Position numbers and translations under genes: made by a program. Below are positions 1-64,000 of a stretch of 64,000 nucleotides of DNA, one piece after another; position 1 is the stretch's first letter; every line of letters starts with the position of its first letter. Source of the stretch: Romanomermis culicivorax (taxonomy: Eukaryota > Nematoda > Enoplea > Mermithida > Mermithidae); contig CAWUHX010000014.1 in the NCBI GenBank assembly GCA_963922205.1, positions 556,001 through 620,000 of the forward strand, read 5' to 3'. The notes beneath the pieces were generated by a model. The model searched no databases. It was not told where the DNA came from and was given only the letters and a program-made list of their open reading frames with translations.

Positions 1-3000
1 CATCTGAAACTTCTCCCTATTCCAAAGGCGCCAAAGAAAAAGAAAAAGAAGCAAAAAGACGAATGGAACAAATCACCGGACGTTTCCAACGACAAAGATC
101 CGGCTCTCAAACCACGATCCTTGTCTGAGGATCCCAAACGCCTTCAAGCAGCCGTCACGTCGGCCATGAAGAGCAATCTCACCGATCGGATCATGGAGCT
201 GCTCAACTTCCCGGTTTCTCCGATATACAAGTTGGCCATCTGCGATCGAATGCCATACAACGACCCCAATTTACCGCCGCTTCCTCACGAAGTCGAAGAT
301 CTTTGGACCGAACGCGTTGCCGCCGATCAACCTTTACGCGAGCGCACCTATTACGGTACTCATTATCGTTATCACCCCTCCACCATCCTTAATTTTTTAC
401 AGGTGGACGGAGACTGGTTCCGAAAGCTAACTTCTTTCATGCCATTGGCCGCGCTTCTCGCGTCGCCATGTTCCGCCGCAGAGTACGCCTCTACCAACGA
501 CCTACTGCTTCGCCACGCTCAATCGATGAAACCAGTTTCACCACGCTCAATCGATGAAACCATTCTACGAGTGTATGTGGTATTGCAGCGACGGCAACCC
601 CAACTCGCTCCTTAAAAATTGGATGAATCGCATCCCGGAACGCGAACCATGTTTCCCTAGCAATCCCTGCGCGTATATTTGCAATCGGTTCGCGCTACGC
701 CCGATTGTGTTCAACGAAGATTTCGACATGGAAACATATGTCGAAGAAATCGAAATCGACGAGCACGACTATACGGCCAACCCGCACAGCCGTTTCCATT
801 TCTACTCATCGTTTATTGCGCTCATCGATTTTCAAAACCGTTTTTCATTCCCCGCGCCGGTGTACGCGTACCCCATGCCGACTATGGCTTCAGTGCAAAC
901 GCTCACCGCCGAGGAACTGCTCCAACGCCCCATCGATGTCGAAGTTGAACCCGCCGATGACGAACTACTCGATACGCCAGTTTTCGATCTTAACATAGCG
1001 AAGCTGCCACCGTCAACAGACGCGTTGGCCCTTCCTATGCCCGCTGCACCCTCTGATATAACGGCAACCGCTACACAGATCTCTGATTTCCTGAAACTCA
1101 CGCTCGACGAAATTTACAATATTGCCCCGGCCCCGATGGACGAGTCTACTCCCATCCAACCCGCCCCAATTGATTCCGAAACGATGACGTCAGAACAGAT
1201 GTTGACCCATATACCCGAAGAAAGCACGGTGGACCAATCCACATCTATGGACGTCGCACTCATAGAACCGGCTGCTACGATACCGACCACGGCACCCGCC
1301 GTGGACCCACAAATATATTTGGCGATGCCGGCAGTTTTGCCTAGCCCTCCGATTATAGCCACCGTTGCCGCAGCCAGGTATAGTGCTCCCGTACGTTTTT
1401 CACAACAGATTATTTCAGCTACTCAATGGGACGCCTTGGCCGCAGCACTCGCCGCGTATCATTTTCCGCCGCCGCCGCCCGGGATGTTGTTCCCCGAGCA
1501 TCAGTGGAAAGATTTCCCAGCTGCGCTAAAGGACGAGATACAACGCATCTTGTTGCCGCCACCGACTTGGATCGCCCCGGCCCCCCAAGTAGCCCAAACG
1601 GCTCCAGTAATGGCCCAACCCGTCATGCAAACACTGGCTCCCTTACTGCCGCCGACCATTTCGCAACCGCAACCGATGCCGCAACCGCCGCAACCCGTGA
1701 CTCTAGTGCGGATGTGCTGGGCGCCTGTGGATGTTCAAACCCCACAGGCTCCCAGCACGTCCGCGCTGGCTCTAGATCGCTATGGTAACCCTATCCGAAG
1801 GCCCCGCCGCTATGAACACTCAACAAAGCGAAAACAACACCTTCATGAAGAAGTCACGCATCGAAAATCTCACAAGACGCGTACAACGGACGAACGGAGC
1901 ACAAGGCGTACGCCGCCACCCAGCACTTGGCGTGCTGAGCGCGGCAGAACGCCCAGCGAATGTACAACTCGACGCTGCGAACAACGCGATAAACAGAGAG
2001 CCCGCGAAGAAGCCGAACGCTCTTCGCACACCACGTCAACGCTGAAACCCGAAATCGCATCCTCCAAAACAGCAGCGCCGGCAACGAAACCGCCGCCTGC
2101 TCATCAACCCGATAGTCACCGTTCGCGTTACGAGTCTCACTCCCATGATGATCGCCACCGCAGAGAAACACAACAAACTCAACCAACCAGCCGCGATAGT
2201 CGCCAACAAGAACGCCCCGATGCACCGCCACACCGTACTCGAAGCGAACAGACGCGCCAGGTGCACACGACAGGTTTTTACGAAGAGCATTATTCTCACG
2301 GTTTTCGCTGATCACCAATGAAATTAACGGATTTCATTAGCCCATTGCATCGAGACGCGGAAATTCAAAGACGTCTGGAAGCCTTGAAAAACCCGCCGAA
2401 GGACGTGTTCAAGGTTCCGCTACCGCCGCCGCCCATGGACGTGGAACCCGCCACGTCCGCAACACCCTCGATTCTGCCTACGATAACATCCCAGCCACCT
2501 ATGGCTCCGACATCTGCTATGACGACTACGGTAACTCACACCACGTCGCTGCCGCCTACGGCCCCGACATCAGTTCAGAGTACTGCGCAGGCCCAACCGT
2601 CATTGGTTATCGCCACTCGACCAGTTCTTGGAGCTCCTCCGCCACCAAGTTCCACACCAACTATTAAACCCCGGTTGCCTAGCGAAGCCATGCATTTGCC
2701 GAATTATACCCGTTTCGGAACCACCGATACGCCACATTGCGTTACGCTAGTAACACCTGGCTACCCGCCTAATATCGATCCTGCCGTCGAGTTTTTCTCG
2801 CCGCGCACACTGCACAAAATGGTATTGATCAACTTCTTTGGCCGCCTCGGTATTCGCATCATCATGCCCGTGCACATACATGCTACGAACGCTTCGCTCG
2901 CATTGTACCAATATTTTCGAGACCATTACCGCCCTGCATACCAAGAACAACAACCACCAATCTCGCACAAAGTGGCCACTTTGATATTGAAATGGGTCGC

Positions 3001-3508
3001 CAGTCTTTGGGCTGAGGAGCTCGGCGTCGTTGACACCGTTCACACCGCCCACTTGACCCTTTTCCTATATGAGGCCTGCGGTTTGGATAACCCTTCGTGT
3101 CTGCTACAAGCCTATAACACCGCTGTCGGGTTAATTGACAGTTGGATGGCTTACCGGCGCTACGCTCCGTTTCCACAACCACCAGAAATCGCCGACATTC
3201 AACAAATCTATTTGCAGTATCATAGCGAGACAGATCGCCCCGCACCCCTGCTGCATCGGCACGACTTCTCTGCCCAGTGGAATCTACTGCCACCGCGACC
3301 GTTTCCGCCAACAGGGTTGCCGTCCAATCGCCCGTCACTAATCGCCACGCAACTACCGCCTCGAGGCGTCAATCCGCTCTCGCTGCTTCAACCTCAAAAG
3401 TATACCTCATCTTCGCGCCGCCACGATACCCCCGATTACGGTCGAAACCGATACTCCCGTAATATCTGTTTTGATGGCCACGACGACCCTCGCGATTGGC
3501 TACCATAA
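1..3508 (+). pseudogene. E1 ORF3: proline/arginine-rich protein at the env position, frame broken
   Basis: This is the third ORF of the element, between pol and the 3' LTR. It is open from base 1 with a lysine-rich stretch (PKKKKKKQK, bases 25-57). It then has a region with conserved WTER, CMWY and [10 protein letters not shown] motifs, a long proline/alanine/glutamine linker, an Arg/Ser-rich segment (about 1790-2300) and a folded-looking C-terminal part ([17 protein letters not shown], about 2785-2840). There is no signal peptide or membrane span, so it is not an obvious envelope protein. Three breaks are visible: a 28-bp tandem duplication (513-562) shifts the frame, a TGA at 2309-2311 replaces CGG seen in E3, and a small deletion near 3495 shifts the C-terminus. 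Function unknown; a nucleic-acid-binding or nuclear role is only inferred from composition. Confidence 0.75.
513..562 (+). repeat. 28-bp-offset tandem duplication inside E1 ORF3
   Basis: A 22-bp block beginning CCACGCTCAATCG occurs at 513-534 and again at 541-562, offset by 28 bp. 28 is not a multiple of three, so ORF3 shifts frame here. E2 has the corresponding coding sequence (RHAQS then CMWY) without the duplication. Confidence 0.9.
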
Positions 3509-3893
3509 CGATAGATACCGACGCAACGAACGCGATCGCCGCTATTCTCCTCGAAACTACCGATCTGCATCCGATACTCGCCACCAACGCTGCCATTGAA
3601 CAGAAGCTTTTGTACAGTAACTTTGTTTTTCTTTGTTTTTGTTTTTCTTAACCACATTCAATACCGGTTGTTTATTTTCTAATCTCGTTTGTGCTTTATT
3701 ATTTTTGTACTAGTGTCTCCTGCGCGCGTGCAGCGGACTCTGCAATCACACAGTAAGATGACCGCCGGTGGCCTGCTACACGCCCCCACTTGCACCGTTT
3801 CTGTCCCTGCCTCCGCTGCCGGACCTGCTATTGTCCCCGCCCCAAAAATCGGCTCAAACTACCCCAACAACTCCGCCGGCCCCGCTGTGTGAC

Positions 3894-3911
3894 GCCGAAG
3901 AATTCTTCGGC
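3894..3911 (+). promoter_or_regulatory. Conserved hairpin upstream of E1 3' LTR
   Basis: GCCGAAG-AATT-CTTCGGC is a perfect 7-bp stem with a four-base loop. It lies about 90 bp before the polypurine tract. The same stem is present in E2 and E3. Confidence 0.6.
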
Positions 3912-3998
3912 AACCCCGGTGACGGCCTGTAGTGGCGGAGCCCTTCCCCTTGCATGTTTTCCGGTATTTCTTGATGATCGCTTAAGGCGATCTACTGC

Positions 3999-4011
3999 AA
4001 GGGGGGAGGGG
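3999..4011 (+). promoter_or_regulatory. Polypurine tract of E1
   Basis: AAGGGGGGAGGGG abuts the TGTTGTAG start of the 3' LTR. This is the expected position of the plus-strand primer in reverse transcription. Confidence 0.85.
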
Positions 4012-4592
4012 TGTTGTAGTGTGTTTTCCGCCGATTTTTCATCGTTTTGTCAAAGCGCGTTAGAGGCCCGCAGGTGGCAAGTGGAGAGAGCAACCCGGAC
4101 CACCAGTAGCCATCTTACTGTAGTGCACGTCGGTACGTGTGCGCTGGTCTCTCTCAATTACCTATTATTAGTGTTATAATTTTATGTTTGCTCACTAGTT
4201 GTGTGCCCCGTTGGCCACCACTAGTACATACTCGCCGCCTGCCACCACGCCTTTTTCATCTCTCTCTTTCTCGCCCGTGCGTGGGAGTTGATTTAGTGTT
4301 TTTTATTTTTCGTCTCGCCCATCTCCGTTTTTGTTCACGTAAGTTTTGTACATTATTGCGTAACATTAAAAGGTAGAAAATCCCTCGCCTTTCAATCTTG
4401 CACAATAAGGGAGACAATTAAAGAAATTAGGTTTTTCTTTAATTGTTGGGGTAATTAGTGTTGGGGTTTAAGTACTAGTAATCAACTTATCGGGTAAACG
4501 TGGGTGTGGGAAGCACGTACATTAAGGACGCAACCTCGGAATCCCAATCCTGCTCACGCCGAATCATCACCGCCCCACTTACAAATACAACA
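4012..4592 (+). repeat. 3' LTR of E1
   Basis: 581 bp, starting TGTTGTAGTG and ending ATACAACA, with the terminal inverted bases TGTTGTA/TACAACA. It aligns along its length with the LTRs at 23328 and 28695. A TATA-like run (TTATAATTTTAT, about 4174) and an ATTAAA (about 4367) could serve initiation and polyadenylation. Confidence 0.9.
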
Positions 4593-4594
4593 CA

Positions 4595-5092
4595 TGTATT
4601 CAATCAAATTCATAAATTCAATTGAATTCATAAATTCAATTAAATTCTCAAATAAATCCAATTAATTTCATTAAATTCATAAATTCAAAAATTCAATTAA
4701 ATTCATTAAATTCATAAATTCAAAAATTCAATTAAATTCATTAAATTCATAAATCCAGTTCAATCCGTAAACAGTTAAATTCATAAATTAAAATAAATTC
4801 ATAAATTAAAATAAATTCATAAATTAAAATAAATTCATAAATTAAAATAAATTCATAAATTAAAATAAATTCATAAATTCAAATATTCAATTGAACTCAA
4901 TACAATTCAATTATACCCACTTTAATTCAATTAAATTCTATTGAAATCATGCACTCAATTAAAGTCATTAGTTCAATTTAATTTGTAAATTCAACTAAAT
5001 TCAAATCAGTCAATTAAATTCATAAATTCAATTTAATGAATGTTTAAAAAACAAATTAAATTAAATGAAATTCAATCAAACTCACAAATAAA
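4595..5092. repeat. AT-rich tandem repeat tract
   Basis: The tract is built from variants of AAATTCATAAATTCAATT. The most regular part (about 4775-4880) repeats an 18-bp unit, ATAAATTAAAATAAATTC, about five to six times. It separates E1 from E2. The rest of 5093-5354 is unique sequence with no gene I can support. Confidence 0.8.
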
Positions 5093-5354
5093 TAATTTTT
5101 TCAGCCACCAGCACACTTACAGACGTCAAGTTCGGAAATGCACTGCTTGACCAAGATACAATGCAAGTGTTCTGAAATATTGAATTAAAATTTCTTGTAG
5201 CATATTATTTTCCAATAATGAATAATAGTTATTGTGATTACCATGAGTGTGGTCAATTTTCGTTCTACCATGTTCTCCTATTGGATAGTATCCTGATTTG
5301 ACGATTAGAGTCATGGAGCTAAGAAACACATAAAACACTTAATATTTCTTCTTT

Positions 5355-5577
5355 TGTTGTAGTGTGTTTCCGCCGATTTCAAGAATTATTCCCGGGTTTG
5401 TCGTTTTGACAAAGAGGCGCGCAAGTACAAAGTGGAGCGAGCGATGCGGACCATGAAGAGACATCTTATTGTAGCGTGAATCCGCATGCATGCGTTGGGT
5501 TCCCTCTCGCATCATTAGTATTATATGTTTTTTCATTGGTTCAGCTCTCCGTGTGCAAAGAATATTTGTGTTTTCCC
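5355..5577 (+). repeat. 5' LTR of E2, 3'-truncated
   Basis: It starts TGTTGTAGTGTG and follows the E2 3' LTR (16053 onward) through GACAAAGAGG, the TTAGTATTATATG block and TTCATTGGTTC. It loses similarity near 5577 and joins gag-coding sequence directly. The downstream LTR portion, including ATACAACA, is absent. Confidence 0.75.
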
Positions 5578-7392
5578 CCAGCATCCCCTACTGCCCCCTG
5601 TGAAGACGAAACTTCCCACGCCACGCCTCAAAGACGACCACCGCCCGTGTTCAACCCATTCAGATTCTTGGACTACCCACCCGATGACTATTATGATCAC
5701 CCGCAGTCTGGTTTTGACTTGCCGCGCATGTCTCACCACGAAGAAGATAGCTGAATCAAGACAATTGTTGACAATACGCACCCATTCAAAATTGATGGCT
5801 CCACAACCAATAAGGGACTCCTAGGTTTCTTCATTCGCCTTGAAAACGAATTCCTATATGATGCATCGAATCATGTGAAGATGAGTGCACTTCGCTGCCT
5901 CACCTGTGACACACCAAGCGATATGATACTAGATATGACGCGGTATGATGATGCAAAAAATTTCCTTATGTTCCAATTGGCCCCCGATTGCAATCAAATG
6001 ACCCTCAAGCGCGAGCTTGCATCTATGACCCTCGATGCTGGAGAGGAACCTGCCCGGTTTTTAAGCAGGGTAATGACATATGTTCAGTTGTTGTACCAAG
6101 ATGAAGACCAAACTGTTTGGTGCAAAAAAGTAATTGACACTTTTTAAACTAAAATGCCTGTCTTCTATCAACCGACTATCGGAGAGCAAGCAAAAAATTT
6201 CACCAATGTTCAACAATTGGCCAATGCCGTAGCAAAAGCCCGCAGCATCCTCAACGCAACAAAAGCCAAAATTGGAACTGCAGACCAACCTATCCTCGTG
6301 AATCAGGCCAAACCAGATGCACTGGTGCCAAGATCACCCCAACCTTTTAATCTTGGTTTTGACTGCCGCCGCAGCATGGATCGCTCTCAGGAATGCTACC
6401 ACGACTGCACACCTACCCCCTGTTGTATTTGCGCGTTGGGTGATGGCGGATGAGTCGCAGGCAGGATTGGGATTCCGAGGTTCGTCCTTAATGTACGTGT
6501 TTCCCTCACCCACGTTTACCCGATAGCCTACTTACTTGTACTTAAACCCCAACACTAATTATCCCACCAATTAAGGAAAGTCTAATTTCCTTAATTGTCT
6601 CCCTTATTACGTAAGGTCCAAAGGCGAAAGTTTTCTACCTTTATATTTTACGCAATAAACAAATGAAAAACTTACGTACAAATGATAGCGGGGAGAATTA
6701 TAAAAAGAAAATGAACAACTCCCATGCACTGGGCAAGAGAAAGAAGAGTTGCATGGTGGGAGGCGACGAATGGCGTGACTAGTGGTGGCGGGCGAGGCAC
6801 ACAACTAGTATATAAAAACAAATATTAATAATAATAAAAGAGAGACCAGCGCATGCGTACCAACGTGTGCTACAGTAAGACGGCTGCTAATGGTCCGCGT
6901 TGCTCTCTCCACTTGCCACCTACGGGCCTCATACGCGCTTTGACAAAACAACGAAAATGGGTGGAAAACACACTACAACACCCCAATCACTGATGGCAAA
7001 ATATGATGCCGACGCCGAACAAATTTATTTCCTTTCAACCACTGCAATCAAACCCATCACCACAACCACAACCACAATGGTGAACCAAAATGCTATTAGA
7101 ACAACTGATCCAACCCTGGGACTGGGACCCCCAAGAATGCCAATCCCAACAATGCCCCGACGAATATCAATCTAACGCCCGCCACCAGATTCCTCCCCAG
7201 CAGTCTCAACCACCCAATAACTACAACAACCGTTTTGAATCCTCAGCAAGCTGCGACCGACAGTGCCCTACTCAGTATCAATCAACAGGTCTTTGGTGCG
7301 ATGCTCACAAATGCCAAACACACAACACCAAAGATTGTGTTTGGCTCAAAGGGCAAAATGCTCAGCAGAATAACCATCAGGATCCAGGCTGA
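5578..7392 (+). pseudogene. E2 gag (capsid and nucleocapsid), broken
   Basis: This is one reading frame interrupted by TGA (5752-5754), TAA (6145-6147) and the inserted LTR. The capsid-like part (about 5790-6420) contains [20 protein letters not shown], then [21 protein letters not shown]. These resemble the helical capsid of Ty3-like Gag proteins, in which a short motif precedes a 'Y-x-R-L-E' type helix. After the insertion comes a Gln/Pro-rich stretch and a zinc-knuckle-like C-x4-C-x2-H-x4-C (CDAHKC...KDC, about 7300-7341), consistent with nucleocapsid. A functional Gag would package element RNA into virus-like particles; this copy cannot. The capsid assignment is an inference from position and general pattern, the knuckle from visible residues. 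Confidence 0.7.
6421..6980 (-). mobile_element. Solo LTR inserted in E2 gag, reverse orientation
   Basis: 560 bp, reading TGTTGTATTT...CACTACAACA on the plus strand, which is the reverse complement of the family LTR. It is flanked by a perfect 4-bp duplication CCCC (6417-6420 and 6981-6984). No internal element sequence is present, so it arose by insertion followed by LTR-LTR recombination. It post-dates E2. Confidence 0.92.
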
Positions 7393-7733
7393 CCACCTTA
7401 TGCCACCCAACCATCAATGCTCGATTTTCGCCCTAATTCTAATTATATTGGCCAACAATGCAAGTGGAGACTGCCCTATGGAGCGCCCCCTCAAAGAGGC
7501 TCAAACCTCTCATGCGGCTCACACAACTACTATCAGGAAGGTAACTCTTCTTCTCGCCCTAATGATCTTATTCAGAATACCTATGCCATCTACCTGAATG
7601 CCAATTTCAGGTCACCGAGGGAGCAACATATTCACTATAAGGCTGTGCCAGCCCCCTATGTAACTAGGCCTATGCCTACGGATTCGTCCCCGGCCAGTTC
7701 ACAATCTTCTGAGCTCCGCTTGCCCTAGCAGCT

Positions 7734-9194
7734 TTGCTGTCCACTTCTGCTGTTCCTGCAACTGGCCAGCAACCCCCCACCAGTAGTCAATCAACATCTG
7801 CCACCAATATGGTTATCCCTTCTAAAGAAATCGCTTCCACTGCTCCCATAATTAGCCCAGGAATCGTCTGCTGGAATGCAACAACCCACACCTCTCACAA
7901 CCCCTGCCACGTTCGCTCCTCCATTTGTGAAATCAACAACCTGTCCCGGTCAACCATGACACTTGTACAAAAATACGCCTCCACACGGGCCTTCCAAATA
8001 CCAATCAAGCTTGGCACTGCCAATGCCCACACACTTATTGATACTGGCCCCCAATGCTCTATGTTGTCCTCAGGCTGGTCAAGCGCGCTTCGGACAAACA
8101 ATCACTTCAGCTCCCTATATACGGTAAAATCGAAGTCACCGATGGTGCTATCATCAATGCACATGGCCCAGTTGTAGTCACCATAGAGTCTGTTTTGGGC
8201 AAACATATGATCAAATGCGTAATTCTCAATGACGACAATAATGATTAATGTATCATCCGCACCAATTTCTTAATGCACCCCGATATTCACGCAATTCTCA
8301 ACTTCAAAGATAATTATATCGAAATACAAGATGTCAAGCTACTGCTCAAGGTAATCGCCTCAGTTCGCCCGCAAACAGAGCTATTCCTCAATGCTGTGCA
8401 TGAGAACATTCTGAAAGCAATCCCCGAAAAGGAAAGAGTAGGTTTTTGTGATGATAAATCGGATACTTTCAGCCAACCAGAAGAAATTGAAGCCGAGCAA
8501 CCTATACGACAAGCTCAACCTAGTCCACACCAACTGCCCTCACCATGACTGGAGGTCATGGGCCACATCTATCTTCCTCATTGCTCAAGCATCCGTCTTT
8601 ATTTCACCAAATTGCCAGCACTAGGTAACCGGCACTGTTTTCCCGCCAATGATTGTCACCATTCTGGATGTGATTGTCCAACCATTGACCACCAATAGCA
8701 TCACTGCAGAATTCCCAATCGAAACCCGGATTGTCAACATCACCAATGGTAAGTGCCCGCTGCTATTTGTTAACAACAGGTCGAACAGCATCAAGCTCGG
8801 CCCTAACCAACTTATCGCAGTAGTAAAACACCTGCTAGAATATGCTGAAAATTTCGCCAATTGTCAAGTAGCAACCACAGCGACTGACTGTGATCTAACC
8901 AACCACCAACCAGCGGCCCTCGACAAATCGCTTTCATGCCACACCCACCTACAAAAATTGGATTTTGCCCTGATCCAGATGACTGCCAAAACATATGTCG
9001 TCATCACCGCTCAAAAAACAAAGGCCCTCCGCATGCTACAACAAAAACGTGAAGTCTTTAGCCTCCCCGGCGACAAACCGACTTTTACGAAGGAATTGAT
9101 CATCAGCATCAACAGTGGCACTGCAAAACAGGTATCCCGCCACTATAACCACGCCACGTTGGAACAAAGACCCATCATCTGTCGCCATATATAA
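7734..9194 (+). pseudogene. E2 pol N-terminal part: aspartic protease and linker
   Basis: The retroviral-type protease is marked by IKLGTANAHTLIDTGPQCS, with the catalytic D-T-G at 8040-8048. The frame changes near 8055 and again near 8600. GKHMIKCVILND and FLMHPDIHAILNF match the second half of a retropepsin fold, where a hydrophobic strand precedes a conserved Gly/Asn-rich turn. The following 8649-9194 segment is an intact-looking stretch of about 180 residues leading to the RT. Protease would cleave Gag and Pol. Frameshifts and the stop at 8246-8248 make it inactive. Confidence 0.75.
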
Positions 9195-9195
9195 G

Positions 9196-10380
9196 AGATG
9201 CTTGACAATGACTTTATCGAACCGTCCCGCTCCCCCTGGGCTGCACTGCTATTCCTCATCAAGAGAGAAGGATGGTTCCTGATGCCCCGTCATAGACTAC
9301 CATGGAATCAATGACGTTAAGCCCAGCGACAAATTCCTGATCCTGCCCATTGAAGACTACTTGGGCAATATGGGACAAGCGAAATTCTTTACCATGCTCT
9401 ATCTCAAAGCAGGGTACTGGCAGGTACCTCTCAACAATGATTCCCATGATAAAACAACCTTCATCTGTCAAGAAGGCTTGTTTTGATTCAAAGTTCAGCT
9501 GTTCAGCTTGGAGAACACGCCTGCCAAATTTCAACATTTAATGGAAAGAATTCTCCCCATATATTTGAAAGATTTGCCTCCTTTATATTGATGATATTAT
9601 TGTGTTCTCGAATTCATTCTAAGAACGCCTCGAACATTTGCAAATCATTTTTGACGCCCTTTGGGCCACCAATCTAAAGCTCTGCCCCAATAAATGCAAA
9701 TTCCTGCTGCCGCAAGTGAAATTTCTGGGACATCTCCTTAATGCGGAGGGTATCACCTCCCATCCCAAAAAAGTCAAAGCAATTGCGGAGTACGAATTTC
9801 CATGAACCGAAAAAGGTATGCAAAGTTTTTTAGTTCTGGTGCAATGGTGCAAACATTTCATCCCACAATTGGTGACTCTATCAAGTCTGCTTTACACCCT
9901 CCTCCGCCAGGATTCCAACTATCAATTTAATGAGAATCACAAAATCGCCTTCGAATATATCAAGAAAGCATTAACTTCCTTGCCTTTCCTCCGCTACCCA
10001 GTGTACAATGGCAAAGCTTAATTTGTCATACAAACCAATGCCAGTATGACCGCCATGGAAGCAGTTTTGTACCAGGAAAACAGCAACAATCAATGGGTTA
10101 TCACCTACAACAGCCGCATGCTCACTGATGCCGAGACGCGATACAGTACAATGGAAGGCAAATGCCTCGCCATTGTCTACGGTTTTCAGATGTATCACCA
10201 CTCCCTATAAGGTCAAAAGGTCATAGTTTGCACTGATCACAAGCCGCTCGAATGGCTCAAAGTAGAAAAACACCACAATTTGTGACTTCAATGGTTCACC
10301 AGCAATCTTCAAGATTACAATTACAAAGTCGAATACTCCAAAGGTAAAGACAATGCATGTGCTGATTTCTTGTCTCAAAA
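9196..10380 (+). pseudogene. E2 pol: reverse transcriptase and RNase H, heavily broken
   Basis: RT starts with [14 protein letters not shown] (from about 9199), the typical entry of Ty3/gypsy RTs. The catalytic YIDD is retained at 9584-9595, followed by IIVFS. NKCKFLLPQVKFLGHLLNAEGI (about 9691-9756) is the expected thumb/connection region. RNase H follows with QTNASMTAMEAVL (about 10031) and TDHKPLEWLK (about 10234). Stops interrupt the frame many times between 9280 and 10280 (for example TAA at 10019-10021). RT and RNase H copy the RNA genome and remove the template strand; this copy is dead. Confidence 0.85.
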
Positions 10381-11938
10381 AGATGACCGCCAGAAACCAC
10401 GGGCTAGACATACTGAAGATTTAGCCCCCAAAATTTTTCATCCCAACTTCCGCTCTGCTGGTGCAATATTGGATGCCGACCTGATGGTAACCGATATGCT
10501 CCCAGTAGTGGCCTCGCCACACAACAAAATTGACGCGAACGTCAACGCGGTCGTCCATGCAATGACAAAGAAACCCATCAGTCCACCCACACTCTCTGAT
10601 CACATGCCCTTAGCAGCCGACTATGCGCTGCCTCCGGCTGAAGCCATAACCCTGGCCTCACACGAAGAAGTCCAACAAGCACAAGCCGCCGATCCCGCCA
10701 TTACCAAAATCGTTGCCACTCTCCAAACCAGCAATGACACGAAACATCCTCCTGTTTTCTCCACAGAAGATGGTCTTTTGTATCGCCAGATCAAAGACAA
10801 CAACCAGCTTGTCGTCCCAGCATCCATGGTTGAACAAATGCTACACCAGTTCCATGGCACAAAAGTATTGAACCACCAAGGCTCTAATCACACCCTGGCA
10901 GCCATCAAAGCTCATTTTTGGTGGCCTCGACGGGAAGAAGCCGTCCGAAAATGGATCAAATCCTGCAAAATTTGCCAGTTGACATCACCACGAAGGCCTC
11001 CGCCTCCACCTCTATTGCCAATACAACCGACGCACCCCTTCGAAATTGTCGCCACCGACATTGTGAACATATTGCCAGTTCGTGAATAACGCCCATAGGG
11101 TATTGTTTTCCAGGGCTACTATACCAAATGGGTTTCCGAGCACCCCGTCCCTGATCAAAAGGCATCAACCATCATTGAATGTTTTGTGAACAATGTTGTC
11201 CTTATGCACAGCAGCCTGCTCGTACTCCTTTCGGATCAAGGTGGATGTTTTACCTCGAAATTGATGCAAGATATTTGTGAGCTCCTCAAGATCTAAAAAG
11301 TCAAAACGACTGCCTACCACCCACAATGCAACGCAATGGTCGAGCATATCAATCAAACCCTCATCGCACAACTCAAGAAATATACCCGCGACGATCCTGA
11401 CAACTGAGAAATCTACCTGCCCTAGGCCCTTTTCGCCCACAATGCCATGCCTCATATGGCCACACACCATTCACCCTTTAGTCTATTACAAGGATACGAA
11501 CTGTGCATAACCTTCGACTATGACTGTGCCCATCGACTGACCTTGCTGCTCAATTATGATGTGTATCAACACATCCTCACGCAAGCGCAACTCTGAATGC
11601 ATGAAACAATCAAGACTAACCTCGAGAAAGCCTTTACGGTCAGCAAAGCGTATTTTGACAAAAAAACCCATGTACGTGATTTTGCGGCCAACAACCTCGT
11701 ACTATTAACCAACACACGAAAAGCCAATAAAATCCAATCCGACTTCATTGGTCCCTTTACCATCATGGACGTGTCCCGCATTTCAGAAAACGTCATCACC
11801 ATCAACTCGCACGATGCACCTAGTCGGCTGCAAAATGTCTCCACGCTGGGTTTGAAACCGTTCATCCGACCAGCTAAAACTATTTTCGACTTTGAAGCAG
11901 GCAGTCCCCACAAGTTTCACACTTCACAGCCACAATAA
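10370..11938 (+). pseudogene. E2 pol: integrase, broken
   Basis: The HHCC zinc-binding region is seen as HQF and H-x-x-L followed by C-K-I-C (about 10840-10975). The DDE core follows, with TDIVNI (D, about 11056), LSDQGG (D, about 11232) and VEHINQTL (E, about 11340). The C-terminal part contains NTRKANKIQSDFIGPF (about 11710-11760), the usual SH3-like segment. Stops at 11087-11089, 11294-11296, 11405-11407 and 11594-11596 break it. No chromodomain is visible. The last segment (11597-11938) is closely matched by E3 25040-25366. Confidence 0.85.
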
Positions 11939-12357
11939 GTTTGATTCAAAATTTAATTCGAGATACGGGCGCTCATCATGCTGAGTTGTACATAATTTTC
12001 CCCCTTTTGTTTACTTTAGATCCTGGTGACGGCTTCGATGAGTCACCTGCTACACAACTCAGTGTAATCGGCATAGATTACACTACTTTTACCTTGACTC
12101 TCCCACTGAAGCAAGCCCTACATGGACTTTGCACCATCATCATTCACACTTTCCCAAGACCCAATATTCAACTTAGGAGGGGGTACCTTCTTTAAATTTA
12201 GGCTCTGTTCCGCGGGTGGCTGTTCCCTTTACTTCCACCCAACCCTGGCTGTATTCACTCTCATAAGACTAAGTGGGAAAGGTTGATTTTAGCTCCCATT
12301 AACATAGTGGTGTTTGTAGTGCTTTGTATTAAAGTTAGTTTACATTCTCTCAACATT

Positions 12358-12378
12358 ACACTTTCTTCACCTTTCAGA
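12358..12378 (+). promoter_or_regulatory. Conserved splice-acceptor-like tract before E2 ORF3
   Basis: ACACTTTCTTCACCTTTCAG lies between pol and ORF3. The same tract occurs in E3 at about 25765-25784. It has the pyrimidine-rich form of a 3' splice site and could make a spliced ORF3 mRNA; this is inference. Confidence 0.4.
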
Positions 12379-12423
12379 GGCTTTATTCTTACTTTAACTC
12401 ACTTCTCACTTTAACTCACTTTG

Positions 12424-15400
12424 TGCTCCCCGGTGGAGTTTGCTTACGTCAATGACTTGTTGGCGAGGCATGCACAGTCGCTCAATACGGCCATGCGCAC
12501 TGCTTTCTGCGCGTGCATGTGGTACCGCCCAGATGGAAACCCCCAAAAACGCCTCACTGATTGGGTGAATTGTATTCCCTGACAAGAGCCAGCCTTTGAT
12601 CATGATCCTGGCACGTACATTTGTAATTGCTTCGCTCTGCGTTTGATCATATTTGACAAAGACTTTCACATGGAAACTGCTGTCGAAGAAATCGACATGG
12701 ATGAGACCGATTACACGGCAAATCCCCACAGCCATTTTTATTTTTATTCTCGCTTGCTCAGCATCATCAACTTCCAAAATCGATTTTCGTTTTTGGCGCC
12801 CATGTATGCATACCCATTGCCGACTACCGCCTCAGCGCATGTGCTCACCGCTGAAGAACTGCTCGAACGAACTATGCTGTCAATTGCTCCAGAACTGACT
12901 GATGACAAGCTTTGAGGAATGCCAATATTCGACCTCAACATAGCAAAACTACTGCAACCAGCCCCTCCACCGACCTCCCAAGAACCGACTGCTACCCCGA
13001 TGTTACCACTTCAGCAACTCAGATCAGCCAGTTTATCAAATTAATGCTCAAGGACATTTTGTCACTGGCGCTCGCCCCATTGGAAGAGTTTATGCCAATT
13101 CAACCAATTGCCATGGACACTAAAACAAGCACTGCCACAAATGATCAAACATTGACTGCTATTCTGGAGGAAGCTACAACTGACAACATGACCAAAGTGG
13201 ATATCGCACGATTGATGTTGCTCCACCGGCTCCCCCCCCTAGACCCCCGACTCTATTTGGTCACCCAGGCAGTTTTGCCCAGCTCTCCGATGATTCCTAC
13301 CATTGCCACTGCCAGGTACATTCCTCCGGTTAGATTTTTGCAACAGATTATTTCAAATAATCAGTGGAATGCCCTGGCCGCCATCCTCAAATTGTACAAT
13401 TTTCTACCACTGCCGCCTGGTATATTGTTTCCAGAACATCATTGGCAAGATTACCCCCAAGAGCTGCAGGATCTGCTGCAAATTTTGTTATCAATTCCAA
13501 CCACAGCACCCGCCGCCTCTCAGCCTGTTCAAATTGTGCAAAGGACTCTGATTGCCAGGCAAGCGGCCCCCGTACTGACCACCGCACAATTGCCGCAGCC
13601 AGCCCCTATGGATATTCAACCCTCATAGACACCGAGTACCTCGGCGCCGAATCTTGACCACCATGGTCATCTGATTTGCAAACCTGCATGGTACGAGCAT
13701 TCAGCCAAACACAAAATGCAACAACAAGAGGAAATCGAATACCAAAAAGCCCATAAAACACGTTCAACCGATGAGCCGCACGCCCGACGTACAACGTTGC
13801 CCAGTACCTCTCATACTGAATGGGGCAAGACGCCCAGCAAACATACCACTTGCTGCCGTGAACAATACGCCCAACCGAAAGCCTGGGAAATGGCCTGTCA
13901 AACCAGTTCTAGAACTGGCGTGACAGCCCAGCAGAAGGTCACAATGACAAAAAGCGCAGCCCCACCACAGCAAACGCCGCCTGACCGTCCTTCTGATAGC
14001 CACCCTTCTCGCCAAGAGTCGCATCATCATGACAACTGCCACCACCAAGCCACCCGACACTCTCCTCGCCAGGACACCGGAACATGAGATAGTTGTCACC
14101 ATGATTGCCGCAACGATGCCTCTATGCACCGCACCCAAAGCGAACAAATGCATCAAGTGCATTCCACCAGCTTTTACGAATGCAAGTATCAGCACATTTT
14201 CGGCCACTCATGGCCCAAACTAACAGATTATATCAGCCCTATCAGCCCTTTGCAAAGTGACGCTGAAATTCAAGGGCGCCTTGAAGCTCTAAAGAACCCT
14301 CCGCAATCGGAGTTCAAGGCCCCATTGCCTCCAGCACCGCCAATGGACGTGGAACGAGCCGTCCCACCTACCCCTTCACTCTCCAAGACCACTGTGTCGT
14401 TGCCACCTACGGCCTTAAGGTCAGTCCAACCCATGACTACCAGTAGCATTAAGTCTATATTGACATCCACGGAAGCCACTCAACCTCAATTGGTCATAAC
14501 TACACGCCCTGCACTTGGAGCCATCCCTGGGGTATTGCAATTTCAACTGCAGTTGGGGAGCTAATCAATCACATTACCAAATTATATTCGTTTCTGAACC
14601 ACCGATCTGCCGCACTCTATAATGCTGGCAATTCTGTGTTACCCTCCAGGAATTGAGCCGATGGTGGATTCCTTTTCACCATGCACATTGCACAAAATGG
14701 TTTTGATCAACTTCTCTGGCCATATTGGAGTCCAAATAACGATGGCCATTCATATTCGCCCAACAAACGCCACGCTCTCACTGTATCAATATTTCCACTC
14801 TCATTTCTGCACCCATTATCGCGAGCGGCAATCACCCATGTCACCCGACGTTGCCACTCTCATCCTGCGATGGGTCGCCGGCACTTGGGCTGAGGAACTC
14901 TGCGTCATCAATGCTGTTCAAACTGCACATTTTGCACTCTTTTTGTAAGAAGCCCATGGCCTCGACAATCCCTCATGCCTCATTCAAGCCTACAATACCT
15001 CCGTCGGACTTATCCATAGCTGGATAGCCTATCCCCAATATTCGCCATTCCCGCAGCCGCCCGAGATTGCCGACATCCAACAAATCTATTTGCAATATCA
15101 CAGCGAAACAGACTGCCCAGTTCCCCTCTTGCGCCAGCACGACTTTTCCACCCAGTGGAACCTCCTTCCACCGCCACCTCTGCAGCCAACAGGGTTACCG
15201 TCCGACTGCGGGACCTTGGTGCTGCAACTGATACCACCACCCGGTACAAACCCCCTGTCGCCACTCCACACCCAAACCTATACCTCTTTGTCTCATACTA
15301 GGAACACGGCCGACAACTACAGCCACTCTTCCAGTCACCCAATGTCTATCTGTTTCGATGATCACGATGACCCCCTGGACCCGCATGGGTATCACAATGG

Positions 15401-15491
15401 TCATTACCGCGATGCCCAAAGGGACTGCTGTGACGACTACTACACCCATTCCTGCTCCGCGTTGGATACTCGCCACTGCCGCCACCACTGA
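12424..15491 (+). pseudogene. E2 ORF3, decayed homologue of E1/E3 ORF3
   Basis: It shares with E1 the motifs [52 protein letters not shown], the P-rich linker, KLTDYISP and [15 protein letters not shown]. The C-terminus [16 protein letters not shown] ends at TGA 15489-15491. Stops (for example 12580-12582, 12913-12915, 13627-13629 and 14562-14564) and frameshifts make it non-functional. Conservation of the whole ORF across three diverged element copies indicates it is a genuine component of the element family. Function unknown. Confidence 0.75.
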
Positions 15492-15934
15492 TTCCACTGC
15501 TCTTTGTACAGCAACAAATTTTGCTATTTTTGTGTTTTTTCTTCATTTTGTTCTTCCCCCTTGTTTTTACTTAATCTCGTTTTTTCTTGCTTTATTCATA
15601 CTAGTTTTCCCCAATGCCGTGCAGCTGATGCTAAGTCCACACAGTAAGATGCCTCGACATGGTCTACCGCCACATGCCCCCCACTTTCGTCATTTGTCCT
15701 TTTTCGCTGCCACCATGGCTTTGTCCTGCTTTGTTTTCCTCATCAGCGTAGTGGGGGGTCTCACCCTCCCATCCGCATGGACTCCTATGCTGGTGCACTC
15801 CAGTATATCAGTGTGGAGGGAGTGACGACATGGGCTGCAGTGTTGCGGTGCTTTTCGGCTTTGCTAACTTACCCTACGTGCTGCCCAAGTCGGCTCAAAA
15901 CACTGCAACGATTTCATCAGCCCCGCTGTGTGCT

Positions 15935-15952
15935 GCCGAAGACCCCTTCGGC
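15935..15952 (+). promoter_or_regulatory. Conserved hairpin upstream of E2 3' LTR
   Basis: GCCGAAG-ACCC-CTTCGGC. The stem is identical to those of E1 and E3 while the loop differs (ACCC against AATT), which favours a structure over a chance palindrome. Confidence 0.6.
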
Positions 15953-16039
15953 CACCCTGGCAACGGCCTGTAGTGGCGGAGTTCTTTCCCCTTGCAAGTT
16001 TTGGTTGTTCCTTCACCATTGCTTAAGGCGATCTACCGC

Positions 16040-16052
16040 AAGGGGGGAGGGG
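16040..16052 (+). promoter_or_regulatory. Polypurine tract of E2
   Basis: AAGGGGGGAGGGG lies immediately before the 3' LTR. Confidence 0.85.
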
Positions 16053-16508
16053 TGTTGTAGTGTATTTCCTCGGGTTTGTAGAATTATTTCCGTGTTTGTA
16101 GTTTTGACGAAGAGGGGCGCAAGTAAGGGGAGCGAGCGTCGCGGACGGCATGCGTGTGTTGGGTTGACATTCGCATTATTAGTATTATATGTGTTTTTCA
16201 TTGGTTCGCCTCAATATTGCGTGGGCAAAGATGTTATTCTCGCCCACTCACGATTTGTATGCGTACGTGTTTCCTTGTGTTAGATAAAATCTGGAGAAGA
16301 ACCTCTCCTCATTTTTATTACATAATAGGCAGACAAGTTAAGGAACTAAGTTTTCTTAATTTGTGGGGTAATTGTTGTCGGGTTTAAGTACACTAATTAA
16401 GTAATTAATCGGGTAAGCGTGGGTGTTGAAAATACGTGCATTGAGGACGAACTCTGAAACCCACTCCTGCCTCCACTCTCTAAACCCCGACAACCTTAAA
16501 ATACAACA
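16053..16508 (+). repeat. 3' LTR of E2
   Basis: 456 bp, TGTTGTAGTG...ATACAACA. It is shorter than the E1/E3 LTRs and diverged from them, but shares the ends and the late block GTAAGCGTGGGTG...TTGAGGACG. It is followed by the CTTT target duplication. Confidence 0.9.
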
Positions 16509-17545
16509 CTTTCAGTTAAACTTTGCTTTGACTAAAAATTACAACTCTGCGCTTTTCGTTGGCGTTTTGATTTCTATTATGCGCCAAATAATACCAAATG
16601 GCACGTATTGCACACACAAGAGAGTATTGTAAGCCAGTTTTGTTCTCCAAATTTGCAAAAGCACACTAAACAATATAAATCATCGAAGAACACAGAAGTC
16701 CATATGCAACAATCATCTCTGATTACTCAACATTCAATTACCAATTAACTTTATGAATCAGGTTTCAACTGACTCATGTTATGTTATCAACTGACTCGAC
16801 AATTTTTGTTTGAAAAATCCCATGAATGACCAGTGGTCGTGTTAGGACAACTATAGGTGATCAATGACAACTTCCAGCATAAGTGCGCAGGTGCAGCAGA
16901 TGGGGGATGGAAGTGACACGATCAAAAGTTTGAATAACACATTTTGTGGCCACTGTTCAGGAATCTTTGTCTTTCTTACGCATTTTTGAATTTTTCAGTT
17001 TCATGTAGTCTTTATTGCATTACACGAAATTTATTATTATATTTTTCGATCTATGTTTCCTTGTTTGGGACCCAGTATATAATCAATAAGGTCATTGTTT
17101 TGTTTTGTGAGCATAGGAGTGGGTATTTTTAAGATTAAGAGATTTGTGACGCGGGTTAGCCAAGCCACTGTAGATGCCGCGTTGTTCTGCCTGAAATGCT
17201 TCCAAATAATGAAAGTGGAAAGTAAGTAGTATTTCAGATTTTCATGATTTTCTGATAAACAATATATTACAGAGGAATGGAAATTTGTGAGCATACTAAC
17301 CTAACCTTTAACAATTTTTTTAATGAAAAATTTTACAGTAAGAGCTCTATGTAAACGATTTTGACGACGATACTGATTTGTGTCAATTTTCTATTCGGAA
17401 GCATTTTATAAAAAACAGACTATAGGTTTACGAAGTTATATGGTGATGTATCTGAGAGTGTGGTTACAGAACTAAGTTTGTGTTGTTTTTGTTAGGGTGT
17501 GGTGTTAGAACTATTGCTACCTCTTTTGTAAAAATTCTATGTCTT
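16509..17545. other. Unique AT-rich spacer
   Basis: I see no gene, RNA or clear repeat here beyond the 4-bp target duplication at its left edge. Short ORFs (for example 16423-16632 and 16944-17132) have no recognisable features. Confidence 0.5.
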
Positions 17546-18060
17546 GGGGCCGGTATTACTATTGCAACTTAAACTGGAGCTTAAGATGCAACGCAAGTCT
17601 CTTCAACGTTATAACATATAAAAAAAATTAAGCTGCAGCTGAGCAGCAGCTTGGCCGGTATTAGTAAACCTTGTTAAGCTACTGCTGAGCAAGAGACTTG
17701 AGATTCAAAGCTAAGTCTCAGACTCAAGTCAGTTCAACGGTTAAGCACGAAAGTTAGGCTAGAGCTTAAGCTGCAACTTAATGTGAAAAAATAAGACTGC
17801 TGGTAGCTGCTTTAAGTTCATATTTCATGTTGTTATACGATATTGGCTGGTCGTTTGGTTTTTTTGCTTGATGAAGAAGTACGTCAAGATAGAATTCCTA
17901 GAAATCACATTTTTCATGATTATCTGAATCCATTGGATTTTTACAATGATATAGACTTATATGCCCGATATCGACAAGATCAAAAATCAATCATATATTC
18001 GACAAATATGTGGATCCGACCAGATCGAGCATTGTTTTGTCTTCAACTGGATTGATACTA
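17546..18060 (+). mobile_element. Harbinger-like DNA transposon remnant
   Basis: It begins with GGGGCCGGTATTACTATTGC, which resembles the GGGGCCGGTTGCAATA terminus at 41316. A second GGCCGGTATTAG lies at about 17653. AAGCTGCAGCTGAGCAGCAG-type palindromes follow, similar to 42200-42230. An ORF at 17843-18055 contains RLVFLLDEEVRQDRIPRN and LDFYNDIDLYARYR, which resemble the N-terminal region of HARBI1/PIF-type transposases (a basic stretch, then a D-D/E-L-F-x-R-Y/F-R motif). It is truncated and has no DDE core. Family name is from motif memory only. Confidence 0.4.
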
Positions 18061-18664
18061 ATAAAACCAGCAAGAGGATTGATGAATGGATAAATTAACG
18101 TAGTTTTGACAAAAAAAATGACCACTACCACTCAAGATGACAAAAAGCAAGACAACAAAAAAATTACGACAAAAGTTGCAAAAGTTTTCGTAGAAAATCT
18201 ATAAGGACTAATCACTTTGTTCATGCATACATGTCATCCATTTCAGTATTTCTCAATATGTTCAAGCCATTTTTAGAGAAAACACAGCATCTATGCTTAC
18301 AGATTAGGGGATCTGTAACCGGTTTATCTATATCGTATTATTCTGTCAATCAGCATAACTGAAAATTTGTTCATAAATCGGAATGGGTTATGTAACCTTA
18401 TCACTCTTTCTCAATCAAATAATATTGTTGATGTGTTGGCAACCTAGCGATGTAGAGTAAAAACTTGAACTATTTTCAGCGCTTTCTATCATGTTTACTC
18501 AGCTGATCATTCATGTCGCTTTTTCCTACGAATTCGCAACGTACCTGGCATGTTAAAAACAGGAGAACATTCCTGAAAAATAAGTCTCCAGTGGAAATAT
18601 CATTCTGCTCGATCAGACTGTCTGCTTTTCTTCACACTCGGCTTCCAGTTTCGAATTAATAATC
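18061..18664 (+). other. Upstream region of peptide gene 1
   Basis: Non-coding. The last roughly 300 bp match the upstream regions of genes 2 and 3, for example TGTTGATGTGTTGGCAACCTA and the TTTACTCAGCTGATCATT block. No TATA box stands out. Confidence 0.5.
18494..18511 (+). promoter_or_regulatory. Conserved upstream block, peptide gene 1
   Basis: TTTACTCAGCTGATCATT, 171 bp before the ATG. It is identical upstream of gene 2 and differs by one base upstream of gene 3. It contains a CAGCTG E-box and the palindrome TGATCA. Confidence 0.5.
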
Positions 18665-21600
18665 ATGACTTTCGAATTTATTTTAGCTATTTCCCTCTGC
18701 TTGATTCCAGGATATGAAGCGGCCTGTCTCAAGCATGGTGAGCGTGCTAATTTTGCAACAGATTAATACGTCAAGTGAAGGGTCACTGCAGGAAATATTC
18801 CTGTTTGGCTGCAGTTACCAGGTTCCGTTTATTTTGAAATAATTGATGCAGTGGTCAGAATTTCCATGAATGCAGCCATATCAGTGATCAAGAAGTTCAT
18901 TCTGATAATCTTGGAATGATTGGAATGAGTGATCACCAAGGAGTGTGTATTCCGGAGGAGGAGTTTACCGAAGAGGGTCGACAGCCTTTCATTATTTGGA
19001 ATAAAAGTTTGGCTGTGTCTTCGCTGCATGGATCACAGCGATAATGACTACTTTAATCGATCGTTGATACGTTTCAGATGAATATATGCCAGGAGCTACA
19101 GAGTCAATGCGAATTTGTCAGGTACCGTTCATGGATGGAAGCTGCAGTAGCCGATTTTGCATACCAAAAAATTTAGCCGGGCGACCAGCCTGTTGCGCTC
19201 ACAGCTGTCTATGTTCAGATCGTCCACAGTGAGTATCAATATCTAGGATTTGTAAAAAATCTACTTTCAATCCTCTACCTTACATGATGAGCCTTAATTA
19301 TGCACCATGCATATACTTGGGTGGGTTTGGAGGATACTGATCCGGGCATTGCCCTAGCTGATCCAAGGCAGAATTTCGATTTTTTTTTGAAATTTTACAT
19401 TTTCACAGGAAAACTTGAAAATTTTATGTAGAAATGTTGAAAGTTTATAGGGAGTAAAGTTTTTTCTCGCTAAAAGTGGAAGGGCTGAGTAAGAAAAATT
19501 TTAAAATGATTATTCTGGTCACTTTTTACCGATTTCTGAGCAGTTGCAAGAAAAATTTCTGCTGATTCCACCAGTTCAATTTTTCAAGCTTTATATGTTT
19601 GAAAAGCTCTTTCAATGTTACATACTCATTTAATGAGCACTGCTCATTAAAAATATCTGCCTCTAAGAAAACTTACTGGTGGTCGATTTTCGTGCTCTAC
19701 TACGTGCTCAAGAAACACGGAAAGTATGGAAAGCCAGTTTTTTTCAAAATCACTGCACCATCGGAGACATGAGGTTAAGCGACACTTGTAGCTAATTCCT
19801 GGAATTTTCTTCCCGAGAAGTTGGCGGGCCATAATGTCGATTACTAAACGTGCACAAATTTAATTGGTCGGTCATATCAATTTTTTTCATCTTGATTTCG
19901 AAAAAAACTAACCAACTAAGAAAAAACTATCAAGATGATTTTTTAAAATGATGAGCATGATTTCTTGTGTGTTAAATACTGAAATAGCGATTGCGATTTT
20001 AACTCGATTTTTTCGTCATAATCTTGAATATTCGATATAAAATGTCATCCGTCATGTGGCAATTTTGGAGAAGTCATGACGCAGTAAAAACACGTTTTCT
20101 TACATAAAATGATTCTATTGATATTCCGCATCCGAAAGAAAAAAGTGTTTATTCAAATTATAAAATCTTAAAAGCCGAGCCTCTTTCCCAACTTTCGGTT
20201 TCGCAATCGAAAATTTTTCGAGATCAAGCTTTTGCTTTTATTATATCCTAAAGATGTTCTTAAAGATATTTTCACAAAGGGCTCTTGAGAGAATTCCTAA
20301 TACGCTGGTTGGGTCATAATCAAAAAATTTACATTGGAACATATGACTGTGTAGAAAAGTTTAATAAGCAAAGTAGGTGTAAGCACAATCTCAAGAACAT
20401 TGTGGGAAACATGCCACTAGATGAGTTTCCTATAAAGGTTTAATATAAAGAAATATTATGGCGAAAATAGCAACTATCATCAAAAATATATTGAAGCACC
20501 CTGTTTTACGTCCCACTTTCCTGCAGCTATCTTGTGATCAGACGAACGGATAGGGTTATTTTTTGATATTTGAGACAAAGGATTCCTTACAGCTACTCAA
20601 AATTTAAAGGCTCAAGTGCAGTCGGCAGGTCCAAAAAAAGTCAAAAACACGATGAGGATGACCTGATAGAACTAAACTCAGTCAAACTGGACGTCTTTCC
20701 TCACCCTTGTCGGCAGTGCTCTTCACATTTTTTACTGATGGCGATATCTCACTTCCGGCGTTAAGCCTAACCATGGGTATGAAACTATGATTGAAGGAAC
20801 CTATGATTACATAACTACGGTTACTAAACAGTTCAAAGACAACAAACTTTCAAGAACCTAGGCAACCAAGGTAACAGTCGGACATGTAACTGAGGTCACA
20901 GTTCTGAAGGGTGAAGGGTCGAGTAACTTTCTGAGAGTGGAGAGTCATCGATTCCTTAAAATTTGAGTAAGGTCCTTAAAGAGAGAAAAATCATTTCAAA
21001 AGTCTGAAAAATAGTTCAGAACAGAAATTTTTGCTTCAAAAACAGCAAAAAATAGACTTTCTGACCAATAAAAATGATCATTTTTCATCAACAAGCAGAC
21101 ATTTTTCAGTTGGAGGTTCTTATGGCGACCATACACTACCAGGCGAAACTAACCGTCTATGCCGGTCGTGTCCAGGACGCACCCAGGACGCGAAAAGCAC
21201 ACTATACCGACAATAAAATTGACAGGCCATGTGCTTGTGTCACACAAAGCCAAAGAATTTTGCTGATGCTTCCTTCTTACCTCCCTATAGAAAGCACACA
21301 TTATTCACCAGATATAAACGAAAGGTCAACTGTTATCATACTGTAGGTCAAAACAAAGTGCATATCCACTACACATTATGAAAAAACTATGATTGACAAT
21401 TATTGCATGAATGTCACTTACTAAGAAAGATGAAAGTTTTCTTTGTGCTGCCGAAAAAGACGCGTTCCGGACGCGACCTGGACGCGTCCAGGACGCATCC
21501 CGGACGCGAAATTTTGAGGGTTAGTTTCGCCTGGTAGTGTACGACAAGCCATATGATTGGCAAATCTTGAGGGGGTCACAATATCGATTATGGTCAACGA

Positions 21601-22250
21601 TTTATGTGCGACTCCCATGGCACCTGCACAAATAAATGTGTAATTACAGAACTATATACTTGTATGGCATAGAAATATTGGGTTGAGCGTCAGCTGAAAA
21701 TTCCTTTACAGAAAGGCTTAGAACTCAGTTGAAATTGATCACAATGCTTCAAAATTTTGTATTTGGATGTTCCTCAGTGTTTTCTCTAAAAACTGAATTT
21801 TTCTCTCTTTAATTTCCAAAATTTTGCAACAATTTTTTAAATTTTCGTGTTAAATGTGAATATGCCCAAAAAAGAAATTTCTGCTTGGGCCTCAATCACA
21901 TTATGTATCAACCATAAAAGTGCTCAACAAAAGTAGAATTTGATAATATTCTGATCATATATTGAAATCAGCATCTAATTGTTTTCAAGTTGAACATATG
22001 TGAGAACTCGTCACTACTCTATTTTGTGAAAATATTCACTAAATACTTGAAAAATATTTGAACATGTAAATATCGCGAAGAAATTTGACTTTTTAGACAG
22101 AATTACATCAGTTTGATACAAAAAGATATCATACAAACTGAATGATCATTGCAATGAACAAATTTTTCTATCATTTTTTTCAGATGTCGTCATGGTCAAC
22201 TCTCATTTACAAGAAGGAATATGCATACGTGTGAAAAAGTACTCTATTGA
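18665..22250 (+). CDS. Secreted ten-cysteine peptide, copy 1 (three exons)
   Basis: Exons 18665-18737, 19078-19228 and 22184-22250 give a 96-residue protein. Residues 1-19 form a signal peptide (FILAISLCLIP core, cleavage likely after YEA). The mature part has ten cysteines in the pattern C-x16-C-x8-C-x4-C-x10-CC-x3-C-x1-C-x5-C-x14-C, identical in all three copies. Introns are GT-AG in phases 1 and 2, with acceptors GTTTCAG and TTTTCAG. Intron 2 (about 2.95 kb) holds a MITE (21134-21539). The exon 2 donor CA|GTGAGT overlaps an in-frame TGA (19230-19232), so intron retention would give a 75-residue, 8-Cys form. An ATTAAA follows the stop at 22300-22305. The CC-x3-C-x-C core recalls inhibitor-cystine-knot peptides, but I do not recognise the family. 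It could be an effector, antimicrobial or signalling peptide; function is unknown. Confidence 0.8.
21134..21539. mobile_element. MITE in intron 2 of peptide gene 1
   Basis: 406 bp with perfect inverted termini (CACTACCAGGCGAAACTAAC...), flanked by TA at 21132-21133 and 21540-21541, as in Tc1/mariner insertions. Subterminal CCAGGACGC-type repeats occur on both arms. It carries no transposase and so is non-autonomous. Confidence 0.85.
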
Positions 22251-22299
22251 AATTTTTGCTTTAGTTTATATTTGTTTTATGCACGGGTTAAATTTTCCG

Positions 22300-22305
22300 A
22301 TTAAA
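22300..22305 (+). terminator. Poly(A) signal of peptide gene 1
   Basis: ATTAAA about 50 bp after the stop codon. The same hexamer sits at about the same distance in genes 2 and 3, within a conserved 3' flank. Confidence 0.55.
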
Positions 22306-22689
22306 TTCTCCATTTTATCACGTTTGTAAATAATAGCTCATGCTCCTCTGCTTTGGTTCCACAAAATGGCTAATTTGCTTGATTTTAGTGACAGATTTAT
22401 CAACAAATCGTTGATCAAAGTTGCACGTCGTCACTGTCGTTCAAAACGTAATGGGAAGAGACCACTCACTCCGAACATAGTTTAGAAAATTTAAATTTAT
22501 TGCGAGAAAAATCCTAACCTTGAAAACCTACGTCTTCCAGCAATGGTCGCCTTAAGTTAGGCTAAGTTTCTGTGAGTCAGAAAAATTCTAAATTTGCATA
22601 CTGACGATGTCATATTTGGGTTATTGTCTTTTGAAGTAAAAAATCGTCAAAGTATGACTGACGTTAACCAGATAAAAACAATCCCTATA

Positions 22690-22870
22690 GTTCCCCTTCA
22701 AGCTTCAAGCATACTCTCTACATCGTGGTCGAATTTTACATTTTAAAGCTTCGAGTGCACTTTGTGCATGAACATCGAATTTAAAAAATTAAAGCTTCGA
22801 GTGTACTTCCTACGCCCCCTCCCATATTCCCTACACATTATACGAATTGGAATCGTCGGCTATACTTTCT
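22690..22870 (+). repeat. Minisatellite with ~46-bp degenerate unit
   Basis: About three to four units of the type AAAGCTTCGAGTGTACTTTC, with CATCGTGGTCGAATTTTA. The reverse complement of the array at 53650-53880 has the same unit. Confidence 0.65.
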
Positions 22871-23323
22871 ACATCCACCGTATGGCTGAGGCAGTATATT
22901 TTGATGATGTGCATGTTTTGTAAATGGTTGTATACTCCCTGTATGGGCCTGTATAACTACTGGAGATCGTCAGAAACTCTCATGGATTAAAAACCCAAGG
23001 AATTTGCAATGATATTGTTTATAGAGCTGCTCAATTTCTGAAGACTGTGCCTAATTTCTATAGATGCTTACAATAGAAAGCCAAGCTTGCTCAATGTATC
23101 AGAATGTTACTTTTAACATTGCTTGTACAATATGTAACGTACATGCTTGTAACATACATGCTAACGCAGTACTGTAAATATATGGTGTACACTATGCAAT
23201 ATTCATTTATTAAATATTATTTCATTTCTTAATCTATCGTCTCAAGGGTGTCTGGGATTCACACCCAAACATTCCTGTAAATTTATGTGAAGTACTTTAT
23301 TTTGATCCTTCCACACCCCAGTA
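22871..23323. other. Spacer before E3
   Basis: AT-rich, with short CATGCTTGTAACATACATGC-type repeats around 23120-23170. No gene seen. Confidence 0.4.
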
Positions 23324-23327
23324 GCCG

Positions 23328-23901
23328 TGTTGTAGTGTGTTTTCCGCTGATTTTTTATCGTTTTGTCAAAGTGCGTTAGAGGCCCGCAGGTGGCAAGTGG
23401 AGAGAGCAACGTGGACCACCAGTAGCCATCTTACTGTAGCACACATCAGTACGCGTGCGCTGGTCTCTCTTTTTATTATCATTAGTGTTATAATTTTATA
23501 TGTTTGTTTACTAGTTGTGCGCCCCGTTGGCCACCACTAGTCCATACTCGCCGCCTCCCACCACGCCTTTTTCGTCTTTCTCTCGCCCGTGCGTGGGAGT
23601 TGATTTAGTGTTTTCATTCTTCTCGCCCGTCTTCGTTTGGTTCACGTAAGTTTTGTGTTTTATTGCGTAACATTAAAAGGTAGAAAAACTCTCCCCTTTC
23701 GACCTTGTGCAATAAGGGAGACAATTAAAGAAAGCAGATCTTTCTTTAATTGTTGGGACAATTAGTGTTGGGGTTTAAGTACCAGGAATTAGATTATCGG
23801 GTAAACGTGGGTCTGGGAAGCACGTACATTAAGGACGCAACCTCAGAATCCCAATCCTGCTCACGCCGCATCATAACCGCCCCAACGACCAAAATACAAC
23901 A
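23328..23901 (+). repeat. 5' LTR of E3
   Basis: 574 bp, TGTTGTAGTG...AAAATACAACA. It is about 97% identical to the partner at 28695 by manual comparison. Confidence 0.93.
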
Positions 23902-23902
23902 C

Positions 23903-23920
23903 TGGTGACCGCTTGGATTG
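23903..23920 (+). promoter_or_regulatory. Putative primer binding site of E3
   Basis: TGGTGACCGCTTGGATTG starts one base after the 5' LTR. The TGG start fits pairing with a tRNA 3' CCA end. I cannot name the tRNA. Confidence 0.5.
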
Positions 23921-24039
23921 TACGCTGCCTCTCCCCGCCGTTGCGTTGCATCCGAAAACGCTCAAAGAGTCCAAAATTCGACCTCGCCGCAGTTGCGCCA
24001 AGAGGTACAAAAGAGGTTATTATACCCTGCGAAAAAAGA

Positions 24040-25366
24040 TGCCAACGGTAAGCAACACACCGCCGGACTTCACCCGCTTTCCGTTGCGATCCAGTTCTCC
24101 GAACGCCGCCACAGCAGCACGCCGCGCCCTCAGTTTTGATCAAATGCTGTTGCCGCGACCGTCAAATATTATGCAATCGACAGGGGTACCCACGGTAAGC
24201 CTCCCGCCCCATAATCCGCTTTTGTCTAATTTCAGTACTCCCCCGCTGGACGGGACGGCACAACCGCAAGTACCGCTCATTCCCACAACCACAGTGATGA
24301 TCAATTCTCAACCCCCCCGGTCGCTAAATCAAAACCCCCTTACCGCTGCCGAAAATTACGTTAACGCGCAGCCCGCACCGCAAATGCCGCCACCAAGTGC
24401 CCCGGCCCGAAGTAACAATGAAGAAAGCTGTCGCCAGAACCGATTCCTCCCAATCCTTTGTCAATATCGAACCACCGCAAGCCCCAGCCGCCACCTGTGC
24501 TTCAGTAAACAATCACCGCAGTAGCCTAACCATCGCAAACGCCAATGAAGTTCAAAATTTTCGAATTGAAGCACGACCAACTCAATACGGCCGCCGCCCG
24601 CATAACCAACAATGTTCCTACGGTACAAACGATCGATCAGATTATCGGCGCCGTCTCCGACCAATTCCAAGCCCAGCAATTACGCGTCCAACGCGAAATC
24701 CAGGAACAAACCAAAGCCACTAACGCGCGTTTCACAGCACTCGCCGAGCAAATGCAACAATTGATTTCCACAACCGCCGCCGCAACTAATGCGCGCAATC
24801 TGCCTACACCAAGACCGCCGCTGGTGTCCTCACGGTTTCACGGCGAAGAAACAAGAGATATTTATATTCCAAACGAAACTCTCCGTGAAACTGAACTGGC
24901 TCCAGTCTCAGTTTACTACGAGGATATGAGCCGCGCATCACCTTCGACTATGACTGCGCCCACTGACTCACTCTGCTGTTGAATTACGATGCCTATCAGC
25001 ATATCCTTAGGCAAGCACAACTAAAAATGCTAACTTAAAGCTAACCTCGATGCCGCAGCCATCGCCAGCAAAGAATATTTTGATCGCAAAGCCCCAAAAC
25101 GCGAGTTCGTTGTCAACGACTTGGTTCTTTTAACTAACACACGCAAAGCCAACAAAATCCAACCCGACTTCATCGGACCTTTTCTCATCACGGACGCCTC
25201 CCACACAGCCGAAAACATTGTCACCATCGACTCACTCGATGCGCCCGGCCGCCCGCAAACCGTCTCCATAACGCGTTTAAAACCATTTGTTCCACGACCC
25301 GCAAAGGACGCGTTCGATAACGAAGAAGGTACACCAGGTATGCCCCACACTTCTCGCCGGCAATAG
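24040..25366 (+). pseudogene. E3 gag N-terminus fused to integrase C-terminus by deletion
   Basis: A likely gag start is the ATG at 24040 ([14 protein letters not shown]). Pro/Asn/Gln-rich sequence follows. After frame changes near 24440-24545 comes a helical, coiled-coil-like region (DQFQAQQLRVQREIQEQTKA, about 24657-24717). RFHGEETRDIYIPNETLRET (about 24835-24890) then gives way near 24900 to sequence matching E2 from about 11485, the integrase C-terminal part (NTRKANKIQPDFIGPF, about 25135-25182). The product cannot be a functional polyprotein. Confidence 0.8.
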
Positions 25367-25817
25367 TTTGCTTTAAAATTTTTTCTTTTGTGATACGGCG
25401 CTCATCAGGCCGCGTTGTAAATAATCTTTACGTCTGTTAATTTAGATCATGGCGACTTCGCTGACGAGCAACGATGCACGGCAGTTTCGAAACACTTCCC
25501 TTCCACCCGTCTTTTACAAACCGACTCGACCCACTTTACACCATCACCCTACATCTTGTCCGGTCCCCACATTTTATAATAGGAGGGGGTCTCTTCTTTA
25601 ATGTCAGGTTCTGTTCAGCGCGAGGCCATTCGGTTTATTTCCGCCCGACCCTGGGCGCTATCACTCTCATAAGACTAATCGGGAAAGGCTGATTATAGTC
25701 CCCATTAACATAGCGGTGTTTGTGTTGCTTTTCATAACGGTAGTGTTTGCATTTTCTTACTTTACACTTTCTTCACCTTTCAGCAGCTTATTCTTTTACT
25801 ATTTCATTTCTACTTTT

Positions 25818-28277
25818 CTCATGGACGAATCTACTCCCGTCCAACCCGCCGCGATTGATTCCGAAACGATGACGTCAGAACAAATGTTGACCGATATACC
25901 TGAAGAAAGCACGGTGGATCAATCCACGTCTATGGATGTCACCCTTATAGAACCCGCCGATACGATACCGACCACAGCACCCGCCGTGGACCCAGGAATA
26001 TATTTAGCGACACCGGCAGTTTTGCCGGGAACCCCGATCATTGCTACCGTTGCCGCAGCCAGGTATAGTGCTCCGGTACGTTTTTCGCAACAGATTATTT
26101 CAGCTACTCAATGGGACGCCTTGGCCGCAGCACTCGCCACGTACCATTTTCCACCACCGCCGCCTGGTATGTTGTTCCCTGAACATCAGTGAAAAGATTT
26201 ACCAGCAGCGCTAAAGGACAAGATACAACGAATTTTGCTGCCTCCACCGATGTTGATCGCCCCGGTCCTGCAAGTTGCTCAAACGGCTCTGGTGATAGCC
26301 CAACCCGTTGTGCAAGCACCGGCTCCTTTACCGCCACCAGCCACATTGCAACCGCAACCAATTCCGCAACCGCCGCAACCCGCGCCTCTAGTGCCGCCGA
26401 CGGCGCCTGTGGATGTTCAAACCCCACAGGCACCCAGCACGTCTGTGTCAGCTCTAGATTGCTATGGTAACCCTATCCGAAGACCCGGCTGGTATGAACA
26501 CTCAACAAAGCGAAAACAACACCTACAGGAAGAATCGGCATACCGCAAATCACACAAAAGGCGAACAACGGACAAACCGAGCATGCGGCGAACGCTGCCA
26601 CCCAGCACTCCGCGTGCTGAGCGCGGCAGAACGCCCAGCGAATGTACAACTCGACGCCGCAAACAATGCGATAAACAGAGAGCCCGTGAAGAGGCTGAAA
26701 GATCTTCGCACGCCACGTCCACGCCGAAACCCAAAGTCGAGTCCTCCAAAACAGCAGCGTCGGCAACAAAACCGCCGCCTGCTCATCAACCCGATAGCCA
26801 CCGTTCATGTCACGAGTCGCGCTCTCATGATGATCGCCACCGTAGAGAAACAAAACAAACTCAACCAACCAGCCGGGATAGTCGTCAACACAAACGCCGC
26901 GATGATGTACCGCCGCAACGCACACAAAGCGAACAAACACGCAAGGTACATTCGGCCGGTTTCTACGAAGAGGCACATCGCCACCAGTTCCGCCGGTCAC
27001 CACCCAAGTTGACAGACTTTATTAGCCCGTTGCATAGGGATGCTGAGATCCAACGCCATCTGGAAGCCTTGAAAAACCCGCCGAAAGATGAGTTCAAAGT
27101 CCCGCTTCCACTGCCTCCTATGGAGGTGGATGCCGCCACGTCAACTACCACCATGATTCGGCCAACGGTCACATCGCAACCGCCTACGGTTCAGACAACT
27201 GCTGCGACGACTATGGTAACCCACACCACGTCGCTGCCGCCTACGGCCCCCACGTCGGCTTCGGTTACCGCGTTCAAACAGCCGCCAGTGATCATCACCA
27301 CTAGGCTGGTTCTTGGAGCACCTCCCCCACCAAGTCCCGCACCAACTATCAAACCACGGTTGCCCAGCGAAGCCACGCGATTACCAAATTATACACGTTT
27401 CCGAACCACCAATACGCCCCATTGCGTTAGGCTAGTAACACCGGGCTACCCACCGAATATCAACCCTGTGGTCGAGTTTTTCTCGCCGCGCACGCTACAC
27501 AAAATGGTATTGATCAACTTCTTCGGCCGCCTCGGCATTCGCATCATCATGCCCGTGCACATCCGTGCTACGAACGCTTCACTCGCACTATACCAATATT
27601 TTCGAGATCATTACCACCCCGCTTATCAAGAACAACAACCGCCAATCTCGCACGACGTGGCCACACTGATATTGAAATGGGTCGCCGGTCTTTGGGCTGA
27701 GGAGCTCGGTGTCGTTGACGCCGTTCACACCGCCCACTTGACCCTTTTTCTATACGAAGCCCGCGGTTTGGATAACCCCTTGTGCCTGCTACAAGCCTAT
27801 AACACCACTGTCGGACTCATAGACAGTTGGATGGCTTACCCGCACTACGCCCCGTTTCCACAACCGCCGGAAATCACCGACATTCAACAAATCTATCTGC
27901 AGTATCACAGCAAGACGGAACGCCCCGCACCCCTGCTGCGTTGGCACGACTTTTCTGCCCGGTGGAACCTACTGCCACCACGACCGTTGCCACCAACAGG
28001 GTTGCCATCCGATTGCCCGTCACTAATTGTCTCTCAACTGCCAGCCCGAGGCGTAAACCCGCTCTCGCCGCTTCAACTTCAAACGTATACCTCGTTGTCG
28101 CGCCACCGCGATACCTCCGATTACGGCCGATCCTGCTACTCCCGTAATACCCGTTTTGATGGCCACGACGACCCTTGCGATCCACACGGATACCACAACG
28201 ATCGATACCAACGAAATGAACGCGACCGCCGCGGTTCTCCTCAAAACTGCATCCGATACTCGCCACCGACGCTGCCA
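25818..28277 (+). pseudogene. E3 ORF3, N-terminally truncated, one in-frame stop
   Basis: It begins within the ORF at [10 protein letters not shown] (25820), so the N-terminal third seen in E1 is missing. It stays open to 28439 except for a TGA at 26190-26192, where E1 has TGG (EHQW). Conserved parts are [18 protein letters not shown], the Arg/Ser-rich segment, [34 protein letters not shown] and [12 protein letters not shown] small deletion near 28235 shifts the last residues, so the hydrophobic tail read after it is spurious. It is the best-preserved ORF3 C-terminal half in the window. Function unknown. Confidence 0.75.
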
Positions 28278-28576
28278 TTAGGAAAAAGCTTTTGTACAGT
28301 AATTTTGTTTTCTTTGTTCTTGTTTGTTTTTCTTAACCTCATTTCAACCGGTTGTTTAATTTCTAATCTCGCTCGTGCTTTATATTTTTGTACTAGTGTT
28401 TCCAGCGCATGTGCAGCCGACGCTGCAACCACACAGTGAGTTGACCGCTGGTGGCCCGCTACACGCCCCCACTTGCACCACTTTTATCCTTGCCTCCGCC
28501 GCCGGACGCCCTATTGTCGCCGCCCCAAAAATCGGCTCAAACTACCCCAACAACTCCGCCGGCCCCACTGTGTGAC

Positions 28577-28594
28577 GCCGAAGAATTCTTCGGC
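28577..28594 (+). promoter_or_regulatory. Conserved hairpin upstream of E3 3' LTR
   Basis: GCCGAAG-AATT-CTTCGGC, the same as in E1. Confidence 0.6.
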
Positions 28595-28681
28595 AACCCC
28601 GGCGACGGCCTGTAGTGGCGGAGCCCTTCCCCTTGCATGTTTTTCGGTATTTCTTGATGATCGCTTAGGGCGATCTACTGC

Positions 28682-28694
28682 AAGGGGGGAGGGG
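28682..28694 (+). promoter_or_regulatory. Polypurine tract of E3
   Basis: AAGGGGGGAGGGG directly before the 3' LTR. Confidence 0.85.
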
Positions 28695-29268
28695 TGTTGT
28701 AGTGTGTTTTCCGCCGATTTTTTATCGTTTTGTCAAAGCGCGTTAGAGGTCCGCAGGTGGCAAGTGGAGAGAGCAACGCGGACCACCAGTAGCCATCTTA
28801 CTGTAGCACACGTCGGTACGCGTGCGCTGGTCTCTCTTTTTATTATCATTAGTGTTATAATTTTATATGTTTGTTTACTAGTTGTGCGCCCCCTTGGCCA
28901 CCACTAGTCCATACTCGCCGCCTCCCACCACGCCTTTTTCGTCTTTCTCTCGCCCGTGCGTGGGAGTTGATTTAGTGTTTTCATTCTTCTCGCCCGTCTT
29001 CGTTTGGTTCACGTAAGTTTTGTGTTTTATTGCGTAACATTAAAAGGTAGAAAAACTCTCGCCTTTCGACCTTGCGCAATAAGGGAGACAATTAAAGAAA
29101 GCAGATCTTTCTTTAATTGTTGGGACAATTAGTGTTGGGGTTTAAGTACCAGGGATCAGATTATCTGGTAAACGTGGGTGTGGGAAGCAAGTACATTAAG
29201 GACGCAACCTCAGAATCCCAATCCTGCTCACGCCCCATCATAACCGCCCCAACGACCAAAATACAACA
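28695..29268 (+). repeat. 3' LTR of E3
   Basis: 574 bp, TGTTGTAGTG...ATACAACA, followed by the GCCG target duplication. Confidence 0.93.
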
Positions 29269-29272
29269 GCCG

Positions 29273-29975
29273 CTATTGACCCAATTAAGACGCCCCAATT
29301 AATTTGCACATCGGCAGCTTGTCCCCTAGAACCTACACTAAAGTACACATTCCACAGCTACATTAATTTCTCATTAAAATCGTAAACAACACCTGCGCAC
29401 AGTAAAAAGTAAAAGCCCTGCCAGACATTAGTCTCAAGTGGAACGGTAGCAATGGTCCCACAAAACATGTGTACACAGAAGAAATAGATACAGAAGCATG
29501 CACAGAAGCACAGAGGTGTGGCTAAGCCCACTGTGGGAAGCAAGCACAAGGAAAGCATGAAAAGCATACAGTACTAGGAAAGCATTGGAAGGCGTGACTA
29601 AACTAGGGAGAAGAATGAAGCAAGAAGCAGCGATTGGTGGAAGAAGATTGAGGAAAACGAGACCTCCCGCGATGGCAAGGGAGTTGCCACAGAAGCCGTA
29701 TTTAAAGAGAAGCAAAGCATGATTCCGTCAGAATTTGTGCTTCTAGTTTTCATTTGCAAGCGCGTTCTCCGTAAAAGTGAGATTTTTCGAAAACAGTTAA
29801 ACCGAGTTTTGTTATTTGCAAGCAATCGTTTTGTATTTTATATTGATGAGCAAGCGATCGTCGAGTCTGCGTTTAGTTGACCGCCATTATATTCGTACCT
29901 CCGTCCCAATTGTCTGTCGCCATTGTTCTCTTGTGGATCAAGTAAAGTATCACTAAGAACTGGTCGTTACAAATA
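29273..29975 (+). other. Promoter- or LTR-like segment of unknown identity
   Basis: It contains a TATA-like TATTTAAA (about 29699), an AG-rich stretch before it, and ends near GGTCGTTACA (29962-29971), which is LTR-end-like. I cannot find a matching start or partner. It may be a solo LTR of another family or a genomic promoter. Confidence 0.25.
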
Positions 29976-30839
29976 TGTTCAATGATAATTTTACACCCAA
30001 AAGACATCCAGCGTGCATGTGCAAAGAATTGACATGTGTGGGAAGAAATTTTTTTTTCATCTATTTCCGGGTGCCAATTTATTTTTCATTATTCACATTC
30101 AGTATATTTATTTATTTTGATTTCTGTGCAGGGATGAAGGCTTATGTTATCTTCTTTTGGGAATTTTGAGAAAAACCATTGGATTTTAGAGAACAGTTGA
30201 CAGAAAAAGTACACAATTAGTCTGCTACTATCACTGATTCCACAAATTCATTTTTGTTTTCGAAACGTTTTCACTGTGAACTTTCGCATTTATATGATTA
30301 GACGATGAGGATTGAAGACATCATTATCGACTGTAAATTTAGAGTCCCTGTTCAGGAACGCATGCTACAGGGACTTATTTTCCCACATATTTCAATACAA
30401 TAACTCGAAAAAATTCGACGCTTTGCAACTAGGATTTATGAGCGTGAATTCATTCTAACCTCGGGAACAGTCGTTTTTCATAACATAAAAATTCGGAAAT
30501 GTCAATGGCGCAGAATGAGAAATGAAAAAAAATTAAAAAATTCTAATCGCAATCACAGAAATGTTGATAGCAGATGATTCCATGAGAAATCAATCGTTAA
30601 TATGCTTTCAACTGCTGCAGAACACTGATGTGTCATTCATCAGATTAATTTGACTGATCAGATTATAATTTTTTTTTAATTTTCTCGCAGGTTACTGACT
30701 TTAAAAAGATTAGAAGGTGTGGGTAAGGTCACATGAAAGACGTTTTCAATAATAAGGGATAGTCCTACAAAATGAGGAAAAACCTGAAAGGCTTGCAAGA
30801 CTTTATAGACTCAAAAGAAAAGACATTAAGACATCAAAG
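29976..30839. other. AT-rich spacer
   Basis: No gene or repeat that I can support. Confidence 0.4.
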
Positions 30840-32442
30840 AATCAGTGCGTTAGTGCAGTGTACTATTTATTCAACGATTTATAAGGCATTTTATTAAAGT
30901 TGCCCCATGTCGATCGGAGGTTGTGGGCATCCTGTATATTTTAGATTCCCCTATTCATTCACCATTAGCAAAAGGGAGCGAAAGCGAAGTGATCCATGAG
31001 ACAATCAGTGGAACAGATGAAGGACTAGTATATCTTGCAACACTGCCGACCTGCTAATGAGTCCTGGGTGGACCCTTAATCCCGTGTCTTTCCTCTGCTT
31101 ACCAAGCTATGATTAGGTAACTTATTATATATTTGTGGTTGATTTGTAGAACAGGCTGCTTGCAACAAGCTGCAACGCGAGTTTGGTGGTTAAGGGAAAC
31201 AAGTATACAAATAAAGAAAAGAAGTTGATAGTGGTGTGATTTAAATCAGGAATTTCAGCTTGTTTTGCATGATCCGAGTCGGATTTATTCATCAGAGTAA
31301 CTATTTTCCATTGATTGACGCAATGATTGAAAATTCAGTGAATGCAATGCCTGAAAATGGAGATCTGGCAATTTTAGAATCTGTCAAAGTAATTGTGCAA
31401 CAAGTTTGTATTTGTGATTATTTTCTCATAGCATTTGAAATCTACAAGAAAAAATCTTGGAAACATGCAATCACTTCGAGCAAACTTTGGCAAATGCAAT
31501 GTGAAAAAAATGCACAGCGAACAAAAAGTTTTTCATCTCTCTCTAGGAACCTCTAGGTACGTGTCAGCTAGCACCAGTTGCATGCTGCTACACTTCGTCT
31601 ACCCAGGACTCGATGTTGACCTTAGCACTTTTTATAGACTAGAAGGTATTCTTACATTTCTTGTATAAAAATATATATATATATTTATATAGAGCGAATC
31701 CTTGCTGACTTTTAGCAAATTCGACCCCGCCCCAGCATTGGTCCAAAAGACCGTGAATTAAACTAAGAAAAAATTCAAAAGGCTATCATAAGCTTTTACG
31801 ATTTTTTTAACAAAGCATGGAATGATGCTTTAAAAAGTACAGACCAAGCGAATAGTTTCACATGTGTGACCGATCGAAAGAATTTGCTACCTAGATGTTA
31901 GGCGATAAATTTTTTTTTTGTTATCAGAAAAGAAAAAATTTCCATCCCACCCCTCCCCAGTCTTTTCTGACCCGAAGAATTTTTGTGCTGTGCATGCATT
32001 TCCTTCCAGAGCCGGCTACCAGCCCCAGAGTATGGCAGGACCTTCATTCAGTCGAACTTGAATGAGTTCAGTCTTGAAATTCTGGCTTCCAGCAAATCTT
32101 AGAGCAAATGCAGCAGGTGTGCTTGCAGATTACCAGACCTGTGACTGGTTCTACAGATAAGCTGTAGTCGAAAACTGCGATTGATATAATCCACATTGTT
32201 CGTGCTTTCACTGTCAGAAAAGAGAAACATTGTTGATATGTTGTCAATCTAGAATGTTAGAGCGAGAAATAGGCGGGCTCTACCTATCAGGTTTACTCAG
32301 CTGATCATTTATGGCTCCTTTTAGATTAGATTCCCTACAAAACAGGTATGTGGAAAATAGGAGAACGCTTTCGACAAAATAAATCAGATCGATCAGTCAG
32401 ACTGCCCCCTATCCTTCAAACTCCACTCACTATTTTGGATTG
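30840..32442 (+). repeat. Duplicated upstream region of peptide gene 2
   Basis: It shares several blocks with 42711-44812 upstream of gene 3: CTATTTATTCAACGATT, GTCGATCGGAG, CCCCTATTCATTCACCATT and AACCAAGCTATG-like runs. It therefore belongs to a segmental duplication carrying the gene. A 98-codon ORF (31260-31556) is not preserved in the other copy and is probably chance. (AT)n occurs at about 31671-31692. Confidence 0.6.
32292..32309 (+). promoter_or_regulatory. Conserved upstream block, peptide gene 2
   Basis: TTTACTCAGCTGATCATT, 151 bp before the ATG. Confidence 0.5.
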
Positions 32443-34279
32443 ATGGACGTGATTTTCATATTGTTTGCAGCGGTTTTCCTATGCTTGATCCCAGAATTTG
32501 AAGCGATATGCGAAAAGCACGGTGAGTGTATGCTAATTATGAAGCACACGGATATACCAAGAACAGGATTCCTGCAGGAAATATTCCTAAGGCAGTCCAA
32601 TTAGAGATCAGGGAATCAATTTTATCAATCAGGAAATGGTTGAAAAGAATGATCATCAAGGAGTATGTATCACGAGGGAAAATTCCTGAAACTGAGTCAA
32701 CAAGCCTTTCATTATTTTGAATAAAAGTTGGCTGCAACCTCACTGCAATGATCGTTTAAAAACTAATGGCGTAGAGTGATTATTACTATGTAACTTAATC
32801 CTTGAAACACTTCAGTTGCATACATGCCAGAAGCTACAGAGTCGATGCGCATTTGTCAGGAACCACGCAGGGATGGAAGCTGCGGCAGCCGATTTTGCAC
32901 GCACAAGAATTTTTTCGGGCGACCAGCCTGTTGCGCTCATAGCTGTCTATGTTCTGAACGTCCAAAGTGAGTATCATTATTAAAGTTGGCTAAAAAAGGC
33001 GCTTTCAAACCCTACTCTACCTGAAGAAGCTCGACCATACCTGCAGGTTCTTGGGGTGGGTTTGGAGGGTCCCTACCTGACGCTTCGCAGTATTTCAATT
33101 TTTTGGGACTTTTAAATTTTTAAGGAGAAAAATTTGGAATTTCATTTCACATGAAAAAATAATTTTTTATTGTTGGAGCTGAAATAGCCCACTGAGGAAC
33201 ATCTAAAAGCAAAGTTTCAAAGAATTCTGATTAATCTCGATTGACTTATAAGGATTGTTGAAAAAATTTGTGGCTGACCACCCAACCCAAATTTTCATGT
33301 TTAACATGTATAACCTTATCTCTTCCAATGTAATATATTTGTTTTGAGGAATGCCATTCAAAAGAATCTGCCTCCAATGAAATTTACAGTTGTTTTACTG
33401 TCATTCTCTATCTACTCAGGGAACTGAAAACAAATTAAAATTTGAATTAGTTTCCGAATGATTGCTTTTTAGTTTAAAAAATAAGCATATTTGATGCTTT
33501 TCCGAAGATAAAAGAAAAATGGAAATTTCGTTTAAAAATAGCTATATTAAATATTTTGTAAAAAGTTCACATTTTTTTCTCGTTTGTAGAGATAAAACAT
33601 GTCTTCTGTTATCCACATTTTAATGCAGTATTTCAAGCTCTTAAAGTTTTATATTGAAGTGTGCTGCAGATAAAATTGAAAAATTACCTTTAAAATGTGA
33701 CTTTTGGATGTTTTGATGAAATCTTGACCATTTACCAGCCTGACCACAAAACTTTAAAAGGGAATTAGAATGTCAACCAGAAAAAAAGTACAACGATTAT
33801 TCAAGACTTATTGACTCATAATATTTTGGCTTCATTTCTACAAATAATGCAACTGCGAAATGTAAGTTTATGAAAATCAAGTTTTGGCGTCTCAAGCTCA
33901 TTATGCTTCAAGAATGAAATTGATTGGCGTACGTTAAATTTGATAATATTTTGATCACGTGTTAAAATCAGCATCGGATTTTTTTCAAGTTGATCTTGTG
34001 TGAGAACTCGCTAGTATTCCACTCCAAGACTGTATCCAACGACGACTAAAAAAATAATAGAACGTTGTGTAGATTGTGTAGATTGCAAACGAACCTATCA
34101 TTAATTAAGTTTGATTTTAGAGACAGAAGAAGTTGTATTCGATACACAACAAATTTTCATACAAACTCAATAACATAAAACTGAACAAATTGTTGTTCTA
34201 ACTTCTCTTTAGGTGTCGCTATGGTCAACTCTCATTTACAAGAAGAAATTGGCGTTCATGTAAAAAAGTGTTCTATTAA
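32443..34279 (+). CDS. Secreted ten-cysteine peptide, copy 2 (three exons)
   Basis: Exons 32443-32521, 32816-32966 and 34213-34279 give a 98-residue protein. The signal peptide (IFILFAAVFLCLIP core) ends near FEA. Cysteine number and spacing are identical to copy 1. Exon 2 keeps YMPEATESMRIC, GSCGSRFC and GRPACCAHSCLC. Exon 3 keeps CRYGQLSFTRRN, with a final cysteine seven residues before the end. Intron 2 is about 1.25 kb, with donor AA|GTGAGT overlapping the in-frame TGA at 32968-32970 and acceptor CTCTTTAG. All splice phases match copy 1, and no stop or indel interrupts any exon. ATTAAA lies at 34326-34331. It is 4.2 residues-per-turn neutral, that is, I see no helix or repeat clue to its function. 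Role unknown; secretion is inferred. Confidence 0.8.
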
Positions 34280-34325
34280 GCTCGCTGCTTCAATTTATTT
34301 GTCTATTCATTGGTTGAATTTTTGA

Positions 34326-34331
34326 ATTAAA
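34326..34331 (+). terminator. Poly(A) signal of peptide gene 2
   Basis: ATTAAA 47 bp after the stop, in the conserved 3' flank. Confidence 0.55.
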
Positions 34332-34720
34332 CTTTTCATTTGGATCACATTTGGTAATTATATGACATGGCTGTTTGCTGCTGGAGAATTAAGTTCGTTC
34401 AAAATGCCGATGCATAGAGTTACAGTATTTAATACACCAATGGATCAGCCAAATTGTAAGCTATACTGTTCATAAAATCAATAGCATTAATTTGACCCTG
34501 ATCATACTGTAGATTGAGTGTAAAAAATTCTAGTGTTCCAAATGTGACATAATTGCATTTTGGTAATTTTCAACTCTGGCTATGTGACTATCTGTGTGGT
34601 CCTGTATAACTGTATAATAATTTACAATGCTGTTTTTGCCTAGTTTGTGTGGTCTTCAAGAATAACTACATTTCTCATTTGATACTATGTTTTCAGTGTC
34701 CAATTAGAATTATGGCTGAA

Positions 34721-34868
34721 ATGAACGATGCACATTTGCAAATGGCGCATTTAACACACGGTGCATTTGCTAATAGCGCATATGTCAATGGGGCATATGA
34801 CATGCGGTGCATTTGGATCCGTGCAATTGGCAAAAGCACATATGAAAAGGGCGCAATTGGCTACACCC
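34721..34868. repeat. Degenerate GCGCATTTG/GCGCATATG tandem motif
   Basis: The motif GCGCATTTGC/GGCATATG recurs about every 20 bp with partial palindromy, about seven times. An 85-codon ORF over it (34649-34906) is repeat-encoded. I do not call it a gene. Confidence 0.55.
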
Positions 34869-34869
34869 T

Positions 34870-35049
34870 GTGGGAACAGGTGTCAAGACTGCCATGCAGG
34901 AAGTAGGCCAATCTATTGAGCATGTTCTTAGAACCAAAGGTGATATATTGTCGAACATTTTTCATAACCTTATCAATGGACCCCTTCAGCTTATTTTCAA
35001 TAGTATGGTCATCATCCTTATTCTTTTAGCTATATGCTACTTAGCATAG
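34870..35049 (+). other. Open stretch with a membrane anchor, possibly env-like
   Basis: A 59-codon open stretch has an amphipathic part (VKTAMQEVGQSIEHVL), then INGPLQLIFNS and a hydrophobic span (MVIILILLAICYL) to TAG at 35047-35049. After the stop the same frame reads a basic tail (AKRKPRL). This layout resembles the end of a fusion-glycoprotein-like Env. It lies before the protease, which is the wrong order for gag-pol-env, so it may be the end of a neighbouring rearranged copy or a chance ORF. Confidence 0.25.
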
Positions 35050-35291
35050 GTCTTTCTCATTTGGTATATAGCTAAACGAAAACCCAGACTCTGAAACAGT
35101 TGTTCTGGACAGCAAAATATTTCTTTTGGTCGAGCTCTGTTAGAAATGTCTAAGATAACAACAAACGGAAAAAATAAAATAAAACAGCCCAAGTCATCCC
35201 CATTTAATATTCGCTTCAACAAAACCAAAGATAATGTTGATATAGAAGAAGCTGTAAATTTTTCACAGATCATCAAAAGAGAACCCCATAC

Positions 35292-37016
35292 TTGAATGTA
35301 ACAGTCAATGATCAGCTTACAGTAAAGGCGTTGATTGATATGGGAGCTGTCTATTCTAATATAGACAATAATATTGTAAGACAATTGCCAAATGTACGAA
35401 TTCTAGCTACAATAGATCGGCCTATAGCAGCTAATAAATGCCCAATCACGCTTCGGGGGGCAGTTTTCCTAACCGTCTCATCATACGATATTTCTGAAAG
35501 GCTCTTAGTTCAAATACAAGAAAGTTGTATGGCAGAACTGATCCTTGGCACAAATTTTCTCAATCGATTTAAAAGCATTGAATTCAACTGGAAAAATTCT
35601 TTTATCCATTTCAAAAATTGTCAAATTCCTTGTGATGGCATGCATTTTAATTCCCCATCAAACAGAAGTGCCATGTTCATGGAGGAAACCCTGTGTCTAG
35701 ATCCTAGATCAGTAAATGTTATATCTGCTATTGTACCGATGCAACATGCAAAAATTTCCCAGGACATTATTTTTGAACCAAAAATAATGTACAAAAAATT
35801 GCAAAACATTTATTTCGCCTCATCTATTAGCAAAATCACTAATGGTCATATATATACTGATCCAAGTTATTAACCTAAATCCGTTTGTTGCTAAACTGTA
35901 CTCGAGCATGAAAATTGGTGACATCAAATGCTTTCTTACTCAACCATACCAAAATGGTATGATAAACTTGATTGGAAACCAATCTTTGCAACTTAAATCA
36001 TGGCTCATCACTCTTGAGTGGATAAGAAAAAATTGTAATGTTTCATCAAATTTGAATGAATCAGACAGGCAGAAACTATTTAGCCTGTTATTGCTATATC
36101 CTAATATATATGCTCTAGATGAAAAAGAAACAGGGAAAACGGCATTAGTTCAGCATCAAATAAATACAGGGGACCATAAACCTATCTGTAAATTTCCCTT
36201 CGGAACATCCCCGAAAGAAAAAGAAATTATTACAACTGAAGTAAGGGCCCTAGAAGCTAAACAAATTATCCAAAAAAGTATTTCACCATGATCAACAAAT
36301 TCAGTCTTAGTAACTAAAAAAGATCATGGCCATCGTTTGTGTATCCATTTTCACAGTTTAAATGAAGTTACGAAAAAAGACATCTATCCGTTACCAAGAA
36401 TCGACGATATACTTGATACATTGAACCGCATGTGTTATTTCTCAACCCTGGATCAGGCCAATGCCTATTGGTCTATTCCAATTTCAGCCAATGATCATGA
36501 AAAAACAGCCTTTATAACCTCAACTGGCTTATATGAATTTAATTATTTCCCTTTTGGGTTGTGCAATGCACCCACAACATTTCAATGATTGATGGACTTA
36601 CTGTTATCTGGCCTACAATGGTCATCATGCCTAGTATATCTATATGATGTATTCATTTTTTCCAAAACCCATGACCAAATGCTGTCTAGATCAAAAGCAG
36701 TTTTAGATCGCTTGCAAAAAGGAGGCATGAAATTGGGTCCTAATAAATGCAAATTCAGTTTTCAAGAAGTGATATATCTTGGATATAAAATATCAGCCAA
36801 AGGTATTAGCCCGGACGACACTAAAATACAAGCTGTAAAAATGATCTTAGCTTCAAAATCAGTGAAAGAAGTAAAATCATTTTTGGGCTTAATTTCATAT
36901 TATAGAAAATTTATTCCAAGCTGTGCCCAACTGTGTCAACCTTTGTCTGCATTACTAAAAAAGAATGTCAAATTTGTCTGGGGGAAAGACAGAATACAAC
37001 TTTTGATTATCTAAAA
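35292..37016 (+). pseudogene. EX pol: protease and reverse transcriptase, broken
   Basis: The protease begins VNDQLTVKALIDMGAVYSN. The catalytic D-T/S-G is D-M-G here (35337-35345). GTNFLNRFKSIEFNW (about 35560) is the typical end of a retropepsin in this family. A frame change follows near 35870. The RT includes HFHSLNEVTKKDIYPLPRID, FSTLDQANAYWSIPI, FPFGLCNAPTTFQ, then a TGA (36586-36588). The active-site box reads YLYD (36637-36648) where YLDD is expected, so one metal-binding aspartate is lost. The thumb region KCKFSFQEVIYLGYKIS and SFLGLISYYRKFIPSCA follow. Stops at 36289-36291 and 37012-37014 further break it. Confidence 0.85.
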
Positions 37017-37990
37017 AATAAACTTATGAACTTGCCTATTTTGATACATCCGAACTTTTCTGAACCGTTCATCTAGCAGACAGATGCTTCTTCGGATGGT
37101 ATAGGTGCAGTTCTTACACAAATTGATTGTGAGGGTAAAGAGCACCCTGTCACCTTTGCAAGTAGAATGCTAAAATCAGCAGAAAAAAATATCCCATTAC
37201 GAACTCGAAACTTTAGCACTAGTAGAGTTTGTAAAATATTTCCGACTTTATCTTTATCAACAGGAAGTCATGATCCAAACTGATCACACTGCAGTAAAAG
37301 CTGTATTGGAAAAATTGAACCCTAATGGATGCATAGTTTTGTTGTATTTTAAATGTAGTTGGGGCTTTAAGTCTCAGGCAGGAGTGGGATCCCAGGGTTC
37401 ATCCTTAATGTACGTATTTCCCATGCCCACGCTTACCAGATTAACTTAATTAATAGTACTTAAACCCGACACTAATAACCCCTACTAACCAAGGAAAGAT
37501 ACTTCCTTAATTGTCTCCCGAATTAAATAAATACAAGAAAGGAAAGACCTTTCTTCAAATTTATCTTACGCAATGAAAAACACTTACTTACAAACACGAG
37601 GGGGGGGGAGAATAAAAAACAATTCACTCCCACACACTGAGGAGAAAGCAAACCAAGACGAGCGAGGCGACGACTAGGATATATATCCAATGGGGAACAT
37701 AAGTTATAAAAACACACAAGAATAATGCACATGGAGAGAGCCAGCGCATGCGTACCGACGTGTGCTACAGTAAGACGACTGTTGATGGTCCGCGTTGCTC
37801 GCTCCACTTGGTACTTGTGGGGCTCATGCCTGGATTTCACAAAAAATGACAAAATCGGTGGAAACACACTACAACAGTTTGCTGGGGACTTGCATTAGCT
37901 GGCAGGAAACTAAACATTCAACCAAGAAAAGGTCACATGAATGCCAATGCCAACACTTTATCAAGATTACCTGATGTTACTGCTGAGCCA
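37017..37990 (+). pseudogene. EX pol: RNase H, split by the solo LTR
   Basis: QTDASSDGIGAVLTQIDCEG (about 37079-37135) and TDHTAVKAVLEKLN (about 37281) are typical Ty3-like RNase H segments. The sequence stops at the inserted LTR and resumes at about 37881 with CWGLALAGRKLNI and GHMNANANTLSRLPD. A TAG (37075-37077) and a frameshift near 37190 are also present. Confidence 0.8.
37340..37876 (-). mobile_element. Solo LTR inserted in EX, reverse orientation
   Basis: 537 bp reading TGTTGTATTT...CACTACAACA on the plus strand, with the perfect 4-bp duplication GTTT at 37336-37339 and 37877-37880. It belongs to the E1-E3 LTR family, diverged from each copy here. It shows that the E family was active after EX had inserted. 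Confidence 0.92.
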
Positions 37991-38059
37991 GTGTTGATAT
38001 AGAAACTGACACTATAGCACATCCACAAGAATCAAAACTTGAATTCAATGTCAACTCTA

Positions 38060-39289
38060 TTTCTGATGAAGAAATCAATTTACAGAAGTTGCAAAAAGAT
38101 GATCAGTTTTTGATAATCATGTCACTTAGTGACCAAGAAAAATGTGAAGGTTTTCCTAACTATATGCTTAAAAATGGTATCCTATCCAAAAATGAAAATG
38201 ACATTGGGAAAATAGTGATTCCTCAATCATTGATAAACTTGGTTATACAAACTCATCAAGACGATGAATTAGCGGGACATTTTGACTCAAGAAAGGCAAT
38301 ACAATTAATTGAAAAAAGATATTTTTGGCAAACCCTAACAAAAGACGTAACGAACTACTGTAAAACCTGTACAGTTTGTCAGAAGAATAAACCAATACGT
38401 CGAAAAATCAAAGCTTCTCTAAAAGAAATTCCAATTGATGGGCCTTTTGAAAGAGTTGCTGTCGATTGTATAGGTCCCCTGCTCTTAACTGAAAAAAGGA
38501 AATCGATTTATAGTTGTATTTATCGATTATTTCACAAAATATATTGAGGCGTTCGCCACAACTGACATTACAGCTAATACCATAGCACAACTTTTTGTTA
38601 ATCATATAGTTTGTCGTCATGGAGCTCCAAGCATTTTGCAATCCGATCAAGGGACAAATTTTACCTCAAAGCTCATGACAGAAATCACTAGTCTTTTTAA
38701 TGTGCAAAAAATCCACACATCAGGGTACCATCCAATAGCGAATGGTGAAGTTGAGCGCCCCAATCAAACCTTGATCACTTGGATCCATATGTACATTCAG
38801 AATCGCAATCATGCTAATTGGGATCATCATTTATCCTATGCAGTTTTTGCAACAAATATACATTCTAATGCAAGCACATATCATTCGGCTTTTCAGTTAG
38901 TCTATGGACGTTTACGGAAACTTCCGATTGATGCTGCCTTACATTTTAATCCCTCAGTTTACTTCGTTGATCTTGATGACTATCAACTGGAAGTTAAAAA
39001 ACATTTCACACAGGCACTCACTATAATTCAAGAATCCAGAAAGCACAACAGAAATATAAACAAGCATATGATAAAAACGAGAAAATGTGATTTATAAAAT
39101 TGGTGACTATGTTTGGAAAGAGTCACAGATGATCCGGAAAAATCAAACTAAAAAGTTGCAATCTATTTTCCAAGGTCCCTACAAAATCCTTGATATAAAA
39201 TATCTTAATCTTTTTTTGAAAAATCCCAACAATTCAGCTGGTGTTGAGACTATTCACGTCAGTCGCTCTGGACCTTTTGTTGGGTATAT
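38060..39289 (+). pseudogene. EX pol: integrase, frameshifted
   Basis: The zinc-binding part contains THQDDELAGHFD (H...H) and CKTCTVC (about 38361-38380). The core has AVDCIGPL (D, about 38464), LQSDQGTNF (D, about 38645) and GEVERPNQT (E, about 38750), so the D,D,E residues are present. One frameshift near 38515 separates the first D from the rest, and another near 39090 precedes KKLQSIFQGPYKILD. The last element-derived residues are VSRSGPFVGY, after which the frame runs into (TA)n and the peptide-exon fragment. Confidence 0.85.
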
Positions 39290-39441
39290 ATATATATATA
39301 CCATGATCATCAGAGTCTATGCACTTTGTCAGCAAACTCAGAGGAATAGAAGCGGCAACAGTCGATTTTGCCTGAAAAAGTATTTTTGTGGGAAACCAGC
39401 CTGTTGTGCTTATGACTGTCTGTGTCACATAGTTTTGTGCT
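39290..39441 (+). pseudogene. Orphan exon 2 of the ten-cysteine peptide family (copy 4)
   Basis: It aligns with exon 2 of copy 3 (45210-45360). Shared runs are CAGAGTCTATGC, AACAGTCGATTTTGC, GAAAAAGTATT and GGGAAACCAGCCTGTTG, giving NSRFC, KKY and GKPACCA in frame. The GSC cysteine is changed to glycine, a new cysteine appears, and the GTGAGT donor is lost, so the frame ends at TAA 39439-39441. No exon 1 or 3 lies nearby. It is joined in frame to the EX integrase through a (TA)n tract. Confidence 0.75.
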
Positions 39442-41315
39442 AAAATATGCTGAGAACAAAATTTTAAAATGACAAGAAATGTCATTTTTACCGTTTCAGC
39501 CCGGAAATGCTTTCTTTAATTTTTTTGCATGTCTCTGATGAAGTTCTGTTCAAAGCCAAAGCATTTTTCCACCATGGAGTATTTTGTCAAAAGTTGCGAA
39601 AGACATAAAAAATCGCAGATATTTGACCTTTGAACCTTCAAATAAAATTGTTTTATTTTTTATTTTCTATTAGATCTTGAATTTCTAACTCGCATTCAGA
39701 ATCACACACACACAGTTTTTTGTCAACTTTTGAAATAAATGTGCTTGCTTAGTATTCTTTTTTCATGTTCAAACACAAATTTAAATTCGCGTTCATTGTA
39801 GATCACGGAAAGTTGGTTAAAATTTTTTCGAACCAATAGATGCGCCCTAATGTCCCTGCGCTCTAATATCCGCGCCCTAATGTCCGGTCACAATCTCATC
39901 CACCTAGAGTAATTGTACTACAGCAAACATGCACAAAGGCATGAGCATGATATTCAAATTCTTAGTTGAGGTTTGAATATCATAATGTCTGCTCATTAGT
40001 GTTTTTTTACTAAGGTTACTCATTCAGTATTGATGTGGAGCACTTTCACTTAAATAATAAATCAAATTTCATTGAAAAATTATCTCTAATATCGAAAAAA
40101 ACAAAAAAATTAAAAAAGACGGTCGACAAGAAAAATAGGATTGAGAAATTGAAGACACGAAAGCTTATAAAGTCCATTCATATCCTAAATTTACTGAATG
40201 AATACAGTTAGGTTTTATTTTCATCTCTGCTTTTTAGTTTGTTATTTCTTCGGCTCTCAATTTTCGCATATTCAAATAACCAAGCTGCTAAATAATTAAA
40301 AAAATTTCATTTTGGAAAACACAAATTTATATCCCCCATGAAAAATCACTCATTCTAGACCAATATTTTGTGGAGCTTATAATTCTGAGAATGAGGCCTT
40401 TTTTTTGCTGTTGGGAACAAGATTACTTACGATTTTTGGGTGAGGGGCCATAAAAGGAGAAATATCAGTTATTTTTTCCAACAGAGCCCGAAAAAGAGTT
40501 CAAGTAATAGCAATTTGTAGGTAAAATATATAAATTAATTGATTGTTTTGGATTCAGAAAAGACCATTTCCCATCAAAAAAGATTTTCTCAAATTTATCG
40601 ACCAAAAAGTTTTTTTGGCTAGCCCGTTCCAGTCATGTAATTTTAGAATGGCGCCTCCTTTTGATAGACAGTGTGATTTACTGTGGGGTTATTATTACAT
40701 GTTATGAGAAATAAGGAAATGTAGCAGGAATAAAAAATGCTGAACCTATTGCTGTAGAACACAAGAGAGAACTGCAGGATACTAACAGGTAGAATCCAAC
40801 AAAGACAAGAAGATTTTTGGCAACTTTATCTGGAACTCCCAGAATCTCGAGTACCAACAAAATTAGTTGATCTTATATTCAATAGTAAACATTGCTTATT
40901 CTCGACCCAAACGGCACAACATAAGCAATAAAATTAATATGAAAGCTGAAAAATGGGAGTAAGAATGGCGAAAAGTAGTGAAAACACGAACATTTATACT
41001 AGAACAACAAATAACTTGCATGCATTTTTCATAATGTAATTGTGCACGAATAGTCACAGGGTCAGGGGTGAAATGAAATTGGAATGCAGGATTTTGACGA
41101 TAGAAGATTAGAATCGAAAGAAGAAAACTAAAATGAGAAGAATAGGAAAGTTTGTATGGAAAGATGAACAATTAGTTTTTATGTAACGAGTAGGCAAAAT
41201 AAATTTAAAAGATAATTTTCCAACAGTAGAAAGAAAAGAAAAGTCAGTTTGATAAAAAAAGACAGGAATAAGCGGTAATTCAAAAAGAAAGATGATAATA
41301 TTGCACCGGACTACT
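39442..41315. other. AT-rich spacer
   Basis: No gene seen. A short GCGCCCTAATGTCC-like motif occurs three times at 39842-39890. ORFs on the minus strand (40896-41329) are Phe/Ser-rich from A-rich plus-strand sequence and look like chance. Confidence 0.4.
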
Positions 41316-42699
41316 GGGGCCGGTTGCAATATTCGGGTTTAAGACCGAGCTCGCGATTATCTCCAGCAAAATAATCGCGAGCTCGCGATCAGCAGTTGCG
41401 ATAACCTCGGGATGATCCCAACGTCGCGATTATCTCGAGCTCGAGATAATCGCGAGCTCAGACTTAAACCCGAGCTCGAGTAGTGCGGTTGCAATAAATT
41501 TTCTAGTCTAATTCTGATCGCGAGGTCGGTTTCAGTGGCACTCAAAAGTTAATCGTCATCGGTAGTAGGTTTGAGTCCGAGAAATTTGTTGTTTTTTATG
41601 CTTGTCATAGTGAATTTTCTACATAATCAACTAAATAATAACCAAGCGAATCGAGTTGGATTTGTTCAACATTTGGACAATAAATATTTGGTTTTGGCCT
41701 GTATCTATTGTTGCTAAAATGCGAATTCCGATTTTCCGGATTCGAATTTTTCTTTTTCTAATTTGAGCTTTTCGCTTTCCGACGCTAATTTTTCTTGCTT
41801 TATAGAAACACTGTTTCATTCTAAAAGATCCACTTTTTGCCACTTCGGCTCTTCAACCATCAAACCTAGGCTTCCCCACGAAACTTTCGATGAAACAGCG
41901 GCCAATTCAGATAAACTAGTATCGGATTACAGACTTCCTCGGATCCCTTGGAATGCTGCTGGTGTTCTTCTATGATGGTTGGAGAATTTTCGGAAGGTAG
42001 ACAAGAGTCAGGCGGTCCACCAACCGTTTTCCAAACCGCTTTTTTTCCTTTCTCAATTCTTCTTTTGTTCGGCTCTTTACATTTTTCAATGTAATTCTTG
42101 TATCTTCCAGAGACCTATAGACAATGGGATTTTGTGCATTGTCTTCGGCTCTGATTATATTCCAGACGTGGGGCCGGTTTAATCAAAGAAACTTAAGCTA
42201 CAGCTGAGCTGCAGCTCAAGCTGTAGCTTAACTATATATTACACCATTCCGTAAACATATCGAGGTTAAGATGCAGATGAGCTGTCCAAATCCAAAACTA
42301 ATCGATATTTGAGACAAATTTCTCTCAAAAGTACTTCTTTTCTAGGTGTTCACTTTGGAATGCGTTTTCTCCTTGAAACTACTGGAAATTTGTGGGAACA
42401 AAAGACATACGAACAGCAAACAGAAAAACAAACAATGTTGGACACAGTGTTTTTTCACCAACTTTTGTTTACTTTTCACTTCATGCGCGTAATATAATGG
42501 ATTGGCGATGTTTCTTCCTGGAAGGCCGAGATAATAGCGAGCTCGGACTAAAACCTGAGCATCAGTTAATCTCGAGCTCGATTTTTTTATTGCAACCCGA
42601 GAAAGATGAAACTGACCTCGCGATTAGCTAATTCTAAGCATTAGCAACTATATACCGAGTTCGCGATGATCCTCAGCATTAGTTATTGCAAACAGCCCC
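41316..42699. mobile_element. Harbinger-like DNA transposon or large MITE
   Basis: The ends are inverted: GGGGCCGGTTGCAATA at 41316 and the reverse complement of GGGGCTGTTTGCAATA ending at 42699. Subterminal regions are dense in TCGCGATTATCTCGAGCTC-type palindromes on both sides. A nested GGGGCCGGTTTAATC with AAGCTACAGCTGAGCTGCAG lies at 42172. The flanking 3 bp do not match (ACT and TGG), so the exact ends are uncertain. A minus-strand ORF (41631-41843) rich in Lys/Arg/Ile could be the tail of a SANT/Myb-like Harbinger partner protein, but that is weak. Confidence 0.6.
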
Positions 42700-43424
42700 T
42701 GGAGTTTACTTGACTTCTTACAATACTATTTATTCAACGATTCCTCAGACATTGTATTCGAGTCGCTCTCTGTCGATCGGAGATTAGGAGCTTCCTGTGT
42801 ATTACAAGTTCCCCTATTCATTCACCATTCTCCAATGAGTCAGGTTAGCGAAACTACTCAGACAATCCATATAATAGGTGAAAGTCTAGGATATCCTGCA
42901 AGACTGCTGATCTGCACGTCTTTTCTCCGCTAACCAAGCTATGTGGAGGATAATGGAACAGATTACGTATTTCTGGTGGTGTTTGCAGAGCAGGGTGGTT
43001 GAGGACAAACAACTACAACACCTCTCTGATCATCGAGGATAGAGGCTACTATATGATCAGCTATTCGAAATTGGTGGCGAAAGAAAATAAGTATGTACTA
43101 AGAAATAAAAGAAGGTTATAATGTTGATGTGGAGATGTGGAAATCCATTCAGAGATTCACATTAAAAGCACTTGAGTAAAGCCAAGTTGCAACAATTGGA
43201 GAATGTTACTCAAACCATCTGAATTAATGCCAAGCGCCCTGCTAGAAGAATAATCTAGAATCGAATTCCTCTCTACCAAACGCATCAATGTTTATACAAA
43301 ATATTTAAATGCCAAAAACACGAAACGAAAATAACGTTTAATGCATGAACTGAAAATGGCAGATGCCTAGAGTGAAATTTGATGGACGGGCTTCCCATTC
43401 TTAGATGTCTGTAATTCCTTTTTG

Positions 43425-43619
43425 TTATCCTTATCACTCGAATAGTGTATAGGATCCTATTTTTCGTGCAAAAAAGTGACCTACGTCATCAGGGTTTCTC
43501 CAGTAATAGATGCAGTGATTATTATCCTTATCATTCGAATAGTGTATAGGATCCTATTTTTCCTGCAAAAAAGTGACCTACAGTCATCAGGGTTTCTCCA
43601 GTAATAGATTCAGTGATCG
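43425..43619. repeat. 97-bp tandem duplication
   Basis: Units 43425-43521 and 43522-43619 both run TTATCCTTATCA...GGATCCTATTTTTC...CAGGGTTTCTCCAGTAATAG with few differences. Confidence 0.9.
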
Positions 43620-44659
43620 AAAATTCGGCACATGCAATCCTTAAGCCGTACGCATTGTTGGCCGGCAAATTTTGATGGCCCGCAATTGCGGGTTGGTTGC
43701 GGCTCTCAGAATTGCATAATTTTGTACGGTTCCGGAAAAATGTTCAATCGGAAAACCTCAATGGTAAGCAAAGTTCCCCGCAATTTCCTAACATCATTAA
43801 CATAATACATACGGAAAATGACGCATTTACTGTACATGTCAAAAATGAATGATAATTTAAGTTTTTAATTTTTCAAGGGAGAGAGAAACCAATTAAAGTC
43901 AAATTTCCCTCGTTTAAGGTTTGTATTGTCACATTCTCTCAAATTGAAGTTCTTAATTGTTGAAACGTTTTTTTAGAGATGGACATTAATTTAGATGAAT
44001 TTTTCGTTTGGAGATATTTTTCTTCTCAAAAGTGGTAGAAAGTTTTGACGAAGAAATATGGAATGGTTCAGGCCGAGCGGGCTTTTAGAAAATTGGGTTT
44101 TCAATTGATAACACGATCATATTACTGTACTGTTCACATTCATTCAGGTATCTAGTGCTATTCAGCGCAAAATTCTGTATCGATTGCGGCTCCCAGAACC
44201 GTAAAAATTACTACACTCCAGAACTCATTGCGGGTCCATGCTGCGGGTCGGGACCCGCAAAATTTGTTTCTGGTTGCGGGTTACTAGCCGGCCACAATTT
44301 TTGAAATGTACAAAAAAGTGTGCAGGCTGCACTGTTTTTCGCACGTTGCGACCAACTATACCAGAGATCACATGTGGCAATTTTAGTGTCTTACAAACAA
44401 ATTGTGTATTAAGTTTATATTGTTGATGTTTTTCCTATAGGAAATTTGAAGAGCGAAAATATCTGTTTGAAAATTAGCAGAGCCGTAAGTGGTTGATCCA
44501 TATCTTATCATTTTTCAGAGTAGCTGTTATCGAAAACTGTGATATTAGTTGATAAATTCTACATTGGTAGTGATTTCATTGCCAAATAAGAGAAATGTCG
44601 ATGTGCTGTCAAGCAGCCGAGTAGAGTGAAAACTGGAACACTTTTTCAGCTCTAGCATG

Positions 44660-44677
44660 TTTACTCAGGTGATCATT
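44660..44677 (+). promoter_or_regulatory. Conserved upstream block, peptide gene 3
   Basis: TTTACTCAGGTGATCATT, 153 bp before the ATG. It has one change from genes 1 and 2. Confidence 0.5.
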
Positions 44678-44812
44678 TATAGATCTTCCGGCATTTACTA
44701 ATTTTCTGCATTACTTGTATGTGAAAAACAGAACATTTCGAGCAATATAGGAAACGTTTATTTAACTGCCTGCTTTCTTTCACACTCCTCTCACAATTTC
44801 GAACTTATAATC

Positions 44813-47017
44813 ATGATTTTCGTATTGATTGCAGCAATTTCCCTATGCTTGATCCCAGAGTTCGAAGCACTGGCATGCGAAACGTATGGTGAGTATATAC
44901 TGATTATGCAGCACATGAATATATCCAGAGCAAGATCCCGGCAGGCTGCAGTTTATATTCTCCATCAATATTGAAGTGGTTGATGTGGTGGTCAGAGTTT
45001 CCACAAACGCAGCCTCATTCTAGAGATCAAGAAGTCCGTTTCGATTTTCTTGGGATACTTGAAACAGATCATCGTCAAGGAGGACCAATTATGAAAAAAG
45101 GAAAAAACTGAAAAAAGTCTGGCTGCAGTCTTGCTGCATCGACATCCATTTCAAATTTAATGGAGTATAGCAATTATCGCTATTTCAATTCACCTTTGAA
45201 ACGTTTCAGATATATATATGCCAGGAGCTTCAGAGTCTATGCGCTTTTGTCGACAACCACACAAGAATGGAAGCTGTAACAGTCGATTTTGCGTGAAAAA
45301 GTATTATTCTGGGAAACCAGCCTGTTGCGCTCATAGCTGTCTATGTTCACAACGTCCACTGTGAGTATCAATATTTAGGCTAGGCTGCTTAGAAAACAAT
45401 GCTTTATATGTCCTACCTTTGCACAAATACCCTTTAACCACAAATGTTCTTAAGATGGGTTTGAAAGTTCCTGACCCAGAATAGCATCCCTACTCACGTC
45501 AAGAGAATCTTCATTTTTTATGGGATTTTTCATTTTTACAGGTAAACTTGTAAATTCTAAGTAAAAATGTTGAAAATTGGAAAACTATATTTTTCCTCGT
45601 TGGAACTATAAGGACGCACTCGAAAACACCTAAGATCAAAGCTTTAAACATTCTGATAAACTGTGACTGAGTTCTAAGAAACTCTGGAAAAAATTTGTGT
45701 CAGACATTTTACTAAATTTTAATGCTGATAGCAGTGGAAAATAGACAATTTTGATTTTTCTCATTTAAAAATGACAATTTTTTTGAACAAAATGAGATTT
45801 TTCTGTCTAGGGCTTTCTACGAATACCTTATGATCAGCCATACGATCGGAAAATATTGAGCAGAGTCACTGCATAAATTAACTTTGATTTCAATGGGAAC
45901 TTTTCTTGGCACTTCTCTCAAAAAAATGTACGACTAAAGTCATAGTTACATGTTCAGCAAAGAAATTTGAGACGTTAATCGCAGTTTTTTAATTCCTCAG
46001 AACATAGTCGAAGTTGATCACAATGCAAAAAAACATTTTTTATGGAAGCTTTTCGGTGTGAACTTAAAGTTCCAACAGCAAAAAAGGCGCTACCCCATAA
46101 TCCTCTACATTTTACATGAAATTTTTGAGTTTTCAGTTAAAAATGTGTAAACCTCAAAAGTGGAAATTTGTGGATCATTCGAGTGTCTGTTTAGTGTGCA
46201 CCATGGTTCTGCTCGAGGTCAGGACCCAACCCAACTCACTGCCAAGATTGTGTATCGCTACGGTACCATTACCTCATAAGTAAAAGGGAAGCATTTGTGT
46301 ATGCATCCTATCACTGTTTGTTTGTGAATATGATAAATGTTCTTCCTTACACACATTTTAATCCAGTATCTTCAACTCATTAAGTTTAATGCTAAAAACT
46401 AAATTCAAAAATGACAAAAAATCATTTTTGAACATTTTCAACCAAATCCAGGCTATATTTCAGTTTTACCACAAAACAAAAAACTGGATCAAGTCAAGCA
46501 GAAAGAAGAAACGTTTAGATCCAACTGTTTTCTAGCCAACTGTTATGCTCTGAGCACATTTCACTAATCACCAAACTAGGGAATGTGAGTTGAAGGAAAC
46601 CAAGTTTTAGCATCTTGATAAAACCATTTCTCATACACAAAATTTCTTGACACGTATTGATTTTGATAATATTTTTATCGGATACTTAAGTGAGCATCAG
46701 ATTGTTTTCCACTAGGTTGCACATGAGGATTCGTCAATATCCTAATTCAAAATGATTCTCAATGATAACTAAAATATTTGAATTTGTGTGGAATGTGGAA
46801 TGTGGATATCATGAACGAGTCTATTGCTAACTATATTTCAATTACAATTTCGCCCTGTAGACAAAAGAACATGATTTCTGAATGAATAAAACCTCATACA
46901 AATCTAATGATGATTGCCTTGAATAGGTTATCCTAATAATATTTCCCTAGGTGTCAGAATGGTCAACTCAAATTTACAACAGCCGAATTGCAGCCGTGCG
47001 AAAAAGTGTTCCTATAA
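44813..47017 (+). CDS. Secreted ten-cysteine peptide, copy 3 (three exons)
   Basis: Exons 44813-44888, 45210-45360 and 46951-47017 give a 97-residue protein. The signal peptide (IFVLIAAISLCLIP core) likely ends after FEA. The mature cysteines are at residues 22, 39, 48, 53, 64, 65, 69, 71, 77 and 92, the same spacing as copies 1 and 2. Exon 2 has YMPGASESMRFC, GSCNSRFC, and GKPACCAHSCLC; exon 3 has CQNGQLKFT and PCEKVFL. Intron 1 acceptor is GTTTCAG. The intron 2 donor CT|GTGAGT overlaps TGA 45362-45364, and the acceptor is TCCCTAG. ATTAAA lies at 47065-47070. Exon 2 and 3 lengths and phases are the same as in the other copies, while non-cysteine surface positions differ, which suggests functional divergence under a fixed disulfide frame. 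Confidence 0.8.
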
Positions 47018-47064
47018 ATTGATTGATTTATAGTGTCTATTTTATGCGTTTGTTGAATTTCCCG

Positions 47065-47070
47065 ATTAAA
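47065..47070 (+). terminator. Poly(A) signal of peptide gene 3
   Basis: ATTAAA 48 bp after the stop, matching genes 1 and 2. Confidence 0.55.
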
Positions 47071-47380
47071 CTCCACAGTCGGAACACATTTGAAAATTTT
47101 TATACGTTTGTTATCAGCAATGAGAATCGAATTTATTTGTAAATTCAGTTAAATTTTCTACCAAAAATCGATTTTTAAGGAAGTTTCCTTTTTTGGAAAT
47201 ATTTCACTATATGAAAAAACAACTAATAACATTTAATTGAATTATTTCCCTTTACTATTGATACCATTTCAAAAGTTTTCCTACACAGTAGACTTTTTTT
47301 CGTGTCTCTATTATATTAATGATTTTCATATGGAGCATCTATAAATAATGAGTTCAGAACAACTTTTATAACTAGTGTTA

Positions 47381-48129
47381 TACAGGGTGAGCCGAAACAA
47401 GGCGACCGGAACTGACTTTCATAGCTTCCAAACGGATTTAGCTTTTTTAATGCAGTTTCTTGCGGTCAATAGATAAAACATCTGGCATAAAACCTGCTGG
47501 GTTTCAGCCAGATTGTTCGAATATTGATTGATCACAATCAAAAATACAAAACGACGATTTTTTGATGATAAATATTTGAAAAATTGACAAAAATTCACCA
47601 AATCAACATATTTTACAGCCGAAAAATATCATAAGTCCAATTAAAAAAACCATATAACAGCTGGAAACTGCATGAGAGCCGTTTTAGTGTGGCTTAGTTT
47701 CTGTTTCACAATCGTTTTTCAATCTGGTCAACGACAGGATTGATTTTGCTTTAGTTTTGTTTTTTTCCAATTTCAAAACAAAAGCTCTTGATTTTGGCGA
47801 AATTTCGCCCACATTGAAACATAAAATTGCTGACTTTAATTTACGTGTAACTTACAAATCTGGGTGATTTGCAAAGTACCATTGTGCGTAAATAGCTTCA
47901 CAAAACGTTTTTCAAAATAATACAAATTTCAACATTGATTTCGCTACTTTTACTTTTTGAAAAATGACCACTTTTACTAAATTTCTGTTTCTAGTAACCA
48001 TAAATGCTAATTTGGTCCTTGTAACAAAGACAAACAGGGCGTTCTAATGCTGCAATCCGCATTATAATAGCTTCGTCCCTTTGAAAGTTATGAAAGTTAG
48101 CATCGGTGTCTTTTTTGGCTCACCCTGTA
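47381..48129. mobile_element. Mariner-like MITE
   Basis: 749 bp. The termini TACAGGGTGAGCC... are inverted for about 60 bp with mismatches, for example both arms keep GACTTTCATAGCTTCC / AACTTTCATAACTTTC. It is flanked by TA (47379-47380 and 48130-48131). There is no transposase. Confidence 0.8.
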
Positions 48130-48131
48130 TA

Positions 48132-50639
48132 AGACAATTATGGATTCTTCTCGGACAAAAATGCAGCTTCTTAATATGTGATGTATTAGGGTAGAAGTGA
48201 ACTTAAAATAGATATTGACCTTAAGGCAGCATTTAACCGAAATTGATTTTGCTTTACAGATTCACTGAGGCAATGTTTTACCCAACGTCTTAAGTGTAAT
48301 TAGGATTATTGTTGAGCCTTTGCCTTCCAATTACATTCAGAAATTAAACCAAAAAATTGAGTTTATCATAATCATCTTATTCTTTTTTCACTCTCATTCG
48401 AGCAGCCTTATGACATAACTCACAAATAACTAAAACGATGATTGATGAGAATAGGTGATGAGGAAAGAATTGGAACGAGAAGTGAGTGTTAAAACCAATT
48501 ATAGAATTTGCCTAGCTATATTAATTGCTTTAGACTTATTGCCTGTAGAGGCGTTGTGCAGGTCTTTCCTTAGGGATTAAAAAAGAGTAGGCTTGGTCTG
48601 ATCCTGACATCCAAATACAGGCAATTTTGGCACAGGGTCTTCAAAATAACTGACATATAAATGCACGTTTTTCAGGCACAGATGAGGAAACTAGAAATTG
48701 TCTATTAATAGACATATATGCAAGACCAAAATTTGAATAAACTATTTGGGAGCCTGGAAATTGTATATTAATAGACAATCAATCAGGTTAAGGCTTTTAT
48801 AGCCACGATGAGGATTCTTACTATTATCTCATGGTATGGATAACTGTTAGTGATTTGTATATACCAAAATTCCGTTGAAAAACCCAAATATGCAAATTAG
48901 ATGTAAACAGGATTCCATCTGGATGGTAGAAGCTATAAAAGTCAAACATGTTGCCTAAATTACGCTATCTTAGCCCATCATATATGAAAATCTATTCTAG
49001 CTGGATCAAGCAGTATCCTTAAATCTTTTGAATCCCTAACAAATGTGTTTCTCTGAAGAAAGCACTATTAATTCTTTGCATTCATTTGACTTTGAAAGAA
49101 TAGTATGAAATGCTCTTGAAAAGTTTGATAAAACAAAGTTTTCTGAAAGATCTTGATTTGACTTTTGTTTTTTCTCTATAAGGATATTCATAAATATCAT
49201 AATAATGTTTCTGTTTTTCTGTTCAACATGTTCTAGAATTGGAGACATTCAGAATTTTCTCACTGTATTACCATGTAGTTGATTATCATGTATTTTTTAT
49301 TGTTTACTGTCAATTCATATTTTTGTCCATTGTGTACAGGCCTGTAGGCAGGTTGGTTGGAGGACCATGGCCTTCCGAAATGTTATGGGTGTTGACCTTT
49401 GGTTTTATTTTTTCCAAGAAAAAGTCAAGTCATAAATGCCAATTTTACAGCAAATTAGGTGAAAAAAATGTGTTTTTCCCCCGAAAAAATTCCTGGCTAC
49501 AGGCCTGATTGTATAATATGATTGTTTTTTTATGCTTTTACTTCGAATTTTTATGTATTGGAACCCCCTCAATTTCCGGATTTTCCAATGCAAGTGAGCA
49601 GGTTACTAGTTGTTGTTTTTATATGGTGTATAATAACTACGATTAACCTGTTTGATTGTGTTGAATCCGATCACTGGGCTCAGACTCAGGACTGTAAAAT
49701 GCCTGTTTTATTTGTATATTTGTCATTAACCCAGTGTTAATACCAAGATGATTCATTCCCTTCAGTAGCTCAATTTTCCCACGAAAATTGTAGATATGTA
49801 GAATCATAAAAGCATCGATGTGACTAGAATTTTATAGTCAGCATGTCTGTCTCATATTCCCATTAAGAGAATTCTACTTCATGTTAATTTGAATGAAATT
49901 TCACATCAGTGAAGCATCAGACAAATATTTAGTTCACTTATATCTGACTTTCAGCTCAATATCCATCCATCACATAATACGCATTTATTATTTCTCATTC
50001 TGTGTCTATTAATAGACTAGGCATGTGAGCATATTTGCAACTTTTTTTCAACAATCATGCTCTCCTAGAAAATGTCTATTAATAGGCAAATCTGTACAAT
50101 ACTGAAACTTGCCTATACCTTAAAATCTTGACATACAAATTCGAGTCAGAAATTTTCTATAGGAGCAAATATGCTGACATGTCTTTGCACATCTTTTTAG
50201 GCTTCTTTTTTTGAAAAAACAATGTCAGAAAACTGGGTATTATGAGTGAAATCGAATTTGACTTCTATCCCAGAAAACTGTGCATGTCATGTTTTCACAC
50301 TCTAGAGTTGATAAAAATTTGAGCTCCAGCCCAAAAAATACAAAAATTAGTGAAAAATGCAAAATATGGTCATTTTACGTACATTAGCCAAATTATCATC
50401 AAAAATCACTGTAATTGCCTGAAAATTGGCCATCTAAAAGTCAAAAAGTCCAAATGTCAGTTATACCAGCATTTTCCATTGATTTGAAGAACATTGCACG
50501 TTTTTTTGAATCATTTTCTTGAAAATAGATGCCAAAAAAGTCCATAAATTGTGTAAATGCACGTTTTTCAAGCAAAATCACTGAAAATCCATGCATCCAT
50601 GAGTCCATAAATCGTTTTCACTCTGTTCTTACCATTAAC
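48132..50639. other. Spacer with GTCTATTAATAGAC palindromes and a hAT-like MITE
   Basis: GTCTATTAATAGAC or a one-base variant occurs at 48700-48713, 48763-48776, 50004-50017 and 50074-50087. A segment near 48545-48590 matches, inverted, 57615-57650 (CCCTAAGGAAAGACCTGCAC), so the R1 repeat may extend to here. No protein gene is supported. Confidence 0.5.
49337..49507. mobile_element. hAT-like MITE, 171 bp
   Basis: Inverted termini CAGGCCTGTAGGCAGG and CCTGGCTACAGGCCTG. The 8-bp flanks ATTGTGTA (49329-49336) and ATTGTATA (49508-49515) match at 7 of 8 bases, as expected for an aged hAT target duplication. Confidence 0.75.
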
Positions 50640-51115
50640 AAGGGGCCTCATAATGGCTCCTCACACTCTCCCAGAAGGAAAAGACTTCTTCTCAGAAGAT
50701 AACTTACTTGCAGGATCCCTCTAAAGGTCTTCCTGTCACTTGACGTCAGCAAGCGTGAGCGCTGGGGCCTTTGGCCCTTCGCACCTACTGTAATATTGAA
50801 TCTAAAATAATATATCAATATAATATTACAAATAGTAAAAAGAATGTGGCTCCACAACTAAGTAATTTATTTAAATTAAAGCATGAAGGCTGGTGAAAGG
50901 TTTATTTGGGGATGCCAGCAATAAAACCAAGAAAAATAATAAAAATAGCAAGAATGATTAATCACAATCATTTTCGTCTTTCTGTGGTGCTCCATTGCTA
51001 TGCAAATGTCTGCGCCGCTGGTTGTCCACTTTTTCGATTTCCATGTGGACTTCCAAGTCATGACTTTGCCAGCAACGGGCTGCCCAGCAGAGGTCTCCTT
51101 GGGGGAATTGCATTT
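50640..51115 (-). repeat. Dispersed repeat R1, copy a
   Basis: It matches 57040-57510 in the opposite orientation. On the minus strand it contains an ORF segment with WTTSGADICI and EHHRK (about 51035-50970), then AT-rich sequence. An exon-like block follows, running from TTTTAG|ATTC to GATCCTGCAA|GTAAGT (about 50800-50703). Both elements are conserved in copy b. Confidence 0.7.
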
Positions 51116-51300
51116 CAAATGGATTGTAAAATAAAACTTAGTAAGGTTCAACAAAAAATTGTTGAGTAAAAATTTTTTGTTGAAGAATGCATGCAGAACA
51201 CATAGATTTAGTCATATTAGAAAAGAGTCAGTGCAAGATAAGTTTAATGTCATAATGTAGATAGCCGAGGAAACAGAATGGAGACCTATGGAGCATCTTA

Positions 51301-51554
51301 AGGGTCATTCAAACTTGCCTTTTTCAATGGAATGGAACAGACTGGAACAGAACGGATCTCTAACAGCTTAAAACGTTCAGCCAGAAAAACTTCGCTTTGG
51401 TCAGAAAGCATAACTGCAATTTTGTGGAAAAGGCCAATGGTAACCACCAACTGGACCGAACTGAACGAAAACTTCCTTTTTTCGATTACATTGTGTCAAT
51501 TGCATTCTGTTCCTCCATTCTCCTCCATTAGGACAGGCAAGTATAAATGACCCT
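51301..51554. mobile_element. Small inverted-repeat element (MITE)
   Basis: About 254 bp, AGGGTCATTCAAACTTGCCT at the left and the reverse complement of AGGGTCATTTATACTTGCCT at the right. A clear target duplication is not visible. Confidence 0.6.
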
Positions 51555-51933
51555 ATACAGTAGCTACAATGACGTTTTGATATGCAGAGGAGACTGACTA
51601 GCTCCTAGAAGTGATCATGTCACTAAATTGTTTAGAAATTTCAACCTCCAGAACCTAAACTGCACTCACCAGTCATTCTGAGGTTTGTATCTGCAACTCA
51701 AAATGATGCTCCGATCAACCTGACCAAACCTAGAAAATGCAAAAGGTAATTGCACTATCTCACAATGCTCAGTCATGAGGGAGACGACAGGATAAAACAA
51801 CTGTTTGGGACTGCAGCAAAACACAAGAATGAATTCATCACAACCTAGCAGTTATATGGACATGTATAGATGGTATGCAAAATATACCCGTGTACAAAAC
51901 ATATACATCAAAGTTTGCCACCTTGATCCTTAA
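51555..51933. other. Spacer
   Basis: No gene, RNA or repeat that I can support. Confidence 0.4.
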
Positions 51934-53020
51934 CCCGTCATGCAAAAAATATAGACTATTTTCAAACTTGAATAACTCGGCAGGCATTGCACGAAATTCA
52001 GTTTTCTTTTTTATCTGATTCGCACGTTTTTGCAGTTCCTGAATATGTACAGAAATGGCTATAAATATCGTAAAACAGACCCGAAATTAGCCGTCAGAGT
52101 TCAGAAAAATTTTTTTTTCATCAGGTCGCACTGCGGCGCCCCAACAGAGAAAATTTATACTGAGGGTCGTACCTTACTAAATCAGGTACGGTCTTCCTGA
52201 ATAAAAGAAAGAGAAAGCGTCATTTTCTCGTTATAACATCGAAAAAGGAAGTGAAACAAAAATTTTTTCATCCTCGGTGCTGTCGTACAAAATAAATACT
52301 CGGTTGAACAACCGACTATAATGCACATATTCACAAACTAGAGACTCTGGGGCGTCTTTTAAACAAAACTGCAAATCGGTTGAATCAGTTTTCGCTGAGA
52401 AATTAATGAGCATGAGAAGTTTTTTTGGTTTTGAATTTTTTTGGGTTCCTTGTTCTTTTAGAGATGCTCTCAAAAACTTGGTTTCCTTTGAATTTCTGAT
52501 CTTAGGCCCCGATGATACCTATTGAAACACGTCTTATTCAATTTTTCAACCAATTTTACCTAGGGTGGATCACATTTAATAACTTGAAACACTCATTCTG
52601 CGTAAGGTGAAGAACCCGATATTTATTGATAGTTATAGATATTTATATCGGAAACTCAATATTTATCAGTTTTCCGAGCTTAGGCAGTGTCAGACAGTTT
52701 TGAAGCTCATTTTATCGGATTTATCTAACTTTTTACTGCTGGTGAATCAATTCTATCACACTCAAATCTGATAATCCCATTAGGCGGAGATCTTGTAGAA
52801 GATTTATTAGATGGCGCCCACCAGGAACTTGATTTTCATAGGTTTCCTGCGATTAGGCTGCATTATATTGTTTTGACACTTGTTTTAACTGATTTTTCAA
52901 CATCCCCTACCTCTGGTGGAGCCTTAAAGCATAAACATCATCGGAAAGATCGGAGAATCATGGTACAACATGATTCTTCGATCTTTTTTGGGTCGGGTCA
53001 AATTTGATGCTATTGACCGG
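51934..53020. mobile_element. Possible piggyBac-like element without transposase
   Basis: TTAA flanks at 51930-51933 and 53021-53024, with short inverted ends CCCGTCATGCA and CCGGTCAATAGCA. The interior has no transposase ORF. The inverted match is short, so this is tentative. Confidence 0.35.
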
Positions 53021-53024
53021 TTAA

Positions 53025-53645
53025 GGGTTAACTGTGTGGGGCGATACTGGGAGGGCAAAATATAGCCCACGATCTGAATTCATCTAATGTGTGGAGCGAT
53101 ACAGCTGGTGTAGGAAGTATGGTTGACCATGTAATATGATCTGGATATCGTTTATTGTGTGGGGGCTAGGGCAGAGGTGTATGTTAGGCTGCTGTGGGGT
53201 CAAGACGATGCAACAGTTCTGACCACAGGCTAACAACAACAACAACCACAAAACTCTCCCAGACGTTTCACGAGATACTCGCCAGAACTTTCACCAAACC
53301 TCAGGCAGAACACCTTGGCACGTACCTCAGGAGATCCTACCCAAGTCTCCAATCCTGAGCTTATAAACTCCAACCCTTACGCTCACAAAACAATACACCT
53401 ACGGGTTCAACGTGTATTGGGTGACTAGTGGTGATGCCAGATAAACAATAATAAACAAAAAAAATTCTATAAAGGCGATGGCGGCGTCGCTCCATAAAAA
53501 CCAATCTTTTTAACACTGATAAAAAGACACAAAAAACGCGAAACAGTGGCAGCATAATTCTATGCAAATTATCATTCTTTTCTCGCCACTTTTTGCCGCG
53601 TCCAACTGCCTGCGCACCGACGCCGGAAGCTGAACACGTGCACCT
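53025..53645. other. Spacer with moderately GC-rich segment
   Basis: 53161-53640 is richer in G and C than its surroundings and has a 104-codon minus-strand ORF (53361-53675) without recognisable features. It may be a fragment of an unknown repeat. Confidence 0.3.
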
Positions 53646-53649
53646 GGAG

Positions 53650-53880
53650 CCACCCCAACATGTAGAAAGCTTCAACTCATAAAATTCGACCTCGATTTAC
53701 ATAGTATGCCTAAAGCTAAGCTCCAACCTGTGAAATTTTACTTCCATGTTAAAAGTATGCCCAAGGCTTCAATCCATAAAGTTCGACCCCTATTTATAGA
53801 GTACACCCATAGCTTTAATGTGTAAAATTCAACCTCCATGTAGAAAGTACGCCCAAAAGTTCAACAAATAAAACAGGACC
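53650..53880 (-). repeat. Minisatellite with ~46-bp degenerate unit, inverted relative to 22690
   Basis: About four units of 45-51 bp, each with TAGAAAGTAYGCCC- and AAAATTCGACCTC-like parts. Read on the minus strand they match the array at 22690-22870. Confidence 0.65.
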
Positions 53881-54009
53881 TCAATATTCCTCGACGGACT
53901 TGGACATTGAGATTGATGAGGCAATGTCTCATAAAAAATTTCTAAAAACGCCTGAGGATCATAGATGCTCTAATGGTTTAACTCATTTTTCACAAAATTT
54001 TTACAGAAA

Positions 54010-54220
54010 TTTTGTTCCGGACACATTTCTTACGTATTAGGGACACATTTTCCGGTGATTTCCTATGCTTAAGTATTGTTTTCGGAACAAGTTTTTCGGT
54101 GTTTCGGGACACGATTTTGCATGCACTTTGTAAAAAAATTATGTCCGAAAAACAAAGCTTAAGCATGAGGAATCATCGAAAAACATGTCCCAAATAAGTA
54201 AAAAACGTTGTCCTCGCGGT
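54010..54220. repeat. Foldback element
   Basis: Two arms form a long imperfect hairpin: TTACGTATTAGGGACACATT...CCTATGCTTAAG on the left and its inverted counterpart (CTTAAGCATGAGG...CATGTCCCAAATAAGTAA) on the right. Confidence 0.65.
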
Positions 54221-55477
54221 TGTTATTTTTGTTAAGTTAGAATGGTCGTTTCTCGCTTTTGTGTCCATGTCGTATTGGAGGTGTGAGTTGGGCGATTCAT
54301 GTAAATATTTTATCGTAAATATATTTATCGACAAATCGTATGATCTAGGCTGATTCCAACTAATTGGGGATTATTTTGAGTAACAGCAAGAAAGCCCTAT
54401 ATTCATAAGTTGATGCGTTCTGAAAGATCGGCATTCAAAAACAGTGATTAATTATGGAACTTCATGTGCATAATTTTATGCACTCTATGAGCTAGCCATT
54501 CTCCTGATAGAAAGGTCATCTTTAGATCTTCCTTTGCATTCCAGCACTTCGCCTTAGCTACAGTAGACTACACTGGTGTCAACGTTCCCTTTCTTTCATT
54601 GTCACTGCCACTCCACGTGTTGCATATGGATCATCCTGCATTCTCTCACCGAGGATGAAACTCCTTAAAACAATGCTAATCAAAAATAGTAAGTGCAATT
54701 AACAATAGCTGACTTTAGTCCATCACGATCCATTAAAAAGTCAGCTGTCCGATTTGTTCGATATAATATTTTAAAGTGTTTTCAATCAAATACGAAAGAT
54801 AATCGTTTTTCCTCTGTCTACATTCTCCAACCTCACTTAGTTTCAAGCAATAAGCTTTACTACTTAATCAATATTTCATTAAGCAGTGGAGCACCAGAAA
54901 ATCTTCCTCTCTCTTCTCAATTTATAGCTTTTGGCTGGTACCCACACCTATGCAACAAACAGGGAGGATTATTGAGTCTTTTTCGACAATTAATCAAATG
55001 GAACATGTCCTTAGGTAGAGTCCAACTTGCTCATTTCAGCAAATATATGCTTTTTTTAAAATACATAGAATTATTCAGACAGTAAACAAATTTGTGCCCT
55101 CGTCCTGGCTAACTGCATTCGAGGTTTAAGAATGCAGTGAACACATGGAAAAAGCGCAACGTAATATATGGTGCTAATTTTTAGCATGGGAAAAAATGAT
55201 GCGCTGTTGAAACGCCTGGCAAAAATTTGCTGGCAGAATTGTGAATGAAAATGAAAAAATTTCAACAATGAAGTGATTTTATTGCAAAACTTTTGCAATC
55301 TTTTTTGAACTGGCTCCAGTACTTTTTGAACATTATTCTTCGGAATAGAGTTGCATGCAAAGGAATGATTATTATTTCGATATCAGCTTTTTTCATTTAT
55401 TCCCGAAAGATAAACAAACTAAATTATAAATTTATCGATAAAACTATTCTAACTATTGAAAAAAGGCAATCATATTA
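54221..55477. other. Spacer downstream of the PAN/expansin-like gene
   Basis: It holds a 130-codon ORF on plus (54693-55085) that I do not recognise. Its composition is ordinary for this AT-rich DNA and I see no domain. A possible small first exon (ATG at 54655, donor AAATA|GTAAGT) is too weak to call. Confidence 0.3.
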
Positions 55478-58400
55478 TCATCGCCACTGTTGTTCACTGC
55501 CCGTATCAACACACTGCGAAAAGCGAACCTTGTGACTGGATCCATCGTCGAAATTGAACGTAATTTCTTCATTCGCATCTATAGCGCGGCCCAAATCGAA
55601 AGCATAGTAGGGATTGTCGCCACGATGCTGACCAGAGCGACCCTGAAATGAGCAATTTGAAAGATTTAAGATTGATATTATTCCATGATTCTTCTAACTT
55701 ACATCAACTGTTGCTCCCGTAACTAATTTTCCTTCAGTGTTCAAAAGTCCAACGTTCCTATACCACGGGTTGTTGGTACCAGTACCGGGTTTGTAGAAGC
55801 ATTGGTAGCTTGAACCGGCTATCGAATTTTTATTGACCAATTGAGCAGAGCACCTGAAATTAGTTGAATAGTAGCCTAGAAGATTGATGGTCCGACTTGA
55901 TATTAGTATACACCTGCAGTTGCAGATGGTAGAATTTAATATCTGAAAGACAGATGCAAATTGCCGATTTCTTATTCGTAAGCTAGTCTTAGGCATAGGC
56001 CTAATCATAATTGCTTGCTTTTCAGATACCAAAACTTGCCAAAAATGCAGATTTTGTCATATGTAATTCCAGGTGGATTCCACCACTCAGTCGGCCAACA
56101 AAGGATACAAAATACCTAGCTTCACCGGGAGGCTTATTATTAGTTGCTCTCGGCCAGGTGGCATCAGAGTACAAATCCATGCCACCACCATAATTTGAGT
56201 TAGTGATGATAATGTCCATTGCACCATTTCCACAATCTATGTTCAGCACATGACCACACAAGTCCGGTTTGAAGGACATATAGCCGAGTTCTGCCACAGA
56301 ACCCAGGGCAAATGGTAAGTTGACTACATAGTTGGCACTGGGCAGTGCACAGGCATCTCCGCCACCATTAACGTGCCTCGTGGCTAGAATGTTGTACAAT
56401 CGATCACGACCACCTCCAGATGGTTGACCTGAAAAAACATGCAATGTGCAATTGAGAATAGCTGTCCCATGAATGATTTACCATCTATTAAACCACATAC
56501 AACAGATTTGTCTGCATTCGAAAAAGCATTATCTTTTGAAACAGATCCTTGTTTCATCCAACATGTTCCACCATTATGACTCGTCCAAGTGAAATGGGTG
56601 CAACCTGGAGTGGAGGCGCAACGACCACCACAGTCCTCACCACGAATTTGGGCATTAGACAAGTCGTTGCCACGGAAGTCGCAACCCATAGCCCAGTTAC
56701 CGTTCCACTGTATGCCACCTCCACGATTTCCTGCCGATAAAATATAAAGCATATTCATGGACATTCCTAATCGTTGTTTTTCACGATCCAGGAATTATTA
56801 CGTTCCCTGTATTATTCATAACATTTTGAGGGTAGCAGATGAGACCTGGTCAGTAAGAGATCCTCCTGTAAATTTTTCTAGTTTTTGACAATGTTCAATC
56901 ATGTTGAATATATTGTATTGTTTCATGTTTCAGATTAAACAATTTTTTGTACTATTTTGCTCTGAATTGTATTGCTTATATTCCATTTTGTTCCATGTTC
57001 CACTATATTGTATTACAATATATCATAATGCTATTATGTGGTACTTTGTTGGGCACCCCGTTGCTGGCAAGCTGCGATGGGAAATCGACATGCAAATTGA
57101 CGAATTGGACGACGAGTGGCACAGACATTTGCATAGAAGTGGAGCACCACAGAAAGATCAAAAATGATAGTGATTAATCATTGTCATATTTTTTATAATA
57201 TTTTTGATAAAGTTCATGCTGGCGTCCAATAGACCTTCACCCAGCAAATTGTTATTTAATTTACATAAATTATTCAGTGGTCTAACCACATTCTTTTTAA
57301 TATAAGTCGGATACTATTTTTTGATATATTATTTATTATTTAGATTCGACCAATCATTTGGAGCGAAGGGTCAAAGGCGCAGGCGCCCCGCTTGCCGACT
57401 GCAAGCTTAGGAAACCTTCAAAGGGATCCTGCAGGTAAGTCTATCCCAGAGGGGATACCTTTTCTCTCCTAGGAGACTTTGAGGGCTCGTGAGGCTCCTC
57501 AATTAGAAGTAAGTGATTCTTTGTTGTTGCCAGGTCTGGGGGAACCGGACTGTTGCGCGATCTCCAAGGCATAGTCAAGGAATTAGCTCTAACAGGTCAG
57601 TTCAGACCAGAACCAATCTTTTCTTACACCCTAAGGAAAGACCTGCACAACAACTTTATTGTAAAATATTCTCACGTTTGCTTGCAATCGTATTTGTATA
57701 ACAATGTTCCACTTTTTATATTGTGATGTATAGCTATGAATTGTGAGTGTCCGGTAGAAAAAAATGTTATATAATTTTCCGCAGTATTTCTTTTACTGTA
57801 CACCAAAACTGTGCTGTTCTGTATCATCTTTCATTTTGGGAGTCAATAAACAATGTTGCTGCAACTTTAAAATTTCAGTGAAATAATATTGTATTTACTG
57901 ATAGCTACATTCACTTCCAGTAAAATGCTGTTTATTCTGTAGTTTTCTTTTTCGAAACGTTTCATAATCGAAAAGTTATCACTACTCAATCGATATTTCA
58001 CCTCATATTGACAGTACTTCACAGCCGTTAATCATTCAAATGTTTCCTCCAAAATAAATATTCTTTGGGAAGAATGAAAAGGCAGAATACAAGAATCGAC
58101 AGTTTTTCTGTTTGGACAACTCCAAATTAATTAATCACTCAGGTTGAAAACACTGCTGAATTAGGAAGCTTTCTGAAAAAACATCAACTCCTAATCAACC
58201 ATCATACCTCCCATTTTCTCTTCAAAGATCCCGCAAACTATGGACTTATCATCAGTGTCGAATGCGTTATTCCTCGACACAGTGCCCCGTTTCATCCAAC
58301 AAGTACCACCTTCGTAGCTTGTCCATGTAAAATGGGTGCAGTCATTCGTCCCGGCGCATGTGCCTCCGCATTGGTCACCTGGAACGCGTACACTGGACAA

Positions 58401-58502
58401 ATCGTTGCCACGGAAGTCGCAACCCATGGCCCAATTATTGCCGCGCCAATCGACCGCATGGGCGATTTGAGAAGTAATTAGAAAAAAAATTAGAGCCTTC
58501 AT
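55478..58502 (-). CDS. Secreted protein with two PAN/Apple-like repeats and an expansin-like module (five exons)
   Basis: Exons 58502-58208, 56730-56482, 56428-56116, 55853-55703 and 55642-55478 join in phases 1,1,2,0 to give 390 residues, ending TGA 55480-55478. The signal peptide is [16 protein letters not shown]. Repeat 1 (about 19-98) and repeat 2 (about 108-181) share [29 protein letters not shown] and a VCG end, with six cysteines each, as in PAN/Apple-like adhesion domains. Residues 200-390 contain [36 protein letters not shown], a [10 protein letters not shown] segment and [16 protein letters not shown]. The first of these resembles the double-psi beta-barrel of expansin/barwin proteins. 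Expected to bind glycan or glycoprotein outside the cell; loosening of host or own matrix is inference. Intron 1 (1.48 kb) holds R1 copy b. Confidence 0.75.
57040..57510 (+). repeat. Dispersed repeat R1, copy b (inside intron 1 of the PAN/expansin-like gene)
   Basis: It lies on the strand opposite to the host gene. It contains [10 protein letters not shown] and EHHRK in an ORF ending TAA near 57177, and an exon-like block TTATTTAG|ATTCGACC...GATCCTGCAG|GTAAGT (about 57342-57430). Similarity to 50640-51115 continues on both sides. Probably a transposon or retroposed gene fragment. Confidence 0.7.
57511..58207. other. Remainder of intron 1
   Basis: 57615-57650 matches 48545-48590 inverted. Nothing else recognised. 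Confidence 0.4.
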
Positions 58503-59711
58503 AATTTGACGATCTGAAAAATAATTGCTTGACATTTACTAAATTTCGGGCAAAGACTTGTTGTTTTGTTTCACAAAACCCTTTTCAACAAACGGGAACG
58601 ACAGTCACAATTTTTCCTATTTTCCAAAAGTAGATTTCTCCATCTAAAGATGCCAACAGGACGTATCTGGAATCGCTGGTAATCAAAAATGTGATAAAAA
58701 TTTAAATTTTCCATTTTTAGAAGGACTACAGCGATAAAGTCACTAAACAAACTGCATAAAAAAGCCAACAACATCAGATTTGTAAGAAGCAATAATTTTC
58801 ATTTCAGCACGAAGTACTGGAAAATATTCAAATACAAAAGCTTCTAGAATGATGTAGAAATCTGTCTGGTACGAATTTTTAGCTGGAGAGCGAACAGAGA
58901 AATAAAGAAAAATTTAGAGCAGCTGGATCGAAAAAGTTCCAATTTTTACTATAGCCTGGAGAAAAATGCCGATTTCACCTATTCTAATATGAAAATGAGG
59001 CGTTAAAGATGCACTAAAGCAGTCAAGATTAATATGGACTGTGAAAATGAACTTACCACCAAGTTTGAAGTTAATTATAGTGAATAGTGACGGGTTGTAG
59101 TCATTGCTGGTGTGGAGCCCCTGAAAAGTTTACATCCCTAAAACATACCATAATGAACTTTTTGGACCTGGACCCCAAGATTCGGCTTCCATTTTCAGAA
59201 CTAGGCTCAAACTTTCTTCTTAGTTCTCAACTTTTAGTCCACACGCAAGCCCGTTTTGGGGAAGGCTGCTCACTCTTCTTACTGCAATCCTGTCAAAAAA
59301 CAACAATAAAAAACCTATTTTCTGCTGATTACAAGTTTCTTTCAATTTGGCGACAGATTGGTCCTTATCTTGGAATTGAAACCAGATGGGATCGAAGGTG
59401 AAAAAAATCTATGCTGACTAGGCATTTGCTGGGACAAATAAGTTTTCTATTTGCGATATTCCACTGTTTCAAAACTGCTATACAGATTCCGATAAAAGAT
59501 TTAAAAAACTTATTGTCTGACTTCTTCCAAGTTATTTTACCCCTTCCTCTGTCTGCATTACTAAATAGAAATTTCATATTCTACTTTCGTGTGAGCTCTA
59601 AAACTCAATTCCACTATGTGGTGAACATTGGAAACTTCCAGAAGAACTGTGAATCCATGTAAATACATTGCAGTTTTGAGACTGCATCCCACAAAAAAAC
59701 ACCTAATTATT
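58503..59711. other. Upstream region of the PAN/expansin-like gene
   Basis: AT-rich. A 104-codon plus-strand ORF (59087-59401) and a 73-codon minus-strand ORF (58571-58792) have no recognisable domain. The promoter of the minus-strand gene should lie in the left part, but no TATA box is clear. Confidence 0.4.
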
Positions 59712-59942
59712 CTATAAAAGCGAAGTGTGGTCTGCACATCCTTCTGTCCTCAAGATGTGAAAAGCAAGACATTCGCTAAGATGAGCAAAGTTGTCATATG
59801 TTGGCAGGTTAGCCTTGAAGAGTTCACTTGCTGTGAGCTCCTCACCATCAATGTAGTATCCCGGATTCAATATACAATCGCATTTTAGAATCAGTTGACT
59901 CCTCCAGAGAATGTTTTTGTGGTACCAGTCATATGATTCAAT
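59712..59942 (-). CDS. Possible terminal exon, 76 residues, unrecognised
   Basis: It is open on the minus strand from just after CACGTAG (a possible acceptor) to TAG 59714-59712. It contains SYDWYHKNILWRSQLILKC, LNPGYYIDGEELTASELFKA and NFAHLSECLAFHILRT. Composition and codon pattern look more protein-like than the surrounding ORFs. It starts beside a SINE copy and has no ATG, so it would be the last exon of a gene whose other exons I cannot find, or a fragment. No family recognised. Confidence 0.35.
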   Translation of the reverse strand: MESYDWYHKNILWRSQLILKCDCILNPGYYIDGEELTASELFKANLPTYDNFAHLSECLAFHILRTEGCADHTSLL

Positions 59943-59974
59943 CTACGTGGCCGCCGCATAAGAAAACATGGTTA

Positions 59975-60215
59975 GCGAGGGCCTCGAACCGATTTTCAGC
60001 ATACAAGGCAGACACTAAAAGATGCGTCAACCGAGCCGCTTGGATAGTTCAAAAACTGTGGTTGTAGTTGTGGGGGTGTGTACATGGCAAGCTATGGGAT
60101 AAACAGCTGGATGCACCACTAGCTTTTTTATTCCATCAGGGGCCAGAGCCAGGGAGAGAGAATATTTTGGCTGGAGATGGATCTCGGGATGATTCATGCC
60201 ATTATATGATGTCAA
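59975..60215 (-). repeat. tRNA-Thr-like SINE, copy 1
   Basis: On the minus strand, 60043-59975 has a box A-like GGCTCGGTTGACGCAT, an anticodon arm TCTGC-CTTGTAT-GCTGA (anticodon TGT, threonine) and box B GGTTCGAGGCC. The upstream part shares CACAACTACAACCACA with copy 2. It is tRNA-derived, not a working tRNA. Confidence 0.6.
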
Positions 60216-60599
60216 CTACGAAATGAAAATGATATGAGATCAATTGAATAAAATTGGTCTGTACGTAGAATCAAGTTCAATCAAAAAGGAATAATGGAAT
60301 TTTCAGGGTGTTTGATAATTGCCCATGACTGATGAAGTTGGAATGCAGGTACTTCCTCATGTCCCTGATTAAGTTGTTCATTAGTATTAGCTTAACTTGA
60401 ACGATTTTCATCAGAGTAATTAACAAAGAATCACAATGATTCTCATCTTTTGAATTAGAGTAGTGACAGAGAACATGAGTACAGAATGCTCACCTTTTGA
60501 TTTTCATATGATGAATACATAGTAACGGAGACTGAAGTAAGAATATTCCAATTAGAAAGCATTTGTGCAACCATCAATTGAGTAACCAAGTATAATCAT

Positions 60600-61050
60600 C
60601 CTCACCATTTTTTGATTTATCAATGCTCTATATGATCAATTTCAATTTTTCCAGCCTCTGACTATTTTTGGAAAATGCCCCAGCAAAGGCCAGAGCGGGC
60701 AATGTTTGATCCACTACCGTCCATAGCTGAAGCCGCTGCCTATCGTCCATCTTGTACGCCCAAATTCATGTAGTCAACGCATTAGAAAAATAACACTCAA
60801 TGATGGGCTCGAACAGTAAATCTTCTGTATACTACGCAGACATGTTACCAACTATTCTTACCAAGTCATGAGGACGCTTCCGAAATTGTGGTTGTAGTGG
60901 CGCTGATGTGTGTGGGGAACCGCTGGACATAACACTATGATACCTCCTAGGAGGAAGAACTCAGGACAGTCACCAACAGTCCTGTGCCAAAATCCATGTA
61001 GCTGGCATATCAGAAAAATAAGGGGCTCGAACTCTCGATGCACTGCAACA
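60600..61050 (-). repeat. tRNA-Thr-like SINE, copies 2 and 3 in tandem
   Basis: Copy 2 head (60872-60800) has CTTGGTAAGAATAGTTGGTA, arm TCTGCGTAGTATACAGA and box B CTGTTCGAGCCC. A second box B (AGTTCGAGCCCC, about 61032-61021) lies about 215 bp away. Both are followed by TTATTTTTCT-ATG...CTACATG bodies. Confidence 0.6.
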
Positions 61051-61309
61051 ACATCTCAAAATGTTGAGTAAATGTGTCCAAGTCTATGGAATTCGTGACT
61101 ACTGAAGTCATGGCAATATGCACTATTAATTTCGAAACGATCAATGCAGCGAGACTGCAGAACAAGTTATTTTCAAAATTACGATTGGCCTATATTATCG
61201 AATCTATTCAGGAAATATTTTTTCCATATTGCAGAATTCTTGGTGATCATCCTTTACAGTGATTCAAGGACGTACCCCAATTGATTTCTGGACATCTAGT
61301 GAGGCTGCG

Positions 61310-61372
61310 TTTCTTGGAGCTTTGTTTGCTGCATCGATCATTTCAAAATAGATGGAGTATAGAATGGTAGGT
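61310..61372 (+). repeat. Fragment similar to intron 1 of peptide gene 3
   Basis: GCTGCATCGATCATTTCAAA and GATGGAGTATAG here resemble GCTGCATCGACATCCATTTC and AATGGAGTATAG in 45137-45175. No peptide exon is next to it. Confidence 0.35.
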
Positions 61373-61379
61373 CACCATT

Positions 61380-62017
61380 AATCCCATGCAAATTTTGCCG
61401 TGAATATACACTTTATGGGACATAGTTTCGTTCAGCTTATATGTAACGGGTGTTGAATGAGTGGAATTAGCTATTGAGAGAGCATGAGAGAAAAGGAACA
61501 TGAACTCGTGTATAAAATGTAGAAATAAAATAGATCGAAAAGGTTATATCCCATCAACAGGATGAAACAGTATGCACAGGTGGGCAAAGACCAGCATAGA
61601 GCCATGTCTGATGGTACAAGGTGTAGCGCCACTGCGACAATGTTCATATGAAAGAAAATAATTTATTTTTAGCCTTGCTCATGAGATTTCTGGGCAGCCT
61701 CGTTCGGCACTTCCTCCTGTTCGTGGAAATTGTAGCTGCAAAGTTTGTATCTTTTTCGACGATTTTTTTGTTTGGATATGCTCATAAACTATTCTGAGAA
61801 ATAAACTGACCAATTAGTTTTTGAGTATTAACTAATGCATGCACAGCTTTAGCCCATTTAAACAAAAATGAGAGTGAACGTAGAGAAATGCATTTGCAGG
61901 CAGGAAACTTGCAAGGCGCCTGAACAGTTATAGTTGTGGGCCATAGTCACTTTGCGGCCAGACAAATGTTCGCGAATATAGGTACCGTTTGGAGTATCAT
62001 TTAGAAAAAATATCGTA
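61380..62017. other. Spacer
   Basis: No confident gene. A minus-strand ORF at 61858-62067 overlaps the plus-strand ORF below. I cannot choose between them on sequence alone. Confidence 0.3.
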
Positions 62018-62215
62018 ATGTACAAAAAATTGGGGTCCAACCAACGTGACCAAAACAATAAAAACATAAAACATGCTTCTCTCGGACCGGATGCTTGGTT
62101 TGCAAGGATCTTGGACCGACTTCGTTTGCCAAAGGAGTACAGAAATAGTTACAAAAAGGGGCTAACAAAAAAGCGTGCAAATAGCATACTGTACGAGATT
62201 AAAGGTATACTGTAA
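62018..62215 (+). CDS. Hypothetical 65-codon ORF or terminal exon
   Basis: It encodes a basic protein with GPDAWFARILDRLRLPKEYR and KKGLTKKRANSILYEIKGIL, ending TAA. The composition looks coding (charged helices) but there is no signal peptide and no recognised domain, and no upstream exon was found. Poor support. Confidence 0.25.
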   Translation: MYKKLGSNQRDQNNKNIKHASLGPDAWFARILDRLRLPKEYRNSYKKGLTKKRANSILYEIKGIL

Positions 62216-64000
62216 TATCACATGAGCGGCTATCTGTGACAATTGAGAAAAAAACTACATATTTATAAATTCATGAAAAATGTTATTTTTTCTATTTTTC
62301 ATGTAGGTTTCTGTTTTAGCATTCCTTTGTCGCTCTATGATTCAATATCGTGAATGTGCTCCTTCAAGATTGAATAAATGAAAAAAGCATGAGTCTAATA
62401 TAAGAGTTGACTACAAAGGATTCTGCCTCTTAGAGAACCATGCTTCATCCAAAATGCCCGACCAAGGAAAACGATCTCACCTGAGAAGTGTCCCCTTTGC
62501 AACATTAATTATTTTTCAAGCATTCAAATGGAGCACCTCTGATTTATAGTGATTTACATTTGACTATTGATCAGTATGTCAAACTCGACAAACTATGAAA
62601 AAATCAATAGATGTGAAATTCAAGTGAATTTTATTATTGAATTTAGGTTTCTATGTCAGAGTGATGTGAATTGTGTAAATGTGACGGGGAAAAATTTATA
62701 GTTAGCCTATGAAAGAATAGGGACAGTTTTCAATGAGTAGATCTTTTGAATTTACAGCAGCAAGGGACTTTTGTGACACTTACTTTTGTGACAGGTAATC
62801 ACCGATGTTTTCAGTGCTTGCCAAACATTGATTTTTAAGCATTTCATGCTGATAACTGTTTTCTAGCATACTTTCGGCATGAAGAAAATTTATGAGCCTA
62901 TTTAACCTACCCTAATATAAAAAACAAGCCTTGTGTAATTGATCTTAAAAACAGCTCTTCTATTTTGCCATTGTTCAAATTATTTTTTTAAAGCATTCTG
63001 TAAAATTTAAATATTAACATTTTCAAAAATTTAAATATAAAAAATATGAAATATAAACAAAATGTAAATGAATTTGAACATAAAACAATTGAATACAATA
63101 TCAAATATTATATGTATGAACAAGTACGATTTTCTTCAGGTAGTCTGAAACAGCTTTCGAACAAAATTTTCGAAACCTATACCAATACTAACTCTTGGAA
63201 AAAACTACAAATGGTGTGAAAAAGGTGTGTATTTATGCAACAACTGAACAGGAGCATAAATATGTTTCAAAAACATGAATCCCAGAAGAATTTATCCCCC
63301 CCCCACAAATGATTGAACAAGAAGATTAAGAAGGAAAAAAATAAAAAAAATGTATCAACAGAAGCTGAACGTACACGAAAAATTGGGGGCACGAACAGCA
63401 GAAAAAAATCCTGATGAAAGTATATAAGCGTATGCTCATAAAAAATAGATGCAAGCACACTTTGTTATTGTGTTTTTGTCCAACAGTCTAGTGATTACTG
63501 TAGATTCCAGTGCCCAGCAGCGTTTTTTTTTGTGCACGGACATTTATGCCACTCACCGTTTTTTTTCCTCGAAGATTTTTTCCACATGAGAACCGGACCC
63601 AAAATTTTTTTCCTCATTTTCCAAAAATTTTCCACATTTTTAAAAATGCTTATAATGTATCTACGGATGCTTTTTTGTGCATTTTAGGAGCATACCCAAG
63701 CATTTTGTTGTATTTGTAGTCAGAAACCTGCAAAAATGAGGAAAAAAATTGAGAAAATTCTGGTTATGTTAGTCCAAAGTGAGCTCATGAAGAATATATT
63801 GGTGTTCTATAGGAGCGGATAAAGCAAGTTGACGATAGAGTTCTCATGAATTTAACTGCTATCAACATTCCTGTGATTCCGATTAGAATCATCTAATTTT
63901 ATTTTGTTCTTGGTCCGGCCGCAGACAGGGTTGGCAAGGCTTTGGTTTTTTGGTTTTTTTGGTTTTTTAAAAAAAAACCAAAAAATTGGAAAATCTCTGG
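62216..64000. other. AT-rich non-coding tail of the window
   Basis: 63001-63130 is nearly pure A/T. 63943-63998 is a GGTTTTTT/AAAAAACC foldback. No genes seen. Confidence 0.5.

Follow-up and report, generated by a model that had tools for sequence, protein, structure and literature searches.

The window analyzed here is a stretch of 64,000 nucleotides from the mermithid nematode Romanomermis culicivorax, a parasite that kills mosquito larvae (contig CAWUHX010000014.1, here C14; C14:556001-620000). Its plus strand carries three three-exon genes, c1, c2 and c3, with precursors of 96-98 residues that are predicted to be secreted. Exon 1 measures 73, 79 and 76 nt in c1, c2 and c3, respectively, whereas exon 2 (151 nt) and exon 3 (67 nt) have the same length in all three. 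The introns are in phases 1 and 2, and every donor is GT and every acceptor AG. Coordinates and exon structure, as given in the initial annotation, proved exact to the base on re-reading, and the parasitic nematode that it supposed to carry the genes is indeed a mermithid. We infer the splicing of the family genes from conservation. An ATTAAA motif, which we take to be a possible poly(A) signal, occupies an aligned position 3' of the gene in all three copies. The features are listed below, with E values from exon profiles that were built from three gene models only (m389, m476 and m500), all of which lie outside the window.

18665..18737, plus strand: c1 exon 1, signal peptide and first mature cysteine, donor GTGAGC (held-out profile E 2.7e-7)
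19078..19228, plus strand: c1 exon 2, cysteines 2-8 (held-out profile E 1.4e-22)
22184..22250, plus strand: c1 exon 3, cysteines 9 and 10, stop TGA (held-out profile E 4.5e-10)
22300..22305, plus strand: ATTAAA after c1, candidate poly(A) signal, read from sequence
32443..32521, plus strand: c2 exon 1 (held-out profile E 7.8e-12)
32816..32966, plus strand: c2 exon 2 (held-out profile E 2.4e-24)
34213..34279, plus strand: c2 exon 3, stop TAA (held-out profile E 2.2e-7)
34326..34331, plus strand: ATTAAA after c2, candidate poly(A) signal, read from sequence
39290..39429, plus strand: broken exon-2 copy, nearest c3 (83% identity), with an in-frame stop and a frame change
44813..44888, plus strand: c3 exon 1 (held-out profile E 1e-8)
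45210..45360, plus strand: c3 exon 2 (held-out profile E 1.7e-24)
46951..47017, plus strand: c3 exon 3, stop TAA (held-out profile E 1.2e-5)
47065..47070, plus strand: ATTAAA after c3, candidate poly(A) signal, read from sequence

The held-out profiles returned c1, c2 and c3 as the top three matches for each of the three exons. E values lie between 8e-12 and 3e-7 in the case of exon 1, between 2e-24 and 1e-22 in that of exon 2 and between 5e-10 and 1e-5 in that of exon 3. The broken copy, too, is picked up by the profile of exon 2 (E 4e-10), and the best unrelated match has an E value of 0.13. Twenty dinucleotide shuffles of the window, scored with full profiles, reached at most 11.4 bits (exon 1), 15.4 bits (exon 2) and 12.1 bits (exon 3), whereas the real exons, scored with the held-out profiles, gave 23 to 83 bits. 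Judged by these scores, the gene array is far above chance. Between paralogues, exon 2 is 71-83% identical, with gaps in one of five pairs, and intron 1 is 44-68% identical, with gaps in all five; by this comparison, exon 2 is conserved above its flanks.

The initial annotation described an array of three genes. Three intact genes do lie in the window, but the cluster is larger and includes the broken copy. The latter is situated a short way 3' of an LTR-retroelement integrase region, neither a first nor a third exon belonging to it was recognized, and retroelement fragments occur between the window copies. On C14 outside 394-470 kb, we find 11 intact head-to-tail gene models and 13 copies of exon 2, two of them broken, including the one in the window. 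One divergent exon-2 relative resides on another contig, C454. Two runs of 100 Ns, together with complementary colinear matches between the window's contig and its neighbours, suggest that this contig is an alternate haplotype of those neighbours. Each haplotype would therefore carry six distinct intact loci and one broken locus, a conclusion that we regard as well supported. A count of eleven genes was set aside in favour of these six loci, which are probably represented in part on two haplotypes.

As the initial annotation had claimed, all three window copies have a predicted signal peptide and the mature cysteine pattern C-x16-C-x8-C-x4-C-x10-CC-x3-C-x1-C-x5-C-x14-C. Frame, splice sites and ten mature cysteines are intact in all 11 C14 models, and the spacing 16-8-4-10-0-3-1-5-14 is identical in 10 of them; the exception, m389, reads 15-8-5-10-0-3-1-5-14, given the acceptor chosen. 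Among the six distinct loci, 27 of 71 gap-free mature columns are invariant, and all ten cysteines are among these. The mature peptide is roughly 77 residues long, or some 72 in m389. A signal peptide is predicted for 11/11 models from the hydropathy of the N terminus rather than by a dedicated predictor, on the basis of a hydrophobic 12-residue core with a mean hydropathy of 2.5 to 3.4. Every model also has the positive charge looked for in a defence peptide, with a net mature charge of +2 to +9 and a pI of 8.1 to 9.3.

The proposal that the family is undescribed was borne out in the libraries searched. Pfam-A yielded no family for any of seven members at E values up to 10, NCBIfam and an Rfam search of the window yielded no relative, and PDB sequences gave no match beyond chance. 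The PDB candidates that we rejected as chance matches were complement factor H (E 9.7, 0.14 and 0.57 in separate searches), KIAA0733 (E 0.69) and viral fusion proteins (E values from 1.4 upwards). In viral and prokaryote contigs, 39 and 49 matches to the cysteine pattern were found, respectively, none of which was confirmed. A protein database that includes UniRef returned two, three and zero matches in separate searches, amounting to three records overall, all uncharacterized and all from R. culicivorax. Because this last method requires shared 5-residue words, of which at most 100 are used, it may miss distant nematode relatives. The gene structure, the cysteine frame, the head-to-tail cluster, the overall purifying selection and the lack of a described relative in these libraries can all be read directly from sequence.

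Comparisons with known cysteine scaffolds used characteristic spacing patterns and the sequences of c1 and m389 (two of the 11 models). A loose EGF pattern excepted, the frame fits none of the known-family frameworks tried. The initial annotation had called part of it knottin-like. The likeness consists of an adjacent CC followed by C-x-C, small size, secretion, many disulfides and, in both of the weak structure models described below, a hairpin around the CC. However, the canonical six-cysteine knottin spacing fits no subset of the ten cysteines in c1 or m389, the family has extra N- and C-terminal cysteines, and no sequence match was found; the spacing does not support the description. Macins, CS-alpha-beta antimicrobial peptides that occur in nematodes and annelids and have ten cysteines, share with the family both secretion and cysteine number. 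Yet the CxxxC ... CxC arrangement of CS-alpha-beta peptides does not fit c1 or m389, family members gave no Pfam match to macins, and no macin was among the PDB matches. A phylum-wide survey places nematode macins in clades 6/C and 9/V (PMC10506718). TIL-type (Ascaris) inhibitors are likewise secreted ten-cysteine nematode peptides with C-x3-C and C-x-C, but they lack an adjacent CC, their ten-cysteine spacing does not fit, and Pfam gave no match. Kunitz, WAP and antistasin spacings also do not fit c1 or m389. The order of cysteines 3-10 is that of the eight-cysteine motif of lipid-transfer type (C-C-CC-CxC-C-C), but the family's spacings of 3 and 5 residues around CxC are far too short, and on this spacing the likeness is a coincidence of order only. 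Two AlphaFold models of the 75-residue c1 record, which is without cysteines 9 and 10, have mean pLDDT values of 51 and 48. A Foldseek search of the PDB with the first of these weak models gave 12 matches, with E values of 3.1 to 9.6 and none at or below 0.001, among them the knottin PA1b at 8.9.

The initial annotation also likened the copies to peptides that diversify once duplicated. If this is taken to mean positive selection, our results do not support it: dN/dS of the mature region stays below 1 in each of the 55 pairwise comparisons (range 0 to 0.89), and adding a positively selected class to the site model (M1a versus M2a) gives no significant improvement (2dlnL 4.7, p ~0.09, 2 d.f.; six sequences, low power). 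The M0 omega of 0.43 indicates purifying selection overall, and the site model divides the codons into roughly one half that is strongly constrained and one half that is neutral. Because strong constraint is mixed with near-neutrality and positive selection is not significant, a "diversifying effector" is without support. The codon columns with a posterior above 0.5 for the extra class, in a model that as a whole is not significant, are column 61 (0.76) in the C4-C5 loop and columns 89 (0.95) and 93 (0.50) in the C9-C10 loop. Among 15 non-independent paralogue pairs, pN/pS is 0.21 in the core from C5 to C9, versus 0.83 in the C2-C3 loop and 0.70 in the C4-C5 loop.

Judging from sequence features, the products are most likely defence or host-directed peptides. 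Our preferred reading, to which we assign a probability of roughly 0.38, is that they are extracellular cationic defence peptides of the worm itself, of the antimicrobial type. The signal peptide would take the precursor to the secretory pathway, and the ten cysteines would pair up in five disulfides and so stabilize a scaffold whose core is probably the most constrained part, C5 to C9 (PACCAHSCxC). The C2-C3, C4-C5 and C9-C10 loops, which differ between copies, would then provide the contact surface. Such peptides might bind microbial surfaces through their positive charge, with the gene copies supplying different loops, and might thereby protect juveniles inside the haemocoel, or free-living stages outside the host in water. 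Counting against this reading are the weak charge of m389 (+2) and the failure of any antimicrobial-peptide cysteine framework tried to fit c1 or m389. According to the phylum-wide survey, clade 2/I nematodes, including R. culicivorax, have the most limited set of antimicrobial peptides, and the clade may hold divergent ones that the survey's method missed (PMC10506718). The survey names R. culicivorax as the one clade 2/I species with CS-alpha-beta genes, so the argument from a gap in the set is weaker for this species.

Charge and cysteines alone cannot separate an antimicrobial peptide from a host-directed peptide or an inhibitor. It is possible, and we hold this tentatively, that the juvenile secretes the peptides into mosquito haemolymph, where their loops would bind a host immune or neural target and might, for example, blunt haemocyte encapsulation or melanization. 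Secretion of a disulfide-rich peptide by an obligate insect parasite, the clustering of the copies and their restriction to R. culicivorax in the protein database searched all favour such an effector. In many venom families, the signal peptide is more constrained than the mature part, and here it is somewhat so (pN/pS 0.34 versus 0.52 for mature exons, among the 15 non-independent pairs). However, the three independent pairs show no such excess of constraint over exon 2 (0.51 for the signal peptide versus 0.50), and five presumed allele pairs show 14 nonsynonymous and no synonymous differences in the signal peptide. The lack of significant positive selection in the low-power test of six sequences (2dlnL 4.7) also weighs against an effector, for which such selection is a common but not a required feature. 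Encapsulation by host haemocytes is reported to be suppressed by a related mermithid, Ovomermis sinensis (PMC6391810), so that some kind of effector is to be expected. For the long-read genome of R. culicivorax, RNA was taken from adults (PMC10879605). A more specific and rather doubtful version is that parasitic juveniles release a mermithid-specific disulfide scaffold, unlike any solved fold, into mosquito haemolymph as a few paralogues with different contact loops, which would turn off the attack by haemocytes or phenoloxidase.

Protease inhibition, with an exposed C4-C5 or C9-C10 loop as the reactive site against microbial proteases or those of the host prophenoloxidase cascade, is decidedly improbable. 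The small secreted scaffold with variable loops would suit it, and columns 61, 89 and 93 fall in these two loops (the model being not significant), but no Pfam inhibitor family was matched and neither c1 nor m389 fits a TIL, Kunitz, WAP or antistasin spacing. An internal role, in which the peptide would serve in matrix, cuticle or eggshell or as a signal and its duplication would have nothing to do with defence or parasitism, is unlikely. Purifying selection overall (M0 omega 0.43) is consistent with it, as is the fact that, apart from secretion, no sequence feature points outward; near-neutrality of half of the codons and copy-specific loops are, in our judgment, unusual for a conserved internal ligand, and the database that includes UniRef gave, at limited sensitivity, no relative from another nematode. 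That the genes are unexpressed, decaying relics in a repeat-rich region, with frames still open through recent duplication, we regard as very improbable. Two of 13 exon-2 copies on C14 are broken and retroelement fragments lie between the window copies, but 11/11 models retain frame, splice sites and ten cysteines, mature dN/dS is below 1 in 55/55 pairs, and exon 2 is conserved above introns.

Mermithids are natural killers of mosquito larvae, and no secreted peptide family named from them came to our attention; neither "effector" nor "secreted" appears in the main text of the two genome papers on R. culicivorax or of the one on Mermis nigrescens. The antimicrobial-peptide survey asks how clade 2/I worms, with the poorest set, cope with microbes (PMC10506718). 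The ten-cysteine family is a concrete candidate for either the mermithid effector question or this question of microbial defence.

Past exon 1 or exon 2, all three database records depart from the family models, which counts against the defence-peptide reading and suggests that such genes are easily miscalled. UniRef record A0A915KQR0, for example, corresponds to exons 1 and 2 of c1; we did not adopt the annotated two-exon structure, since all 11 models share a conserved exon 3.

Three genes of the ten-cysteine family, which comprises secreted peptide precursors encoded in three exons, lie in the window, which spans positions 556001-620000 of contig C14 in the Romanomermis culicivorax assembly:

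18665-22250, plus strand: gene copy c1
32443-34279, plus strand: gene copy c2
44813-47017, plus strand: gene copy c3

The initial annotation proposed these gene models, and an independent rebuild reproduced them to the base. Every intron has a GT donor and an AG acceptor, intron phases are 1 and 2, and exons 2 and 3 measure 151 and 67 nt in all three copies. The cysteine frame, which had been described as fixed, is indeed so, with a mature spacing of 16-8-4-10-0-3-1-5-14 in each copy. When profiles were built for each exon exclusively from three loci outside the window, c1, c2 and c3 were the top matches for exons 1, 2 and 3, and unrelated matches scored far below. A secretion signal was recognised in family precursors by composition. 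The sequence ATTAAA, which we take to be a possible poly(A) signal, starts 47 to 50 bases past the stop codon in c1, c2 and c3; at the aligned position it is present in m389 and m476 and absent in m500, all copies on C14 outside the window. In addition, the stretch GTTTACTCAG(C/G)TGATCAT is conserved approximately 150-175 bases before the ATG in c1, c2 and c3 and is partly retained in other loci. It may act as a promoter element or as the splice acceptor of a leader.

The family was sought in the whole assembly (359,112,060 bases, 595 contigs; v2 is described as 359.1 Mb in 595 scaffolds, PMC10879605). As only the best candidates were scored, match counts are lower bounds: the c1 query gave at least 18 exon-level matches, with at least 17 on C14 and at least one on contig C454, and the c3 query gave at least 21. 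Stretches retrieved from C14 yielded 11 plus-strand models, each of which has three exons joined at canonical splice sites and encodes ten mature cysteines. Cysteine spacing is identical in 10 of them. The exception, m389, has two possible acceptors, and the one we chose gives 15-8-5-10-0-3-1-5-14, while the database record takes the other. Two broken exon-2 copies were also found, at window positions 39290-39429 and at a counterpart near C14:744600. No additional copy rose above noise when the window and stretches L009-L035 were scanned with profiles. The match on C454 is a putative gene piece:

C454:75605-75767, minus strand: divergent 163-nt exon that shares its phases and cysteines 2-8 with the family

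Its loop between cysteines 4 and 5 has 14 residues, versus 10 in the family, and the surrounding 10 kb yielded neither a recognisable exon 1 nor an exon 3.

Parts of the family are represented in three UniRef records, and R. culicivorax records are its sole protein-database matches. A0A915KQR0 corresponds to exons 1 and 2 of c1 and ends at the in-frame TGA of the intron-2 donor; A0A915IGS3 joins exon 1 of c3 (or of the corresponding allele) to residues matched by eye to intron 2; and A0A915HNT5 represents m389 but reads exon 3 from the same acceptor in a different frame. Several lines of evidence favour our model of exon 3: its frame is open and carries two cysteines in all 11 models, its identity is 60-81% versus 41-66% in the adjoining 200 intron bases (five paralogue pairs), its pN/pS is 0.52 (15 non-independent pairs), and the held-out profile detects it. 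A counterargument is that paralogue pairs retain 56-66% identity over the next 100 bases, and for m476/m389 this downstream identity is not below the 60% of exon 3.

The arrangement of C14 suggests that these models overstate the number of loci. Two 100-N runs (481110-481209 and 656923-657022), presumably scaffold gaps by their size, although withheld sequence would also read as N, lie either side of the contig that bears the window, and divide C14 into stretches P (before the first run), A (between them) and B (after the second). P is colinear with A up to the last base of P, at A:497616, with 91 to 95.5% identity (matches of at least 300 bases and 90%) and one off-diagonal match. B is colinear with A from A:497773 (B:671370) to A:612609 (772000, the end of the retrieved stretch), with 93 to 98% identity (matches of at least 500 bases and 93%). 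Another comparison, limited to plus-strand matches 700 bases or longer, added one colinear piece at 89%, and window positions 60000-61500 match C14:775372-776816 at 91%, which keeps register with B at a lower identity. Fitting less neatly are the off-diagonal match of P and the initial 14 kb of B (657023-671369), where matches to A are only out of register, at 81 to 88%, as for repeats. Overall, homology of P to A stops about where that of B starts, as expected if P and B together are one haplotype and A is the other, scaffolded in a row. The assembly authors used RagTag scaffolding and mention "some remaining artefactual duplications" (PMC10879605). These comparisons suggest that the contig bearing the window is an alternate haplotype that escaped purging and was scaffolded next to its counterpart; a true tandem duplication is the less likely alternative. 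With two haplotypes, the allele pairs would be m476/m493, m500/m674, c1/m727, c2/m738 and c3/m747, with m389 seen once, and we infer that each haplotype carries six intact loci and one broken copy, not eleven loci. Gene counts in this stretch of the assembly may therefore be almost doubled.

Diversification after duplication, as originally envisaged, is not borne out in the sense of positive selection. The dN/dS comparison among copies that had been proposed as a check was computed, and none of the 55 pairs of the 11 models exceeds 1 (mature region, 0 to 0.89). Site models, run with our own implementation on the six distinct loci and thus of low power, gave an M0 omega of 0.43, and under M1a an omega of 0.08 for 49.5% of codons and 1 for the rest. 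M2a improved lnL over M1a by 2.36 (2dlnL 4.7, p ~0.09), and the one codon with a posterior of 0.95 under this nonsignificant gain is located in the loop between cysteines 9 and 10. The scaffold is constrained and the loops loosely so: among the segments measured (15 non-independent pairs), pN/pS is lowest in the core from cysteine 5 to 9 (0.21) and highest in the loop between cysteines 2 and 3 (0.83). For the signal peptide relative to the mature part, the picture is mixed. Its pN/pS is 0.34 versus 0.52 for exons 2 and 3 in the 15 non-independent pairs, and three independent pairs give 0.51, against 0.50 for exon 2. Signal-peptide codons of the five presumed allele pairs carry 14 nonsynonymous and no synonymous differences, against a constrained mature region, which is the reverse of the pattern in many toxin families.

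The initial annotation did not recognise the family, and our searches agree. No match was found in Pfam-A up to E 10 (seven members), in NCBIfam (three members), in the PDB beyond chance, or in viral and prokaryote contigs. Among the literature matches listed, no title or start of an abstract describes the family, most subscription journals being outside that scope. Thirteen cysteine frameworks were tried on c1 and m389: for 12, no subset of cysteines fits, and a loose EGF pattern fits two subsets, both skipping the CC pair, which we do not take as evidence. Two structure models, both lacking cysteines 9 and 10, have mean pLDDT of 51 and 48 and share a hairpin at precursor residues 52-65; a fold search with a low-pLDDT model returned nothing informative. 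The cysteine frame matches nothing in the libraries searched. As a kind, secreted disulfide-rich peptides encoded by a lineage-restricted gene cluster are well known from parasites.

The ten cysteines would form five disulfides, the peptide may be a stable extracellular scaffold, and the variable loops could be its contact surface. We tentatively favor defence peptides of antimicrobial type (probability a little under 0.4), since the mature charge is positive in all 11 models (+2 to +9), positive selection is not significant, and a survey of antimicrobial peptides found the poorest known set in clade 2/I nematodes and suggested that divergent ones were missed (PMC10506718). According to that survey, R. 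culicivorax alone within its clade has CS-alpha-beta genes (PMC10506718), which may or may not include the present family. The present peptides, however, do not fit the CS-alpha-beta pattern. A host-directed effector, to which the suppression of haemocyte encapsulation by a related mermithid (PMC6391810) lends some plausibility, is ranked only slightly lower.

Other features of the window are as follows:

58191-58535, minus strand: PAN/apple-domain reading frame with a signal-peptide-like start, within 55478-58535
56384-56794, minus strand: PAN/apple-domain reading frame followed by expansin-like-looking frames, within 55478-58535
35241-39097 and 10286-11089: LTR-retroelement pieces (reverse transcriptase, integrase H2C2 and rve core)
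4011-4185, 6811-6981, 23327-23500, 28694-28867 and 37734-37876, both strands: five copies of a repeat of ~140-175 bases

The expansin-like frames, so called by eye, have no Pfam match and no PDB relative. The retroelement pieces also include an aspartyl protease-like match below Pfam's cut-off, and the broken exon-2 copy at 39290-39429 starts ~190 bases past the integrase frame. The other copies of the five-copy repeat are 78-97% identical to that at 23327, and the repeat is perhaps an element end.
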